NCBI RefSeq assembly: GCF_002234675.1
Contig: NC_019870.2
Location: 186,001 to 250,000, forward strand
Origin: Oryzias latipes
Taxonomy: Eukaryota; Chordata; Actinopteri; Beloniformes; Adrianichthyidae
Reading direction: 5' to 3'
DNA: 64,000 nucleotides
Numbering within the stretch: position 1 is the stretch's first letter; every line of letters starts with the position of its first letter. Both the position numbers and the translations under genes were made by a program. Positions 1 to 64,000 of the stretch are shown here, in pieces. Under the pieces are notes generated by a model. The model did no database searches, had not been told where the DNA came from, and saw only the letters and a program-made list of their open reading frames with translations.

Positions 1-3000
1 TTCACCACTCCCTACAGGCCTGGACAGATTCTCCACCCCTTACAAGCTGGACGGGTTCTCCAACCCCTAGAGGCCTGAACAGGTACTCCACCCCCACAGA
101 CCTGAACAGGTACTCCAACCCCTACAATCCTGAACAGGTACTCCACCCCCACAGGCCTGAACAGGTACTCCACCCCCACAGACCCGAACAAGTACTTCAC
201 CCCCACAGGCCTGAACAAGTACACCAACCCCCTACAGGCGTGGACAGGTTCTCCGCCCCCTACAGGCCTGGACAGGTACTCCACCCCCCACAGGCCTGAA
301 CAGGTACTCCACCGCCCTACAGGCGTGGACAGGTTCTCCACCCCTTACAGGCCTGGACAGGTACTCCAACCCCTAGAATCCTGAAAAGGTACTCCACCCC
401 CACAGGCCTGAACAGGTACTCCATCCCCCACAGGCTTGAACAGGTACACCAACACCCTACAGGCCTGGGCAGGTTCTCCATTCCCTACAGGCCTGGACAG
501 GTTCTCCACCCCTTACAAGCTGGACGGGTTCTCCAACCCCTAGAGGCCTGACCAGGTACTCCACCCCCAAAGACCTGAACAGGTTCTCCACCCCTTACAG
601 GCCTGGACAGGTACTCCAACCCCTAGAATCCTGAACAGGTACTCCACCCCCTACAGGCCTGGACAGGTTCTCAGCCCCCTGCAGGCCTGAACAGGTACTC
701 CACCCACCACAGACCTGAACAGGTACTCCAACCCCTACAGACCTGAACAGGTACTCCACCCCCTACAGGCCCGAACAGGTACTCCACCCCCTACAATCCT
801 GAACAGGTACTCCACCCCCCACAGGCCTGAACAGGTACTCCATCCCCTACAGGTCCGAACAGTTACTCCACCCCCACAGGCCTGAACAGGTTCTCCACTA
901 CCTACAGGCCTGGACAGGTCCTCCACCCCCACAGGCCTGAACAGGTACTCCACCCCCACAGGCCTGAACAGGTACTCCACCCCCTACAGGCCTGGACCGT
1001 TACTCCACCCCCTACAATCCTGAACAGGTACTCCATCCCCTACAGGCCTGAACAGGTACTCCACCCCTTACAGGTCCAAACAGGTACTCCACCCCCACAG
1101 GCCTGAACAGGTACTTCACCCCCACAGACCTGGACAGGTTCTCCACCTCCACAGGCCAGGACAGGTTGTCCATCCCCTACAGGCCAGGACAGGTTATCCA
1201 CCCCCACAGGCCTGGACAGGTTATCCACCCCCTACAGGCCTGAACAGGTACTCCAACCCCCTACAGGCCTGGTTCTCCACCCCCTACAGGCCTGGACAGG
1301 AACTTCACCCCTACAGGTCCGAACAGGTACTCCACCCCCGACAGTTCTGAACAGGTACTCCATCCCCTACAGGTCCGAACAGTTACTCCACCCCCACAGG
1401 CCTGAACAGGTTCTCCACCACCTACAGGCCTGGACAGGTCCTCCACCCCCACAGGCCTGAACAGGTACTCCACCCCCACAGGCCTGAACAGGTACTCCAC
1501 CCCCTACAGGCCTGGACCGTTACTCCACCCCCTACAATCCTGAACAGGTACTCCATCCCCTACAGGCCTGAACAGGTACTCCACCCCTTACAGGTCCAAA
1601 CAGGTACTCCACCCCCACAGGCCTGAACAGGTACTTCACCCCCACAGACCTGGACAGGTTCTCCACCTCCACAGGCCAGGACAGGTTATCCACCCCCAGA
1701 GGCCTGGACAGGTTATCCACCCCCACAGACCTGAAGAAGTACTTCACCCCCACAGGCCTGAACAGGTACACCAACCCCTACAGGCCTGGACAGGTTCTCC
1801 GCCCTACAGGCCTGGACAGGTACTCCACCCCCACAGACCTGAACAGGTTCTCCATCCCTTACAGGCCTGGACAGGTACTCCAACCCCTACAATCCTGAAC
1901 AGGTACTCCACCCCCACAGACCTGAACAGGTACTCCACCCCCACAGGCCTGAACAGGTACTCCACCCCCACAGGCCTGAACAGGTACTCCAACCCCTACA
2001 GGCCTGAACAGGTACTCCACCCCCTACAGGTCCAAACAGGTACTCCACCCCCTACAATCCTGAACAGGTACTCCACCCCCCCACAGGCCTGAACAGGTAC
2101 TCCAACCCCCACAGCCTGAACAGGTNNNNNNNNNNNNNNNNNNNNNNNNNNNNNNNNNNNNNNNNNNNNNNNNNNNNNNNNNNNNNNNNNNNNNNNNNNN
2201 NNNNNNNNNNNNNNNNNNNNNNNNNNNNNNNNNNNNNNNNNNNNNNNNNNNNNNNNNNNNNNNNNNNNNNNNNNNNNNNNNNNNNNNNNNNNNNNNNNNN
2301 NNNNNNNNNNNNNNNNNNNNNNNNNNNNNNNNNNNNNNNNNNNNNNNNNNNNNNNNNNNNNNNNNNNNNNNNNNNNNNNNNNNNNNNNNNNNNNNNNNNN
2401 NNNNNNNNNNNNNNNNNNNNNNNNNNNNNNNNNNNNNNNNNNNNNNNNNNNNNNNNNNNNNNNNNNNNNNNNNNNNNNNNNNNNNNNNNNNNNNNNNNNN
2501 NNNNNNNNNNNNNNNNNNNNNNNNNNNNNNNNNNNNNNNNNNNNNNNNNNNNNNNNNNNNNNNNNNNNNNNNNNNNNNNNNNNNNNNNNNNNNNNNNNNN
2601 NNNNNNNNNNNNNNNNNNNNNNNNNNNNNNNNNNNNNNNNNNNNNNNNNNNNNNNNNNNNNNNNNNNNNNNNNNNNNNNNNNNNNNNNNNNNNNNNNNNN
2701 NNNNNNNNNNNNNNNNNNNNNNNNNNNNNNNNNNNNNNNNNNNNNNNNNNNNNNNNNNNNNNNNNNNNNNNNNNNNNNNNNNNNNNNNNNNNNNNNNNNN
2801 NNNNNNNNNNNNNNNNNNNNNNNNNNNNNNNNNNNNNNNNNNNNNNNNNNNNNNNNNNNNNNNNNNNNNNNNNNNNNNNNNNNNNNNNNNNNNNNNNNNN
2901 NNNNNNNNNNNNNNNNNNNNNNNNNNNNNNNNNNNNNNNNNNNNNNNNNNNNNNNNNNNNNNNNNNNNNNNNNNNNNNNNNNNNNNNNNNNNNNNNNNNN

Positions 3001-6000
3001 NNNNNNNNNNNNNNNNNNNNNNNNNNNNNNNNNNNNNNNNNNNNNNNNNNNNNNNNNNNNNNNNNNNNNNNNNNNNNNNNNNNNNNNNNNNNNNNNNNNN
3101 NNNNNNNNNNNNNNNNNNNNNNNNNAGCCCTACAATCCTGAACAGGTACTCCACCCCCCCTACAGGCTGAACAGGTACTCCACCCCCTACAGGTCCAAAC
3201 AGGTACTCCACCCCCTACAATCCTGAACAGGTACTTCACCCCCACAGGCCTGGACAGGTTCTCCACCCCCTACAGGCCAGGACAGGTTATCCACCCCCAC
3301 AGGCCTGGACAGGTTATCCACCCCCTACAGGCCTGAACAGGTACTCGACCCCCACAGGCCTGAACAGGTACTCCAACCCCCTATAGGCCTGGTTCCTCCA
3401 CCCCCTACAGGCCTGGACAGGAACTTCACCCCTACAGGTCCGAACAGGTACTCCACCCCCCACAGGCCTGAACAGGTACTCCACCCCCTAATGGTCCAAA
3501 CAGGTTCTCCACCCCCTACAGGCCTGAACAGGTACTCCACCCGATACAGGTCCAAACAGGTACTCCACCCCCTACAATCCTGAACAGGTACTTCACCCCC
3601 ACAGGCCTGGACAGGTTCTCCACCCCCTACAGGCCAGGACAGGTTATCCACCCCCACAGGCCTGGACAGGTTATCCACCCCCTACAGGCCTGAACAGGTA
3701 CTCGACCCCCACAGGCCTGAACAGGTACTCCAACCCCCTATAGGCCTGGTTCTCCACCCCCTACAGGCCTGGACAGGAACTTCACCCCTACAGGTCCGAA
3801 CAGGTACTCCACCCCCCACAGGCCTGAACAGGTACTCCACCCCCTACAGGTCCAAACAGGTACTCCACCCCCTACAATCCTGAACAGGTACTCCACCCCC
3901 TCAGGCCTGAACAGGTACTCCAACCCCCTACAGGCCTGAACAGGTACTCCACCCCTACAATCCTGCACAGGTACTCCACCCCCACAGACCTGAACAGGTA
4001 CACCAACCCCCTACAGGCCTGGACAGGTTCTCCGCCCCTACAGGCCTGGACAGGTATTCCACCCCCCTACAGGCCTGGACAGGTACTCCACCCCCCACAG
4101 GCCTGAACAGGTACTCCACCCCCTACAGGCCCGAACAGGTACTCAACCCCCTACAGACCTGAACAGGTACTCCACCCCCCCAAGGGCCTAAACAGGTACT
4201 CCACCCCCTACAATCCTGAACAGGTACTCCACCCGCCACAGACCTGATCAGGTACTCCATCCCCCACAGGCTTGAACAGGTACACCAACCCCCTACAGGC
4301 GTAGACAGGTTCTCCGCCCCCTACAGGCCTGGACAGGTACTCCACCCCCCACAGGCCTGAACAAGTACTCCACCGCCCTACAGGCGTGGACAGGTTCTCC
4401 ACCCCTTACAGGCCTGGACAGGTACTCCACCCCCTACAATCCTGAACAGGTACTCCACCCCCACAGGCCTGGACAGGTACTCCACCCCCCACATGCCTGA
4501 ACAGGTACTCCACCCCCTACAGGCCCGAACAGGTACTCAACCCCCTACAGACCTGAACAGGTACTCCACCCCCCCAAGGGCCTAAACAGGTACTCCACCC
4601 CCTACAATCCTGAACAGGTACTCCACCCGCCACAGACCTGATCAGGTACTCCATCCCCCACAGGCTTGAACAGGTACACCAACACCCTACAGGCCTGGGC
4701 AGGTTCACCACTCCCTACAGGCCTGGACAGGTTCTCCACCCCTTACAAGCTGGACGGGTTCTCCAACCCCTAGAGGCCTGAACAGGTACTCCACCCCCAC
4801 AGACCTGAACAGGTACTCCAACCCCTACAATCCTGAACAGGTACTCCACCCCCACAGACCTGAACAGGTACACCAACCCCCTACAGGCCTGGACAGGTTC
4901 TCCGCCCCTACAGGCCTGGACAGGTATTTCACCCCCCTACAGGCCTGGACAGGTACTCCACCCCCCACAGGCCTGAACAGGTACTCCACCCCCTACAGGC
5001 CCGAACAGGTACTCAACCCCCTACAGACCTGAACAGGTACTCCACCCCCCCAAGGGCCTAAACAGGTACTCCACCCCCTACAATCCTGAACAGGTACTCC
5101 ACCCGCCACAGACCTGATCAGGTACTCCATCCCCCACAGGCTTGAACAGGTACACCAACCCCCTACAGGCGTAGACAGGTTCTCCGCCCCCTACAGGCCT
5201 GGACAGGTACTCCACCCCCCACAGGCCTGAACAAGTACTCCACCGCCCTACAGGCGTGGACAGGTTCTCCACCCCTTACAGGCCTGGACAGGTACTCCAC
5301 CCCCTACAATCCTGAACAGGTACTCCACCCCCACAGGCCTGGACAGGTACTCCACCCCCCACATGCCTGAACAGGTACTCCACCCCCTACAGGCCCGAAC
5401 AGGTACTCAACCCCCTACAGACCTGAACAGGTACTCCACCCCCCCAAGGGCCTAAACAGGTACTCCACCCCCTACAATCCTGAACAGGTACTCCACCCGC
5501 CACAGACCTGATCAGGTACTCCATCCCCCACAGGCTTGAACAGGTACACCAACACCCTACAGGCCTGGGCAGGTTCACCACTCCCTACAGGCCTGGACAG
5601 GTTCTCCACCCCTTACAAGCTGGACGGGTTCTCCAACCCCTAGAGGCCTGAACAGGTACTCCACCCCCACAGACCTGAACAGGTACTCCAACCCCTACAA
5701 TCCTGAACAGGTACTCCACCCCCACAGGCCTGAACAGGTACTCCACCCCCACAGACCCGAACAAGTACTTCACCCCCACAGGCCTGAACAAGTACACCAA
5801 CCCCCTACAGGCGTGGACAGGTTCTCCGCCCCCTACAGGCCTGGACAGGTACTCCACCCCCCACAGGCCTGAACAGGTACTCCACCGCCCTACAGGCGTG
5901 GACAGGTTCTCCACCCCTTACAGGCCTGGACAGGTACTCCAACCCCTAGAATCCTGAAAAGGTACTCCACCCCCACAGGCCTGAACAGGTACTCCATCCC

Positions 6001-9000
6001 CCACAGGCTTGAACAGGTACACCAACACCCTACAGGCCTGGGCAGGTTCTCCATTCCCTACAGGCCTGGACAGGTTCTCCACCCCTTACAAGCTGGACGG
6101 GTTCTCCAACCCCTAGAGGCCTGACCAGGTACTCCACCCCCAAAGACCTGAACAGGTTCTCCACCCCTTACAGGCCTGGACAGGTACTCCAACCCCTAGA
6201 ATCCTGAACAGGTACTCCACCCCCTACAGGCCTGGACAGGTTCTCAGCCCCCTGCAGGCCTGAACAGGTACTCCACCCACCACAGACCTGAACAGGTACT
6301 CCAACCCCTACAGACCTGAACAGGTACTCCACCCCCTACAGGCCCGAACAGGTACTCCACCCCCTACAATCCTGAACAGGTACTCCACCCCCCACAGGCC
6401 TGAACAGGTACTCCATCCCCTACAGGTCCGAACAGTTACTCCACCCCCTACAATCCTGAACAGGTACTCCACCCCCCACAGGCCTGAACAGGTACTCCAT
6501 CCCCTACAGGCCTGGACAGGTACTCCAACCCCTACAATCCTGAACAGGTACTCCACCCCCCACAGGCCTGAACAGGTACTCCATCCCCTACAGGCCCGAA
6601 CAGGTACTCCACCCCCTACAATCCTGAACAGGTACTCCACCCCCCACAGGCCTGAACAGGTACTCCATCCCCTACAGGCCTGGACAGGTCCTCCACCCCC
6701 ACAGGCCTGAACAGGTACTCCACCCCCACAGGCCTGAACAGGTACTCCACCCCCTACATTCTTGAACAGGTACTCCACCCCCTACAGGCCTGAACAGGTA
6801 CTCCACCCCCTACAGGTCCAAACAGGTACTCCACCCCCTACAATCCTGAACAGGTACTCCACCCCCACAGGCCTGAAAAGGTACTTCACCCCCACAGGCC
6901 TGGACAGGTTGTCCATCCCCTACAGGCCAGGACAGGTTATCCACCCCCACAGGCCTGGACAGGTTATCCACCCCCACAGGCCTGGACAGGTTATCCACCC
7001 CCTACAGGCCTGAACAGGTACTCCAACCCCCTACAGGCCTGGTTCTCCACCCCCTACAGGCCTGGACAGGAACTTCACCCCTACAGGTCCGAACAGGTAC
7101 TCCACCCCCGACAGTTCTGAACAGGTACTCCATCCCCTACAGGTCCGAACAGTTACTCCACCCCCACAGGCCTGAACAGGTTCTCCACCACCTACAGGCC
7201 TGGACAGGTCCTCCACCCCCACAGGCCTGAACAGGTACTCCACCCCCACAGGCCTGAACAGGTACTCCACCCCCTACAGGCCTGGACCGTTACTCCACCC
7301 CCTACAATCCTGAACAGGTACTCCATCCCCTACAGGCCTGAACAGGTACTCCACCCCCTACAGGTCCAAACAGGTACTCCACCCCCACAGGCCTGAACAG
7401 GTACTTCACCCCCACAGACCTGGACAGGTTCTCCACCTCCACAGGCCAGGACAGGTTATCCACCCCCAGAGGCCTGGACAGGTTATCCACCCCCACAGAC
7501 CTGAAGAAGTACTTCACCCCCACAGGCCTGAACAGGTACACCAACCCCCTACAGGCCTGGACAGGTTCTCCGCCCCTACAGGCCTGGACAGGTACTCCAC
7601 CCCCACAGACCTGAACAGGTTCTCCATCCCTTACAGGCCTGGACAGGTACTCCAACCCCTACAATCCTGAACAGGTACTCCACCCCCACAGACCTGAACA
7701 GGTACTCCACCCCCACAGGCCTGAACAGGTACTCCACCCCCACAGGCCTGAACAGGTACTCCAACCCCTACAGGCCTGAACAGGTACTCCACCCCCTACA
7801 GGTCCAAACAGGTACTCCACCCCTACAATCCTGCACAGGTACTCCACCCCCACAGGCCTGAAAAGGTACTTCACCCCCACAGGCCTGGACAGGTTGTCCA
7901 TCCCCTACAGGCCAGGACAGGTTATCCACCCCCACAGGCCTGGACAGGTTATCCACCCCCACAGGCCTGGACAGGTTATCCACCCCCTACAGGCCTGAAC
8001 AGGTACTCCAACCCCCTACAGGCCTGGTTCTCCACCCCCTACAGGCCTGGACAGGAACTTCACCCCTACAGGTCCGAACAGGTACTCCACCCCCGACAGT
8101 TCTGAACAGGTACTCCATCCCCTACAGGTCCGAACAGTTACTCCACCCCCACAGGCCTGAACAGGTTCTCCACCACCTACAGGCCTGGACAGGTCCTCCA
8201 CCCCCACAGGCCTGAACAGGTACTCCACCCCCACAGGCCTGAACAGGTACTCCACCCCCTACAGGCCTGGACCGTTACTCCACCCCCTACAATCCTGAAC
8301 AGGTACTCCATCCCCTACAGGCCTGAACAGGTACTCCACCCCCTACAGGTCCAAACAGGTACTCCACCCCCACAGGCCTGAACACGTACTTCACCCCCAC
8401 AGACCTGGACAGGTTCTCCACCTCCACAGGCCAGGACAGGTTATCCACCCCCAGAGGCCTGGACAGGTTATCCACCCCCACAGACCTGAAGAAGTACTTC
8501 ACCCCCACAGGCCTGAACAGGTACACCAACCCCCTACAGGCCTGGACAGGTTCTCCGCCCCTACAGGCCTGGACAGGTACTCCACCCCCACAGACCTGAA
8601 CAGGTTCTCCATCCCTTACAGGCCTGGACAGGTACTCCAACCCCTACAATCCTGAACAGGTACTCCACCCCCACAGACCTGAACAGGTACTCCACCCCCA
8701 CAGGCCTGAACAGGTACTCCACCCCCACAGGCCTGAACAGGTACTCCAACCCCTACAGGCCTGAACAGGTACTCCACCCCCTACAGGTCCAAACAGGTAC
8801 TCCACCCCTACAATCCTGCACAGGTACTCCACCCCCACAGACCTGAACAGGTACACCAACCCCCTACAGGCCTGGACAGGTTCTCCGCCCCTACAGGCCT
8901 GGACAGGTATTCCACCCCCCTACAGGCCTGGACAGGTACTCCACCCCCCACAGGCCTGAACAGGTACTCCACCCCCTACAGGCCCGAACAGGTACTCAAC

Positions 9001-12000
9001 CCCCTACAGACCTGAACAGGTACTCCACCCCCCCAAGGGCCTAAACAGGTACTCCACCCCCTACAATCCTGAACAGGTACTCCACCCGCCACAGACCTGA
9101 TCAGGTACTCCATCCCCCACAGGCTTGAACAGGTACACCAACCCCCTACAGGCGTAGACAGGTTCTCCGCCCCCTACAAGCCTGGACAGGTACTCCACCC
9201 CCCACAGGCCTGAACAAGTACTCCACCGCCCTACAGGCGTGGACAGGTTCTCCACCCCTTACAGGCCTGGACAGGTACTCCACCCCCTACAATCCTGAAC
9301 AGGTACTCCACCCCCACAGGCCTGGACAGGTACTCCACCCCCCACATGCCTGAACAGGTACTCCACCCCCTACAGGCCCGAACAGGTACTCAACCCCCTA
9401 CAGACCTGAACAGGTACTCCACTCCCCCAAGGGCCTAAACAGGTACTCCACCCCCTACAATCCTGAACAGGTACTCCACCCGCCACAGACCTGATCAGGT
9501 ACTCCATCCCCCACAGGCTTGAACAGGTACACCAACACCCTACAGGCCTGGGCAGGTTCACCACTCCCTACAGGCCTGGACAGGTTCTCCACCCCTTACA
9601 AGCTGGACGGGTTCTCCAACCCCTAGAGGCCTGAACAGGTACTCCACCCCCACAGACCTGAACAGGTACTCCAACCCCTACAATCCTGAACAGGTACTCC
9701 ACCCCCACAGACCTGAACAGGTACTCCACCCCCACAGGCCTTAACAGGTACTCCACCCCCACAGACCCGAACAAGTACTTCACCCCCACAGGCCTGAACA
9801 AGTACACCAACCCCCTACAGGCGTGGACAGGTTCTCCGCCCCCTACAGGCCTGGACAGGTACTCCACCCCCCACAGGCCTGAACAGGTACTCCACCGCCC
9901 TACAGGCGTGGACAGGTTCTCCACCCCTTACAGGCCTGGACAGGTACTCCAACCCCTAGAATCCTGAACAGGTACTCCACCCCCACAGGCCTGAACAGGT
10001 ACTCCATCCCCCACAGGCTTGAACAGGTACACCAACACCCTACAGGCCTGGGCAGGTTGTCCACTCCCTACAGGCCTGGACAGGTTCTCCACCCCTTACA
10101 AGCTGGACGGGTTCTCCAACCCCTAGAGGCCTGACCAGGTACTCCACCCCCAAAGACCTGAACAGGTTCTCCACCCCTTACAGGCCTGGACAGGTACTCT
10201 AACCCCTAGAATCCTGAACAGGTACTCGACCCCCACAGGCCTGGACAGGTACTCCACCCCCTACAGGCCTGGACAGGTTCTCAGCCCCCTGCAGGCCTGA
10301 ACAGGTACTCCACCCACCACAGACCTGAACAGGTACTCCAACCCCTACAGACCTGAACAGGTACTCCACCCCCTACAGGCCCGAACAGGTACTCCACCCC
10401 CTACAATCCTGAACAGGTACTCCACCCCCCACAGGCCTGAACAGGTACTCCATCCCCTACAGGTCCGAACAGTTACTCCACCCCCACAGGCCTGAACAGG
10501 TTCTCCACTACCTACAGGCCTGGACAGGTCCTCCACCCCCACAGGCCTGAACAGGTACTCCACCCCCTACATTCCTGAACAGGTACTCCACCCCTACAGG
10601 CCTGAACAGGTACTCCACCCCCTACAGGTCCAAACAGGTACTCCACCCCCTACAATCCTGAACAGGTACTCCACCCCCACAGGCCTGAAAAGGTACTTCA
10701 CCCCCACAGGCCTGGACAGGTTGTCCATCCCCTACAGGCCAGGACAGGTTATCCACCCCCACAGGCCTGGACAGTTTATCCACCCCCACAGGCCTGGACA
10801 GGTTATCCACCCCCTACAGGCCTGAACAGGTACTCCAACCCCCTACAGGCCTGGTTCTCCACCCCCTACAGGCCTGGACAGGAACTTCACCCCTACAGGT
10901 CCGAACAGGTACTCCACCCCCGACAGGCCTGAACAGGTACTCTATCCCCTACAGGTCCGAACAGTTACTCCACCCCCACAGGCCTGAACAGGTTCTCCAC
11001 CACCTACAGGCCTGGACAGGTCCTCCACCCCCACAGGCCTGAACAGGTACTCCACCCCCACAGGCCTGAACAGGTACTCCACCCCCTACAGGCCTGGACC
11101 GTTACTCCACCCCCTACAATCCTGAACAGGTACTCCACCCCCTACAGGCCTGAACAGGTACTCCACCCCCTACAGGTCCAAACAGGTACTCCACCCCCAC
11201 AGGCCTGAACAGGTACTTCACCCCCACAGACCTGGACAGGTTCTCCACCTCCACAGGCCAGGACAGGTTATCCACCCCCAGAGGCCTGGACAGGTTATCC
11301 ACCCCCACAGACCTGAAGAAGTACTTCACCCCCACAGGCCTGAACAGGTACACCAACCCCTTACAGGCCTGGACAGGTTCTCCGCCCCTACAGGCCTGGA
11401 CAGGTACTCCACCCCCACAGACCTGAACAGGTTCTCCATCCCTTACAGGCCTGGACAGGTACTCCAACCCCTACAATCCTGAACAGGTACTCCACCCCCA
11501 CAGACCTGAACAGGTACTCCACCCCCACAGGCCTGAACAGGTACTCCACCCCCACAGGCCTGAACAGGTACTCCAACCCCTACAGACCTGAACAGGTACT
11601 CCACCCCCTACAGGCCCTAACAGTTACTCCACCCCCTACAATCCTGAACAGGTTCTCCACCCACCACAGGCCTGAACAGGTACTCCACCCCCCACAGACC
11701 TAAACAGGTACTCCTTCCCCTACAGGTCCGAACAGGTACTCCTCCCCCACAGGCCTGAACAGGTTCTCCACCCCCTACAGGCCTGGACAGGTCCTCCACC
11801 CCCACAGGCCTGAACAGGTACTCCAACCCCTACAGGCCTGGACAAGTACTCCACCCCCTACAATCCTGAACAGGTACTCCACCCCCACAGGCCTGAACAG
11901 GTACTCCACCCCCTACAGGTCCAAACAGGTACTCCACCATCTACAATCCTGAACAGGTACTCCAACCCCCTACAGGCCTGGTTTTCCACCCCCTACAGGC

Positions 12001-13272
12001 CTGGACAGGAACTTTACCCCTACAGGTCCGAACAGGTACTCCACCCCCCACAGGCCTGAACTGGTACTCCACCCCCTACAATCCTGAACAGGTAGGTACT
12101 CCACCCCCACAGGCCTGAACAGGTACTCCAACCCCCTACAGGCCTGGTTCTCCACCCCCTACAGGCCTGGACAGGAACTTCACCCCTACATGTCCGAACA
12201 GGTACTCCACCCCCCACAGGCCTGAACAGGTACTCCACCCCCTACAGGTCCAAACAGGTTCTCCACCCCCTACAATCCTGAACAGGTACTCCACCCCCAC
12301 AGGCCTGAACAGGTACTCCAACCCCCTACAGGCCTGAACAGGTACTCCACCCCCTACAGGTCCAAACAGGTACTCCACCCCCTACAACCCTGAACAGGTA
12401 CTCCACCCTTTACATGTCCTAACAGGTACTCCACCCCTACAATCCTGAACAGGTACTCCACCCCCACAGACCTGAACAAGTACTTCACCCCCACAGGCCT
12501 GAACAGGTACACCAACCCCCTACAGGCCTGGACAGGTACTCCACCCCCCACAGGCCTGAACAGGTACTCCACCCCCTACAGGCCCGAACAGGTACTCCAC
12601 CCCCTACAGACCTGAACAGGTACTCCACCCCCTACAGGCCCGAACAGGTACTCCACCCGCCACAGACCTGAACAGGTACTCCACCCCCTACAGGCACGAA
12701 CAGGTACTCCACCCCCACAGGCCTGAACAGGTATTCCACCCCCTACAAGTCCAAACAGGTACTCCACCCCCTACAATCCTGAACAGGTACTCCACCCGCC
12801 ACAGACCTGATCAGGTACTCCATCCCCCACAGGCTTGAACAGGTACACCAACACCCTACAGGCCTGGGCAGGATTTCCACTCCATACAGGCCTGGACAGG
12901 TTCTCCACCCCTTACAAGCTGGACGGGTTATCCAACCCCTAGAGGCCTGAACAGGTACTCCACCCCCGCAGACCTGAACAGGTTCTCCATCCCTTACAGG
13001 CTCGAACAGGTACTCCACCCCCTACAATCCTGAACAGGTACTCCACCCCCACAGGCCTGAACAGGTACTCCACCCCCTACAATCCTGAACAGGTACTTCA
13101 CCCCCACAGGCCTGAACTGGTACTTCACCCCCACAGGCCTGGACAGGTACTCCAACCCCCTACAGGCCTGGACTTGTTCAGCACCCTCACAGGCCTTGAC
13201 AGGTTATCCACCCCCTACATGCCTGAACAGGTACTCCACCCCCTACAGGCCTGGACAGGTTATCCACCCTCT
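1..13272. repeat. 27-bp GC-rich minisatellite with higher-order structure
   Basis: The whole stretch is a tandem array whose basic unit is about 27 bp (variants of 28-29 bp), with the core CAGGCCTGAACAGGTACTCC followed by a C-run such as ACCCCCTA. CAGGCCTG in each unit is a perfect palindrome. Variants (gaacagg/ggacagg, tactcc/ttctcc/ttatcc, caatcctg for caggcctg) are arranged in larger blocks. A block at 4208-4711 recurs at 5078-5581 (period 870) and at 9061-9564. A block at 7031-7764 recurs at 8016-8749 (period 985) and partly at 1261-1992. Positions 12-341 recur at 5585-5914 and 9568-9924. The many open frames on the minus strand arise because 27 is a multiple of three; nothing suggests a real gene. 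The array is interrupted by an assembly gap, so its true length is unknown. Confidence 0.97.
2126..3125. other. assembly gap (1000 N)
   Basis: Exactly 1000 undetermined bases inside the minisatellite. The round number suggests a placeholder of unknown true size. Both edges are minisatellite sequence, so the gap most likely hides more of the same array. Confidence 0.97.
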
Positions 13273-13504
13273 AGAGTTCTTTCAATGCCAGAGATACTGG
13301 AGGTATGGTGTCTTTTTGCTGATTCACTGTCCAATGTTTGATGACTGACTGTTTGGATATTTTTTATGTCGCACCCAGTAGTATGTATCAAGTTGAACAA
13401 CTGTGTCTTGTAAAAAGATAGTGTGTGTATGGGGGGGGGGTTGCCTGTTACCCCGCACAGAGGGTGACACACAAAGCTCCAACCCCCTTTTTTTTTTTTT
13501 TTTT

Positions 13505-13885
13505 AACTTGTTCTGTCCAACAGCTGGGCAGACAGACGAGAGCTGAGGGCCTCTTGTGTTGGACATATTTTGCTTTAACAAGAGGGGTTATTAATCTTCT
13601 GACAAACCAAAGGTATGTCTGAATAAACCCCTTTTGTAATTGAGGCCAAACTTTATTAATTTCAATCATGTCTGAAAATCTTTGGTGTTGGACCGGACGG
13701 AAAAGGAAAGAGGGGAAGAAGAGAGAGGGACGCTAGAGAGAGGGGGCGGTAGGGGGTGATAATAGGAGGGGAAGGGGGATAAGACTATGAAGCAGCATAG
13801 AGCAGACAGGTTTACTGGTTGTTAATCATTATGGTAAGGTTCAAATGCAGTACAAAAAGGGCGGGGCCCGTCTACACACACACTC
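13505..13885 (-). repeat. interspersed repeat, copy A of an inverted pair
   Basis: The reverse complement of this segment aligns along its length with 23790-24150. Shared landmarks include a stretch reading AATAAAGTTTGG, then AAAAGGGGTTTATTCAGACATACC, split here only by small changes, then a TCCAACACAAGAGGC segment and a GCTGTTGGACAG end next to a T-run. The purine-rich part (13690-13790) matches the pyrimidine-rich part of the other copy, and the match continues to a GGCCCC-GCCC motif. No coding capacity or clear terminal repeats are visible, so the family is not identified. Confidence 0.8.
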
Positions 13886-14529
13886 AAATGTTATCAACAC
13901 ACCAACCAACCCCCTTTTTTGAACACAAGCTGTTGTCATGTCTCTGTAGTCAAGGACAGTCAGAGTAACTTTCATAATCGGAGGAAAATAGGGAATCAAA
14001 CATCCGATTCTTCATTTGAATCTAAACTTATGACATTTTTCAGGTTTCAATAAATCGAAGTAACCCCCCACCCCCAGTGTGACCTGATTCAAAAGTAGCT
14101 GGGAGGAAATCCACTATCTTATCAGTGTGAGGCCTTGGCTTTGTTTGGTGAAAACAGTACGTGATCTGGGGCCCAAATCAGGACAAGGTTCTGGTTCAGT
14201 AATGGTTTTCCTTCCAGAGTGGCTTCAACTGTTCACAACATGAAACACATCGGCGATGGGTACCAGCAGAGAAGAAAAACTAGGCGTGGCATTTGCGGTT
14301 CTGGATCGGTTCTCAGGCTTCAAACTGGGCTTTATCAGGGCTCCTCTCCAATCTGGCTCCGGCTCCAAGATAACAAAACCTTATTTTGGTCAGAGAAGAG
14401 GAGGAGCTCGTCTCCTCTCTTCACCTTAGATGCTTTATTCAGTGTGCAGGCGGTTTGGGTCAGTTTCGGGCTGCACAACCATCAGCACCTGTCGACTTCA
14501 GGGGGCGGGGTTTTATCCTCAGTGGTAAG
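13886..14529 (+). promoter_or_regulatory. 5' flank of the mucin-like gene (putative promoter/5' UTR)
   Basis: Non-repetitive sequence directly upstream of the signal-peptide exon. It contains a GGGGGCGGGG GC-box-like run (14501-14510), an E-box CACCTG (14486-14491) and a TTTTATCC stretch just before the ATG. No convincing TATA box can be fixed at a sensible distance, because the transcription start is unknown. A splice-acceptor-like TATCCTCAG at 14514-14522 means the ATG exon could instead begin there, with a non-coding exon further upstream. Confidence 0.35.
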
Positions 14530-14647
14530 ATGACGGTTTGGGTTTGGCTCGGATGGATCACAGTGGTCTGGTTCGGCTCGGCTCTTGAGGACGGCACCAT
14601 GACTGGCCCCGACGGGGGCTCCGTGTCAGTGTGGAAGTTCGTGAACG
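14530..14647 (+). CDS. giant ZP-N/mucin-like secreted protein, exon 1 (signal peptide)
   Basis: The ATG at 14530 has A at -3. It opens with a textbook signal peptide, MTVWVWLGWITVVWFGSA, with likely cleavage after GSA, followed by a short linker with LEDG and VWKFVN. The exon ends at an AACG/GTGAGA donor after 118 coding bases, leaving phase 1. The next usable acceptor is at 21066, and joining there keeps the frame open. What is seen: start, hydrophobic leader, donor and phase match. What is inferred: that this exon belongs to the gene whose last exon is 24684-55988. It could in principle serve another transcript, but no alternative downstream partner exists on this strand. Confidence 0.7.
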
Positions 14648-16384
14648 GTGAGAATATGCCTGGTTCTGGTCCTGGTTTGGGATTCTGAGTCAGACAGAGA
14701 TCAGCATGTGAACTGGTTCGGTGGACTTTGAGCTGAAGAGTTCTGGCTGAATTCATCCAATGAAACTGCTTCTTCTTTCTTACAAACTTATCCTCCCTGG
14801 TGCTGTGGTGTCATGAACAGCAGATTTTGGAGTAGGGGGATCCCGATGATTGTTTGAAACGTGTTTGTGGTTCTGCTGGCAAAGCCTTCGTCCATGTCTG
14901 ACATGCTTGATTCAGTGTTTCCGAGCAGAAATAAACCATCAGACTCTGGATTCTCTGAAATATTCAGGTCAGCTGCACAAAGTTCTTATCTGGTTCTCAA
15001 ACTCAGCACACGGACATCCTTTAGCATGTTGTGGATCTTTTATCTTCTTTATTGTTTGCTCTTCTGGAGAACTGCTCTGGAGCTCTGGTCATTGAGGATG
15101 CTGAGCCTAACCTGAGCTGACAAAAACTCTCACTGGTTGAATCTGAACTGGGAAACTCTAACTCATCAGGTTAAGATCAACTTCTGTCTGAGTTCATCAG
15201 ACTCTTGTGGACGTTAAAATACCTTAAGTGGAGCTCAGATTGAAGAATCACCATGACAACAGGTAAAAAAACAACACAGGTCAGTAGAAGAATCAGTTCT
15301 GCTGTTTTTGCTCTGAATATGAGAAGCTTTGTCCAAAATAGAATAAAGTCAAATGATGCAGCAACGAGACCTGCTGCAGCAGCCGCTGCTGCTGAAATGA
15401 ACTCAGGAGATGTATCAAAAATCCTAATATTTAAGCCAGATTCAGTCTGAAGAACCAAGAGCAGCTTTAAATGACAAAGGCGCAGAAACATTACGGCTGA
15501 GGGAACTTTCTAATGTGAAAAGTGTTCTGTGATGAAATATCATCAGGATTTCTGACAGTAACAGAAAAAAACAAAAAGACAACATGAGAAGACAGACGAG
15601 CAGATGAAATGACACGTTGATCAGAGGTTAGAACAGATTCCAGATCATTGGTTCAGATTGAAATGTTCAGTTCTTCTCCACCCACATCATATCTGCTGAT
15701 TGGAAATCTGTTTTTGTCCATGTAGTGATGTCTGTCCGTGAGGTCAGAAGACTTCCAACAGGAAACCCCAAACAGACATCTCACTCTTAGAGGATTTTAG
15801 TAAAGACGTGAGACATCAGAGGATGACGAAACCTGACCTTCAGTCCAACAGATTTTAGATTTGGAAATGCAGCGCATTGTACAGTAACTTGTAAATGCTC
15901 ACATGTGTGTGTGTGTGTGTGTATCTCTGCACATGTGTGTGTGTGTGCAGGTTGATGTAGACAGTAGTTACATGTGTATGATCTGTCATTGTGTGGATAA
16001 TTCAGTGTGGATATATGTGAGGATATGCAATACAACCACAAAGAGACACAATCCAGTCCTTTGTGTGCTGGTCCCAAGTCCAGCTAAATGCAGGGATTTG
16101 TTTTGAGTAGAACTTTGAATGGAAGAACTCAAATGCAGAATGGAGCAGAGAAGGGGGGTGTGAGGAAGATGAAGAGGACAAAGCCACAGCACAGGACCAA
16201 GTGATGGTAACAGTGAAAAGAAGTGTGCTGTGTGGTTTTAGGGAGGAGGTGAACCAGACTTCAGACTCCTGTGGAATGGTGAGGTTCCAGGTAGCAGAGG
16301 TGGAGAAGGTGGAGAAGACTCCACCTGTTTCCCACTAAAGGTGGAGAGGCGTGTGTAAGCAGGTTAGAATGAAATTGTACAACC
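14648..16384 (+). other. intron 1, first part: no recognised gene
   Basis: About 1.7 kb of ordinary AT-balanced sequence. Several short open frames on both strands show no domain or codon pattern and no fitting splice sites. A small CTG/CAG-rich patch lies at 15375-15394 and a TG microsatellite at 15903-15948. Confidence 0.6.
15903..15948. repeat. (TG)n microsatellite
   Basis: Two TG runs separated by ATCTCTGCACA. A simple repeat inside intron 1. Confidence 0.9.
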
Positions 16385-16576
16385 ATGATGTAGAGGGGGA
16401 GCGGTCAACCTGGGATTTTAGGATGAAAGGTTCTATCCCCACCCTATGCCCCATGTGGCAAAGTATCTTCAGCCAAGACACTTAACCCCCCATTGCTCCT
16501 GGTGGTTACAGGTTGGTGACAGCGTTCGGCAGCGGAGCCCCCTTCAGTGTGTGAATGTGTGTGTGAATGTGTGTGT
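16385..16576 (+). mobile_element. tRNA-derived SINE-like fragment
   Basis: The sequence has the layout of common teleost SINEs: GGTTCTATCCCC (degenerate B box), AGCCAAGACACTTAACCCCC, CATTGCTCCTGGTGG, then a CAGTGTGTGAATGTGTGTGTG tail in two pieces. The left end is not sharply defined. It runs directly into the 3' end of a DNA transposon at 16577. Confidence 0.6.
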
Positions 16577-16628
16577 GGGGCAAAAAATTCGGAATTGGGT
16601 CGTTTCAGCCTGCAGTGTGAACGTAGCC
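16577..16628 (+). mobile_element. 3' end of a TIR DNA transposon (truncated copy)
   Basis: 52 bp from GGGGCAAAAAATTCGG to GCAGTGTGAACGTAGCC, matching the last 52 bp of the full copy ending at 18565. Both copies are followed by the same TATGATCCCAACTCCCTAAA start of the minisatellite. The 5' part of this copy is missing; SINE sequence abuts instead. Confidence 0.8.
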
Positions 16629-17463
16629 TATGATCCCAACTCCCTAAAACCCCAACCCCCTAAAACCACGACCTTCTATGACCCCAACCCCCTAAAACCC
16701 CTACCTTCTATGACTCCAACCCCCTAAAACCCTGACCTTCTATGTGCCCAACCCCCTAAAACCCCGACCTTCTATGACCCCAACCCCCTAAAACCCTGAC
16801 CTTCTATGTGCCCAACCCCCTAAAACCCTGACCTTCTATGTACCCAACCCCCTTAAAACCCCGACCTTCTATGACCCCAACCCCCTAGAACCCTGACCTT
16901 CTATGTACCCAACCCCCTAAAACCCCGACCTTCCATGTACCCAACCCCCTAGAACCCTGACCTTTATAGCCCCAATACCCTAGAACCCTGACCTTCTATA
17001 GCCCCAACCCCCTAAAACCGCGACCGTCTACAACCCCAACCCATAAAACACCGACCTTCTATAACCCCAACCCCCTAGAACCCTGACCTTCTATAGACCC
17101 AACCCCCTAAAACCCCGACCTTCTATGTACCCAAAACCCCTAAAACCCCGACCTTCTATGTACCCAACCCCCTAAAACCCCGACCTTCTATGTACCCAAC
17201 CCCCTAAAACCCCGACCTTCTATGACCCCAACTCCCTAAAACCCCAACCCCCTAGAACCCTGACCTTCTATAGCCCCAACCCCCTAGAACCCTGACCTTC
17301 TATAGCCCCAACCCCCTAAAACCCTGACCTTCTATGTACCCAACCCCCTAAAACCCCGACCTTCTATGACCCCAACCCCCTAGAACCCTGACCTTCTATG
17401 TACCCAACCCCCTAAAACCCCGACCTTCTATGTACCCAACCCCCTAAAACCCCGACCTTCTAT
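16629..17463. repeat. 31-32 bp telomere-like minisatellite, block A
   Basis: A tandem array of units such as CCCAACCCCCTAAAACCCCG followed by ACCTTCTATGTA, with AAAACC/GAACC and ATGA/ATAG/ATGT variants. The minus strand is rich in GGGGTTTTAGGGGG runs that could form G-quadruplexes. No coding content is suggested. It lies within intron 1. Confidence 0.95.
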
Positions 17464-18565
17464 GGCTACGTTCACACTGCAGGGCTTAATGCTCAATTCG
17501 GATTTTTTGAAAAAATCCGAATTGTTTGCTAGACCGTTCACATTTCCAAGTAAATCCGAACTTTTGTGATCACCAGTGTGACCGTGACACGACCCAAACG
17601 AGACCCGCATGCGCAGAAGCCAGAAGAATACTCAACGGTGAACGACGTCACTTGTTTGCGGAGCCAACGTTAACAATGGATGTCAACAACAGTGTTGTCA
17701 AAAGCGGAGCTCTTTTTGTAATATATTAAATTTATTTTCACGAAGGAGCAGCACAATTACAATCTTCTCATTTTAAGAAGGCAATGGAGTCTGGATCGTC
17801 TGTACCCACTGTAGTGGAATGGAAATGTGTATGTGTTGGAGCCGCTCGCCCGCGTGTGTGTGTGCAAGCGCGTGCCGCGATAGAGAATGGGGGGGGGGGG
17901 GCAGTGTGTGCGCGCATTCATGTTGTGTGTTACGGAGGACGGTAATAAAAGAAGGTTTTCCCCCAAAATAAATGCTATGGACTCTTTATTAACCCGTTCT
18001 GGAGAATCTAAGGATCAGAACAGGGAGGAGGAGGAGGGGGATCGCCTCGGGTCCCCCGCGCTTGAGCACGGTCAAAGGGGAGAAAGAAAAAAAAGTTATC
18101 GCGGTAAAGGTTCAACACCACGCTCTGCCATTTATCTGGAAATTTTTTCAAAAACCGCCCAGTTGCAATAAGAGCCCTGGAGTTTGGCCTGAAAAGAGCG
18201 ATCAGCCCAAATATTAATCCAATCGGGGATCTCGCTTCCCTTCCACTGTCTGGTCTCAGCAGCATCGTCCACCATGGTTGATGTTTACGTTCTCGTTCCT
18301 GCCTACTTTAACGCAAAATGATGACGTTTGTTGCGTGTCGATGACGTACAGTTCGGAATCAAGTCGCCTGGCCGGTCAGACGGCGGTCGCAATTGAAAAG
18401 AACGGCTACAATTCGGAATCAGGCCGGCAAACCCACGGGGCCTGGGTCGCAATTGAAAAGATCGGATCTGTGTCATTCAGACTGTCATGAAAAGATCGGA
18501 ATTGGGCCGCTTAGGGGCAAAAAATTCGGAATTGGGTCGTTTCAGCCTGCAGTGTGAACGTAGCC
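17464..18565 (+). mobile_element. non-autonomous TIR DNA transposon inside the minisatellite
   Basis: A 1.1-kb element with terminal inverted repeats: left end GGCTACGTTCACACTGCAGG, right end CCTGCAGTGTGAACGTAGCC, a perfect 19-20 bp inverse. It is flanked by TAT on both sides (17461-17463 and 18566-18568), a possible 3-bp target duplication. Subterminal ATTCGGAAT(C/T) and TCGCAATTGAAAAG motifs recur near the right end. The interior has short frames only and no transposase. A 3-bp duplication would fit PIF/Harbinger-like elements, but the superfamily cannot be settled from this. A TG/GCGC patch with a G-run at 17889-17901 lies inside. Confidence 0.8.
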
Positions 18566-20030
18566 TATGATCCCAACTCCCTAAAACCCCAACCCCCTAG
18601 AACCCTGACCTTCTATAGCCCCAACCCCCTAGAACCCTGACCTTCTATGACCCCAACCCCCTAAAACCCTGACCTTCTATGTACCCAACCCCCTAAAACC
18701 CCGACCTTCTATGACCCCAACCCCCTAGAACCCTGACCTTCTATGTACCCAACCCCCTAAAACCCCGACCTTCCATGTACCCAACCCCCTAAAACCCCGA
18801 CCTTCCATGTACCCAACCCCCTAGAACCCTGACCTTCTATAGCCCCAACCCCCTAGAACCCTGACCTTCTATAGCCCCAACCCCCTAAAACCGCGACCGT
18901 CTACAACCCCAACCCATAAAACACCGACCTTCTATAACCTCAACCCCCTAGAACCCTGACCTTCTATAGCCCCAACCCCCTAGAACCCTGACCTTCTATA
19001 GCCCCAACCCCCTAGAACCCTGACCTTCTATGACCCCAACCCCCTAAAACCCCGACCTTCTATGACCCCAACCCCCTAGAACCCTGACCTTCTATGTACC
19101 CAACCCCCTAAAACCCCGACCTTCTATGTACCCAACCCCCTAGAACCCTGACCTTCTATAGCCCCAACCCCCTAGAACCCTGACCTTCTATAGCCCCAAC
19201 CCCCTAGAACCCTGACCTTCTATAGTCCCAACCCCCTGAAACCGCGACCGTCTACAACCCCAACCCATAAAACACAGACCTTCTATAGCCCCAACCCCCT
19301 AGAACCCTGACCTTCTATAGTCCCAACCCCCTAAAACCGCGACCGTCTACAACCCCAACCCATAAAACACCGACCTTCTATAACCCCAACCCCCTAGAAC
19401 CCTGACCTTCTATGTACCCAACCCCCTAAAACCCCGACCTTCTATGTACCCAACCCCCTAGAACCCTGACCTTCTATAGCCCCAACCCCCTAGAACCCTG
19501 ACCTTCTATAGTCCCAACCCCCTAAAACCGCGACCGTCTACAACCCCAACCCATAAAACACAGACCTTCTATAACCCCAACCCCCTAGAACCCTGACCTT
19601 CTATAGACCCAACCCCCTAGAACCCTGACCTTCTATAGTCCCAACCCCCTAAAACCGCGACCGTCTACAACCCCAACCCATAAAACACCGACCTTCTATA
19701 ACCCCAACCCCCTAGAACCCTGACCTTCTAAAACCCCAACCCCCTAAAACCCTGACCTTCTATAAACCCAACCCTTAAAACCCCAACCTGCTATAACCCC
19801 AACCCCCTAAAACCCCGACCTTCTATAATCCCAACCCCCCATAACTCTGACCTCCTAAAATGCTACCCCCCTAAAACCCTGACCACTATAGCCCCAACCC
19901 TCTAAAACCACAACCGTCCATAACCCAAATCCCTAAAACCCCGACTTTCTATGACCCCAACCCCCAAAATTCAGACCCCCTATACCCCCAACCCCCTTAA
20001 GCCCAGACCCCCTAAACCCCCGACCTTCTA
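18566..20030. repeat. 31-32 bp telomere-like minisatellite, block B
   Basis: The same unit family as block A. It carries a secondary pattern: a diverged unit with AACCGCGACCGTCTACAACC followed by AACCCATAAAACACCGACC recurs at about 18890, 19240, 19330, 19520 and 19650, so stretches of several units have been copied together. Units decay toward 20030 (missing or altered ACCTTCTA), as expected at an array edge. Confidence 0.95.
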
Positions 20031-20629
20031 TAAACATCACGTTGTTAATGTTCAGTTTTAAGCATATTTTGATGTTTTGTAAACTAAATTGTGTACGTTT
20101 TTTTACAAGTTCTATTCGCTGTTCTTTTTTCTAACCAAGTCTCTCTCTCTTCACTGTTTGATCCAGCACCCCCATCCCCCCAAAAAAGAAGACAGAAAAA
20201 GCCCTTAAAAATAAAGTTCAGTTTAGTTTTGTACAAAGTGAACCCCACATTTACCTACAGTACACGGGATAGGCTCCAGCAACCCTGTAATCATGAGAAG
20301 GTTGGGGTTGGGCTATAGGAGGTCCAACAGGTTTTGGAAATAGATGGAAGTTTAGTTTCAAACACCAAACAGGTTTAAACAGATGTTCAGCTGCTTCAGG
20401 ATTTCTAAATATAAAGATCAAATCTGTCCAGAACACAAGGCTCTCAGCTTTTATTTCTCTCACTGCTGGACAGGACAATCAGTGAAAAAACAGAAATGCA
20501 GTGGAATGGCAGAAAGAAATGGTTAGATTTTCTTTTTCTCTATTTTTACCATTAATTGAGGTTAAAGTTCTGATAGTTGACCTACTTTTAAATGTGTAAC
20601 ATTACATAACAAGACCCAAATGCAAATGT
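20031..20629 (+). other. intron 1, middle part: no gene
   Basis: Unique-looking intron sequence. A short segment (about 20258-20300), ACGGGATAGGCTCCAGCAAC and on, resembles the 3' part of common fish SINE/LINE tails. 20425-20478 resembles, at roughly three quarters identity by eye, the TCCAACACAAGAGGC...GCTGTTGGACAGG part of the inverted repeat pair at 13505 and 24070. The short open frames here are not supported. Confidence 0.5.
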
Positions 20630-20818
20630 GTCCAGCAGTAAGGCATTGGACCCCATTTACTGTGGACTTGAACCATTACGGCCTAATCTCAGGGCAGACA
20701 CTCATCCACTCTTCCAATGTCTTGCCCAAGGACACTTTGAAACATGGGTGGACAAGGTGGGAACTGAACCTGTGACCTTCTGATCAGAGGTTGAGTCCTC
20801 TGCACCACAGCTGCCCCC
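20630..20818 (-). mobile_element. tRNA-derived SINE (minus strand)
   Basis: Read on the minus strand it begins with a near-perfect pol III A box, TGGTGCAGAGG (20797-20807), and a B-box-like GGTTCAGTTCC (20760-20770, one change from consensus). It continues with TGTCCTTGGGCAAGACATTG, typical of tRNA-derived fish SINE bodies. The tail end is not sharp. Confidence 0.7.
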
Positions 20819-21065
20819 CAAAACAGAGAAGATTGTGAGAGAAAACATCACTGATTAAAAAGAAGACTTTGGTAATCAGCACGGCTGTAATTTCTGCATT
20901 CAGACGTCTTCAAAAGGATTATCCCAGTTCTTCCCATACTTCCTTTAACAGAACTTTATGTAGGATGCTTTATTTTGAAAGGCTCTCCCACTTCCTGCTC
21001 AAAGCACAGAGGGGGGGGCAGGTCGCTGTGTCATGCCATCTCTGAAAGTCCTGTGCTTTCTGCAG

Positions 21066-21167
21066 CTTCTCATGGGCTAGAGACGGGCAGGCCTCAGCTT
21101 CTCTGCGGAACCATGTCGGTGTCGCTGCGCTTCTCGACGTGGCGACACTCCAGCCTGCAGCTGCAAG
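21066..21167 (+). CDS. giant ZP-N/mucin-like secreted protein, exon 2 (ZP-N-like module, first half)
   Basis: The acceptor GTGCTTTCTGCAG ends at 21065 and the donor CTGCAAG/GTAACT follows 21167. The 102-bp exon is phase 1 to phase 1, exactly 34 codons, with no stop in the frame set by exon 1. It encodes residues 40-73. These contain Cys53 in LLCGTMSVSLRF, an alternating beta-strand pattern like the first strand of ZP-N modules, and end in HSSLQLQ. Evidence for the exon is the combination of both splice sites, phase compatibility on both sides and the cysteine pattern completed by exons 3 and 4. Transcript data are not available here. Confidence 0.68.
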
Positions 21168-21180
21168 GTAACTTATGAAT

Positions 21181-21203
21181 CCCCCCCCCCCCCCCCCCCC
21201 CCC
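21181..21203. repeat. poly-C run (23 C)
   Basis: An uninterrupted C homopolymer 13 bp after the exon 2 donor. On the minus strand it is a G-run able to form quadruplex structures, and its length is prone to sequencing error. Confidence 0.95.
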
Positions 21204-21343
21204 TTCACACTCCCACAGGAGAAAACGACTCTGGGTCTGCTGACCATAGAGAGCTGATTGGATCAGATCCAGATAACACAGCAAAGACCTTATCTGAACC
21301 AGAAAGTTCTTGAAGACCTTGTCAGATCTGATTGTCTCTGCAG

Positions 21344-21447
21344 ACGGAACGAGCTTAATGCTGTTGCCAGACAGGTGTGGTGGTTCTGTTCAAACCGTTG
21401 GACCATGGCTGCAGCTGGAGCTCCCTTACAGCCGCTGTCTTGTGCAG
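21344..21447 (+). CDS. giant ZP-N/mucin-like secreted protein, exon 3 (ZP-N-like module, second half)
   Basis: The acceptor TTGTCTCTGCAG ends at 21343 and the donor GTGCAG/GTAACC follows 21447. The 104-bp exon goes from phase 1 to phase 0, matching exon 4, which starts in phase 0. In this frame it encodes residues 74-108 with LPDRCGGSV (Cys85) and LQLELPYSRCLV (Cys105). The pattern CG-x-S-V ... PY-x-x-C-x-V is one I associate with ZP-N-like modules of many fish extracellular proteins. The intron before it is only 176 bp. A different frame across the same DNA is also open, but it breaks the phase with neighbouring exons and lacks the cysteine pattern. Confidence 0.7.
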
Positions 21448-21468
21448 GTAACCTTACGGGAGTCAGCA

Positions 21469-21860
21469 AGTGAGTGAGCAAGTGAGTGAGCGAGTGAGTG
21501 AGCGAGTAAGCGAACGAATGGGCGAGCGAGTGAGTGAGTGATAGAGTAAACGAATGAGTGAGTAAGTGAGTAAACAAATTAGTCAGCGAGTGAACAAATG
21601 AGTGAGTGAGTGAATGAGTGAGCGAGTGAACAAATGAGTGAGTGAGTGAATGACTGAGCGAGTGAGTAAACGAATGAGTGAGCGAGTGAACAAATGAGTG
21701 AGTGAGTGAGCAAATGAGTGAGCGAGTGAGTGAGTAAATGAATGAGTGAGCGAGCGAGCAAACGAGTGAGTGCGTGAGTTAGTGAGTGAGTTAGTGACTA
21801 ATTATGTGAGCGAGTGAGTGAGGAAGTGAGTGAGAGAGCGAGCGAGCGAGTGAGTGAGCA
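21469..21860. repeat. (GAGT/GAGC)n tetranucleotide array
   Basis: About 390 bp of GAGTGAGTGAGC-type repeats with scattered GAAT, AAAC and AAAT variants, in intron 3 just after the exon 3 donor. The open frames on its minus strand (LTHSLTHS...) are by-products of the repeat. Confidence 0.97.
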
Positions 21861-22109
21861 ATTTTTAATTACCTTTATTTATTCTAAGCTTGTCTGTCTG
21901 TGTAGCTATTTATTCTTTTGAGTTTTTTTGACTTTCGTTTCTTTTTAATGTTTTTTTGTGCCTTTAGTTTATTTTGTTCTGAACACACAGCACGGCTTCT
22001 ATCAGTAATTACAGCATTAGTCTGTTTTTTTCTAACAAATGAGTCCATATCAGGCTTCTTGTTATAACCTCCTTGTCGGCTAAAATAAATACATTTTGTT
22101 TTCTGTCAT
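21861..22109 (+). other. intron 3: AT-rich stretch without recognised features
   Basis: T-rich intronic sequence between the tetranucleotide array and the hAT relic. No feature is supported. Confidence 0.6.
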
Positions 22110-23690
22110 GTAGCATGGTGCAGCAGAACGGAGTAAGAACTGGAGACAAAGTTGAGAAAGAGCTTTAACATGATGCAAATGATCCACCAATCAAAATGCA
22201 GGTCACATACATGCGGTAGAGCTGAGGAAAAGCATTCTTATACCCACATTTGTAAACATAGGAGAGGTCTACAAACTCTGCATTGCTGTCATCATCAGTC
22301 TTTTTAAACCTGTTAGAATCTTGTTGGAAAGTTTGTCACTGTCACTTCTGCAAAGGACCTAACATGACAACATCCAGAAAAGAGGGTAATTGAGGTTTAA
22401 GAAAATAGCTGCTTTCATGAGGTCAAGATTGCTTTAGGAAAATCTTGTTTCCATCTCTACAATGGCTATGTCCAAAATGTTAAGAATCTCTCTTCAGAGC
22501 CTGGAGGAGTCCAGGAGTCTGCTGAGCAATACTCACTCTCCTCATCTGCTCAGAGCCTGCAGAGATGCACAGACTACTTCTGAAGCACAGCACAGGTCAA
22601 CAGAATGATCTGCAGCAGGGCATCTGCAGACTTTAAGGAAGCCAGAACTTTTAGAAGAAACTTTTCTGTTTCAAAGAAATGGTGCCGCCTTAACATTATC
22701 CGTGACCCTGATGCCTCTGTGCAGATGTCACCAGCAGCAGCTATGACCTCTGTGACCTCTAACAGGATACTCATAACAGCATCCCGATTCTCCACAAGGC
22801 ACTTGGTCAAATCATGATGGCTTGTCCACCTGATCTCTAACAGTCATTTTAGGGCAGGAACATCATAGTTCTAGAGAAGAGAAAATGAGTGCAGGGATCC
22901 CGACAGATCAGAAAAGATTTTTGCACACGTCTCTGCTTGCATACATGGACCACTGCCAAAGGCAGCTGCTGGTTCTAGCAGTGGATAGAAGGTAGATCCT
23001 TCCCTACCTTTTTTTGGCAATAAGGCCTGGGCCCTGACCCCAATCATGACAGAAGCTCCACCATAGGCTGACTGACAATTTCAGCTTCACTGTAACCTGT
23101 AGCAGGAAGATGCTCAAGAATTTGACTGGTAATAACTTCTGACCATTCATTTGATCCTCTGGAATACCTTTACAGACAAATCTAATCATGACTGACAGAT
23201 CCACATTCCATCCGTCTCTGGTTCCATCACTTTGGATGTGATGGAACCACACAGCAAGGGAGCGTGGGTTCCTTTTTAAGAACAGTCCTGCAGAGAAATC
23301 ATCATCATTTGAGCTTTTCACACTGCAACGAAGTGGAAGTTCATTTACTGCAAGGAACTGAACTACTTCTCCAGTTGTTTTTATGTAACATTTCCTTTTT
23401 TCACCTTGAGTGGGCCCTAATAGACCACTAATGGTGGCCTCTCTTTGGACATTTTAGAACCAGGTTTTTGCATTTTTATGAGGCATTGACTTGATGCATG
23501 CTTTGTGAGTTCCTTGCCTTTTTCCAGTGCAGTTTTCCAATCATTAAATCCTTGTTTTGTGAAAACCAGATCTCTGTCATTGTTCCCTCCAAATTCACAA
23601 CACGGTAAACACAAGCATGCATCAAGCTTTGCTGAATATTCCGGCCACAGTCTTTCATGATAGCAGCCTAGGCAGAATGAGCGAGCGTTC
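22110..23690 (-). pseudogene. hAT (ZMYM1-like) transposase relic
   Basis: Minus-strand fragments in several frames line up in the order of a hAT transposase. An N-terminal TTF-type zinc finger comes first (about 23660-23440: LPCCEFGG, VFTKQGFNDWKTALEKGK, LTKHASSQC). Then RCSVKSSNDDDFSAGLFL and VDLSVMIRFVCKGIPE (about 23330-23110), then SAYGGASVMIG (about 23085-23050), which corresponds to the conserved YDGA-NM-G catalytic block. Later come RWTSHHDLTKCLVENRDAV (about 22840-22770) and a C-terminal dimerisation remnant, FPQLYRMYV plus SFASC (about 22230-22160). Frameshifts and stops break the frame repeatedly, so it is inactive. It lies in intron 3 of the mucin gene, antisense to it. No terminal repeats were identified. 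Confidence 0.75.
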
Positions 23691-23789
23691 TTACCAAAGT
23701 TATTCCCAGCAAATTACAGAAAATTTTGGAGACAACACTTTTCAAACATTTAAATTGATTTTTCCATCATTGGATAAAAATAAAGTTCT

Positions 23790-24150
23790 TTTTGGACAGG
23801 CCCCACCCCCTCTAAATATGTATTACATCTAAACCTGACCGTATTGATAAACATCCAGCAACTTGTTGCTTTATGCTGCTTCATGGTTTTCCCCCTTCCC
23901 CCCTCTCTAACATCCCTCTCTCTTCTTCCCTCCTTTCCTTTTCCATCAGTTCCAACACAAAATATTTTAAAAATACGATTAAAATGAATAAAGTTTGGTC
24001 TCGATTCCAAAAGGGGTTTATTCAGACATACCTCTGGTTTGTCAGAAAATTCACAACCCCTGTTGTAAAAGTAAAATATGTCCAACACAAGAGGCTTTCA
24101 GCTCTCATCTGTTTGCCTAGCTGTTGGACAGGACAGGTTAAAAATAAAAA
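23790..24150 (+). repeat. interspersed repeat, copy B of an inverted pair
   Basis: Matches 13505-13885 in reverse orientation. It includes GTTTGGTCTCGATTCCAAAA, GGGGTTTATTCAGACATACC and GAGGCTTTCAGCTC, ending with GCTGTTGGACAGGACAGG. Lies in intron 3, 195 bp before exon 4. No coding capacity is seen. Confidence 0.8.
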
Positions 24151-24344
24151 TTAAAGTTCTTTCTTTATTTCCATCCATCCATCTAAAAATGCTTTTAAAC
24201 ACAAATGTGAAAATGGTAAACAAAACAGAGCATCTAAAGAAGCTACGTAAATGCTTAAAGTATTATTTTCACGGTTTTGTGCTCACTAGTGCTCTTGTAT
24301 ATATATTTCCCATGGTCATGTGTTAAACATTTTTGTCTTCCCAG

Positions 24345-24614
24345 ACTTCTGATGGAGCCGCACCTCACCAGCTGTCATTTCATTACTTTGACCGTGTGCT
24401 GCAGACAGAAGTCTCAGCTGTGGTCAGCTGCCACAAGCCTAAGCAGTCTCTAGTTCTACCATCAATACACTGTGGACCCAAAGAAATCACTGTGAAACTG
24501 CCTCCTGAAGCAAGGCCTGAGAGGGTTAGAACTCTGGGCAGGTATGCTGTGGACAGAGGGACCTACACAATAACAGGCCCAGTGGTCATGAAGATTTCAA
24601 ACACTGAAGAAACG
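24345..24614 (+). CDS. giant ZP-N/mucin-like secreted protein, exon 4
   Basis: The acceptor TTTTTGTCTTCCCAG ends at 24344 and the donor AACG/GTGAGA follows 24614. The 270-bp exon is 90 codons, phase 0 on both sides. It encodes residues 109-198. The first part, HQLSFHYFDRV and TEVSAVVSC (Cys137), completes a four-cysteine ZP-N-like module (Cys 53, 85, 105, 137). The second part opens a new module with HCGPKEITVKLPPEA (Cys151), the usual look of another ZP-N first strand. This second module lacks the middle cysteine pair and is closed by Cys220 in the next exon. There is no ATG at the start of this open frame, which supports it being an internal exon. Confidence 0.85.
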
Positions 24615-24683
24615 GTGAGAAGGCTCCAAAATATGATTGACAGGAAAACCTATGGGAAAAGCTAACAGCTGTATGTCTTGCAG
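24615..24683 (+). other. 69-bp minimal intron (intron 4)
   Basis: GTGAGA donor, GCTAAC branch-site-like motif at 24661-24666, TCTTGCAG acceptor. It is near the lower size limit of vertebrate introns and typical of compact fish genes. It contains an in-frame TAA, so it must be removed for exons 4 and 5 to join. Confidence 0.88.
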
Positions 24684-27600
24684 GACTCACTTCTTGAAAT
24701 AATTTATTTGGACTCTGACGGCGAAATGTCAACGATTTTGGTGCCGTGTTTCACTGCTGCCAAGAGAGGTATGGGGACTCAACATCCAAAAGCTTTGGGG
24801 GGACAAGATCAACCGAATGTGACCATTGATACCCCATCTACCAAGGATCCACTTAGTCCATCAGTTGCAGACCTGAAATCAAGCAAAAGCCTCAAAATGT
24901 TTTCAACCATCATAACTGATGTTTTGACAGCCACTACCTTTCCACAGGAAAACACCAAATATACAAGTTCAGGCAGTGATGTTTCAAACGCAAACCAAAC
25001 AACAACTAACATCACTGCTGCTCCTCCTAACATAAGAGTCCAAAGCAGAACCCCTGTGATATCAAGTGCTACCACTCATCTTGACACCCTGAAGAAACTG
25101 GAAGTTTTCCTGCCTGATGCTTCTGTCATCACTGCTAGCACTAACTCTGCGACTCCCAGCCCCATCTTTAAAAACCAAACAGACCATCTGAAATCTACAT
25201 TTAATTCAAAAGCTGCCATTACATCATCAACTACCAATGACAAAACAGAGTTAATAACAGAAACCATAACGCAAACAACCATCTTTAAGGTAACAAGTGA
25301 CATAGAAGACCCCAACACCACTCCTAAAACCAAGACTGCAAGAGATGCTCTGATTAAAACAAACGAAGTTACCTACACACCCCCCTCTATGACTGCATTC
25401 CCCTATACAGCAAGCACTCTGAATGAAGGCATAGATGATTACAATTTCAGTACAGATTCAAGGAAATTCACAGGAGACTCTAACACCATCAGTCATGTTC
25501 TAAGTCCATCTATACCAATTTTTACAATGAGTCAAGCTGCATCTATGCACCAAAATGGTCTGCATACTGCAAAAGCTTCACGGGCTAAAACAAAGCCTAA
25601 GAACGTTCTTGAAACTCTTTCTAAAAACACTCCTACAACTGTCATGGAAACTGGATCTGTGAATGAGTCGTTAACATACTTAAGAAGCTCCAAACCTGCA
25701 CACAACACCTCCCCAACCAGTTCTACTCATGACCTGGATCTAGCAAGTAATTCGTCAAAAACCACTGTACTTTTAGCGACTGATACAGATAGTCTCAGTC
25801 AAAATGCAACACTGACTCCTGACACACCTACTCAAAATCAAAGTTCTGCTACTTCCAATTGGACTGTCAACACATTTAAAAGTGCTGCTTCTATCACTCA
25901 TGAAACATTAAGTGACACTCCCCAAACCACCACAGATCCCCAAACAAATTCAGCTTTGATTATGTCCTCCACAGTGCTTACCAAAACCAATGACACTGCG
26001 GCATTCTCTGGACTTGCTGAAAATTCAAAAGGTGAAATCCCAAGGGACATAAAGGATTTGTCAACAGATATGTTTCCCAGCAGTATTACAGACGTCACAT
26101 CCACTGACATGTCAGTTACATCCTCGTTTCATAAAACATCAATAGACTCAGTGTTCAACGCTACACTAGCCAACACGGTCAGTGGAACGCAAAACACCAC
26201 CACACCCACTTTAATAACAGCCACCTCACAACCAACTACCCCACTTGAAAACTGGACGTCAAAAACACACCCAACCAGTTCTACTGATGATCTGAATCTG
26301 GCCAGTGATACTGCACACACCACTGTTCTTTTAGACACATTTAAAAGCCCAGAAGCTGGCAAAAGATCAGAAATCAATTTCCCAGCTTTCCTTACCACAC
26401 GACACGACAGCACACACCCAACAAGTGTTACGCAAGTATACAAGAAAAGCACAGATGTTTCTGTCACAGAAAGAAACTATCAAGGATTGGCTGCAACAAA
26501 AGATAGTAGTTTATTGAGCAGTCGGTTTCCGGATCTCATGGTTAGCACTTCCGATAAAGCGACTACATCAACTGATGACCATTTAAGTAGTACTGGTCTG
26601 ACAACCTCCTCTTTGCCAAATGCCAGGCCTAATGTACTTATTTCCACCACATTTGATTCAGGGCAAAGTACCGATTCTCTCAGTTCCCCCAGTGCAACCA
26701 GAATAATACACAACAAAACCATTGGTGGCCCAACAATATCTACTGACACCCCAGTAAAAATCACAGCTCGCACAAACACAGGCTCTGATTCTAAAAACTT
26801 GTTACCAACCACAACCAGTCAGAGTTGGTTGTCAAGTACTACCTCTGATATTACAACCTTCAATAATCCAAGTGCCTTCACAAACAACTGGACAACCAAC
26901 AACATTCAAAGCACTTTGAAATCTGAACTGAAAGCCACCACTGACATTCCAATCACCACCAACAAGCAGCTTCTTTCACCCAAAGCAAACCAGACCACCA
27001 GCAATGCATTGATTATCACCCCTGCTACTGACACTAAGAACTCTGTCTACCCAACAACAGCAATATTAAGGGAGACAACCAGTATGCCTGTCACAGATGA
27101 CAATGGTTTATCTACCATGTTGTATGAAGGTACTCCTGCCCCTACAACTCCCCAGACAAGCAGAGCCTCCGTGCCTAAAACTACTGAACAAAACACCAAC
27201 ACGGAAGCTAAGATTTCCTCCACTTCAGTCAAAAGCACTGAAAACCCACTAATGATTGATGCCATGGCAAACCTAAAAGACACTCTTATAACCACAACAA
27301 CTGCACTTACCACTATGGCTTCCATGACTAACACTACAGGAGTAAACAGTTGGACTGATCCTTTGACTTATACTACAACACATCATTTCACAAATATCCT
27401 TAACACAAGCTCTTCTACAACAACGGGACCTCCTGAAATACCTGCTACCAGTGCCACAGTTTACTCATCTAAATCCAAAAACACCCCAATTCGGACCACA
27501 CCACTCAGCATTGGCACAAAATCACCAATAGCCACAGCTCTCGGTGATGTCAAAGGTACTGAAAATAGAAGTGCAGTCACAGAAAACCTGTTCAATAGTC

Positions 27601-30600
27601 TCCTCTCTACCTTGGCTTCTGAAACACCTATTCAAAATCAAGGTTCCGCTACCTCCAATTGGACTGTCAACACATTTAAAAGTGCAGCTTCGACCACTCA
27701 TGAAACATTAAGTGACACTCCCCAAACCACCACAGATCCCCAAACAAATTCAGCTTTGATTATGTCCTCCACAGTGCTTACCAAAACCAATGACACTGCG
27801 GCATTCTCTGGACTTGCTGAAAATTCAAAAGGTGAAATCCCATGGGACATAAAGGATTTGTCAACAGATATGTTTCCCATTAGTATTACAGACGTCACAT
27901 CCACTGACATGTCAGTTACATCCTCGTTTCATAAAACATCAATAGACTCAGTGTTCAACGCTACACTAGCCAACACGGTCAGTGGAACGCAAAACACCAC
28001 CACACCCACTTTAATAACAGCCACCTCACAACCAACTACCCCACTTGAAAACTGGACGTCAAAAACACACCCAACCAGTTCTACTGATGATCTGAATCTG
28101 GCCAGTGATACTGCACACACCACTGTTCTTTTAGACACATTTAAAAGCCCAGAAGCTGGCAAAAGATCAGAAATCAATTTCCCAGCTTTCCTTACCACAC
28201 GACACGACAGCACACACCCAACAAGTGTTACGCAAGTATACAAGAAAAGCACAGATGTTTCTGTCACAGAAAGAAACTATCAAGGATTGGCTGCAACAAA
28301 AGATAGTAGTTTATTGAGCAGTCGGTTTCCGGATCTCATGGTTAGCACTTCCGATAAAGCGATTACATCAACTGATGACCATTTAAGTAGTACTGGTCTG
28401 ACAACCTCCTCTTTGCCAAATGCCAGGCCTAATGTACTTATTTCCACCACATTTGATTCAGGGCAAAGTACCGATTCTCTCAGTTCCCCCAGTGCAACCA
28501 GAATAATACACAACAAAACCATTGGTGGCCCAACAATATCTACTGACACCCCAGTAAAAATCCCAGCTCGCACAAACACAGGCTCTGATTCTAAAAACTT
28601 GTTACCAACCACAACCAGTCAGAGTTGGTTGTCAAGTACTACCTCTGATATTACAACCTTCAATAATCCAAGTGCCTTCACAAACAACTGGACAACCAAC
28701 AACATTCAAAGCACTTTGAAATCTGAACTGAAAGCCACCACTGACATTCCAATCACCACCAACAAGCAGCTTCTTTCACCCAAAGCAAACCAGACCACCA
28801 GCAATGCATTGATTATCACCCCTGCTACTGACACTAAGAACTCTGTCTACCCAACAACAGAAATATTAAGGGAGACAACCAGTATGCCTGTCACAGATGA
28901 CAATGGTTTATCTACCATGTTGTATGAAGGTACTCCTGCCCCTACAACTCCCCAGACAAGCAGAGCCTCCGTGCCTAAAACTACTGAACAAAACACCAAC
29001 ACGGAAGCTAAGATTTCCTCCATTTCAGTCAAAAGCACTGAAAACCCACTAATGATTGATGCCATGGCAAACCTAAAAGACACTCTTATAACCACAACAA
29101 CTGCACTTACCACTATGGCTTCCATGACTAACACTACAGGAGTAAACAGTTGGACTGATCCTTTGACTTATACTACAACACATCATTTCACAAATATCCT
29201 TAACACAAGCTCTTCTACAACAACGGGACCTCCTGAAATACCTGCTACCAGTGCCACAGTTTACTCATCTAAATCCAACAACACCCCAATTCGGACCACA
29301 CCACTTAGCATTGGCACAAAATCACCAATAGCCACAGCTCTCGGTGATGTCAAAGGTACTGAAAATAGAAGTGCAGTCACAGAAAACCTGTTCAATAGTC
29401 TCCTCTCTACCTTGGCTTCTGAAACACCTATTCAAAATCAAGGTTCCGCTACCTCCAATTGGACTGTCAACACATTTAAAAGTGCAGCTTCGACCACTCA
29501 TGAAACATTAAGTGACACTCCCCAAACCACCACAGATCCCCAAACAAATTCAGCTTTGATTATGTCCTCCACAGTGCTTACCAAAACCAATGACACTGCG
29601 GCATTCTCTGGACTTACTGAAAATTCAAAAGGTGAAATCCCATGGGACATAAAGGATTTGTCAACAGATATGTTTCCCAGCAGTATTACAGACGTCACAT
29701 CCACTGACATGTCAGTTACATCCTCGTTTCATAAAACATCAATAGACTCAGTGTTCAACGCTACACTAGCCAACACGGTCAGTGGAACGCAAAACACCAC
29801 CACACCCACTTTAATAACAGCCACCTCACAACCAACTACCCCACTTAAAAACTGGACGTCAAAAACACACCCAACCAGTTCTACTGGTGATCTGAATCTG
29901 GCCAGTGATACTGCACACACCACTGTTCTTTTAGACACATTTAAAAGCCCAGAAGCTGGCAAAAGATCAGAAATCAATTTCCCAGCTTTCCTTACCACAC
30001 GACACGACAGCACACACCCAACAAGTGCTACGCAAGTATACAAGAAAAGCACAGATGTTTCTGTCACAGAAAGAAACTATCAAGGATTGGCTGCAACAAA
30101 AGATAGTAGTTTATTGAGCAGTCGGTTTCCGGATCTCATGGTTAGCACTTCCGATAAAGCGACTACATCAACTGATGACCATTTAAGTAGTACTGGTCTG
30201 ACAACCTCCTCTTTGCCAAATGCCAGGCCTAATGTACTTATTTCCACCACATTTGATTCAGGGCAAAGTACCGATTCTCTCAGTTCCCCCAGTGCAACCA
30301 CAATAACACACAGCAAAACCATTGGTGGCCCAACAATATCTACTGACACCCCAGTAAAAATCACAGCTCGCACAAACACAGGCTCTGATTCTAAAAACTT
30401 GTTACCAACCACAACCAGTCAGAGTTGGTTGTCAAGTACTACCTCTGATATTACAACCTTCAATAATCCAAGTGCCTTCACAAACAACTGGACAACCAAC
30501 AACATTCAAAGCACTTTGAAATCTGAACCGAAAGCCACCACTGACATTCCAATCACCACCAACAAGCAGCTTCTTTCACCCAAAGCAAACCAGACTACCA

Positions 30601-33600
30601 GCAATGCATTGATTATCACCCCTGCTACTGACACTAAGAACTCTGTCTACCCAACAACTGCAATATTAAGGGAGACAACCAGTATGCCTGTCACAGATGA
30701 CAATGGTTTATCTACCATGTTGTATGAAGGTACTCCTGCCCCTACAACTCCCCAGACAAGCAGAGCCTCCGTGCCTAAAACTACTGAACAAAACACCAAC
30801 ACGGAAGCTAAGATTTCCTCCACTTCAGTCAAAAGCACTGAAAACCCACTAATGATTGATGCCATGGCAAACCTAAAAGACACTCTTATAACCACAACAA
30901 CTGCACTTACCACTATGGCTTCCATGACTAACACTACAGGAGTAAACAGTTGGACTGATCCTTTGACTTATACTACAACACATCATTTCACAAATATCCT
31001 TAACACAAGCTCTTCTACAACAACGGGACCTCCTGAAATACCTGCTACCAGTGCCACAGTTTACTCATCTAAATCCAACAACACCCCAATTCGGACCACA
31101 CCACTCAGCATTGGCACAAAATCACCAATAGCCACAGCTCTCGGTGATGTCAAAGGTACTGAAAATAGAAGTGCAGTCACAGAAAACCTGTTCAATAGTC
31201 TCCTCTCTACCTTGGCTTCTGAAACACCTATTCAAAATCAAGGTTCCGCTACCTCCAATTGGACTGTCAACACATTTAAAAGTGCAGCTTCGACCACTCA
31301 TGAAACATTAAGTGACACTCCCCAAACCACCACAGATCCCCAAACAAATTCAGCTTTGATTATGTCCTCCACAGTGCTTACCAAAACCAATGACACTGCG
31401 GCATTCTCTGGACTTGCTGAAAATTCAAAAGGTGAAATCCCAAGGGACATAAAGGATTTGTCAACAGACATGCATCCCAGCAGTATTACAGATGTCACAT
31501 CCACTGACATGTCAGTTACATCCTCGTTTCATAAAACATCAATAGACTCAGTGTTCAACGCTACACTAGCCAACACGATCAGTGGAACGCAAAACACCAC
31601 CACACCCACTTTAATAACAGCCACCTCACAACCAACTACCCCACTTGAAAACTGGACGTCAAAAACACACCCAACCAGTTCTACTGATGATCTGAATCTG
31701 GCCAGTGATACTGCACACACCACTGTTCTTTTAGACACATTTAAAAGCCCAGAAGCTGGCAAAAGATCAGAAATCAATTTCCCAGCTTTCCTTACCACAC
31801 GACACGACAGCACACACCCAACAAGTGTTACGCAAGTATACAAGAAAAGCACAGATGTTTCTGTCACAGAAAGAAACTATCAAGGATTGGCTGCAACAAA
31901 AGATAGTAGTTTATTGAGCAGTCGGTTTCCGGATCTCATGGTTAGCACTTCCGATAAAGCGACTACATCAACTGATGACCATTTAAGTAGTACTGGTCTG
32001 ACAACCTCCTCTTTGCCAAATGCCAGGCCTAATGTACTTATTTCCACCACATTTGATTCAGGGCAAAGTACCGATTCTCTCAGTTCCCCCAGTGCAACCA
32101 CAATAACACACAGCAAAACCATTGGTGGCCCAACAATATCTACTGACACCCCAGTAAAAATCACAGCTCGCACAAACACAGGCTCTGATTCTAAAAACTT
32201 GTTACCAACCACAACCAGTCAGAGTTGGTTGTCAAGTACTACCTCTGATATTACAACCTTCAATAATCCAAGTGCCTTCACAAACAACTGGACAACCAAC
32301 AACATTCAAAGCACTTTGAAATCTGAACTGAAAGCCACCACTGACATTCCAATCACCACCAACAAGCAGCTTCTTTCACCCAAAGCAAACCAGACTACCA
32401 GTGATGCATTGATTATCACCCCTGCTACTGACACTAAGAACTCTGTCTACCCAACAACTGCAATATTAAGGGAGACAACCAGTATGCCTGTCACAGATGA
32501 CAATGGTTTATCTACCATGTTGTATGAAGGTACTCCTGCCCCTACAACTCCCCAGACAAGCAGAGCCTCCGTGCCTAAAACTACTGAACAAAACACCAAC
32601 ACGGAAGCTAAGATTTCCTCCACTTCAGTCAAAAGCACTGAAAACCCACTAATGATTGATGCCATGGCAAACCTAAAAGACACTCTTATAACCACAACAA
32701 CTGCACTTACCACTATGGCTTCCATGACTAACACTACAGGAGTAAACAGTTGGACTGATCCTTTGACTTATACTACAACACATCATTTCACAAATATCCT
32801 TAACACAAGCTCTTCTACAACAACGGGACCTCCTGAAATACCTGCTACCAGTGCCACAGTTTACTCATCTAAATCCAACAACACCCCAATTCGGACCACA
32901 CCACTCAGCATTGGCACAAAATCACCAATAGCCACAGCTCTCGGTGATGTCAAAGGTACTGAAAATAGAAGTGCAGTCACAGAAAACCTGTTCAATAGTC
33001 TCCTCTCTACCTTGGCTTCTGAAACACCTATTCAAAATCAAGGTTCCGCTACCTCCAATTGGACTGTCAACACATTTAAAAGTGCAGCTTCGACCACTCA
33101 TGAAACATTAAGTGACACTCCCCAAACCACCACAGATCCCCAAACAAATTCAGCTTTGATTATGTCCTCCACAGTGCTTACCAAAACCAATGACACTGCG
33201 GCATTCTCTGGACTTGCTGAAAATTCAAAAGGTGAAATCCCATGGGACATAAAGGATTTGTCAACAGATATGTTTCCCATTAGTATTACAGACGTCACAT
33301 CCACTGACATGTCAGTTACATCCTCGTTTCATAAAACATCAATAGACTCAGTGTTCAACGCTACACTAGCCAACACGGTCAGTGGAACGCAAAACACCAC
33401 CACACCCACTTTAATAACAGCCACCTCACAACCAACTACCCCACTTGAAAACTGGACGTCAAAAACACACCCAACCAGTTCTACTGATGATCTGAATCTG
33501 GCCAGTGATACTGCACACACCACTGTTCTTTTAGACACATTTAAAAGCCCAGAAGCTGGCAAAAGATCAGAAATCAATTTCCCAGCTTTCCTTACCACAC

Positions 33601-36600
33601 GACACGACAGCACACACCCAACAAGTGTTACGCAAGTATACAAGAAAAGCACAGATGTTTCTGTCACAGAAAGAAACTATCAAGGATTGGCTGCAACAAA
33701 AGATAGTAGTTTATTGAGCAGTCGGTTTCCGGATCTCATGGTTAGCACTTCCGATAAAGCGATTACATCAACTGATGACCATTTAAGTAGTACTGGTCTG
33801 ACAACCTCCTCTTTGCCAAATGCCAGGCCTAATGTACTTATTTCCACCACATTTGATTCAGGGCAAAGTACCGATTCTCTCAGTTCCCCCAGTGCAACCA
33901 GAATAATACACAACAAAACCATTGGTGGCCCAACAATATCTACTGACACCCCAGTAAAAATCACAGCTCGCACAAACACAGGCTCTGATTCTAAAAACTT
34001 GTTACCAACCACAACCAGTCAGAGTTGGTTGTCAAGTACTACCTCTGATATTACAACCTTCAATAATCCAAGTGCCTTCACAAACAACTGGACAACCAAC
34101 AACATTCAAAGCACTTTGAAATCTGAACTGAAAGCCACCACTGACATTCCAATCACCACCAACAAGCAGCTTCTTTCACCCAAAGCAAACCAGACTACCA
34201 GCAATGCATTGATTATCACCCCTGCTACTGACACTAAGAACTCTGTCTACCCAACAACTGCAATATTAAGGGAGACAACCAGTATGCCTGTCACAGATGA
34301 CAATGGTTTATCTACCATGTTGTATGAAGGTACTCCTGCCCCTACAACTCCCCAGACAAGCAGAGCCTCCGTGCCTAAAACTACTGAACAAAACACCAAC
34401 ACGGAAGCTAAGATTTCCTCCATTTCAGTCAAAAGCACTGAAAACCCACTAATGATTGATGCCATGGCAAACCTAAAAGACACTCTTATAACCACAACAA
34501 CTGCACTTACCACTATGGCTTCCATGACTAACACTACAGGAGTAAACAGTTGGACTGATCCTTTGACTTATACTACAACACATCATTTCACAAATATCCT
34601 TAACACAAGCTCTTCTACAACAACGGGACCTCCTGAAATACCTGCTACCAGTGCCACAGTTTACTCATCTAAATCCAACAACACCCCAATTCGGACCACA
34701 CCACTTAGCATTGGCACAAAATCACCAATAGCCACAGCTCTCGGTGATGTCAAAGGTACTGAAAATAGAAGTGCAGTCACAGAAAACCTGTTCAATAGTC
34801 TCCTCTCTACCTTGGCTTCTGAAACACCTATTCAAAATCAAGGTTCCGCTACCTCCAATTGGACTGTCAACACATTTAAAAGTGCAGCTTCGACCACTCA
34901 TGAAACATTAAGTGACACTCCCCAAACCACCACAGATCCCCAAACAAATTCAGCTTTGATTATGTCCTCCACAGTGCTTACCAAAACCAATGACACTGCG
35001 GCATTCTCTGGACTTACTGAAAATTCAAAAGGTGAAATCCCATGGGACATAAAGGATTTGTCAACAGATATGTTTCCCAGCAGTATTACAGACGTCACAT
35101 CCACTGACATGTCAGTTACATCCTCGTTTCATAAAACATCAATAGACTCAGTGTTCAACGCTACACTAGCCAACACGGTCAGTGGAACGCAAAACACCAC
35201 CACACCCACTTTAATAACAGCCACCTCACAACCAACTACCCCACTTAAAAACTGGACGTCAAAAACACACCCAACCAGTTCTACTGGTGATCTGAATCTG
35301 GCCAGTGATACTGCACACACCACTGTTCTTTTAGACACATTTAAAAGCCCAGAAGCTGGCAAAAGATCAGAAATCAATTTCCCAGCTTTCCTTACCACAC
35401 GACACGACAGCACACACCCAACAAGTGCTACGCAAGTATACAAGAAAAGCACAGATGTTTCTGTCACAGAAAGAAACTATCAAGGATTGGCTGCAACAAA
35501 AGATAGTAGTTTATTGAGCAGTCGGTTTCCGGATCTCATGGTTAGCACTTCCGATAAAGCGACTACATCAACTGATGACCATTTAAGTAGTACTGGTCTG
35601 ACAACCTCCTCTTTGCCAAATGCCAGGCCTAATGTACTTATTTCCACCACATTTGATTCAGGGCAAAGTACCGATTCTCTCAGTTCCCCCAGTGCAACCA
35701 CAATAACACACAGCAAAACCATTGGTGGCCCAACAATATCTACTGACACCCCAGTAAAAATCACACCTCGCACAAACACAGGCTCTGATTCTAAAAACTT
35801 GTTACCAACCACAACCAGTCAGAGTTGGTTGTCAAGTACTACCTCTGATATTACAACCTTCAATAATCCAAGTGCCTTCACAAACAACTGGACAACCAAC
35901 AACATTCAAAGCACTTTGAAATCTGAACTGAAAGCCACCACTGACATTCCAATCACCACCAACAAGCAGCTTCTTTCACCCAAAGCAAACCAGACTACCA
36001 GCAATGCATTGATTATCACCCCTGCTACTGACACTAAGAACTCTGTCTACCCAACAACTGCAATATTAAGGGAGACAACCAGTATGCCTGTCACAGATGA
36101 CAATGGTTTATCTACCATGTTGTATGAAGGTACTCCTGCCCCTACAACTCCCCAGACAAGCAGAGCCTCCGTGCCTAAAACTACTGAACAAAACACCAAC
36201 ACGGAAGCTAAGATTTCCTCCACTTCAGTCAAAAGCACTGAAAACCCACTAATGATTGATGCCATGGCAAACCTAAAAGACACTCTTATAACCACAACAA
36301 CTGCACTTACCACTATGGCTTCCATGACTAACACTACAGGAGTAAACAGTTGGACTGATCCTTTGACTTATACTACAACACATCATTTCACAAATATCCT
36401 TAACACAAGCTCTTCTACAACAACGGGACCTCCTGAAATACCTGCTACCAGTGCCACAGTTTACTCATCTAAATCCAACAACACCCCAATTCGGACCACA
36501 CCACTCAGCATTGGCACAAAATCACCAATAGCCACAGCTCTCGGTGATGTCAAAGGTACTGAAAATAGAAGTGCAGTCACAGAAAACCTGTTCAATAGTC

Positions 36601-39600
36601 TCCTCTCTACCTTGGCTTCTGAAACACCTATTCAAAATCAAGGTTCCGCTACCTCCAATTGGACTGTCAACACATTTAAAAGTGCAGCTTCGACCACTCA
36701 TGAAACATTAAGTGACACTCCCCAAACCACCACAGATCCCCAAACAAATTCAGCTTTGATTATGTCCTCCACAGTGCTTACCAAAACCAATGACACTGCG
36801 GCATTCTCTGGACTTGCTGAAAATTCAAAAGGTGAAATCCCAAGGGACATAAAGGATTTGTCAACAGACATGCATCCCAGCAGTATTACAGATGTCACAT
36901 CCACTGACATGTCAGTTACATCCTCGTTTCATAAAACATCAATAGACTCAGTGTTCAACGCTACACTAGCCAACACGATCAGTGGAACGCAAAACACCAC
37001 CACACCCACTTTAATAACAGCCACCTCACAACCAACTACCCCACTTGAAAACTGGACGTCAAAAACACACCCAACCAGTTCTACTGATGATCTGAATCTG
37101 GCCAGTGATACTGCACACACCACTGTTCTTTTAGACACATTTAAAAGCCCAGAAGCTGGCAAAAGATCAGAAATCAATTTCCCAGCTTTCCTTACCACAC
37201 GACACGACAGCACACACCCAACAAGTGTTACGCAAGTATACAAGAAAAGCACAGATGTTTCTGTCACAGAAAGAAACTATCAAGGATTGGCTGCAACAAA
37301 AGATAGTAGTTTATTGAGCAGTCGGTTTCCGGATCTCATGGTTAGCACTTCCGATAAAGCGACTACATCAACTGATGACCATTTAAGTAGTACTGGTCTG
37401 ACAACCTCCTCTTTGCCAAATGCCAGGCCTAATGTACTTATTTCCACCACATTTGATTCAGGGCAAAGTACCGATTCTCTCAGTTCCCCCAGTGCAACCA
37501 CAATAACACACAGCAAAACCATTGGTGGCCCAACAATATCTACTGACACCCCAGTAAAAATCACAGCTCGCACAAACACAGGCTCTGATTCTAAAAACTT
37601 GTTACCAACCACAACCAGTCAGAGTTGGTTGTCAAGTACTACCTCTGATATTACAACCTTCAATAATCCAAGTGCCTTCACAAACAACTGGACAACCAAC
37701 AACATTCAAAGCACTTTGAAATCTGAACTGAAAGCCACCACTGACATTCCAATCACCACCAACAAGCAGCTTCTTTCACCCAAAGCAAACCAGACTACCA
37801 GTGATGCATTGATTATCACCCCTGCTACTGACACTAAGAACTCTGTCTACCCAACAACTGCAATATTAAGGGAGACAACCAGTATGCCTGTCACAGATGA
37901 CAATGGTTTATCTACCATGTTGTATGAAGGTACTCCTGCCCCTACAACTCCCCAGACAAGCAGAGCCTCCGTGCCTAAAACTACTGAACAAAACACCAAC
38001 ACGGAAGCTAAGATTTCCTCCACTTCAGTCAAAAGCACTGAAAACCCACTAATGATTGATGCCATGGCAAACCTAAAAGACACTCTTATAACCACAACAA
38101 CTGCACTTACCACTATGGCTTCCATGACTAACACTACAGGAGTAAACAGTTGGACTGATCCTTTGACTTATACTACAACACATCATTTCACAAATATCCT
38201 TAACACAAGCTCTTCTACAACAACGGGACCTCCTAAAATACCTGCTACCAGTGCCACAGTTTACTCATCTAAATCCAACAACACCCCAATTCGGACCACA
38301 CCACTCAGCATTGGCACAAAATCACCAATAGCCACAGCTCTCGGTGATGTCAAAGGTACTGAAAATAGAAGTGCAGTCACAGAAAACCTGTTCAATAGTC
38401 TCCTCTCTACCTTGGCTTCTGAAACACCTATTCAAAATCAAGGTTCCGCTACCTCCAATTGGACTGTCAACACATTTAAAAGTGCAGCTTCGACCACTCA
38501 TGAAACATTAAGTGACACTCCCCAAACCACCACAGATCCCCAAATAAATTCAGCTTTGATTATGTCCTCCACAGTGCTTACCAAAACCAATGACACTGCG
38601 GCATTCTCTGGACTTACTGAAAATTCAAAAGGTGAAATCCCATGGGACATAAAGGATTTGTCAACAGATATGTTTCCCATTAGTATTACAGACGTCACAT
38701 CCACTGACATGTCAGTTACATCCTCGTTTCATAAAACATCAATAGACTCAGTGTTCAACGCTACACTAGCCAACACGGTCAGTGGAACGCAAAACACCAC
38801 CACACCTACTTTAATAACAGCCACCTCACAACCAACTACCCCACTTGAAAACTGGACGTCAAAAACACACCCAACCAGTTCTACTGATGATCTGAATCTG
38901 GCCAGTGATACTGCACACACCACTGTTCTTTTAGACACATTTAAAAGCCCAGAAGCTGGCAAAAGATCAGAAATCAATTTCCCAGCTTTCCTTACCACAC
39001 GACACGACAGCACACACCCAACAAGTGTTACGCAAGTATACAAGAAAAGCACAGATGTTTCTGTCACAGAAAGAAACTATCAAGGATTGGCTGCAACAAA
39101 AGATAGTAGTTTATTGAGCAGTCGGTTTCCGGATCTCATGGTTAGCACTTCCGATAAAGCGACTACATCAACTGATGACCATTTAAGTAGTACTGGTCTG
39201 ACAACCTCCTCTTTGCCAAATGCCAGGCCTAATGTACTTATTTCCACCACATTTGATTCAGGGCAAAGTACCGATTCTCTCAGTTCCCCCAGTGCAACCA
39301 CAATAATACACAACAAAACCATTGGTGGCCCAACAATATCTACTGACACCCCAGTAAAAATCACAGCTCGCACAAACACAGGCTCTGATTCTAAAAACTT
39401 GTTACCAACCACAACCAGTCAGAGTTGGTTGTCAAGTACTACCTCTGATATTACAACCTTCAATAATCCAAGTGCCTTCACAAACAACTGGACAACCAAC
39501 AACATTCAAAGCACTTTGAAATCTGAACTGAAAGCCACCACTGACATTCCAATCACCACCAACAAGCAGCTTCTTTCACCCAAAGCAAACCAGACTACCA

Positions 39601-42600
39601 GCGATGCATTGATTATCACCCCTGCTACTGACACTAAGAACTCTGTCTACCCAACAACTGCAATATTAAGGGAGACAACCAGTATGCCTGTCACAGATGA
39701 CAATGGTTTATCTACCATGTTGTATGAAGGTACTCCTGCCCCTACAACTCCCCAGACAAGCAGAGCCTCCGTGCCTAAAACTACTGAACAAAACACCAAC
39801 ACGGAAGCTAAGATTTCCTCCATTTCAGTCAAAAGCACTGAAAACCCACTAATGATTGATGCCATGGCAAACCTAAAAGACACTCTTATAACCACAACAA
39901 CTGCACTTACCACTATGGCTTCCATGACTAACACTACAGGAGTAAACAGTTGGACTGATCCTTTGACTTATACTACAACACATCATTTCACAAATATCCT
40001 TAACACAAGCTCTTCTACAACAACGGGACCTCCTGAAATACCTGCTACCAGTGCCACAGTTTACTCATCTAAATCCAACAACACCCCAATTCGGACCACA
40101 CCACTTAGCATTGGCACAAAATCACCAATAGCCACAGCTCTCGGTGATGTCAAAGGTACTGAAAATAGAAGTACAGTCACAGAAAACCTGTTCAATAGTC
40201 CCCTCTCTACCTTGGCTTCTGAAACACCTATTCAAAATCAAGGTTCCGCTACCTCCAATTGGACTGTCAACACATTTAAAAGTGCAGCTTCGACCACTCA
40301 TGAAACATTAAGTGACACTCCCCAAACCACCACAGATCCCCAAACAAATTCAGCTTTGATTATGTCCTCCACAGTGCTTACCAAAACCAATGACACTGCG
40401 GCATTCTCTGGACTTGCTGAAAATTCAAAAGGTGAAATCCCAAGGGACATAAAGGATTTGTCAACAGACATGCATCCCAGCAGTATTACAGATGTCACAT
40501 CCACTGACATGTCAGTTACATCCTCGTTTCATAAAACATCAATAGACTCAGTGTTCAACGCTACACTAGCCAACACGATCAGTGGAACGCAAAACACCAC
40601 CACACCCACTTTAATAACAGCCACCTCACAACCAACTACCCCACTTGAAAACTGGACGTCAAAAACACACCCAACCAGTTCTACTGATGATCTGAATCTG
40701 GCCAGTGATACTGCACACACCACTGTTCTTTTAGACACATTTAAAAGCCCAGAAGCTGGCAAAAGATCAGAAATCAATTTCCCAGCTTTCCTTACCACAC
40801 GACACGACAGCACACACCCAACAAGTGTTACGCAAGTATACAAGAAAAGCACAGATGTTTCTGTCACAGAAAGAAACTATCAAGGATTGGCTGCAACGAA
40901 AGATAGTAGTTTATTGAGCAGTCGGTTTCCGGATCTCATGGTTAGCACTTCCGATAAAGCGACTACATCAACTGATGACCATTTAAGTAGTACTGGTCTG
41001 ACAACCTCCTCTTTGCCAAATGCCAGGCCTAATGTACTTATTTCCACCACATTTGATTCAGGGCAAAGTACCGATTCTCTCAGTTCCCCCAGTGCAACCA
41101 CAATAACACACAGCAAAACCATTGGTGGCCCAACAATATCTACTGACACCCCAGTAAAAATCACAGCTCGCACAAACACAGGCTCTGATTCTAAAAACTT
41201 GTTACCAACCACAACCAGTCAGAGTTGGTTGTCAAGTACTACCTCTGATATTACAACCTTCAATAATCCAAGTGCCTTCACAAACAACTGGACAACCAAC
41301 AACATTCAAAGCACTTTGAAATCTGAACTGAAAGCCACCACTGACATTCCAATCACCACCAACAAGCAGCTTCTTTCACCCAAAGCAAACCAGACTACCA
41401 GCAATGCATTGATTATCACCCCTGCTACTGACACTAAGAACTCTGTCTACCCAACAACTGCAATATTAAGGGAGACAACCAGTATGCCTGTCACAGATGA
41501 CAATGGTTTATCTACCATGTTGTATGAAGGTACTCCTGCCCCTACAACTCCCCAGACAAGCAGAGCCTCCGTGCCTAAAACTACTGAACAAAACACCAAC
41601 ACGGAAGCTAAGATTTCCTCCATTTCAGTCAAAAGCACTGAAAACCCACTAATGATTGATGCCATGGCAAACCTAAAAGACACTCTTATAACCACAACAA
41701 CTGCACTTACCACTATGGCTTCCATGACTAACACTACAGGAGTAAACAGTTGGACTGATCCTTTGACTTATACTACAACACATCATTTCACAAATATCCT
41801 TAACACAAGCTCTTCTACAACAACGGGACCTCCTGAAATACCTGCTACCAGTGCCACAGTTTACTCATCTAAATCCAACAACACCCCAATTCGGACCACA
41901 CCACTTAGCATTGGCACAAAATCACCAATAGCCACAGCTCTCGGTGATGTCAAAGGTACTGAAAATAGAAGTGCAGTCACAGAAAACCTGTTCAATAGTC
42001 TCCTCTCTACCTTGGCTTCTGAAACACCTATTCAAAATCAAGGTTCCGCTACCTCCAATTGGACTGTCAACACATTTAAAAGTGCAGCTTCGACCACTCA
42101 TGAAACATTAAGTGACACTCCCCAAACCACCACAGATCCCCAAACAAATTCAGCTTTGATTATGTCCTCCACAGTGCTTACCAAAACCAATGACACTGCG
42201 GCATTCTCTGGACTTGCTGAAAATTCAAAAGGTGAAATCCCAAGGGACATAAAGGATTTGTCAACAGACATGCATCCCAGCAGTATTACAGATGTCACAT
42301 CCACTGACATGTCAGTTACATCCTCGTTTCATAAAACATCAATAGACTCAGTGTTCAACGCTACACTAGCCAACACGGTCAGTGGAACGCAAAACACCAC
42401 CACACCCACTTTAATAACAGCCACCTCACAACCAACTACCCCACTTGAAAACTGGACGTCAAAAACACACCCAACCAGTTCTACTGATGATCTGAATCTG
42501 GCCAGTGATACTGCACACACCACTGTTCTTTTAGACACATTTAAAAGCCCAGAAGCTGGCAAAAGATCAGAAATCAATTTCCCAGCTTTCCTTACCACAC

Positions 42601-45600
42601 GACACGACAGCACACACCCAACAAGTGTTACGCAAGTATACAAGAAAAGCACAGATGTTTCTGTCACAGAAAGAAACTATCAAGGATTGGCTGCAACAAA
42701 AGATAGTAGTTTATTGAGCAGTCGGTTTCCGGATCTCATGGTTAGCACTTCCGATAAAGCGACTACATCAACTGATGACCATTTAAGTAGTACTGGTCTG
42801 ACAACCTCCTCTTTGCCAAATGCCAGGCCTAATGTACTTATTTCCACCACATTTGATTCAGGGCAAAGTACCGATTCTCTCAGTTCCCCCAGTGCAACCA
42901 CAATAACACACAGCAAAACCATTGGTGGCCCAACAATATCTACTGACACCCCAGTAAAAATCACAGCTCGCACAAACACAGGCTCTGATTCTAAAAACTT
43001 GTTACCAACCACAACCAGTCAGAGTTGGTTGTCAAGTACTACCTCTGATATTACAACCTTCAATAATCCAAGTGCCTTCACAAACAACTGGACAACCAAC
43101 AACATTCAAAGCACTTTGAAATCTGAACTGAAAGCCACCACTGACATTCCAATCACCACCAACAAGCAGCTTCTTTCACCCAAAGCAAACCAGACTACCA
43201 GTGATGCATTGATTATCACCCCTGCTACTGACACTAAGAACTCTGTCTACCCAACAACTGCAATATTAAGGGAGACAACCAGTATGCCTGTCACAGATGA
43301 CAATGGTTTATCTACCATGTTGTATGAAGGTACTCCTGCCCCTACAACTCCCCAGACAAGCAGAGCCTCCGTGCCTAAAACTACTGAACAAAACACCAAC
43401 ACGGAAGCTAAGATTTCCTCCATTTCAGTCAAAAGCACTGAAAACCCACTAATGATTGATGCCATGGCAAACCTAAAAGACACTCTTATAACCACAACAA
43501 CTGCACTTACCACTATGGCTTCCATGACTAACACTACAGGAGTAAACAGTTGGACTGATCCTTTGACTTATACTACAACACATCATTTCACAAATATCCT
43601 TAACACAAGCTCTTCTACAACAACGGGACCTCCTGAAATACCTGCTACCAGTGCCACAGTTTACTCATCTAAATCCAACAACACCCCAATTCGGACCACA
43701 CCACTTAGCATTGGCACAAAATCACCAATAGCCACAGCTCTCGGTGATGTCAAAGGTACTGAAAATAGAAGTGCAGTCACAGAAAACCTGTTCAATAGTC
43801 TCCTCTCTACCTTGGCTTCTGAAACACCTATTCAAAATCAAGGTTCCGCTACCTCCAATTGGACTGTCAACACATTTAAAAGTGCAGCTTCGACCACTCA
43901 TGAAACATTAAGTGACACTCCCCAAACCACCACAGATCCCCAAACAAATTCAGCTTTGATTATGTCCTCCACAGTGCTTACCAAAACCAATGACACTGCG
44001 GCATTCTCTGGACTTGCTGAAAATTCAAAAGGTGAAATCCCAAGGGACATAAAGGATTTGTCAACAGACATGCATCCCAGCAGTATTACAGATGTCACAT
44101 CCACTGACATGTCAGTTACATCCTCGTTTCATAAAACATCAATAGACTCAGTGTTCAACGCTACACTAGCCAACACGGTCAGTGGAACGCAAAACACCAC
44201 CACACCCACTTTAATAACAGCCACCTCACAACCAACTACCCCACTTGAAAACTGGACGTCAAAAACACACCCAACCAGTTCTACTGATGATCTGAATCTG
44301 GCCAGTGATACTGCACACACCACTGTTCTTTTAGACACATTTAAAAGCCCAGAAGCTGGCAAAAGATCAGAAATCAATTTCCCAGCTTTCCTTACCACAC
44401 GACACGACAGCACACACCCAACAAGTGTTACGCAAGTATACAAGAAAAGCACAGATGTTTCTGTCACAGAAAGAAACTATCAAGGATTGGCTGCAACAAA
44501 AGATAGTAGTTTATTGAGCAGTCGGTTTCCGGATCTCATGGTTAGCACTTCCGATAAAGCGATTACATCAACTGATGACCATTTAAGTAGTACTGGTCTG
44601 ACAACCTCCTCTTTGCCAAATGCCAGGCCTAATGTACTTATTTCCACCACATTTGATTCAGGGCAAAGTACCGATTCTCTCAGTTCCCCCAGTGCAACCA
44701 CAATAACACACAGCAAAACCATTGGTGGCCCAACAATATCTACTGACACCCCAGTAAAAATCACAGCTCGCACAAACACAGGCTCTGATTCTAAAAACTT
44801 GTTACCAACCACAACCAGTCAGAGTTGGTTGTCAAGTACTACCTCTGATATTACAACCTTCAATAATCCAAGTGCCTTCACAAACAACTGGACAACCAAC
44901 AACATTCAAAGCACTTTGAAATCTGAACTGAAAGCCACCACTGACATTCCAATCACCACCAACAAGCAGCTTCTTTCACCCAAAGCAAACCAGACTACCA
45001 GTGATGCATTGATTATCACCCCTGCTACTGACACTAAGAACTCTGTCTACCCAACAACTGCAATATTAAGGGAGACAACCAGTATGCCTGTCACAGATGA
45101 CAATGGTTTATCTACCATGTTGTATGAAGGTACTCCTGCCCCTACAACTCCCCAGACAAGCAGAGCCTCCGTGCCTAAAACTACTGAACAAAACACCAAC
45201 ACGGAAGCTAAGATTTCCTCCATTTCAGTCAAAAGCACTGAAAACCCACTAATGATTGATGCCATGGCAAACCTAAAAGACACTCTTATAACCACAACAA
45301 CTGCACTTACCACTATGGCTTCCATGACTAACACTACAGGAGTAAACAGTTGGACTGATCCTTTGACTTATACTACAACACATCATTTCACAAATATCCT
45401 TAACACAAGCTCTTCTACAACAACGGGACCTCCTGAAATACCTGCTACCAGTGCCACAGTTTACTCATCTAAATCCAACAACACCCCAATTCGGACCACA
45501 CCACTTAGCATTGGCACAAAATCACCAATAGCCACAGCTCTCGGTGATGTCAAAGGTACTGAAAATAGAAGTGCAGTCACAGAAAACCTGTTCAATAGTC

Positions 45601-48600
45601 TCCTCTCTACCTTGGCTTCTGAAACACCTATTCAAAATCAAGGTTCCGCTACCTCCAATTGGACTGTCAACACATTTAAAAGTGCAGCTTCGACCACTCA
45701 TGAAACATTAAGTGACACTCCCCAAACCACCACAGATCCCCAAACAAATTCAGCTTTGATTATGTCCTCCACAGTGCTTACCAAAACCAATGACACTGCG
45801 GCATTCTCTGGACTTGCTGAAAATTCAAAAGGTGAAATCCCAAGGGACATAAAGGATTTGTCAACAGATATGTTTCCCAGCAGTATTACAGACGTCACAT
45901 CCACTGACATGTCAGTTACATCCTCGTTTCATAAAACATCAATAGACTCAGTGTTCAACGCTACACTAGCCAACACGGTCAGTGGAACGCAAAACACCAC
46001 CACACCCACTTTAATAACAGCCACCTCACAACCAACTACCCCACTTGAAAACTGGACGTCAAAAACACACCCAACCAGTTCTACTGGTGATCTGAATCTG
46101 GCCAGTGATACTGCACACATCACTGTTCTTTTAGACACATTTAAAAGCCCAGAAGCTGGCAAAAGATCAGAAATCAATTTCCCAGCTTTCCTTACCACAC
46201 GACACGACAGCACACACCCAACAAGTGTTACGCAAGTATACAAGAAAAGCACAGATGTTTCTGTCACAGAAAGAAACTATCAAGGATTGGCTGCAACAAA
46301 AGATAGTAGTTTATTGAGCAGTCGGTTTCCGGATCTCATGGTTAGCACTTCCGATAAAGCGACTACATCAACTGATGACCATTTAAGTAGTACTGGTCTG
46401 ACAACCTCCTCTTTGCCAAATGCCAGGCCTAATGTACTTATTTCCACCACATTTGATTCAGGGCAAAGTACCGATTCTCTCAGTTCCCCCAGTGCAACCA
46501 CAATAACACACAGCAAAACCATTGGTGGCCCAACAATATCTACTGACACCCCAGTAAAAATCACAGCTCGCACAAACACAGGCTCTGATTCTAAAAACTT
46601 GTTACCAACCACAACCAGTCAGAGTTGGTTGTCAAGTACTACCTCTGATATTACAACCTTCAATAATCCAAGTGCCTTCACAAACAACTGGACAACCAAC
46701 AACATTCAAAGCACTTTGAAATCTGAACTGAAAGCCACCACTGACATTCCAATCACCACCAACAAGCAGCTTCTTTCACCCAAAGCAAACCAGACTACCA
46801 GTGATGCATTGATTATCACCCCTGCTACTGACACTAAGGACTCTGTCTACCCAACAACTGCAATATTAAGGGAGACAACCAGTATGCCTGTCACAGATGA
46901 CAATGGTTTATCTACCATGTTGTATGAAGGTACTCCTGCCCCTACAACTCCCCAGACAAGCAGAGCCTCCGTGCCTAAAACTACTGAACAAAACACCAAC
47001 ACGGAAGCTAAGATTTCCTCCATTTCAGTCAAAAGCACTGAAAACCCACTAATGATTGATGCCATGGCAAACCTAAAAGACACTCTTATAACCACAACAA
47101 CTGCACTTACCACTATGGCTTCCATGACTAACACTACAGGAGTAAACAGTTGGACTGATCCTTTGACTTATACTACAACACATCATTTCACAAATATCCT
47201 TAACACAAGCTCTTCTACAACAACGGGACCTCCTGAAATACCTGCTACCAGTGCCACAGTTTACTCATCTAAATCCAACAACACCCCAATTCGGACCACA
47301 CCACTTAGCATTGGCACAAAATCACCAATAGCCACAGCTCTCGGTGATGTCAAAGGTACTGAAAATAGAAGTGCAGTCACAGAAAACCTGTTCAATAGTC
47401 TCCTCTCTACCTTGGCTTCTGAAACACCTATTCAAAATCAAGGTTCCGCTACCTCCAATTGGACTGTCAACACATTTAAAAGTGCAGCTTCGACCACTCA
47501 TGAAACATTAAGTGACACTCCCCAAACCACCACAGATCCCCAAACAAATTCAGCTTTGATTATGTCCTCCACAGTGCTTACCAAAACCAATGACACTGCG
47601 GCATTCTCTGGACTTGCTGAAAATTCAAAAGGTGAAATCCCAAGGGACATAAAGGATTTGTCAACAGACATGCATCCCAGCAGTATTACAGATGTCACAT
47701 CCACTGACATGTCAGTTACATCCTCGTTTCATAAAACATCAATAGACTCAGTGTTCAACGCTACACTAGCCAACACGATCAGTGGAACGCAAAACACCAC
47801 CACACCCACTTTAATAACAGCCACCTCACAACCAACTACCCCACTTGAAAACTGGACGTCAAAAACACACCCAACCAGTTCTACTGATGATCTGAATCTG
47901 GCCAGTGATACTGCACACACCACTGTTCTTTTAGACACATTTAAAAGCCCAGAAGCTGGCAAAAGATCAGAAATCAATTTCCCAGCTTTCCTTACCACAC
48001 GACACGACAGCACACACCCAACAAGTGTTACGCAAGTATACAAGAAAAGCACAGATGTTTCTGTCACAGAAAGAAACTATCAAGGATTGGCTGCAACAAA
48101 AGATAGTAGTTTATTGAGCAGTCGGTTTCCGGATCTCATGGTTAGCACTTCCGATAAAGCGACTACATCAACTGATGACCATTTAAGTAGTACTGGTCTG
48201 ACAACCTCCTCTTTGCCAAATGCCAGGCCTAATGTACTTATTTCCACCACATTTGATTCAGGGCAAAGTACCGATTCTCTCAGTTCCCCCAGTGCAACCA
48301 CAATAACACACAGCAAAACCATTGGTGGCCCAACAATATCTACTGACACCCCAGTAAAAATCACAGCTCGCACAAACACAGGCTCTGATTCTAAAAACTT
48401 GTTACCAACCACAACCAGTCAGAGTTGGTTGTCAAGTACTACCTCTGATATTACAACCTTCAATAATCCAAGTGCCTTCACAAACAACTGGACAACCAAC
48501 AACATTCAAAGCACTTTGAAATCTGAACTGAAAGCCACCACTGACATTCCAATCACCACCAACAAGCAGCTTCTTTCACCCAAAGCAAACCAGACTACCA

Positions 48601-51600
48601 GTGATGCATTGATTATCACCCCTGCTACTGACACTAAGAACTCTGTCTACCCAACAACTGCAATATTAAGGGAGACAACCAGTATGCCTGTCACAGATGA
48701 CAATGGTTTATCTACCATGTTGTATGAAGGTACTCCTGCCCCTACAACTCCCCAGACAAGCAGAGCCTCCGTGCCTAAAACTACTGAACAAAACACCAAC
48801 ACGGAAGCTAAGATTTCCTCCATTTCAGTCAAAAGCACTGAAAACCCACTAATGATTGATGCCATGGCAAACCTAAAAGACACTCTTATAACCACAACAA
48901 CTGCACTTACCACTATGGCTTCCATGACTAACACTACAGGAGTAAACAGTTGGACTGATCCTTTGACTTATACTACAACACATCATTTCACAAATATCCT
49001 TAACACAAGCTCTTCTACAACAACGGGACCTCCTGAAATACCTGCTACCAGTGCCACAGTTTACTCATCTAAATCTACCAACACCCCAATTCGGACCACA
49101 CCACTTAGCATTGGCACAAAATCACCAATAGCCACAGCTCTCGGTGATGTCAAAGGTACTGAAAATAGAAGTGCAGTCACAGAAAACCTGTTCAATAGTC
49201 TCCTCTCTACCTTGGCTTCTGAAACACCTATTCAAAATCAAGGTTCCGCTACCTCCAATTGGACTGTCAACACATTTAAAAGTGCAGCTTCGACCACTCA
49301 TGAAACATTAAGTGACACTCCCCAAACCACCACAGATCCCCAAACAAATTCAGCTTTGATTATGTCCTCCACAGTGCTTACCAAAACCAATGACACTGCG
49401 GCATTCTCTGGACTTGCTGAAAATTCAAAAGGTGAAATCCCATGGGACATAAAGGATTTGTCAACAGACATGCATCCCAGCAGTATTACAGATGTCACAT
49501 CCACTGACATGTCAGTTACATCCTCGTTTCATAAAACATCAATAGACTCAGTGTTCAACGCTACACTAGCCAACACGGTCAGTGGAACGCAAAACACCAC
49601 CACACCCACTTTAATAACAGCCACCTCACAACCAACTACCCCACTTAAAAACTGGACGTCAAAAACACACCCAACCAGTTCTACTGGTGATCTGAATCTG
49701 GCCAGTGATACTGCACACACCACTGTTCTTTTAGACACATTTAAAAGCCCAGAAGCTGGCAAAAGATCAGAAATCAATTTCCCAGCTTTCCTTACCACAC
49801 GACACGACAGCACACACCCAACAAGTGTTACGCAAGTATACAAGAAAAGCACAGATGTTTCTGTCACAGAAAGAAACTATCAAGGATTGGCTGCAACAAA
49901 AGATAGTAGTTTATTGAGCAGTCGGTTTCCGGATCTCATGGTTAGCACTTCCGATAAAGCGATTACATCAACTGATGACCATTTAAGTAGTACTGGTCTG
50001 ACAACCTCCTCTTTGCCAAATGCCAGGCCTAATGTACTTATTTCCACCACATTTGATTCAGGGCAAAGTACCGATTCTCTCAGTTCCCCCAGTGCAACCA
50101 CAATAACACACAGCAAAACCATTGGTGGCCCAACAATATCTACTGACACCCCAGTAAAAATCACAGCTCGCACAAACACAGGCTCTGATTCTAAAGACTT
50201 GTTACCAACCACAACCAGTCAGAGTTGGTTGTCAAGTACTACCTCTGATATTACAACCTTCAATAATCCAAGTGCCTTCACAAACAACTGGACAACCAAC
50301 AACATTCAAAGCACTTTGAAACATGAACTGAAAGCCACCACTGACATTCCAATCACCACCAACAAGCAGCTTCTTTCACCCAAAGCAAACCAAACTACCA
50401 GTGATGCATTGATTATCACCCCTGCTACTGACACTAAGAACTCTGTCTACCCAACAACTGCAATATTAAGGGAGACAACCAGTATGCCTGTCACAGATGA
50501 CAATGGTTTATCTACCATGTTGTATGAAGGTACTCCTGCCCCTACAACTCCCCAGACAAGCAGAGCCTCCGTGCCTAAAACTACTGAACAAAACACCAAC
50601 ACGGAAGCTAAGATTTCCTCCATTTCAGTCAAAAGCACTGAAAACCCACTAATGATTGATGCCATGGCAAACCTAAAAGACACTCTTATAACCACAACAA
50701 CTGCACTTACCACTATGGCTTCCATGACTAACACTACAGGAGTAAACAGTTGGACTGATCCTTTGACTTATACTACAACACATCATTTCACAAATATCCT
50801 TAACACAAGCTCTTCTACAACAACGGGACCTCCTGAAATACCTGCTACCAGTGCCACAGTTTACTCATCTAAATCCAACAACACCCCAATTCGGACCACA
50901 CCACTTAGCATTGGCACAAAATCACCAATAGCCACAGCTCTCGGTGATGTCAAAGGTACTGAAAATAGAAGTGCAGTCACAGAAAACCTGTTCAATAGTC
51001 TCCTCTCTACCTTGGCTTCTGAAACACCTATTCAAAATCAAGGTTCCGCTACCTCCAATTGGACTGTCAACACATTTAAAAGTGCAGCTTCGACCACTCA
51101 TGAAACATTAAGTGACACTCCCCAAACCACCACAGATCCCCAAACAAATTCAGCTTTGATTATGTCCTCCACAGTGCTTACCAAAACCAATGACACTGCG
51201 GCATTCTCTGGACTTGCTGAAAATTCAAAAGGTGAAATCCCATGGGACATAAAGGATTTGTCAACAGACATGCATCCCAGCAGTATTACAGATGTCACAT
51301 CCACTGACATGTCAGTTACATCCTCGTTTCATAAAACATCAATAGACTCAGTGTTCAACGCTACACTAGCCAACACGGTCAGTGGAACGCAAAACACCAC
51401 CACACCCACTTTAATAACAGCCACCTCACAACCAACTACCCCACTTAAAAACTGGACGTCAAAAACACACCCAACCAGTTCTACTGGTGATCTGAATCTG
51501 GCCAGTGATACTGCACACACCACTGTTCTTTTAGACACATTTAAAAGCCCAGAAGCTGGCAAAAGATCAGAAATCAATTTCCCAGCTTTCCTTACCACAC

Positions 51601-54600
51601 GACACGACAGCACACACCCAACAAGTGTTACGCAAGTATACAAGAAAAGCACAGATGTTTCTGTCACAGAAAGAAACTATCAAGGATTGGCTGCAACAAA
51701 AGATAGTAGTTTATTGAGCAGTCGGTTTCCGGATCTCATGGTTAGCACTTCCGATAAAGCGATTACATCAACTGATGACCATTTAAGTAGTACTGGTCTG
51801 ACAACCTCCTCTTTGCCAAATGCCAGGCCTAATGTACTTATTTCCACCACATTTGATTCAGGGCAAAGTACCGATTCTCTCAGTTCCCCCAGTGCAACCA
51901 CAATAACACACAGCAAAACCATTGGTGGCCCAACAATATCTACTGACACCCCAGTAAAAATCACAGCTCGCACAAACACAGGCTCTGATTCTAAAGACTT
52001 GTTACCAACCACAACCAGTCAGAGTTGGTTGTCAAGTACTACCTCTGATATTACAACCTTCAATAATCCAAGTGCCTTCACAAACAACTGGACAACCAAC
52101 AACATTCAAAGCACTTTGAAACATGAACTGAAAGCCACCACTGACATTCCAATCACCACCAACAAGCAGCTTCTTTCACCCAAAGCAAACCAAACTACCA
52201 GTGATGCATTGATTATCACCCCTGCTACTGACACTAAGAACTCTGTCTACCCAACAACTGCAATATTAAGGGAGACAACCAGTATGCCTGTCACAGATGA
52301 CAATGGTTTATCTACCATGTTGTATGAAGGTACTCCTGCCCCTACAACTCCCCAGACAAGCAGAGCCTCCGTGCCTAAAACTACTGAACAAAACACCAAC
52401 ACGGAAGCTAAGATTTCCTCCATTTCAGTCAAAAGCACTGAAAACCCACTAATGATTGATGCCATGGCAAACCTAAAAGACACTCTTATAACCACAACAA
52501 CTGGACTTACCACTATGGCTTCCATGACTTACACTACAGGAGTAAACAGTTGGACTGATCCTTTGACTTATACTACAACACATCATTTTACAAATATCCT
52601 TAACACAAGCTCTTCTACAACAACGGGACCTCCTGAAATACCTGCTACCAGTGCCATAGTTTACTCATCTAAATCCAACAACACCCCAATTCGGACCACA
52701 CCACTCAGCATTGGCACAAAATCACCAATAGCCACAGCTCTCGGTGATGTCAAAGGTACTGAAAATAGAAGTACAGTCACAGAAAACCTGTTCAATAGTC
52801 TCCTCTCTACCTTGGCTTCTGAAACACATATTCAAAATCAAGGTTCCGCTACCTCCAATTGGACTGTCAACACATTTAAAAGTGCAGCTTCGACCACTCA
52901 TGAAACATTAAGTGACACTCCCCAAACCACCACAGATCCCCAAACAAATTCAGCTTTGATTATGTCCTCCACAGTGCTTACCAAAACCAATGACACTGCG
53001 GCATTTTCTGGACTTGCTGAAAATTCAACAGGTGAAATCCCAAGGGACATAAAGGATTTGTCAACAGACATGCATCCCAGCAGTATTACAGATGTCACAT
53101 CCACTGACATGTCAGTTACATCCTCGTTTCATAAAACATCAATAGACTCAGTGTTCAACGCTACACTAGCCAACACGATCAGTGGAACGCAAAACACCAC
53201 CTCACCCACTTTAATAACAGCCACCTCACAACCAACTACCCCCCTTGAAAACTGGACGTCAAAAACACACCCAACCAGAAAGCAGCTTCTTTCACCCAAA
53301 GCAAACCAGACTACCAGCGATGCATTGATTATCCCTCCATCCGCTATCAGTAAAATATCTGTCTACTCAGACACCAACATATTTATGCAGTTTACCACCT
53401 TGTCTCCGACCAATGAAGACTTCTTGTCTGCCATAATATACAACAGTTCTTCTATATCCACAACTCCCATTTATCAGACCTCCAGCATTTTTGGGTCTAA
53501 ACATACAGTTTCCACAAGCACGTATCTTTCAACTTCTCCCGAATCACAGCTATTGCATCTCGTTGAGGTGCATTCTTCCACTATGTCAGGACCAAATTCC
53601 CAGCCTTTTTCAAAACCAAAACCTTCAAATTTATTAAGACCGCAACCTCAACCAATTCACACGCCAAACCCTTACCGTTATCTTAAACCAAGTACCCCCG
53701 CTCCATTGAGACCTCGCCCCCAACCGACTTCAAGGCCAAAGCCTTTTCATGTTCTTGAACCAAATCTTCCCTGTTTGTCAAGACCACGACCTCAAACACC
53801 TCCTCGGCCAATGCCTTCTCCATTTCTACACCCACATCCTCCTACTATGTTAACTCCACGTCCCCAACCAGCTCCAATGCCAAACCCTTCCCCTTACATG
53901 GAGCAAAATCCTTCCACTCATTTAAGACCTTCTTTACAATTGGCTCCAATGCCAAAGCCCTCATATTATTCAGAGCCAAACTCTCACACTTGGTCAAGAC
54001 CCCGTCCACAAACGGCTTCAAGGCCAAAGCCTATCCGCTTTACAGAACAAAATCCCCCTACTAAACTAAGACCTCTTCCTCATCCTGTTACAAGGCCAAA
54101 GCCTTCCCGTTTTTCGGATCCAAATCCCCCTTCTAAATCAAGACCTGTTCCTTATCCTGTTACAAGGCCAAAGCCTTCCCGTTTTTTGGAACCACATCCC
54201 CCTTCTAAATCAAGACCTAGTCCTCATCCTGTTACAAGGCCAAAACCTTCCCGTTTCTTGGAACCACACCCCCCTTCTAAATCAAGACCTAGTCCTCATC
54301 CTGTTAAAAGGCCAAAGCCTTCCCGTTTCTTGGAACCACATCCCCCTTCTAAATCAAGACCTGTTCCTCATCCTGTTACAAGGCCAAAGCCTTCCCGTTT
54401 CTTGGAACCACAACCCCCTTCTAAATCAAGACTTAGTCCTCATCCTGTTACAAGGCCAAAGCCTTCCCGTTTCTTGGAACCACAACCCCCTTCTAAATCA
54501 AGACCTGTTCCTCATCCTGTTAAAAGGCCAAAGCCTTCCCGTTTTTTGGAACCACATCCACCTTCTAAATCAACACCTGTTCCTCATCCTGTTAAAAGGC

Positions 54601-55988
54601 CAAAGCCTTCCCGTTTCTTGGAACCACAACCCCCTTCTAAATCAAGACCTGGTCCTCATCCTGTTAAAAGGCCAAAGCCTTCCCGTTTCTTGGAACCACA
54701 ACCCCCTTCTAAATCAAGACCTGTTCCTCATCCTGTTAAAAGGCCAAAGCCTTCCCGTTTTTTGGAACCACAACCCCCTTCTAAATCAAGACTTAGTCCT
54801 CATCCTGTTACAAGGCCAAAGCCTTCCGGTTTTTTGGAACCAAATCCCCCTTCTAAATCAAGACCTAGTCCTCATCCTGTTAAAAGGCCAAAGCTTTCTC
54901 ATTTTTTGGAACCACATCCCCCTTCTAAATCAAGACCTAGTCCTCATCCTGTTACAAGGCCAAAGCCTTCACATTTTTTGGAACCAAATTACCCAATTAA
55001 ATTCAAACCTCGTCCTCATCCTCCTTCGAGACCAAATCCCTCCCGTTTTCTAAAACCAACAACTCCTACTCGGCTAAGACCTAGGCCTCTTCCCCAACCA
55101 GCTCCCATGCCAAAGCCCTCTTATTCACTGGAGCCACATCTTCCCACTCATTTAAGACCTCACCCCCAACCGGCTCAGAGGCCAGAGCCTTCCTATCATC
55201 TAGAACAAAGTCCTCCTAGACCTCATCCACAAATTGCTTCAAGACCACAGCCTTCCCATTTTTTAGAACCAAATCCCCTTACTCAGTTAAGACCTAGTCC
55301 CCAAATGGCTCCAAGACCAAAGCCATCTCTTTTCCTAGAAACAAACCCCTCACCTTTGTTAAGGCCTCATCCCAAACCAGTTCCCAGGCCAAAGCCTTCC
55401 CGTTTCTTGAAACCGAGTTCCCCCTCCCTATTAAGACCACATCTCCAACCAGCTCCAGGGCCAAAGCCTTCTCATTTCCAGGTACCAAATCCTCCCACTG
55501 TGTTAAGACAACATCCCCAGCTGGCTTCAAAACCACGGCATGTACAATTATTGGACTCAAAACCTTCCACTTTGTCAAGACCACAACCTCCCAGGTTCCT
55601 GCTCCCAAACAATCCAAACTATTCACAAGCGCGACCTTTGTCAAACTCCAAGCCCCAGCTACAAGGCCTCCTTAGACAGGAGAGTCCAAACTTATCAAAA
55701 CCTCAGCCAACCAGCTTTCATATGCCACAGCCCCCAGACTTTACCAAGCAACGAGGCTCCTTTGTTTCAAGGTTGCACCATTTTAATCTTTATAAGCCAC
55801 AACCTACAATGTTTACAAAGCCACAATATCCAGTTTTTGCCAGGCCTCAGCCTTTTAACATAATCAGGCCAAGGCCCAGAAAGGTGAATCCCTCAAGCCC
55901 ACAAAAGCCACAGTACCCTCATGTCTACAGACCACAGACTGCAGCTCTATCAAGACCAAGGAGGTTTCACATCAATGTACCCACCTGA
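24684..55988 (+). CDS. giant ZP-N/mucin-like secreted protein, exon 5 (31.3-kb mucin and Pro-rich exon)
   Basis: One uninterrupted frame of 10,434 codons from the acceptor at 24683 to TGA at 55986-55988. With exons 1-4 it predicts about 10,632 residues. Order: the end of the second N-terminal module (LLEIIYLDSDGE, Cys220); a unique Thr/Ser-rich stretch (to about residue 578); 15 repeats of 600 residues rich in Thr, Ser and Asn with many N-x-S/T sites (579-9578); a cut-down 16th unit; and a Pro/Lys/Arg-rich tail (about 9845-10632) with 24-residue repeats. Only two cysteines occur in the exon (220 and 9895). There is no transmembrane segment, von Willebrand D domain, cystine knot, SEA domain or ZP-C half, so secretion is inferred. 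Dense O-glycosylation is expected from composition. I do not recognise a named gene. The tail could suggest binding to acidic partners, which is inference. Confidence 0.9.
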   Translation, partial: DSLLEIIYLDSDGEMSTILVPCFTAAKRGMGTQHPKALGGQDQPNVTIDTPSTKDPLSPSVADLKSSKSLKMFSTIITDVLTATTFPQENTKYTSSGSDVSNANQTTTNITAAPPNIRVQSRTPVISSATTHLDTLKKLEVFLPDASVITASTNSATPSPIFKNQTDHLKSTFNSKAAITSSTTNDKTELITETITQTTIFKVTSDIEDPNTTPKTKTARDALIKTNEVTYTPPSMTAFPYTASTLNEGIDDYNFSTDSRKFTGDSNTISHVLSPSIPIFTMSQAASMHQNGLHTAKASRAKTKPKNVLETLSKNTPTTVMETGSVNESLTYLRSSKPAHNTSPTSSTHDLDLASNSSKTTVLLATDTDSLSQNATLTPDTPTQNQSSATSNWTVNTFKSAASITHETLSDTPQTTTDPQTNSALIMSSTVLTKTNDTAAFSGLAENSKGEIPRDIKDLSTDMFPSSITDVTSTDMSVTSSFHKTSIDSVFNATLANTVSGTQNTTTPTLITATSQPTTPLENWTSKTHPTSSTDDLNLASDTAHTTVLLDTFKSPEAGKRSEINFPAFLTTRHDSTHPTSVTQVYKKSTDVSVTERNYQGLAATKDSSLLSSRFPDLMVSTSDKATTSTDDHLSSTGLTTSSLPNARPNVLISTTFDSGQSTDSLSSPSATRIIHNKTIGGPTISTDTPVKITARTNTGSDSKNLLPTTTSQSWLSSTTSDITTFNNPSAFTNNWTTNNIQSTLKSELKATTDIPITTNKQLLSPKANQTTSNALIITPATDTKNSVYPTTAILRETTSMPVTDDNGLSTMLYEGTPAPTTPQTSRASVPKTTEQNTNTEAKISSTSVKSTENPLMIDAMANLKDTLITTTTALTTMASMTNTTGVNSWTDPLTYTTTHHFTNILNTSSSTTTGPPEIPATSATVYSSKSKNTPIRTTPLSIGTKSPIATALGDVKGTENRSAVTENLFNSLLSTLASETPIQNQGSATSNWTVNTFKSAASTTHETLSDTPQTTTDPQTNSALIMSSTVLTKTNDTAAFSGLAENSKGEIPWDIKDLSTDMFPISITDVTSTDMSVTSSFHKTSIDSVFNATLANTVSGTQNTTTPTLITATSQPTTPLENWTSKTHPTSSTDDLNLASDTAHTTVLLDTFKSPEAGKRSEINFPAFLTTRHDSTHPTSVTQVYKKSTDVSVTERNYQGLAATKDSSLLSSRFPDLMVSTSDKAITSTDDHLSSTGLTTSSLPNARPNVLISTTFDSGQSTDSLSSPSATRIIHNKTIGGPTISTDTPVKIPARTNTGSDSKNLLPTTTSQSWLSSTTSDITTFNNPSAFTNNWTTNNIQSTLKSELKATTDIPITTNKQLLSPKANQTTSNALIITPATDTKNSVYPTTEILRETTSMPVTDDNGLSTMLYEGTPAPTTPQTSRASVPKTTEQNTNTEAKISSISVKSTENPLMIDAMANLKDTLITTTTALTTMASMTNTTGVNSWTDPLTYTTTHHFTNILNTSSSTTTGPPEIPATSATVYSSKSNNTPIRTTPLSIGTKSPIATALGDVKGTENRSAVTENLFNSLLSTLASETPIQNQGSATSNWTVNTFKSAASTTHETLSDTPQTTTDPQTNSALIMSSTVLTKTNDTAAFSGLTENSKGEIPWDIKDLSTDMFPSSITDVTSTDMSVTSSFHKTSIDSVFNATLANTVSGTQNTTTPTLITATSQPTTPLKNWTSKTHPTSSTGDLNLASDTAHTTVLLDTFKSPEAGKRSEINFPAFLTTRHDSTHPTSATQVYKKSTDVSVTERNYQGLAATKDSSLLSSRFPDLMVSTSDKATTSTDDHLSSTGLTTSSLPNARPNVLISTTFDSGQSTDSLSSPSATTITHSKTIGGPTISTDTPVKITARTNTGSDSKNLLPTTTSQSWLSSTTSDITTFNNPSAFTNNWTTNNIQSTLKSEPKATTDIPITTNKQLLSPKANQTTSNALIITPATDTKNSVYPTTAILRETTSMPVTDDNGLSTMLYEGTPAPTTPQTSRASVPKTTEQNTNTEAKISSTSVKSTENPLMIDAMANLKDTLITTTTALTTMASMTNTTGVNSWTDPLTYTTTHHFTNILNTSSSTTTGPPEIPATSATVYSSKSNNTPIRTTPLSIGTKSPIATALGDVKGTENRSAVTENLFNSLLSTLASETPIQNQGSATSNWTVNTFKSAASTTHETLSDTPQTTTDPQTNSALIMSSTVLTKTNDTAAFSGLAENSKGEIPRDIKDLSTDMHPSSITDVTSTDMSVTSSFHKTSIDSVFNATLANTISGTQNTTTPTLITATSQPTTPLENWTSKTHPTSSTDDLNLASDTAHTTVLLDTFKSPEAGKRSEINFPAFLTTRHDSTHPTSVTQVYKKSTDVSVTERNYQGLAATKDSSLLSSRFPDLMVSTSDKATTSTDDHLSSTGLTTSSLPNARPNVLISTTFDSGQSTDSLSSPSATTITHSKTIGGPTISTDTPVKITARTNTGSDSKNLLPTTTSQSWLSSTTSDITTFNNPSAFTNNWTTNNIQSTLKSELKATTDIPITTNKQLLSPKANQTTSDALIITPATDTKNSVYPTTAILRETTSMPVTDDNGLSTMLYEGTPAPTTPQTSRASVPKTTEQNTNTEAKISSTSVKSTENPLMIDAMANLKDTLITTTTALTTMASMTNTTGVNSWTDPLTYTTTHHFTNILNTSSSTTTGPPEIPATSATVYSSKSNNTPIRTTPLSIGTKSPIATALGDVKGTENRSAVTENLFNSLLSTLASETPIQNQGSATSNWTVNTFKSAASTTHETLSDTPQTTTDPQTNSALIMSSTVLTKTNDTAAFSGLAENSKGEIPWDIKDLSTDMFPISITDVTSTDMSVTSSFHKTSIDSVFNATLANTVSGTQNTTTPTLITATSQPTTPLENWTSKTHPTSSTDDLNLASDTAHTTVLLDTFKSPEAGKRSEINFPAFLTTRHDSTHPTSVTQVYKKSTDVSVTERNYQGLAATKDSSLLSSRFPDLMVSTSDKAITSTDDHLSSTGLTTSSLPNARPNVLISTTFDSGQSTDSLSSPSATRIIHNKTIGGPTISTDTPVKITARTNTGSDSKNLLPTTTSQSWLSSTTSDITTFNNPSAFTNNWTTNNIQSTLKSELKATTDIPITTNKQLLSPKANQTTSNALIITPATDTKNSVYPTTAILRETTSMPVTDDNGLSTMLYEGTPAPTTPQTSRASVPKTTEQNTNTEAKISSISVKSTENPLMIDAMANLKDTLITTTTALTTMASMTNTTGVNSWTDPLTYTTTHHFTNILNTSSSTTTGPPEIPATSATVYSSKSNNTPIRTTPLSIGTKSPIATALGDVKGTENRSAVTENLFNSLLSTLASETPIQNQGSATSNWTVNTFKSAASTTHETLSDTPQTTTDPQTNSALIMSSTVLTKTNDTAAFSGLTENSKGEIPWDIKDLSTDMFPSSITDVTSTDMSVTSSFHKTSIDSVFNATLANTVSGTQNTTTPTLITATSQPTTPLKNWTSKTHPTSSTGDLNLASDTAHTTVLLDTFKSPEAGKRSEINFPAFLTTRHDSTHPTSATQVYKKSTDVSVTERNYQGLAATKDSSLLSSRFPDLMVSTSDKATTSTDDHLSSTGLTTSSLPNARPNVLISTTFDSGQSTDSLSSPSATTITHSKTIGGPTISTDTPVKITPRTNTGSDSKNLLPTTTSQSWLSSTTSDITTFNNPSAFTNNWTTNNIQSTLKSELKATTDIPITTNKQLLSPKANQTTSNALIITPATDTKNSVYPTTAILRETTSMPVTDDNGLSTMLYEGTPAPTTPQTSRASVPKTTEQNTNTEAKISSTSVKSTENPLMIDAMANLKDTLITTTTALTTMASMTNTTGVNSWTDPLTYTTTHHFTNILNTSSSTTTGPPEIPATSATVYSSKSNNTPIRTTPLSIGTKSPIATALGDVKGTENRSAVTENLFNSLLSTLASETPIQNQGSATSNWTVNTFKSAASTTHETLSDTPQTTTDPQTNSALIMSSTVLTKTNDTAAFSGLAENSKGEIPRDIKDLSTDMHPSSITDVTSTDMSVTSSFHKTSIDSVFNATLANTISGTQNTTTPTLITATSQPTTPLENWTSKTHPTSSTDDLNLASDTAHTTVLLDTFKSPEAGKRSEINFPAFLTTRHDSTHPTSVTQVYKKSTDVSVTERNYQGLAATKDSSLLSSRFPDLMVSTSDKATTSTDDHLSSTGLTTSSLPNARPNVLISTTFDSGQSTDSLSSPSATTITHSKTIGGPTISTDTPVKITARTNTGSDSKNLLPTTTSQSWLSSTTSDITTFNNPSAFTNNWTTNNIQSTLKSELKATTDIPITTNKQLLSPKANQTTSDALIITPATDTKNSVYPTTAILRETTSMPVTDDNGLSTMLYEGTPAPTTPQTSRASVPKTTEQNTNTEAKISSTSVKSTENPLMIDAMANLKDTLITTTTALTTMASMTNTTGVNSWTDPLTYTTTHHFTNILNTSSSTTTGPPKIPATSATVYSSKSNNTPIRTTPLSIGTKSPIATALGDVKGTENRSAVTENLFNSLLSTLASETPIQNQGSATSNWTVNTFKSAASTTHETLSDTPQTTTDPQINSALIMSSTVLTKTNDTAAFSGLTENSKGEIPWDIKDLSTDMFPISITDVTSTDMSVTSSFHKTSIDSVFNATLANTVSGTQNTTTPTLITATSQPTTPLENWTSKTHPTSSTDDLNLASDTAHTTVLLDTFKSPEAGKRSEINFPAFLTTRHDSTHPTSVTQVYKKSTDVSVTERNYQGLAATKDSSLLSSRFPDLMVSTSDKATTSTDDHLSSTGLTTSSLPNARPNVLISTTFDSGQSTDSLSSPSATTIIHNKTIGGPTISTDTPVKITARTNTGSDSKNLLPTTTSQSWLSSTTSDITTFNNPSAFTNNWTTNNIQSTLKSELKATTDIPITTNKQLLSPKANQTTSDALIITPATDTKNSVYPTTAILRETTSMPVTDDNGLSTMLYEGTPAPTTPQTSRASVPKTTEQNTNTEAKISSISVKSTENPLMIDAMANLKDTLITTTTALTTMASMTNTTGVNSWTDPLTYTTTHHFTNILNTSSSTTTGPPEIPATSATVYSSKSNNTPIRTTPLSIGTKSPIATALGDVKGTENRSTVTENLFNSPLSTLASETPIQNQGSATSNWTVNTFKSAASTTHETLSDTPQTTTDPQTNSALIMSSTVLTKTNDTAAFSGLAENSKGEIPRDIKDLSTDMHPSSITDVTSTDMSVTSSFHKTSIDSVFNATLANTISGTQNTTTPTLITATSQPTTPLENWTSKTHPTSSTDDLNLASDTAHTTVLLDTFKSPEAGKRSEINFPAFLTTRHDSTHPTSVTQVYKKSTDVSVTERNYQGLAATKDSSLLSSRFPDLMVSTSDKATTSTDDHLSSTGLTTSSLPNARPNVLISTTFDSGQSTDSLSSPSATTITHSKTIGGPTISTDTPVKITARTNTGSDSKNLLPTTTSQSWLSSTTSDITTFNNPSAFTNNWTTNNIQSTLKSELKATTDIPITTNKQLLSPKANQTTSNALIITPATDTKNSVYPTTAILRETTSMPVTDDNGLSTMLYEGTPAPTTPQTSRASVPKTTEQNTNTEAKISSISVKSTENPLMIDAMANLKDTLITTTTALTTMASMTNTTGVNSWTDPLTYTTTHHFTNILNTSSSTTTGPPEIPATSATVYSSKSNNTPIRTTPLSIGTKSPIATALGDVKGTENRSAVTENLFNSLLSTLASETPIQNQGSATSNWTVNTFKSAASTTHETLSDTPQTTTDPQTNSALIMSSTVLTKTNDTAAFSGLAENSKGEIPRDIKDLSTDMHPSSITDVTSTDMSVTSSFHKTSIDSVFNATLANTVSGTQNTTTPTLITATSQPTTPLENWTSKTHPTSSTDDLNLASDTAHTTVLLDTFKSPEAGKRSEINFPAFLTTRHDSTHPTSVTQVYKKSTDVSVTERNYQGLAATKDSSLLSSRFPDLMVSTSDKATTSTDDHLSSTGLTTSSLPNARPNVLISTTFDSGQSTDSLSSPSATTITHSKTIGGPTISTDTPVKITARTNTGSDSKNLLPTTTSQSWLSSTTSDITTFNNPSAFTNNWTTNNIQSTLKSELKATTDIPITTNKQLLSPKANQTTSDALIITPATDTKNSVYPTTAILRETTSMPVTDDNGLSTMLYEGTPAPTTPQTSRASVPKTTEQNTNTEAKISSISVKSTENPLMIDAMANLKDTLITTTTALTTMASMTNTTGVNSWTDPLTYTTTHHFTNILNTSSSTTTGPPEIPATSATVYSSKSNNTPIRTTPLSIGTKSPIATALGDVKGTENRSAVTENLFNSLLSTLASETPIQNQGSATSNWTVNTFKSAASTTHETLSDTPQTTTDPQTNSALIMSSTVLTKTNDTAAFSGLAENSKGEIPRDIKDLSTDMHPSSITDVTSTDMSVTSSFHKTSIDSVFNATLANTVSGTQNTTTPTLITATSQPTTPLENWTSKTHPTSSTDDLNLASDTAHTTVLLDTFKSPEAGKRSEINFPAFLTTRHDSTHPTSVTQVYKKSTDVSVTERNYQGLAATKDSSLLSSRFPDLMVSTSDKAITSTDDHLSSTGLTTSSLPNARPNVLISTTFDSGQSTDSLSSPSATTITHSKTIGGPTISTDTPVKITARTNTGSDSKNLLPTTTSQSWLSSTTSDITTFNNPSAFTNNWTTNNIQSTLKSELKATTDIPITTNKQLLSPKANQTTSDALIITPATDTKNSVYPTTAILRETTSMPVTDDNGLSTMLYEGTPAPTTPQTSRASVPKTTEQNTNTEAKISSISVKSTENPLMIDAMANLKDTLITTTTALTTMASMTNTTGVNSWTDPLTYTTTHHFTNILNTSSSTTTGPPEIPATSATVYSSKSNNTPIRTTPLSIGTKSPIATALGDVKGTENRSAVTENLFNSLLSTLASETPIQNQGSATSNWTVNTFKSAASTTHETLSDTPQTTTDPQTNSALIMSSTVLTKTNDTAAFSGLAENSKGEIPRDIKDLSTDMFPSSITDVTSTDMSVTSSFHKTSIDSVFNATLANTVSGTQNTTTPTLITATSQPTTPLENWTSKTHPTSSTGDLNLASDTAHITVLLDTFKSPEAGKRSEINFPAFLTTRHDSTHPTSVTQVYKKSTDVSVTERNYQGLAATKDSSLLSSRFPDLMVSTSDKATTSTDDHLSSTGLTTSSLPNARPNVLISTTFDSGQSTDSLSSPSATTITHSKTIGGPTISTDTPVKITARTNTGSDSKNLLPTTTSQSWLSSTTSDITTFNNPSAFTNNWTTNNIQSTLKSELKATTDIPITTNKQLLSPKANQTTSDALIITPATDTKDSVYPTTAILRETTSMPVTDDNGLSTMLYEGTPAPTTPQTSRASVPKTTEQNTNTEAKISSISVKSTENPLMIDAMANLKDTLITTTTALTTMASMTNTTGVNSWTDPLTYTTTHHFTNILNTSSSTTTGPPEIPATSATVYSSKSNNTPIRTTPLSIGTKSPIATALGDVKGTENRSAVTENLFNSLLSTLASETPIQNQGSATSNWTVNTFKSAASTTHETLSDTPQTTTDPQTNSALIMSSTVLTKTNDTAAFSGLAENSKGEIPRDIKDLSTDMHPSSITDVTSTDMSVTSSFHKTSIDSVFNATLANTISGTQNTTTPTLITATSQPTTPLENWTSKTHPTSSTDDLNLASDTAHTTVLLDTFKSPEAGKRSEINFPAFLTTRHDSTHPTSVTQVYKKSTDVSVTERNYQGLAATKDSSLLSSRFPDLMVSTSDKATTSTDDHLSSTGLTTSSLPNARPNVLISTTFDSGQSTDSLSSPSATTITHSKTIGGPTISTDTPVKITARTNTGSDSKNLLPTTTSQSWLSSTTSDITTFNNPSAFTNNWTTNNIQSTLKSELKATTDIPITTNKQLLSPKANQTTSDALIITPATDTKNSVYPTTAILRETTSMPVTDDNGLSTMLYEGTPAPTTPQTSRASVPKTTEQNTNTEAKISSISVKSTENPLMIDAMANLKDTLITTTTALTTMASMTNTTGVNSWTDPLTYTTTHHFTNILNTSSSTTTGPPEIPATSATVYSSKSTNTPIRTTPLSIGTKSPIATALGDVKGTENRSAVTENLFNSLLSTLASETPIQNQGSATSNWTVNTFKSAASTTHETLSDTPQTTTDPQTNSALIMSSTVLTKTNDTAAFSGLAENSKGEIPWDIKDLSTDMHPSSITDVTSTDMSVTSSFHKTSIDSVFNATLANTVSGTQNTTTPTLITATSQPTTPLKNWTSKTHPTSSTGDLNLASDTAHTTVLLDTFKSPEAGKRSEINFPAFLTTRHDSTHPTSVTQVYKKSTDVSVTERNYQGLAATKDSSLLSSRFPDLMVSTSDKAITSTDDHLSSTGLTTSSLPNARPNVLISTTFDSGQSTDSLSSPSATTITHSKTIGGPTISTDTPVKITARTNTGSDSKDLLPTTTSQSWLSSTTSDITTFNNPSAFTNNWTTNNIQSTLKHELKATTDIPITTNKQLLSPKANQTTSDALIITPATDTKNSVYPTTAILRETTSMPVTDDNGLSTMLYEGTPAPTTPQTSRASVPKTTEQNTNTEAKISSISVKSTENPLMIDAMANLKDTLITTTTALTTMASMTNTTGVNSWTDPLTYTTTHHFTNILNTSSSTTTGPPEIPATSATVYSSKSNNTPIRTTPLSIGTKSPIATALGDVKGTENRSAVTENLFNSLLSTLASETPIQNQGSATSNWTVNTFKSAASTTHETLSDTPQTTTDPQTNSALIMSSTVLTKTNDTAAFSGLAENSKGEIPWDIKDLSTDMHPSSITDVTSTDMSVTSSFHKTSIDSVFNATLANTVSGTQNTTTPTLITATSQPTTPLKNWTSKTHPTSSTGDLNLASDTAHTTVLLDTFKSPEAGKRSEINFPAFLTTRHDSTHPTSVTQVYKKSTDVSVTERNYQGLAATKDSSLLSSRFPDLMVSTSDKAITSTDDHLSSTGLTTSSLPNARPNVLISTTFDSGQSTDSLSSPSATTITHSKTIGGPTISTDTPVKITARTNTGSDSKDLLPTTTSQSWLSSTTSDITTFNNPSAFTNNWTTNNIQSTLKHELKATTDIPITTNKQLLSPKANQTTSDALIITPATDTKNSVYPTTAILRETTSMPVTDDNGLSTMLYEGTPAPTTPQTSRASVPKTTEQNTNTEAKISSISVKSTENPLMIDAMANLKDTLITTTTGLTTMASMTYTTGVNSWTDPLTYTTTHHFTNILNTSSSTTTGPPEIPATSAIVYSSKSNNTPIRTTPLSIGTKSPIATALGDVKGTENRSTVTENLFNSLLSTLASETHIQNQGSATSNWTVNTFKSAASTTHETLSDTPQTTTDPQTNSALIMSSTVLTKTNDTAAFSGLAENSTGEIPRDIKDLSTDMHPSSITDVTSTDMSVTSSFHKTSIDSVFNATLANTISGTQNTTSPTLITATSQPTTPLENWTSKTHPTRKQLLSPKANQTTSDALIIPPSAISKISVYSDTNIFMQFTTLSPTNEDFLSAIIYNSSSISTTPIYQTSSIFGSKHTVSTSTYLSTSPESQLLHLVEVHSSTMSGPNSQPFSKPKPSNLLRPQPQPIHTPNPYRYLKPSTPAPLRPRPQPTSRPKPFHVLEPNLPCLSRPRPQTPPRPMPSPFLHPHPPTMLTPRPQPAPMPNPSPYMEQNPSTHLRPSLQLAPMPKPSYYSEPNSHTWSRPRPQTASRPKPIRFTEQNPPTKLRPLPHPVTRPKPSRFSDPNPPSKSRPVPYPVTRPKPSRFLEPHPPSKSRPSPHPVTRPKPSRFLEPHPPSKSRPSPHPVKRPKPSRFLEPHPPSKSRPVPHPVTRPKPSRFLEPQPPSKSRLSPHPVTRPKPSRFLEPQPPSKSRPVPHPVKRPKPSRFLEPHPPSKSTPVPHPVKRPKPSRFLEPQPPSKSRPGPHPVKRPKPSRFLEPQPPSKSRPVPHPVKRPKPSRFLEPQPPSKSRLSPHPVTRPKPSGFLEPNPPSKSRPSPHPVKRPKLSHFLEPHPPSKSRPSPHPVTRPKPSHFLEPNYPIKFKPRPHPPSRPNPSRFLKPTTPTRLRPRPLPQPAPMPKPSYSLEPHLPTHLRPHPQPAQRPEPSYHLEQSPPRPHPQIASRPQPSHFLEPNPLTQLRPSPQMAPRPKPSLFLETNPSPLLRPHPKPVPRPKPSRFLKPSSPSLLRPHLQPAPGPKPSHFQVPNPPTVLRQHPQLASKPRHVQLLDSKPSTLSRPQPPRFLLPNNPNYSQARPLSNSKPQLQGLLRQESPNLSKPQPTSFHMPQPPDFTKQRGSFVSRLHHFNLYKPQPTMFTKPQYPVFARPQPFNIIRPRPRKVNPSSPQKPQYPHVYRPQTAALSRPRRFHINVPT
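25824..52823 (+). repeat. 15 tandem 1800-bp coding repeats (600 residues each)
   Basis: Units start at 25824 + 1800n. All 15 have exactly the same length, and no insertion or deletion was seen between them; differences are scattered single bases. Each unit runs from TPIQNQGSATSNWTVNTF, through SGLAENSKGEIP, NFPAFLTTRHDS, SSTGLTTSSLPNARPNV and KQLLSPKANQTTS, to ENLFNSLLSTLASE. Variants such as IPRDIKD/IPWDIKD, DMFPIS/DMFPSS/DMHPSS, PLENW/PLKNW and STDDL/STGDL allow individual units to be told apart. No cysteine occurs in the unit. Confidence 0.98.
52824..53620 (+). repeat. truncated 16th unit and decayed repeat edge
   Basis: The unit continues to about 53278, then 684 bp (228 codons, in frame) are missing relative to other units. 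Homology resumes at AAGCAGCTTCTTTCACCC (53280) up to GATGCATTGATTATC. After that the protein still resembles the unit faintly (IIPPSAISKISVY against IITPATDTKNSVY, then LSAIIYNSS against LSTMLYEGT), marking an old copy that escaped homogenisation. Confidence 0.85.
53622..55985 (+). repeat. Pro/Lys/Arg-rich tail with 72-bp repeats
   Basis: The reading frame changes composition sharply from Thr/Ser to Pro with Lys/Arg. The core, 54093-54956, is exactly 12 tandem 72-bp units encoding 24 residues such as RPKPSRFLEPHPPSKSRP followed by SPHPVT or VPHPVK. On both sides diverged relatives of the same motif (for example RPKPSYYSEPNSHTWSRP and RPKPSLFLETNPSPLLRP) extend it to about 25-30 units. Few acidic residues and many Lys/Arg make the tail strongly basic. 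The last residues are RRFHINVPT before the stop. Confidence 0.95.
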
Positions 55989-56495
55989 ATTCAGCCCCAA
56001 GTCCAACAGACAACCTCTTTTTGATAAGCGACATGTTAAATCAAAATGAGGATTTAAGAGGGAGTGTGAAGGAATATCAGATGTATCTTTGTACTTTCAT
56101 AAGATGAAAACTACCTCATCAGAGGACCATAAGTCTGAAAGCTGCATCAAATGTTAGAGATTAAACAAGCCAGTAATTCATCATCAGCTCTCCACACAAA
56201 CAAACTTCCCCTCTTAAGACCCAAGCTAATATTTGAGGTAACTCTCTAAATATGTAGTCACAGGGCTGAAGTTAATCAGAATACCCTACGGTGGAAATAT
56301 AACCAAGATGGGATGTCAACGTTTGAGGATGCCAGGTCCTGAGAAGCTAATAAGCAAAGTGAGAGCAACTGTTTTGATGAAAAAAAGACATTAACGTACC
56401 ATCACTGTGAGAGGATACCTGCTCTGCTATCTGAGCCCCTGCTGCTTCCATCTGTTTCAGCTAAGACTTAATAAAATGTACCCAGAGTTTTGACG
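55989..56495 (+). terminator. 3' UTR and polyadenylation signal of the mucin-like gene
   Basis: AATAAA at 56470-56475 lies about 480 bp after the stop and is followed by a T/G-rich stretch (TTTTGACGATGTTTTCTC, then TTGTCTTTTGTCTTTTC) that fits a downstream element. A second AATAAA near 56634 could be used instead. No further open frame or acceptor suggests extra coding exons. Confidence 0.6.
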
Positions 56496-56499
56496 ATGT

Positions 56500-57149
56500 T
56501 TTCTCAAAGTTCCTTGTCTTTTGTCTTTTCTTGGTGAGTTTACCTCTCTGTAATGGTGCTTATTGTAAAGAAATGTTATCATTGAAACTGAAAAACAAGT
56601 TTTCTGGATTCTGCATTAAAAAAAAAAGACTTATAATAAAAAATCTTAAACGTTTGACACAGTCTTTGAGTCCCAACTTTGATTCTGGTCTCCTTAGTGG
56701 GACCATGGGGGAGCATCAGCCCCCTAAAACCTGAAAGATCCATTTGGACCCATCACTACCCTCTACAAGCACCAACCGGAAGTGACGGCCGCTTCACCAA
56801 GCCTTTAGCGTTTGTTTTGTTTAACATTTGTTGTTTTATAGAACTTCTTTCTCTCTGGCTGCTGAACTTTTCCTACAAACATTTTGTTTCAGTGAAAGTA
56901 TCTTCATTTCTCTGGGTTTCAGCAGCAGGGACAGAAGCTGCTCTGCAGGAGTCTCCAAACTAACCTGGAAAAATTTGTCTTGATTTAGACTGAATGTTCT
57001 TTACTTATAAACATCAGGACCTTTAAGAAGCATCGGCCTGTGGATCAATGTAAAGCTGCTCTTTCTTTGTAACAAGTGATAAATAATGTCCTCATTAGTG
57101 GAATGGAAAGAGGTTTAGATAGATGATGTAAATTCTGCATATGTAGCGC
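56500..57149. other. intergenic: no recognised features
   Basis: Unique-looking sequence with short unsupported frames only. Confidence 0.5.
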
Positions 57150-57535
57150 TGACAGGGGAGTTCAAGATGGAGGAGGGATGACATCAGGGATCAGCTCTGA
57201 GCCCCCTTCCTGTTTGCAATAGTGATGGACAGGGTCACAGAAAGCAGAGCTGGAGGTGGCAGAGATGAAGATGCTGAGGTTCAGGATGGATCAGGAATGA
57301 GGACATCAGAGGGACAGAACATGTTCTGGTTCTGGAGATCCAGTCAGTCTGAGATGGTTGGGATGAGATGTCCAGAGGAGAGACTGAAGGATGCTGAGTG
57401 TAGAGGAAGACCAGAGAGGAGGATTCTGGATCCAGAGATGAAGACATGAAGGTAGCTGCTGGTAGAGGATGCAGGAGACAGACGGAGGAAGCTGATTGGC
57501 TGTGGAGACCCTGAAGGAGAAGAAGATGTCACTCC
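57150..57535 (+). pseudogene. RTE-type LINE 3' fragment, internally deleted
   Basis: The opening matches the RT block HQGSALSPFLFAIVMDR in a broken form (CATCAGGGATCAGCTCTGAG... then ATAGTGATGGACAG). The sequence then jumps to the C-terminal end of the fish RTE-type polyprotein: a GCAGAGATGAAGATGCTGAG block (AEMKMLR), GGATCAGGAATGAGGACATC (IRNE), GAGATGGTTGGGATG (RWxGx), AGAGGAAGACCAGAGAGGAG (RGRPxRR), GAAGACATGAAGGTAG (EDMKV), and the common end CTGTGGAGACCCTGAAGGAG. The reverse transcriptase palm and thumb between the two parts are missing. An inactive relic. Confidence 0.75.
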
Positions 57536-58378
57536 ACCATTGATCTTAGCTCAGTATGGTAGCATTAGCCAAAAGTTGTTTGTAGAAATGAACACAAAAA
57601 CTAAGAAAGACCCTGGATAACAAAGGGTTTACAGACTGCATGCAAAAAAAGAAACTCCATAAAGTTTTTTCAAAATGTAGATCAAATGCTTCTGAAAAAC
57701 CATACAAAAACAAATGAACAGACATTTCAAGAAAAAAAACAGGGATAGAGTGGGTAATGAAAAAGGCTAACGCTTTATAATAAGAGTCTTAAATAAACTA
57801 CTTATAAGACATTAACAAGCTCTAGTAATGTTTTAGTAAGCTGCTTATAAGTACAATAATTAGCATTTGTAAATGTCTTTCAACTGACTTACAAGTTTAA
57901 ATAAGCGTGACCAAATAGGGGGTGATCTTTACAAGCCATTTATGAATTGCTTGTGGACAGTTACTGCCCTTTGGAAAGGGCAGATTCTGTGTGCAAACAT
58001 TTTGAAGTTTATTAAAATGTGTTTAGTTCAAAATGTTATAAGGCACTAAGGCCAAATCTGTAAAGGACAGTACGTGTGTCTGTTCTTTCACATTGTTGTT
58101 GTGATGTTTTGAAGAGTTGTTATATGCTTGTGGCTTTGGTTAGTGTTATAAAGGTCATTGTTCGTATTCTGTACTTTGTGGTCAACAGCTGAGGAGGCTG
58201 CAAAACACTCAAACTGTCAATGAAGGTTCTCGTTCATCCAGGTGGTGAAGTCTGGAGGTGGAGTCTTATCAGCTTGACATGGGAAGTGGTAATATATTTA
58301 TTAATCCCATACAAGCAATTTATAATTTCTTTTACTAGGATTCACTTTGAGGTATGCAATTAGATCAAACACACGTAA

Positions 58379-58582
58379 CCCTTGTTCTATCCTAGGCACT
58401 TTAACATTGGGACTGGGTCATCTAGACCCACTAGACAGTGCTCTGAACCTTTTTTCTTCAATGATTTGTGATCTTCACTGGTGTCCATGGATTACATGAA
58501 ATCTTTCCACCTTTATCCACCTTTGTCACGGTAGGAATAACACGTCAATGGAAGGGGGGGGTCATCTAAGATAGCACAAGGG
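58379..58582. mobile_element. piggyBac-like MITE, copy 1
   Basis: About 204 bp with imperfect terminal inverted repeats, CCCTTGTTCTATCCTAG at the left and CTAAGATAGCACAAGGG at the right. The right flank is TTAA and the left flank is GTAA (a degenerate TTAA). CCCT ends next to TTAA are typical of piggyBac-type elements. Internal sequence matches the copy at 60816. Confidence 0.8.
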
Positions 58583-59283
58583 TTAAAAAAACAAGAATAG
58601 AAATAGAAATAAGCTGGGGGGGGGTTAAACTCTATGAGAAAACATGAATCTATCACATAAAGACAATGTTTAGACTGCTTTTGGCTTCTCAGAATTACGA
58701 ATACTGTTAATATACTGATTTAACTCAGAAAAGAATACAATGAAACAGGATTTTCTACCAGAGAATTTACGTTTATGAATATGAAATTTGGCCAAAATAA
58801 GCAAGAGATTTAAAAGTCAACCAGAGTCCTTTTTTATATTTTTTGACATTAGACATCTTTGATACAAGAAAACCTTTTCAGAATAAAACAAAACAAGAAT
58901 CATTTTAATCATTAATTAAATTTTCTGCCAAAACACGTTAACTTGAGGACAATACCAGAAGAGACGGAGGACTGTTTCAGGGGAGTTGCAGCAAAAACTA
59001 CAGAGTGTGTCATTTTTCAATCTAAATCTATTTTGAATAAACATTTTAGCTGGGTAAATTCTGTTAGCAATTTATAAATGGCTTGTAAAGCTCACCCCCT
59101 ATTTGGTCACACTTTAGATTGGGGGGCTGCAAAACACTCAATAAACTGTTAATAAGAAAACTTAATATATTTATTAATCCCATTCAAGCAATTTATAAAT
59201 AGCTTTTGAATATAATTAACAAATGTTGATAAATGTCTTTATAAGCAGCTTAATACCACATTACTCATGCTTGTTAATGTCTT

Positions 59284-60266
59284 GTTATGCAGACGATACT
59301 CAGCTCTACATCTCCACCAAGCCAAATTCCTCTCTACCTCCCACTTCCCTCACTGACTGCCTTCTTGCAATAAAATACTGGTTTACTACTAATTTCTTAA
59401 AACTAAACAACGATAAAACTGAACTTCTCCTGATCGGCACCAAATCCGTTATAAACAGCTTCCAGAACTTATCAATTCCCTTTGAAAACTCCTCCATTTC
59501 CCCCTCCCCTCAGGTTAAGAGTCTGGGTGTCATCCTGGACGGCCCCCTCTCCTTCACTTCTCACATCAATAGCATCACCCGGTCTGCCTATTTCCACCTT
59601 CGCAGCATCCGTCGTCTTCGCCCTTCCCTCAGTCCTCATTCCACAGCCGTTCTGGTGTACAGTCTCGTCACTTCCCGCCTTGATTATTGCAACTCCCTTC
59701 TTTTTGGTTTACCACAAAAAACTCTACGTAAACTACAGTCTGTTCAGAACTCAGCTGCCAGAATTATCTCTCAAACACCTTCCATCCAACACATCACACC
59801 TGTTCTGCAGCAGCTCCATTGGCTACCGATCACACACTGGATTACATACAAAATACTTCTCCTGACCTTTAAATCCATCCACAACCTTGCTCCATCATAT
59901 CTATCAGATCTTGTTCATGTGGCCGTTCCCACCCGTACCCTCAGATCCTCCTCCTCCCTTCATCTGGATGTCCCCACTGCTCGCCTTGTCACTATGGGGG
60001 GCAGAGCATTCAGCTGCTCTGCCCCCCGGCTCTGGAAGTCTCTACCTCCGGACCTCAGAAACATTGGGTCTCTCTCACAATTCACCAAAAAACTAAAAAC
60101 TCATCTTTTCCAACTTGCCTATTCCCCCTGATAACTTCCTCTTTCTGGCCTATTTATATGTATATTTTATTGTGCATTCGATTGCTTTTATTTTATTTTC
60201 ACTTTTATGTACGGCGACCTTGGGATCTTTGAAATGCGCCTAACAAATAAAATGTATTATTATTAT
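59284..60266 (+). mobile_element. L2-type LINE, 5'-truncated, with open RT C-terminal frame
   Basis: The frame is open from 59284 to the stop at 60129-60131, about 282 residues. It begins in the reverse transcriptase active site, [10 protein letters not shown], and continues with [70 protein letters not shown] and [13 protein letters not shown], all standard landmarks of L2-clade LINE C-termini. The 3' end, GCGCCTAACAAATAAAATG followed by TATTATTATTAT, is a typical L2-like tail. The frame has no break, so the insertion is young, but it lacks the endonuclease and most of the polymerase. The in-frame residues before YADD come from the host element, not the LINE. Confidence 0.88.
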
Positions 60267-60815
60267 AAGTAATTTGTTAATGTATTTATAAACAGCTTAT
60301 TTAAACTTGGAAGTCAGTTGAAAGACATTTACAAATGCTAATTAATGTACTTATAGGCAGCTTACTAAAACATTACTAGTGCTTGTTAATGTCTTATAGT
60401 TTATTGAGGACTTTTATTGTAAAGCATTACCATTATTTAGAATTAATATAAAACCTAATTTGGAAATTACAAGAAAACAGGGAAATGTGAATAAAAATTG
60501 GAAAGGGGAGAATAAGGTGATGCAGTCAATGTTTCAGTCTGAGGTGGATGAAAATGAGAAACGATCTGTGATAAAACAAATATTAAAGACCAAGACATCA
60601 ATTGACATAAAAATCAATCAGCTTTACATTGATTTGACTGAAAACGATAATGACTGTCATGTAAAAATGGACTTTTTTAACAAAACAAACAACTTTTTAA
60701 AGATTTTAGAAAACTCTAAGATCAAGGAGACTGACCTGTAGTTACTGAAGCAACATTTGTCACCCGTTTTGAAAATTGGGAAAACTTAAGCCTACGGGAA
60801 AATGAGTTGTTTTAA

Positions 60816-61026
60816 CCCTTGTTCTATCCTAGGCACTTTAACTTTGGGAGTGGGGTCATCTAGACCCACTAGACAGTGCTCTGAACCTTTTTTCTTCAAT
60901 GATTTGTGATCTTCACTGGTGTCCATGGATTACATGAAACCTTTCCACCTTTATCCACCTTTGTCATGGTAGGGGGAACATGTCAATGGAAGGGGGGAGG
61001 GGGGGTCATCTAAGATAGCACACGGG
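60816..61026. mobile_element. piggyBac-like MITE, copy 2
   Basis: 211 bp with perfect TTAA on both sides (60812-60815 and 61027-61030). Terminal inverted repeats are CCCTTGTTCTATCCTAG and CTAAGATAGCACACGGG. Same internal sequence as copy 1, including TCATCTAGACCCACTAGACA and a G-run near the right end. Confidence 0.88.
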
Positions 61027-61030
61027 TTAA

Positions 61031-61989
61031 GCCTGTTTAAAATGAAAAATAGAGTGATGCCAGAGATTTTACAAAAGCTTTTACTTTCAGTTGTGATGAT
61101 CAAAATCACAGAAGATTTGACTCAGGTACCCTGTCACTCACACTACTTTAAAACAAATGTGCTTTTCTGTAATTGGTGTAAAACTTTGTAAAAATGTTCA
61201 AATATCCTTCGGTTACAAAAAATCTAGACAGATCAAATTTGACTCATGATAAAGGTTAATCGTGTATGTAGCGTTATCAGGCTTTTTCTCCTTTTATTGT
61301 GTGGCTGGTAAAGTCAGCATCCAGAAACACAGGGAGAAGTTGGTGGAGAAGAGCCAGACTTTATAGAAAGACGTTTTGCTGTTAGACAAAAATACTTTAA
61401 GACTGAAGCTGAGGGTTTCCTGGAAAATGACATTGCACCGGAGGCAGACGGGTAAATTAGGGCTACAATCTTAGTACAGTCTGTCTTGGTCATGCTAGCC
61501 TTCCAACAAAGGAAGAGAACTTCTTTAGTTTCAGTTGGTGCCCTTTTGGCCCCGTCCAACAGACGTGGGCCTCCCAGCTCTTTCCAAGGATCACGGTTGT
61601 CATTTTCTAAAGCAAAGAAGTTAAACTCCAGACCCTAAGGACTAGAGTCCTGCTGGTTTTCCAGACATTCTGCATGAACTACCGTTGGTTTGGATCAGGC
61701 GTGTTTTACTAACAAGGGTGACGTTTTTAGGAAGAGAAGACAGCTTGGTGACAACCTTCAATGAACTTCAGACCTGGAACGTCGGAACATTTTCTGTCTC
61801 ATATCTACATGGTGGGGGGCCATTGCAAACTTAACCCGCTAACTACTAACTGTATCCCCTTAAACCAGAAGTGTTTCTTGGGGGGGCTCTTTATTTTCCC
61901 AGGATTCAACTATTGGACTTTAACCCACAGCCCAAGTGCAGCATCAATCATAGACAAGAGCCACACAAAAATCACATCAAACCAACCAT
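61031..61989. other. intergenic: no recognised gene
   Basis: Between the second MITE and the hsdl2 3' end. A 246-bp minus-strand frame at 61314-61559 has no recognisable domain, and I do not call it a gene. The right part may be hsdl2 3' UTR if a more distal polyadenylation site is used. Confidence 0.5.
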
Positions 61990-61995
61990 TTTATT
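61990..61995 (-). terminator. hsdl2: hsdl2 polyadenylation signal (candidate)
   Basis: Reads AATAAA on the minus strand, about 240 bp downstream of the hsdl2 stop. This would give a short 3' UTR (roughly 61970-62236). Confidence 0.55.
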
Positions 61996-62236
61996 GAGGG
62001 TTACCATGGTGATACAGGGGTCATTTGTTAAACTGCTAAGTGTTCCAACCAAAGGCTCCAGACGGCTCCAGGTCCGGCCGTCCCCCACTGATCGGCTCAG
62101 AGCTAAGTCAAGTTACCTGGACAGCAGCGGTTATCAAGGATTCCTGTCTGACTGTTGCTGCAATTAAGGCAACGTGTGCGGTTGAAACGGTTGCGTCGTC
62201 AGAGCGCGGCCATGGCCTCGTGCCGTGGACACCAGC

Positions 62237-62352
62237 TCACAGTTTGGCCTTGTTCATGCGGCTCATCAGTTTCTCCAGTTTGATTGCAAGGGTCATGTCA
62301 CCTTTGATTTGCAGTTTTCCAGACATAAAGGCCAGAGTGGGCTTCAGCTTCC
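62237..62352 (-). CDS. hsdl2: hydroxysteroid dehydrogenase-like protein 2, last exon (SCP2 domain end)
   Basis: Minus-strand exon starting after a TGTTTCAG acceptor and ending in TGA (62237-62239). It encodes KLKPTLAFMSGKLQIKGD, then AIKLEKLMSRMNKAKL, the C-terminal helix of an SCP2-type sterol carrier domain. The final AKL is a peroxisomal targeting signal type 1, as in SCP2. The ending closely follows the vertebrate HSDL2 C-terminus. HSDL2 is a short-chain dehydrogenase/reductase fused to an SCP2 domain and linked to fatty-acid and lipid metabolism in peroxisomes and mitochondria. The exon joins the one at 62430 in phase (one base before, two after the junction). Confidence 0.93.
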
Positions 62353-62429
62353 CTGAAACAACAGGCAGTCACCACGGTGATGCTCAGAATGCATGGTTGC
62401 CATGGCTGCAGCATCAGACCTGCGCTCAC

Positions 62430-62558
62430 CTGCAAACATTTTATTGAAGTCCCCAGAATCCATCTTCATGACAACGTCCGCTTTAAGCGACGGGTCGCCT
62501 TTCCCCGCACTGCCAGAGCCACTCTTCAGATCCAGAAACCAGACGCCGGCATGCTCCC
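62430..62558 (-). CDS. hsdl2: hsdl2, penultimate exon (SCP2 domain core)
   Basis: Minus-strand exon of 129 bp between a CTCTTTAG acceptor and a GCAG/GTGAGC donor. It encodes EHAGVWFLDLKSGSGSAGKG, then KADVVMKMDSGDFNKMFAG, the central beta strands and helix of the SCP2 lipid-binding domain. Phase 1 on both sides fits the neighbouring exons. The sequence agrees with HSDL2 (WFLDLKS, ADVVM-M) better than with SCP2 or HSD17B4. Confidence 0.93.
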
Positions 62559-62646
62559 CTAAAGAGGATAGACAGGAACGCTTAGGACACGCCCACCAGA
62601 GAACTGCCCTTTCCTCACAAGACTGTGGCGGCGGTCTCCACTTCAC

Positions 62647-62784
62647 CTGACAGATCAAACCTGTAGACGCCCTGCGTCGATTTGACGACGTCCTCGCTGA
62701 GAACGCCTCTGATGGCATTGAAGGTGCTTTCTATTGGTCCATCGGAGGGGGGCGGGGCTGTCGACAATGGTGGAGGTTTGAAGG
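62647..62784 (-). CDS. hsdl2: hsdl2, exon with linker and SCP2 domain start
   Basis: Encodes GPIESTFNAIRGVLSEDVVK, then STQGVYRFDLSG, ending at a TCAG/GTGAAG donor. This is the start of the HSDL2 SCP2 domain. Two acceptors keep the frame: one gives a start at 62784 (138 bp, linker AFKPPPLSTAPPPSDG), the other at 62757 (111 bp). The longer form is chosen because its linker length is closer to that of other vertebrate HSDL2 proteins. The Pro-rich linker separates the dehydrogenase and lipid-carrier halves. Confidence 0.85.
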
Positions 62785-63893
62785 CTGGGGTTGCCCCTAG
62801 CAACCATGAAAGGCAAGTCACTTTACAGCAGTACTTCTCAATTATTTTTTGCAAGGAAAAAAAAAAAAGTTTCACACCCCCCCCACACACACACAAACAC
62901 ACACACTCGTACGGTGACAATATTATATACAAAATTGTGTAGTTATACCTAAAATTGTATCTTTTAACAAAAGAAAAACTCAATATAAATCCACTTTCAT
63001 CAAATATTAACTTTATTTAGCCACTGTTCTAGTCTAAAACAGAAAAGAAGCTTAAAGTGCCTGAAATATAAAAAATCTGTCATTCCTAATTTAAACTAGA
63101 AACATTTTGACCAACTGAACCATTTGATGCTGAGAAAAATAATTCAATCAATAAATAATATTAAATGTTAATTGATCTGAAACATTAACAGCACCAATAT
63201 GTTTAACGTTTTTAGTCTGAAGAAATAGATAAAAAACATTGTGTTGATTATTTTTCTAAATGATGGATTATTTATTCATGATGTCATAAAGTGCAGCTGT
63301 TTTCCTGCTTTACCTGCTGTCTTTATGTCAAATACTGACACCAACTAAACCACAGGCAGACAAAGAAAACATTGATGGAAAATAAAGATACGTCATCAAA
63401 ATGTCTACAATAGTTCATAAAGAAGGACATATTTAGAATGAACTGAGGAATCTAAAGACACATGATGATCCTGGTGTTGCGTAATAGGCAGCTCTCTGCG
63501 TCTGCTGTTCCACCGGCATCCTGAGCCCACTATCCCTCCCCTCTCCTTCTCACACACGCGTGTGTCAGGAGACAGGAGCAGCTGCAGGGACGGCAGTTCA
63601 CAGTCTCAGGCTGTTACAAACTCTGTCATATAACAGATAACAGGAAACCAATAGTGGACCAGACTTTTTTCCAAGCACTGAGCCGCTGTCACCACCGCCC
63701 CCTGTTAAATTTGCGCCCCGGGCAATTGCCCGTATTACCTGTGCCTAAAACCGTTACTACTGCGCCCCCCCCCTGGCATCGCATTGGTGCACCCCACTAT
63801 TTGAAAAAGCGTCACATTTCCTTTCAGTGGTCCTCAAAGGCCTCGGCCTCTGGCACGCTGAGCTCCACCCTACAGAACCCCAACAGGACTCAC
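62785..63893 (-). other. hsdl2: hsdl2 intron
   Basis: A 1.1-kb intron, AT-rich, with a poly-purine/CA simple repeat at about 62862-62906. A transposon-like remnant around 63660-63790 includes a perfect 14-bp palindrome, CGGGCAATTGCCCG (63719-63732). Confidence 0.7.
62862..62906. repeat. simple repeat: A-run, C-run and (CA)n
   Basis: AAAAAAAAAAAA, then a C-run, then CACACACACACA stretches inside the hsdl2 intron. Confidence 0.85.
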
Positions 63894-63965
63894 CGTGCTG
63901 CTCCATCTGCTGGACCAACACGTCCGGGGTTTCGTCCAGGAAAAAGTCTGGCAGTAGAGGGTGAC
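63894..63965 (-). CDS. hsdl2: hsdl2, exon before the SCP2 linker (partial gene, continues off the right edge)
   Basis: A 72-bp minus-strand exon between a TTGGTCCACAG acceptor and a CACG/GTGAGT donor, phase 1 on both sides. It encodes HPLLPDFFLDETPDVLVQQM and EQH, matching the HPLQPDFFLDE segment at the end of the HSDL2 dehydrogenase half. Further upstream exons (Rossmann fold, YxxxK active site) lie outside the window. Confidence 0.88.
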
Positions 63966-64000
63966 CTGTGGACCAATCAGAAGCCTCTGTGAGCATCACC

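Follow-up and report, generated by a model that had tools for sequence, protein, structure and literature searches.

A medaka gene with a terminal mucin-type repeat exon that probably holds about 31.3 kb of coding sequence

Does a very long open frame on medaka (Oryzias latipes) contig C12 belong to one giant coding exon, or is most of it an intron, as the public annotation has it? The frame lies in the window, the whole stretch of 64,000 nucleotides that was analysed (C12:186001-250000), taken from a searched genome of 734,051,031 bases in 25 contigs. On the forward strand, one frame is open from stop to stop over 10,440 codons (24666-55988); 444 and 814 stops occur in the two others of this strand. 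A preliminary description, made from the sequence alone, had proposed a frame of 10,434 codons running from a splice acceptor to TGA without a stop, and a recount gave exactly this figure. No N bases occur inside the frame. The sole gap of the window (1,000 N at 2126-3125) lies far outside it and interrupts a 28-bp minisatellite (CCACCCCCTACAGGCCTGAACAGGTACT) that spans 13 kb of the window (5-13273). Similar repeats run through much of the six-frame translations of L018, the 10 kb upstream (C12:176001-186000).

The repeats within the frame are nearly identical, so their 15 copies are not independent evidence against chance, and total length provides no basis for the argument either. A chance origin of the open frame is, however, excluded segment by segment. 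Stop expectations were obtained from first-order Markov sequences, with 300 simulations for each segment. For the unique start of the exon (384 codons) the mean expectation was 19.5 stops (minimum 8), for one repeat unit (600 codons) it was 26.4 (minimum 13) and for the tail (902 codons) 27.8 (minimum 12), and no stop was seen in any of them.

The exon is preceded by four smaller ones (Table 1), which are matched by P0002, an uncharacterized NCBI protein of medaka (LOC144996333, 721 aa) whose first 628 residues are identical to the translation of the window. The acceptor of exon 5, TGTATGTCTTGCAG/GAC, is exactly the P0002 junction of residue 198 to 199. The proposal of a coding exon beginning at 24684 was supported: P0002 uses that acceptor, the upstream exons were found, and the frame is common to an annotated protein of Oryzias melastigma. 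In a search with the spliced N-terminus, where 150 of 684 query residues were scored, P0002 matched at 100% and P0003 (O. melastigma, mucin-5AC-like, partial) at 88%; two Scomber scombrus (mackerel) proteins match the first 235 residues of P0002 at 43% and 39%. Splice sites were scored with assumed weights throughout. The donors of the four upstream introns scored 4.52, 4.46, 3.04 and 4.52 and their acceptors 4.50, 3.92, 5.79 and 3.02, the exon-5 acceptor being the weakest. The contig from which P0002 derives has 35,121,269 bases, against 30,543,476 for C12; the head of the gene has therefore apparently been seen in two assemblies. All 16 genome matches to a 772-residue query from the start of exon 5 were at this locus alone. 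With the mackerel protein P0005 as the query (86 of 758 candidates scored), the best two matches were here (E 2e-7 and 3e-7), and the other 14 of the 16 (best E 0.02) fell within the Thr-rich part of P0005.

Table 1. Features of the gene, in positions of the window
Feature	Position	Strand	Description
Exon 1, coding part	14530-14647	+	Begins MTVWVWLGWITVVWFGSALEDG, signal-peptide-like; donor GTGAGA; exact match to P0002 residues 1-39
Exon 2	21066-21167	+	P0002 residues 40-73; splice phase resolved in gene model
Exon 3	21344-21447	+	P0002 residues 74-108
Exon 4	24345-24614	+	P0002 residues 109-198; homologues in mackerel and O. melastigma
Intron 4, 69 bp	24615-24683	+	GTGAGA...TTGCAG; contains in-frame TAA
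Exon 5 (terminal), coding part	24684-55988	+	10,434 codons (24684-55985) plus TGA
Exon 5, unique start	24684-25835	+	End of cysteine head, then Thr/Ser-rich; 57% identity to P0003 over 370 aligned positions
Array	25836-53279	+	Fifteen 1,800-bp (600-aa) units, then a 444-bp partial unit
Doubtful intron of NCBI model LOC144996333	25974-53782	+	Donor ACA/GTGCTT, acceptor TTTGTCAAG/ACC; junction of P0002 residues 628 and 629
Tail, 902 codons	53280-55985	+	26% Pro, basic; fourteen 72-bp repeats at 54021-55028
Likely polyadenylation signal (AATAAA) of the terminal exon	56470-56475	+	Additional ATTAAA at 56160

Other repeats and genes lie within and around the gene. Intron 1 contains minisatellite blocks at 16649-20033 (32-bp unit, with a higher-order period of ~96-127 bp), and an AGTG tetranucleotide array occupies 21469-21858 in intron 3, ~20 bases past exon 3. 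Reverse-transcriptase-like fragments (RVT_1) were found at 59220-60128 of the window, where the score was under the curated cut-off (27.5 versus 29.6 bits), and on the minus strand of L018 (2746-3573). Downstream, the minus strand carries an exon of a short-chain dehydrogenase (adh_short) and a Glyco_transf_21 gene (window 62250-63990, L019 2605-2829 and L021 1118-1579), which we take to be hsdl2 and ugcg, respectively. An SCP2-like end in the window was read by eye, the stretch 62618-63016 being without a Pfam match.

The sole medaka annotation found for the gene, P0002, removes the array by splicing: its last 93 residues, past the jump from 25973 to 53783, are read in another frame. Taken as it stands, this would make the array an intron; the mature product would be secreted and 721 aa long, its stalk short and Thr/Ser-rich and its tail the 93 residues from the other frame. 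We regard this as unlikely, although the NCBI protein has exactly such a structure and its acceptor at 53783 is a fair one, scoring 3.51, above the exon-5 acceptor and bettered by only 25 of the 1,691 AG sites within the exon. The claimed donor, however, scores -4.36, compared with 3.04 to 4.52 for the upstream donors, and 459 of the 1,158 GT sites within the exon score better. Moreover, the whole of the claimed intron is a single open frame, and in O. melastigma the homologous unit sequence is annotated as coding in that frame. P0003 matches residues 302-493 of the unit with 54% identity over 194 positions (E 2e-60), and the sequence matched falls inside the intron claimed for medaka. This match is the strongest evidence suggesting that the unit is translated, though P0003 is itself predicted and partial.

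The 20-mer at the claimed donor occurs at 16 places, once in each of the 15 units and once in the partial unit, and a junction seen in short reads may therefore equally stem from the last copy. The array might then be translated and a splice within exon 5 be used as well, most simply from 52973 to 53783, where the intron would be 809 bp; the resulting isoform would keep the units and have the basic tail replaced by 93 other residues. Since the donor is equally weak in every copy, we consider the coexistence of both forms to be quite improbable.

The preliminary description had counted 15 long repeats and a low-complexity tail in the frame, and the array does comprise 15 full units (~25836-52835) and a partial one, followed by a tail with fourteen 72-bp repeats. 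In this one assembly, each full unit is exactly 1,800 bp, with no indels, and the mean difference between two units is 14 bases in 1,800 and the maximum 33 (~99% identity). The further claim that the passage of the frame through these repeats argues for selection was not upheld. Minor alleles at the 52 variable sites of the unit comprise 16 synonymous and 36 nonsynonymous changes and no stop, where random placement under neutrality predicts 14.9, 35.7 and 1.4, respectively, with a probability of 0.24 of obtaining no stop. In the 72-bp tail repeats there are 11 synonymous and 28 nonsynonymous changes and 0 stops, against expectations of 10.1 synonymous changes and 0.97 stops. Thus, the substitutions among copies look neutral in both the 1,800-bp array and the tail repeats and give no sign of selection on the amino acids. 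Because the copies are near-identical and differ as neutral sequence would, their intactness is weak evidence for selection, and we rejected it as a proof.

The lack of indels among the units is a little surprising if the DNA is neutral (P = 0.0055 for an assumed indel to substitution ratio of 1:10, and 0.024 at 1:14). Units 2-4 differ from units 5-7 by 4, 2 and 1 bases, pointing to the duplication of a three-unit block, as unequal crossing-over predicts. An assembly artefact by plain duplication of one contig end is unlikely, as the copies differ by substitutions; the copy number is that of one assembly. That the gene is decaying or non-expressed, with a frame open merely through recent amplification of the array, is very unlikely: chance would suffice for the lack of stops among the neutral-looking copies, but the start, the unit and the tail each lack the 19.5-27.8 stops expected of them, and the head is conserved (39-43% identity in mackerel and 88% in O. 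melastigma).

Read as coding throughout, the full gene model gives a protein of 10,632 aa with no internal stops (1.13 MDa before sugars). A head with six cysteines is followed by fifteen Thr/Ser-rich repeats of 600 aa each and by a tail that is basic and rich in Pro (pI 11.8). Of all 19-residue stretches in the model, the one starting at residue 1 is the most hydrophobic, and a simple scan of hydropathy, used in place of a dedicated predictor, found no membrane span after residue 60 (best 19-residue hydropathy 0.84). The signal-peptide-like start and the lack of such a span suggest that the product is most likely secreted. The exon-5 product is 20.7% Thr, 14.2% Ser and 8.0% Pro (43% in sum), with only 2 cysteines in 10,434 residues. 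The array is presumably O-glycosylated, and the model contains 187 N-glycosylation sequons.

The head is encoded by exons 2-4 and the first bases of exon 5, and its cysteines (at 53, 85, 105, 137, 151 and 220) are presumably disulphide-bonded. The spacing of the first four is nearly kept between medaka (32-20-32) and mackerel (32-20-34). We take this spacing to resemble that of a ZP-N domain, followed by a second one with two cysteines, and the head is possibly ZP-N-like; no Pfam model of ZP-N matched it in the locus segments or in P0002-P0005. More generally, Pfam searches returned no family for exon 4, the exon 5 start, one unit or the tail (E up to 1) and none for P0002-P0005 (E up to 10), and a VWD or SEA domain was likewise not matched in any of these. 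Of two PDB sequence searches, one gave no chain and the other a single unrelated chain at E 1.5. AlphaFold models of the head were too poor to judge its fold, with mean pLDDT values of 29.5 and 33.6, each being built from only four sequences.

MUC12 and MUC16 are tethered mucins. Mucin PTS or repeat domains usually sit in one large exon (PMC1552070; PMC13345508), and the mucin sequence of MUC12, MUC4 and MUC16 lies within one very large coding exon (PMC13345508; PMC5338267), as it probably does in medaka. With its Pro/Thr/Ser-rich tandem repeats, the medaka exon can be classed among the mucin-type repeat exons, though the head is unusual and possibly ZP-N-like. Alleles of MUC12 and MUC4 differ greatly in length, the long MUC12 alleles (up to 23,080 aa) being larger than the medaka product (PMC13345508). 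MUC4 is tethered (PMC13345508; PMC5338267), whereas the medaka model has neither a membrane span after residue 60 nor a SEA domain. The gel-forming mucins MUC2, MUC5AC, MUC5B and MUC6 are secreted, as the medaka product most likely is, and have the PTS domain in a large exon (PMC1552070). The same source gives a VWD or SEA domain as a mucin feature, and its reference list calls the large exon of MUC5B central (PMC1552070); in medaka, by contrast, no VWD or other Pfam domain was found and the array exon is terminal.

Among fish proteins, P0003 and the mackerel proteins P0004 and P0005 have a homologous cysteine head followed by Thr-rich sequence, as medaka does, and P0003 additionally has unit sequence in common with it. 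Unlike the medaka model, the three are annotated as 664, 456 and 501 aa, with P0003 marked partial. The name mucin-5AC-like probably reflects composition, given that no Pfam domain matched. A Siganus protein, P0001, matched the tail weakly (26% identity, E 2e-6), which was taken as low-complexity similarity, and it was rejected as an identity for the gene.

Identity with CIROZ (C1orf127) was considered and rejected. The neighbours at the medaka locus differ from those known for CIROZ. PF15094 (DUF4556) had no match at this locus or in P0002-P0005, and its search of the genome gave a single sub-threshold match with one stop inside (C16:11968805-11969020, L022; 16.8 bits). The medaka model has a signal-peptide-like start and a head with a possibly ZP-N-like cysteine pattern. 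In CIROZ, an N-terminal signal peptide is likely (PMC11912448), and the name implies ZP-N domains (PMC12807706).

With respect to size, the preliminary description had held that the exon would exceed the longest human coding exons. This is contradicted by a 2026 preprint, which gives human MUC12 proteins of 4,677 to 23,080 aa and sizes that span 55,233 bp; its authors regard the central exon of MUC12, as far as they know, as the largest coding exon that some humans have (PMC13345508). The idea of a record exon length for vertebrates was rejected on these grounds; 31.3 kb is very large, but it is no record. According to other reports, the largest exon of human titin, which likewise is a giant coding exon but encodes a muscle protein and not a mucin array, has 17,106 bp (PMC12198301), and MUC16 exon 3, estimated at >21 kb, does not encode the MUC16 tandem repeats (PMC5338267). 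The longest VNTR allele of MUC4 has 27,843 bp. For the medaka RefSeq annotation GCF_002234675.1, a table in PMC11090075 lists a maximum exon length of 19,832 nt, which the 31.3 kb exceeds. That table was the only useful result of a search of open-licence papers for record exons, and a similar search found no description of this gene.

The frame, the exon matches, the splice signals, the repeat structure, the composition and the homology to other fishes together argue for a medaka gene of at least five coding exons, the last of which is probably a misannotated mucin-type repeat exon with ~31.3 kb of coding sequence. From these features we infer the full-length mRNA and protein, as well as glycosylation, location, function and variation in length. 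A signal peptide and the greater part of a small head would come from four small exons, and the terminal exon would complete the head and add the long Thr/Ser-rich array and the strongly basic Pro-rich tail. The product would most likely be released into mucus or an extracellular coat. There, the hydrated array could serve as a spacer, the head could bind proteins, and the cationic tail could fasten the molecule to acidic glycans or to polyanions of another kind. The array would have grown and been homogenised by unequal crossing-over in whole units, and for this reason its length should vary among fish.

A broader proposal, which we put forward tentatively and with less than even confidence, is that the gene represents a family of giant, secreted and mucin-like teleost proteins that is as yet undescribed, with a divergent, possibly tandem ZP-N-like six-cysteine head and a cationic Pro-rich tail, lacking VWD and SEA domains, and that its medaka exon of >31 kb has been missed by annotation and is polymorphic in length. 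If the exon is translated whole, the gene would encode a very large fish protein, 27.8 kb of whose coding sequence is treated as an intron in the public annotation, and the 19,832 nt given in PMC11090075 would be too low a figure for the longest medaka RefSeq exon. It would also offer a tractable fish model for the origin and variation of very long, recently amplified mucin arrays.
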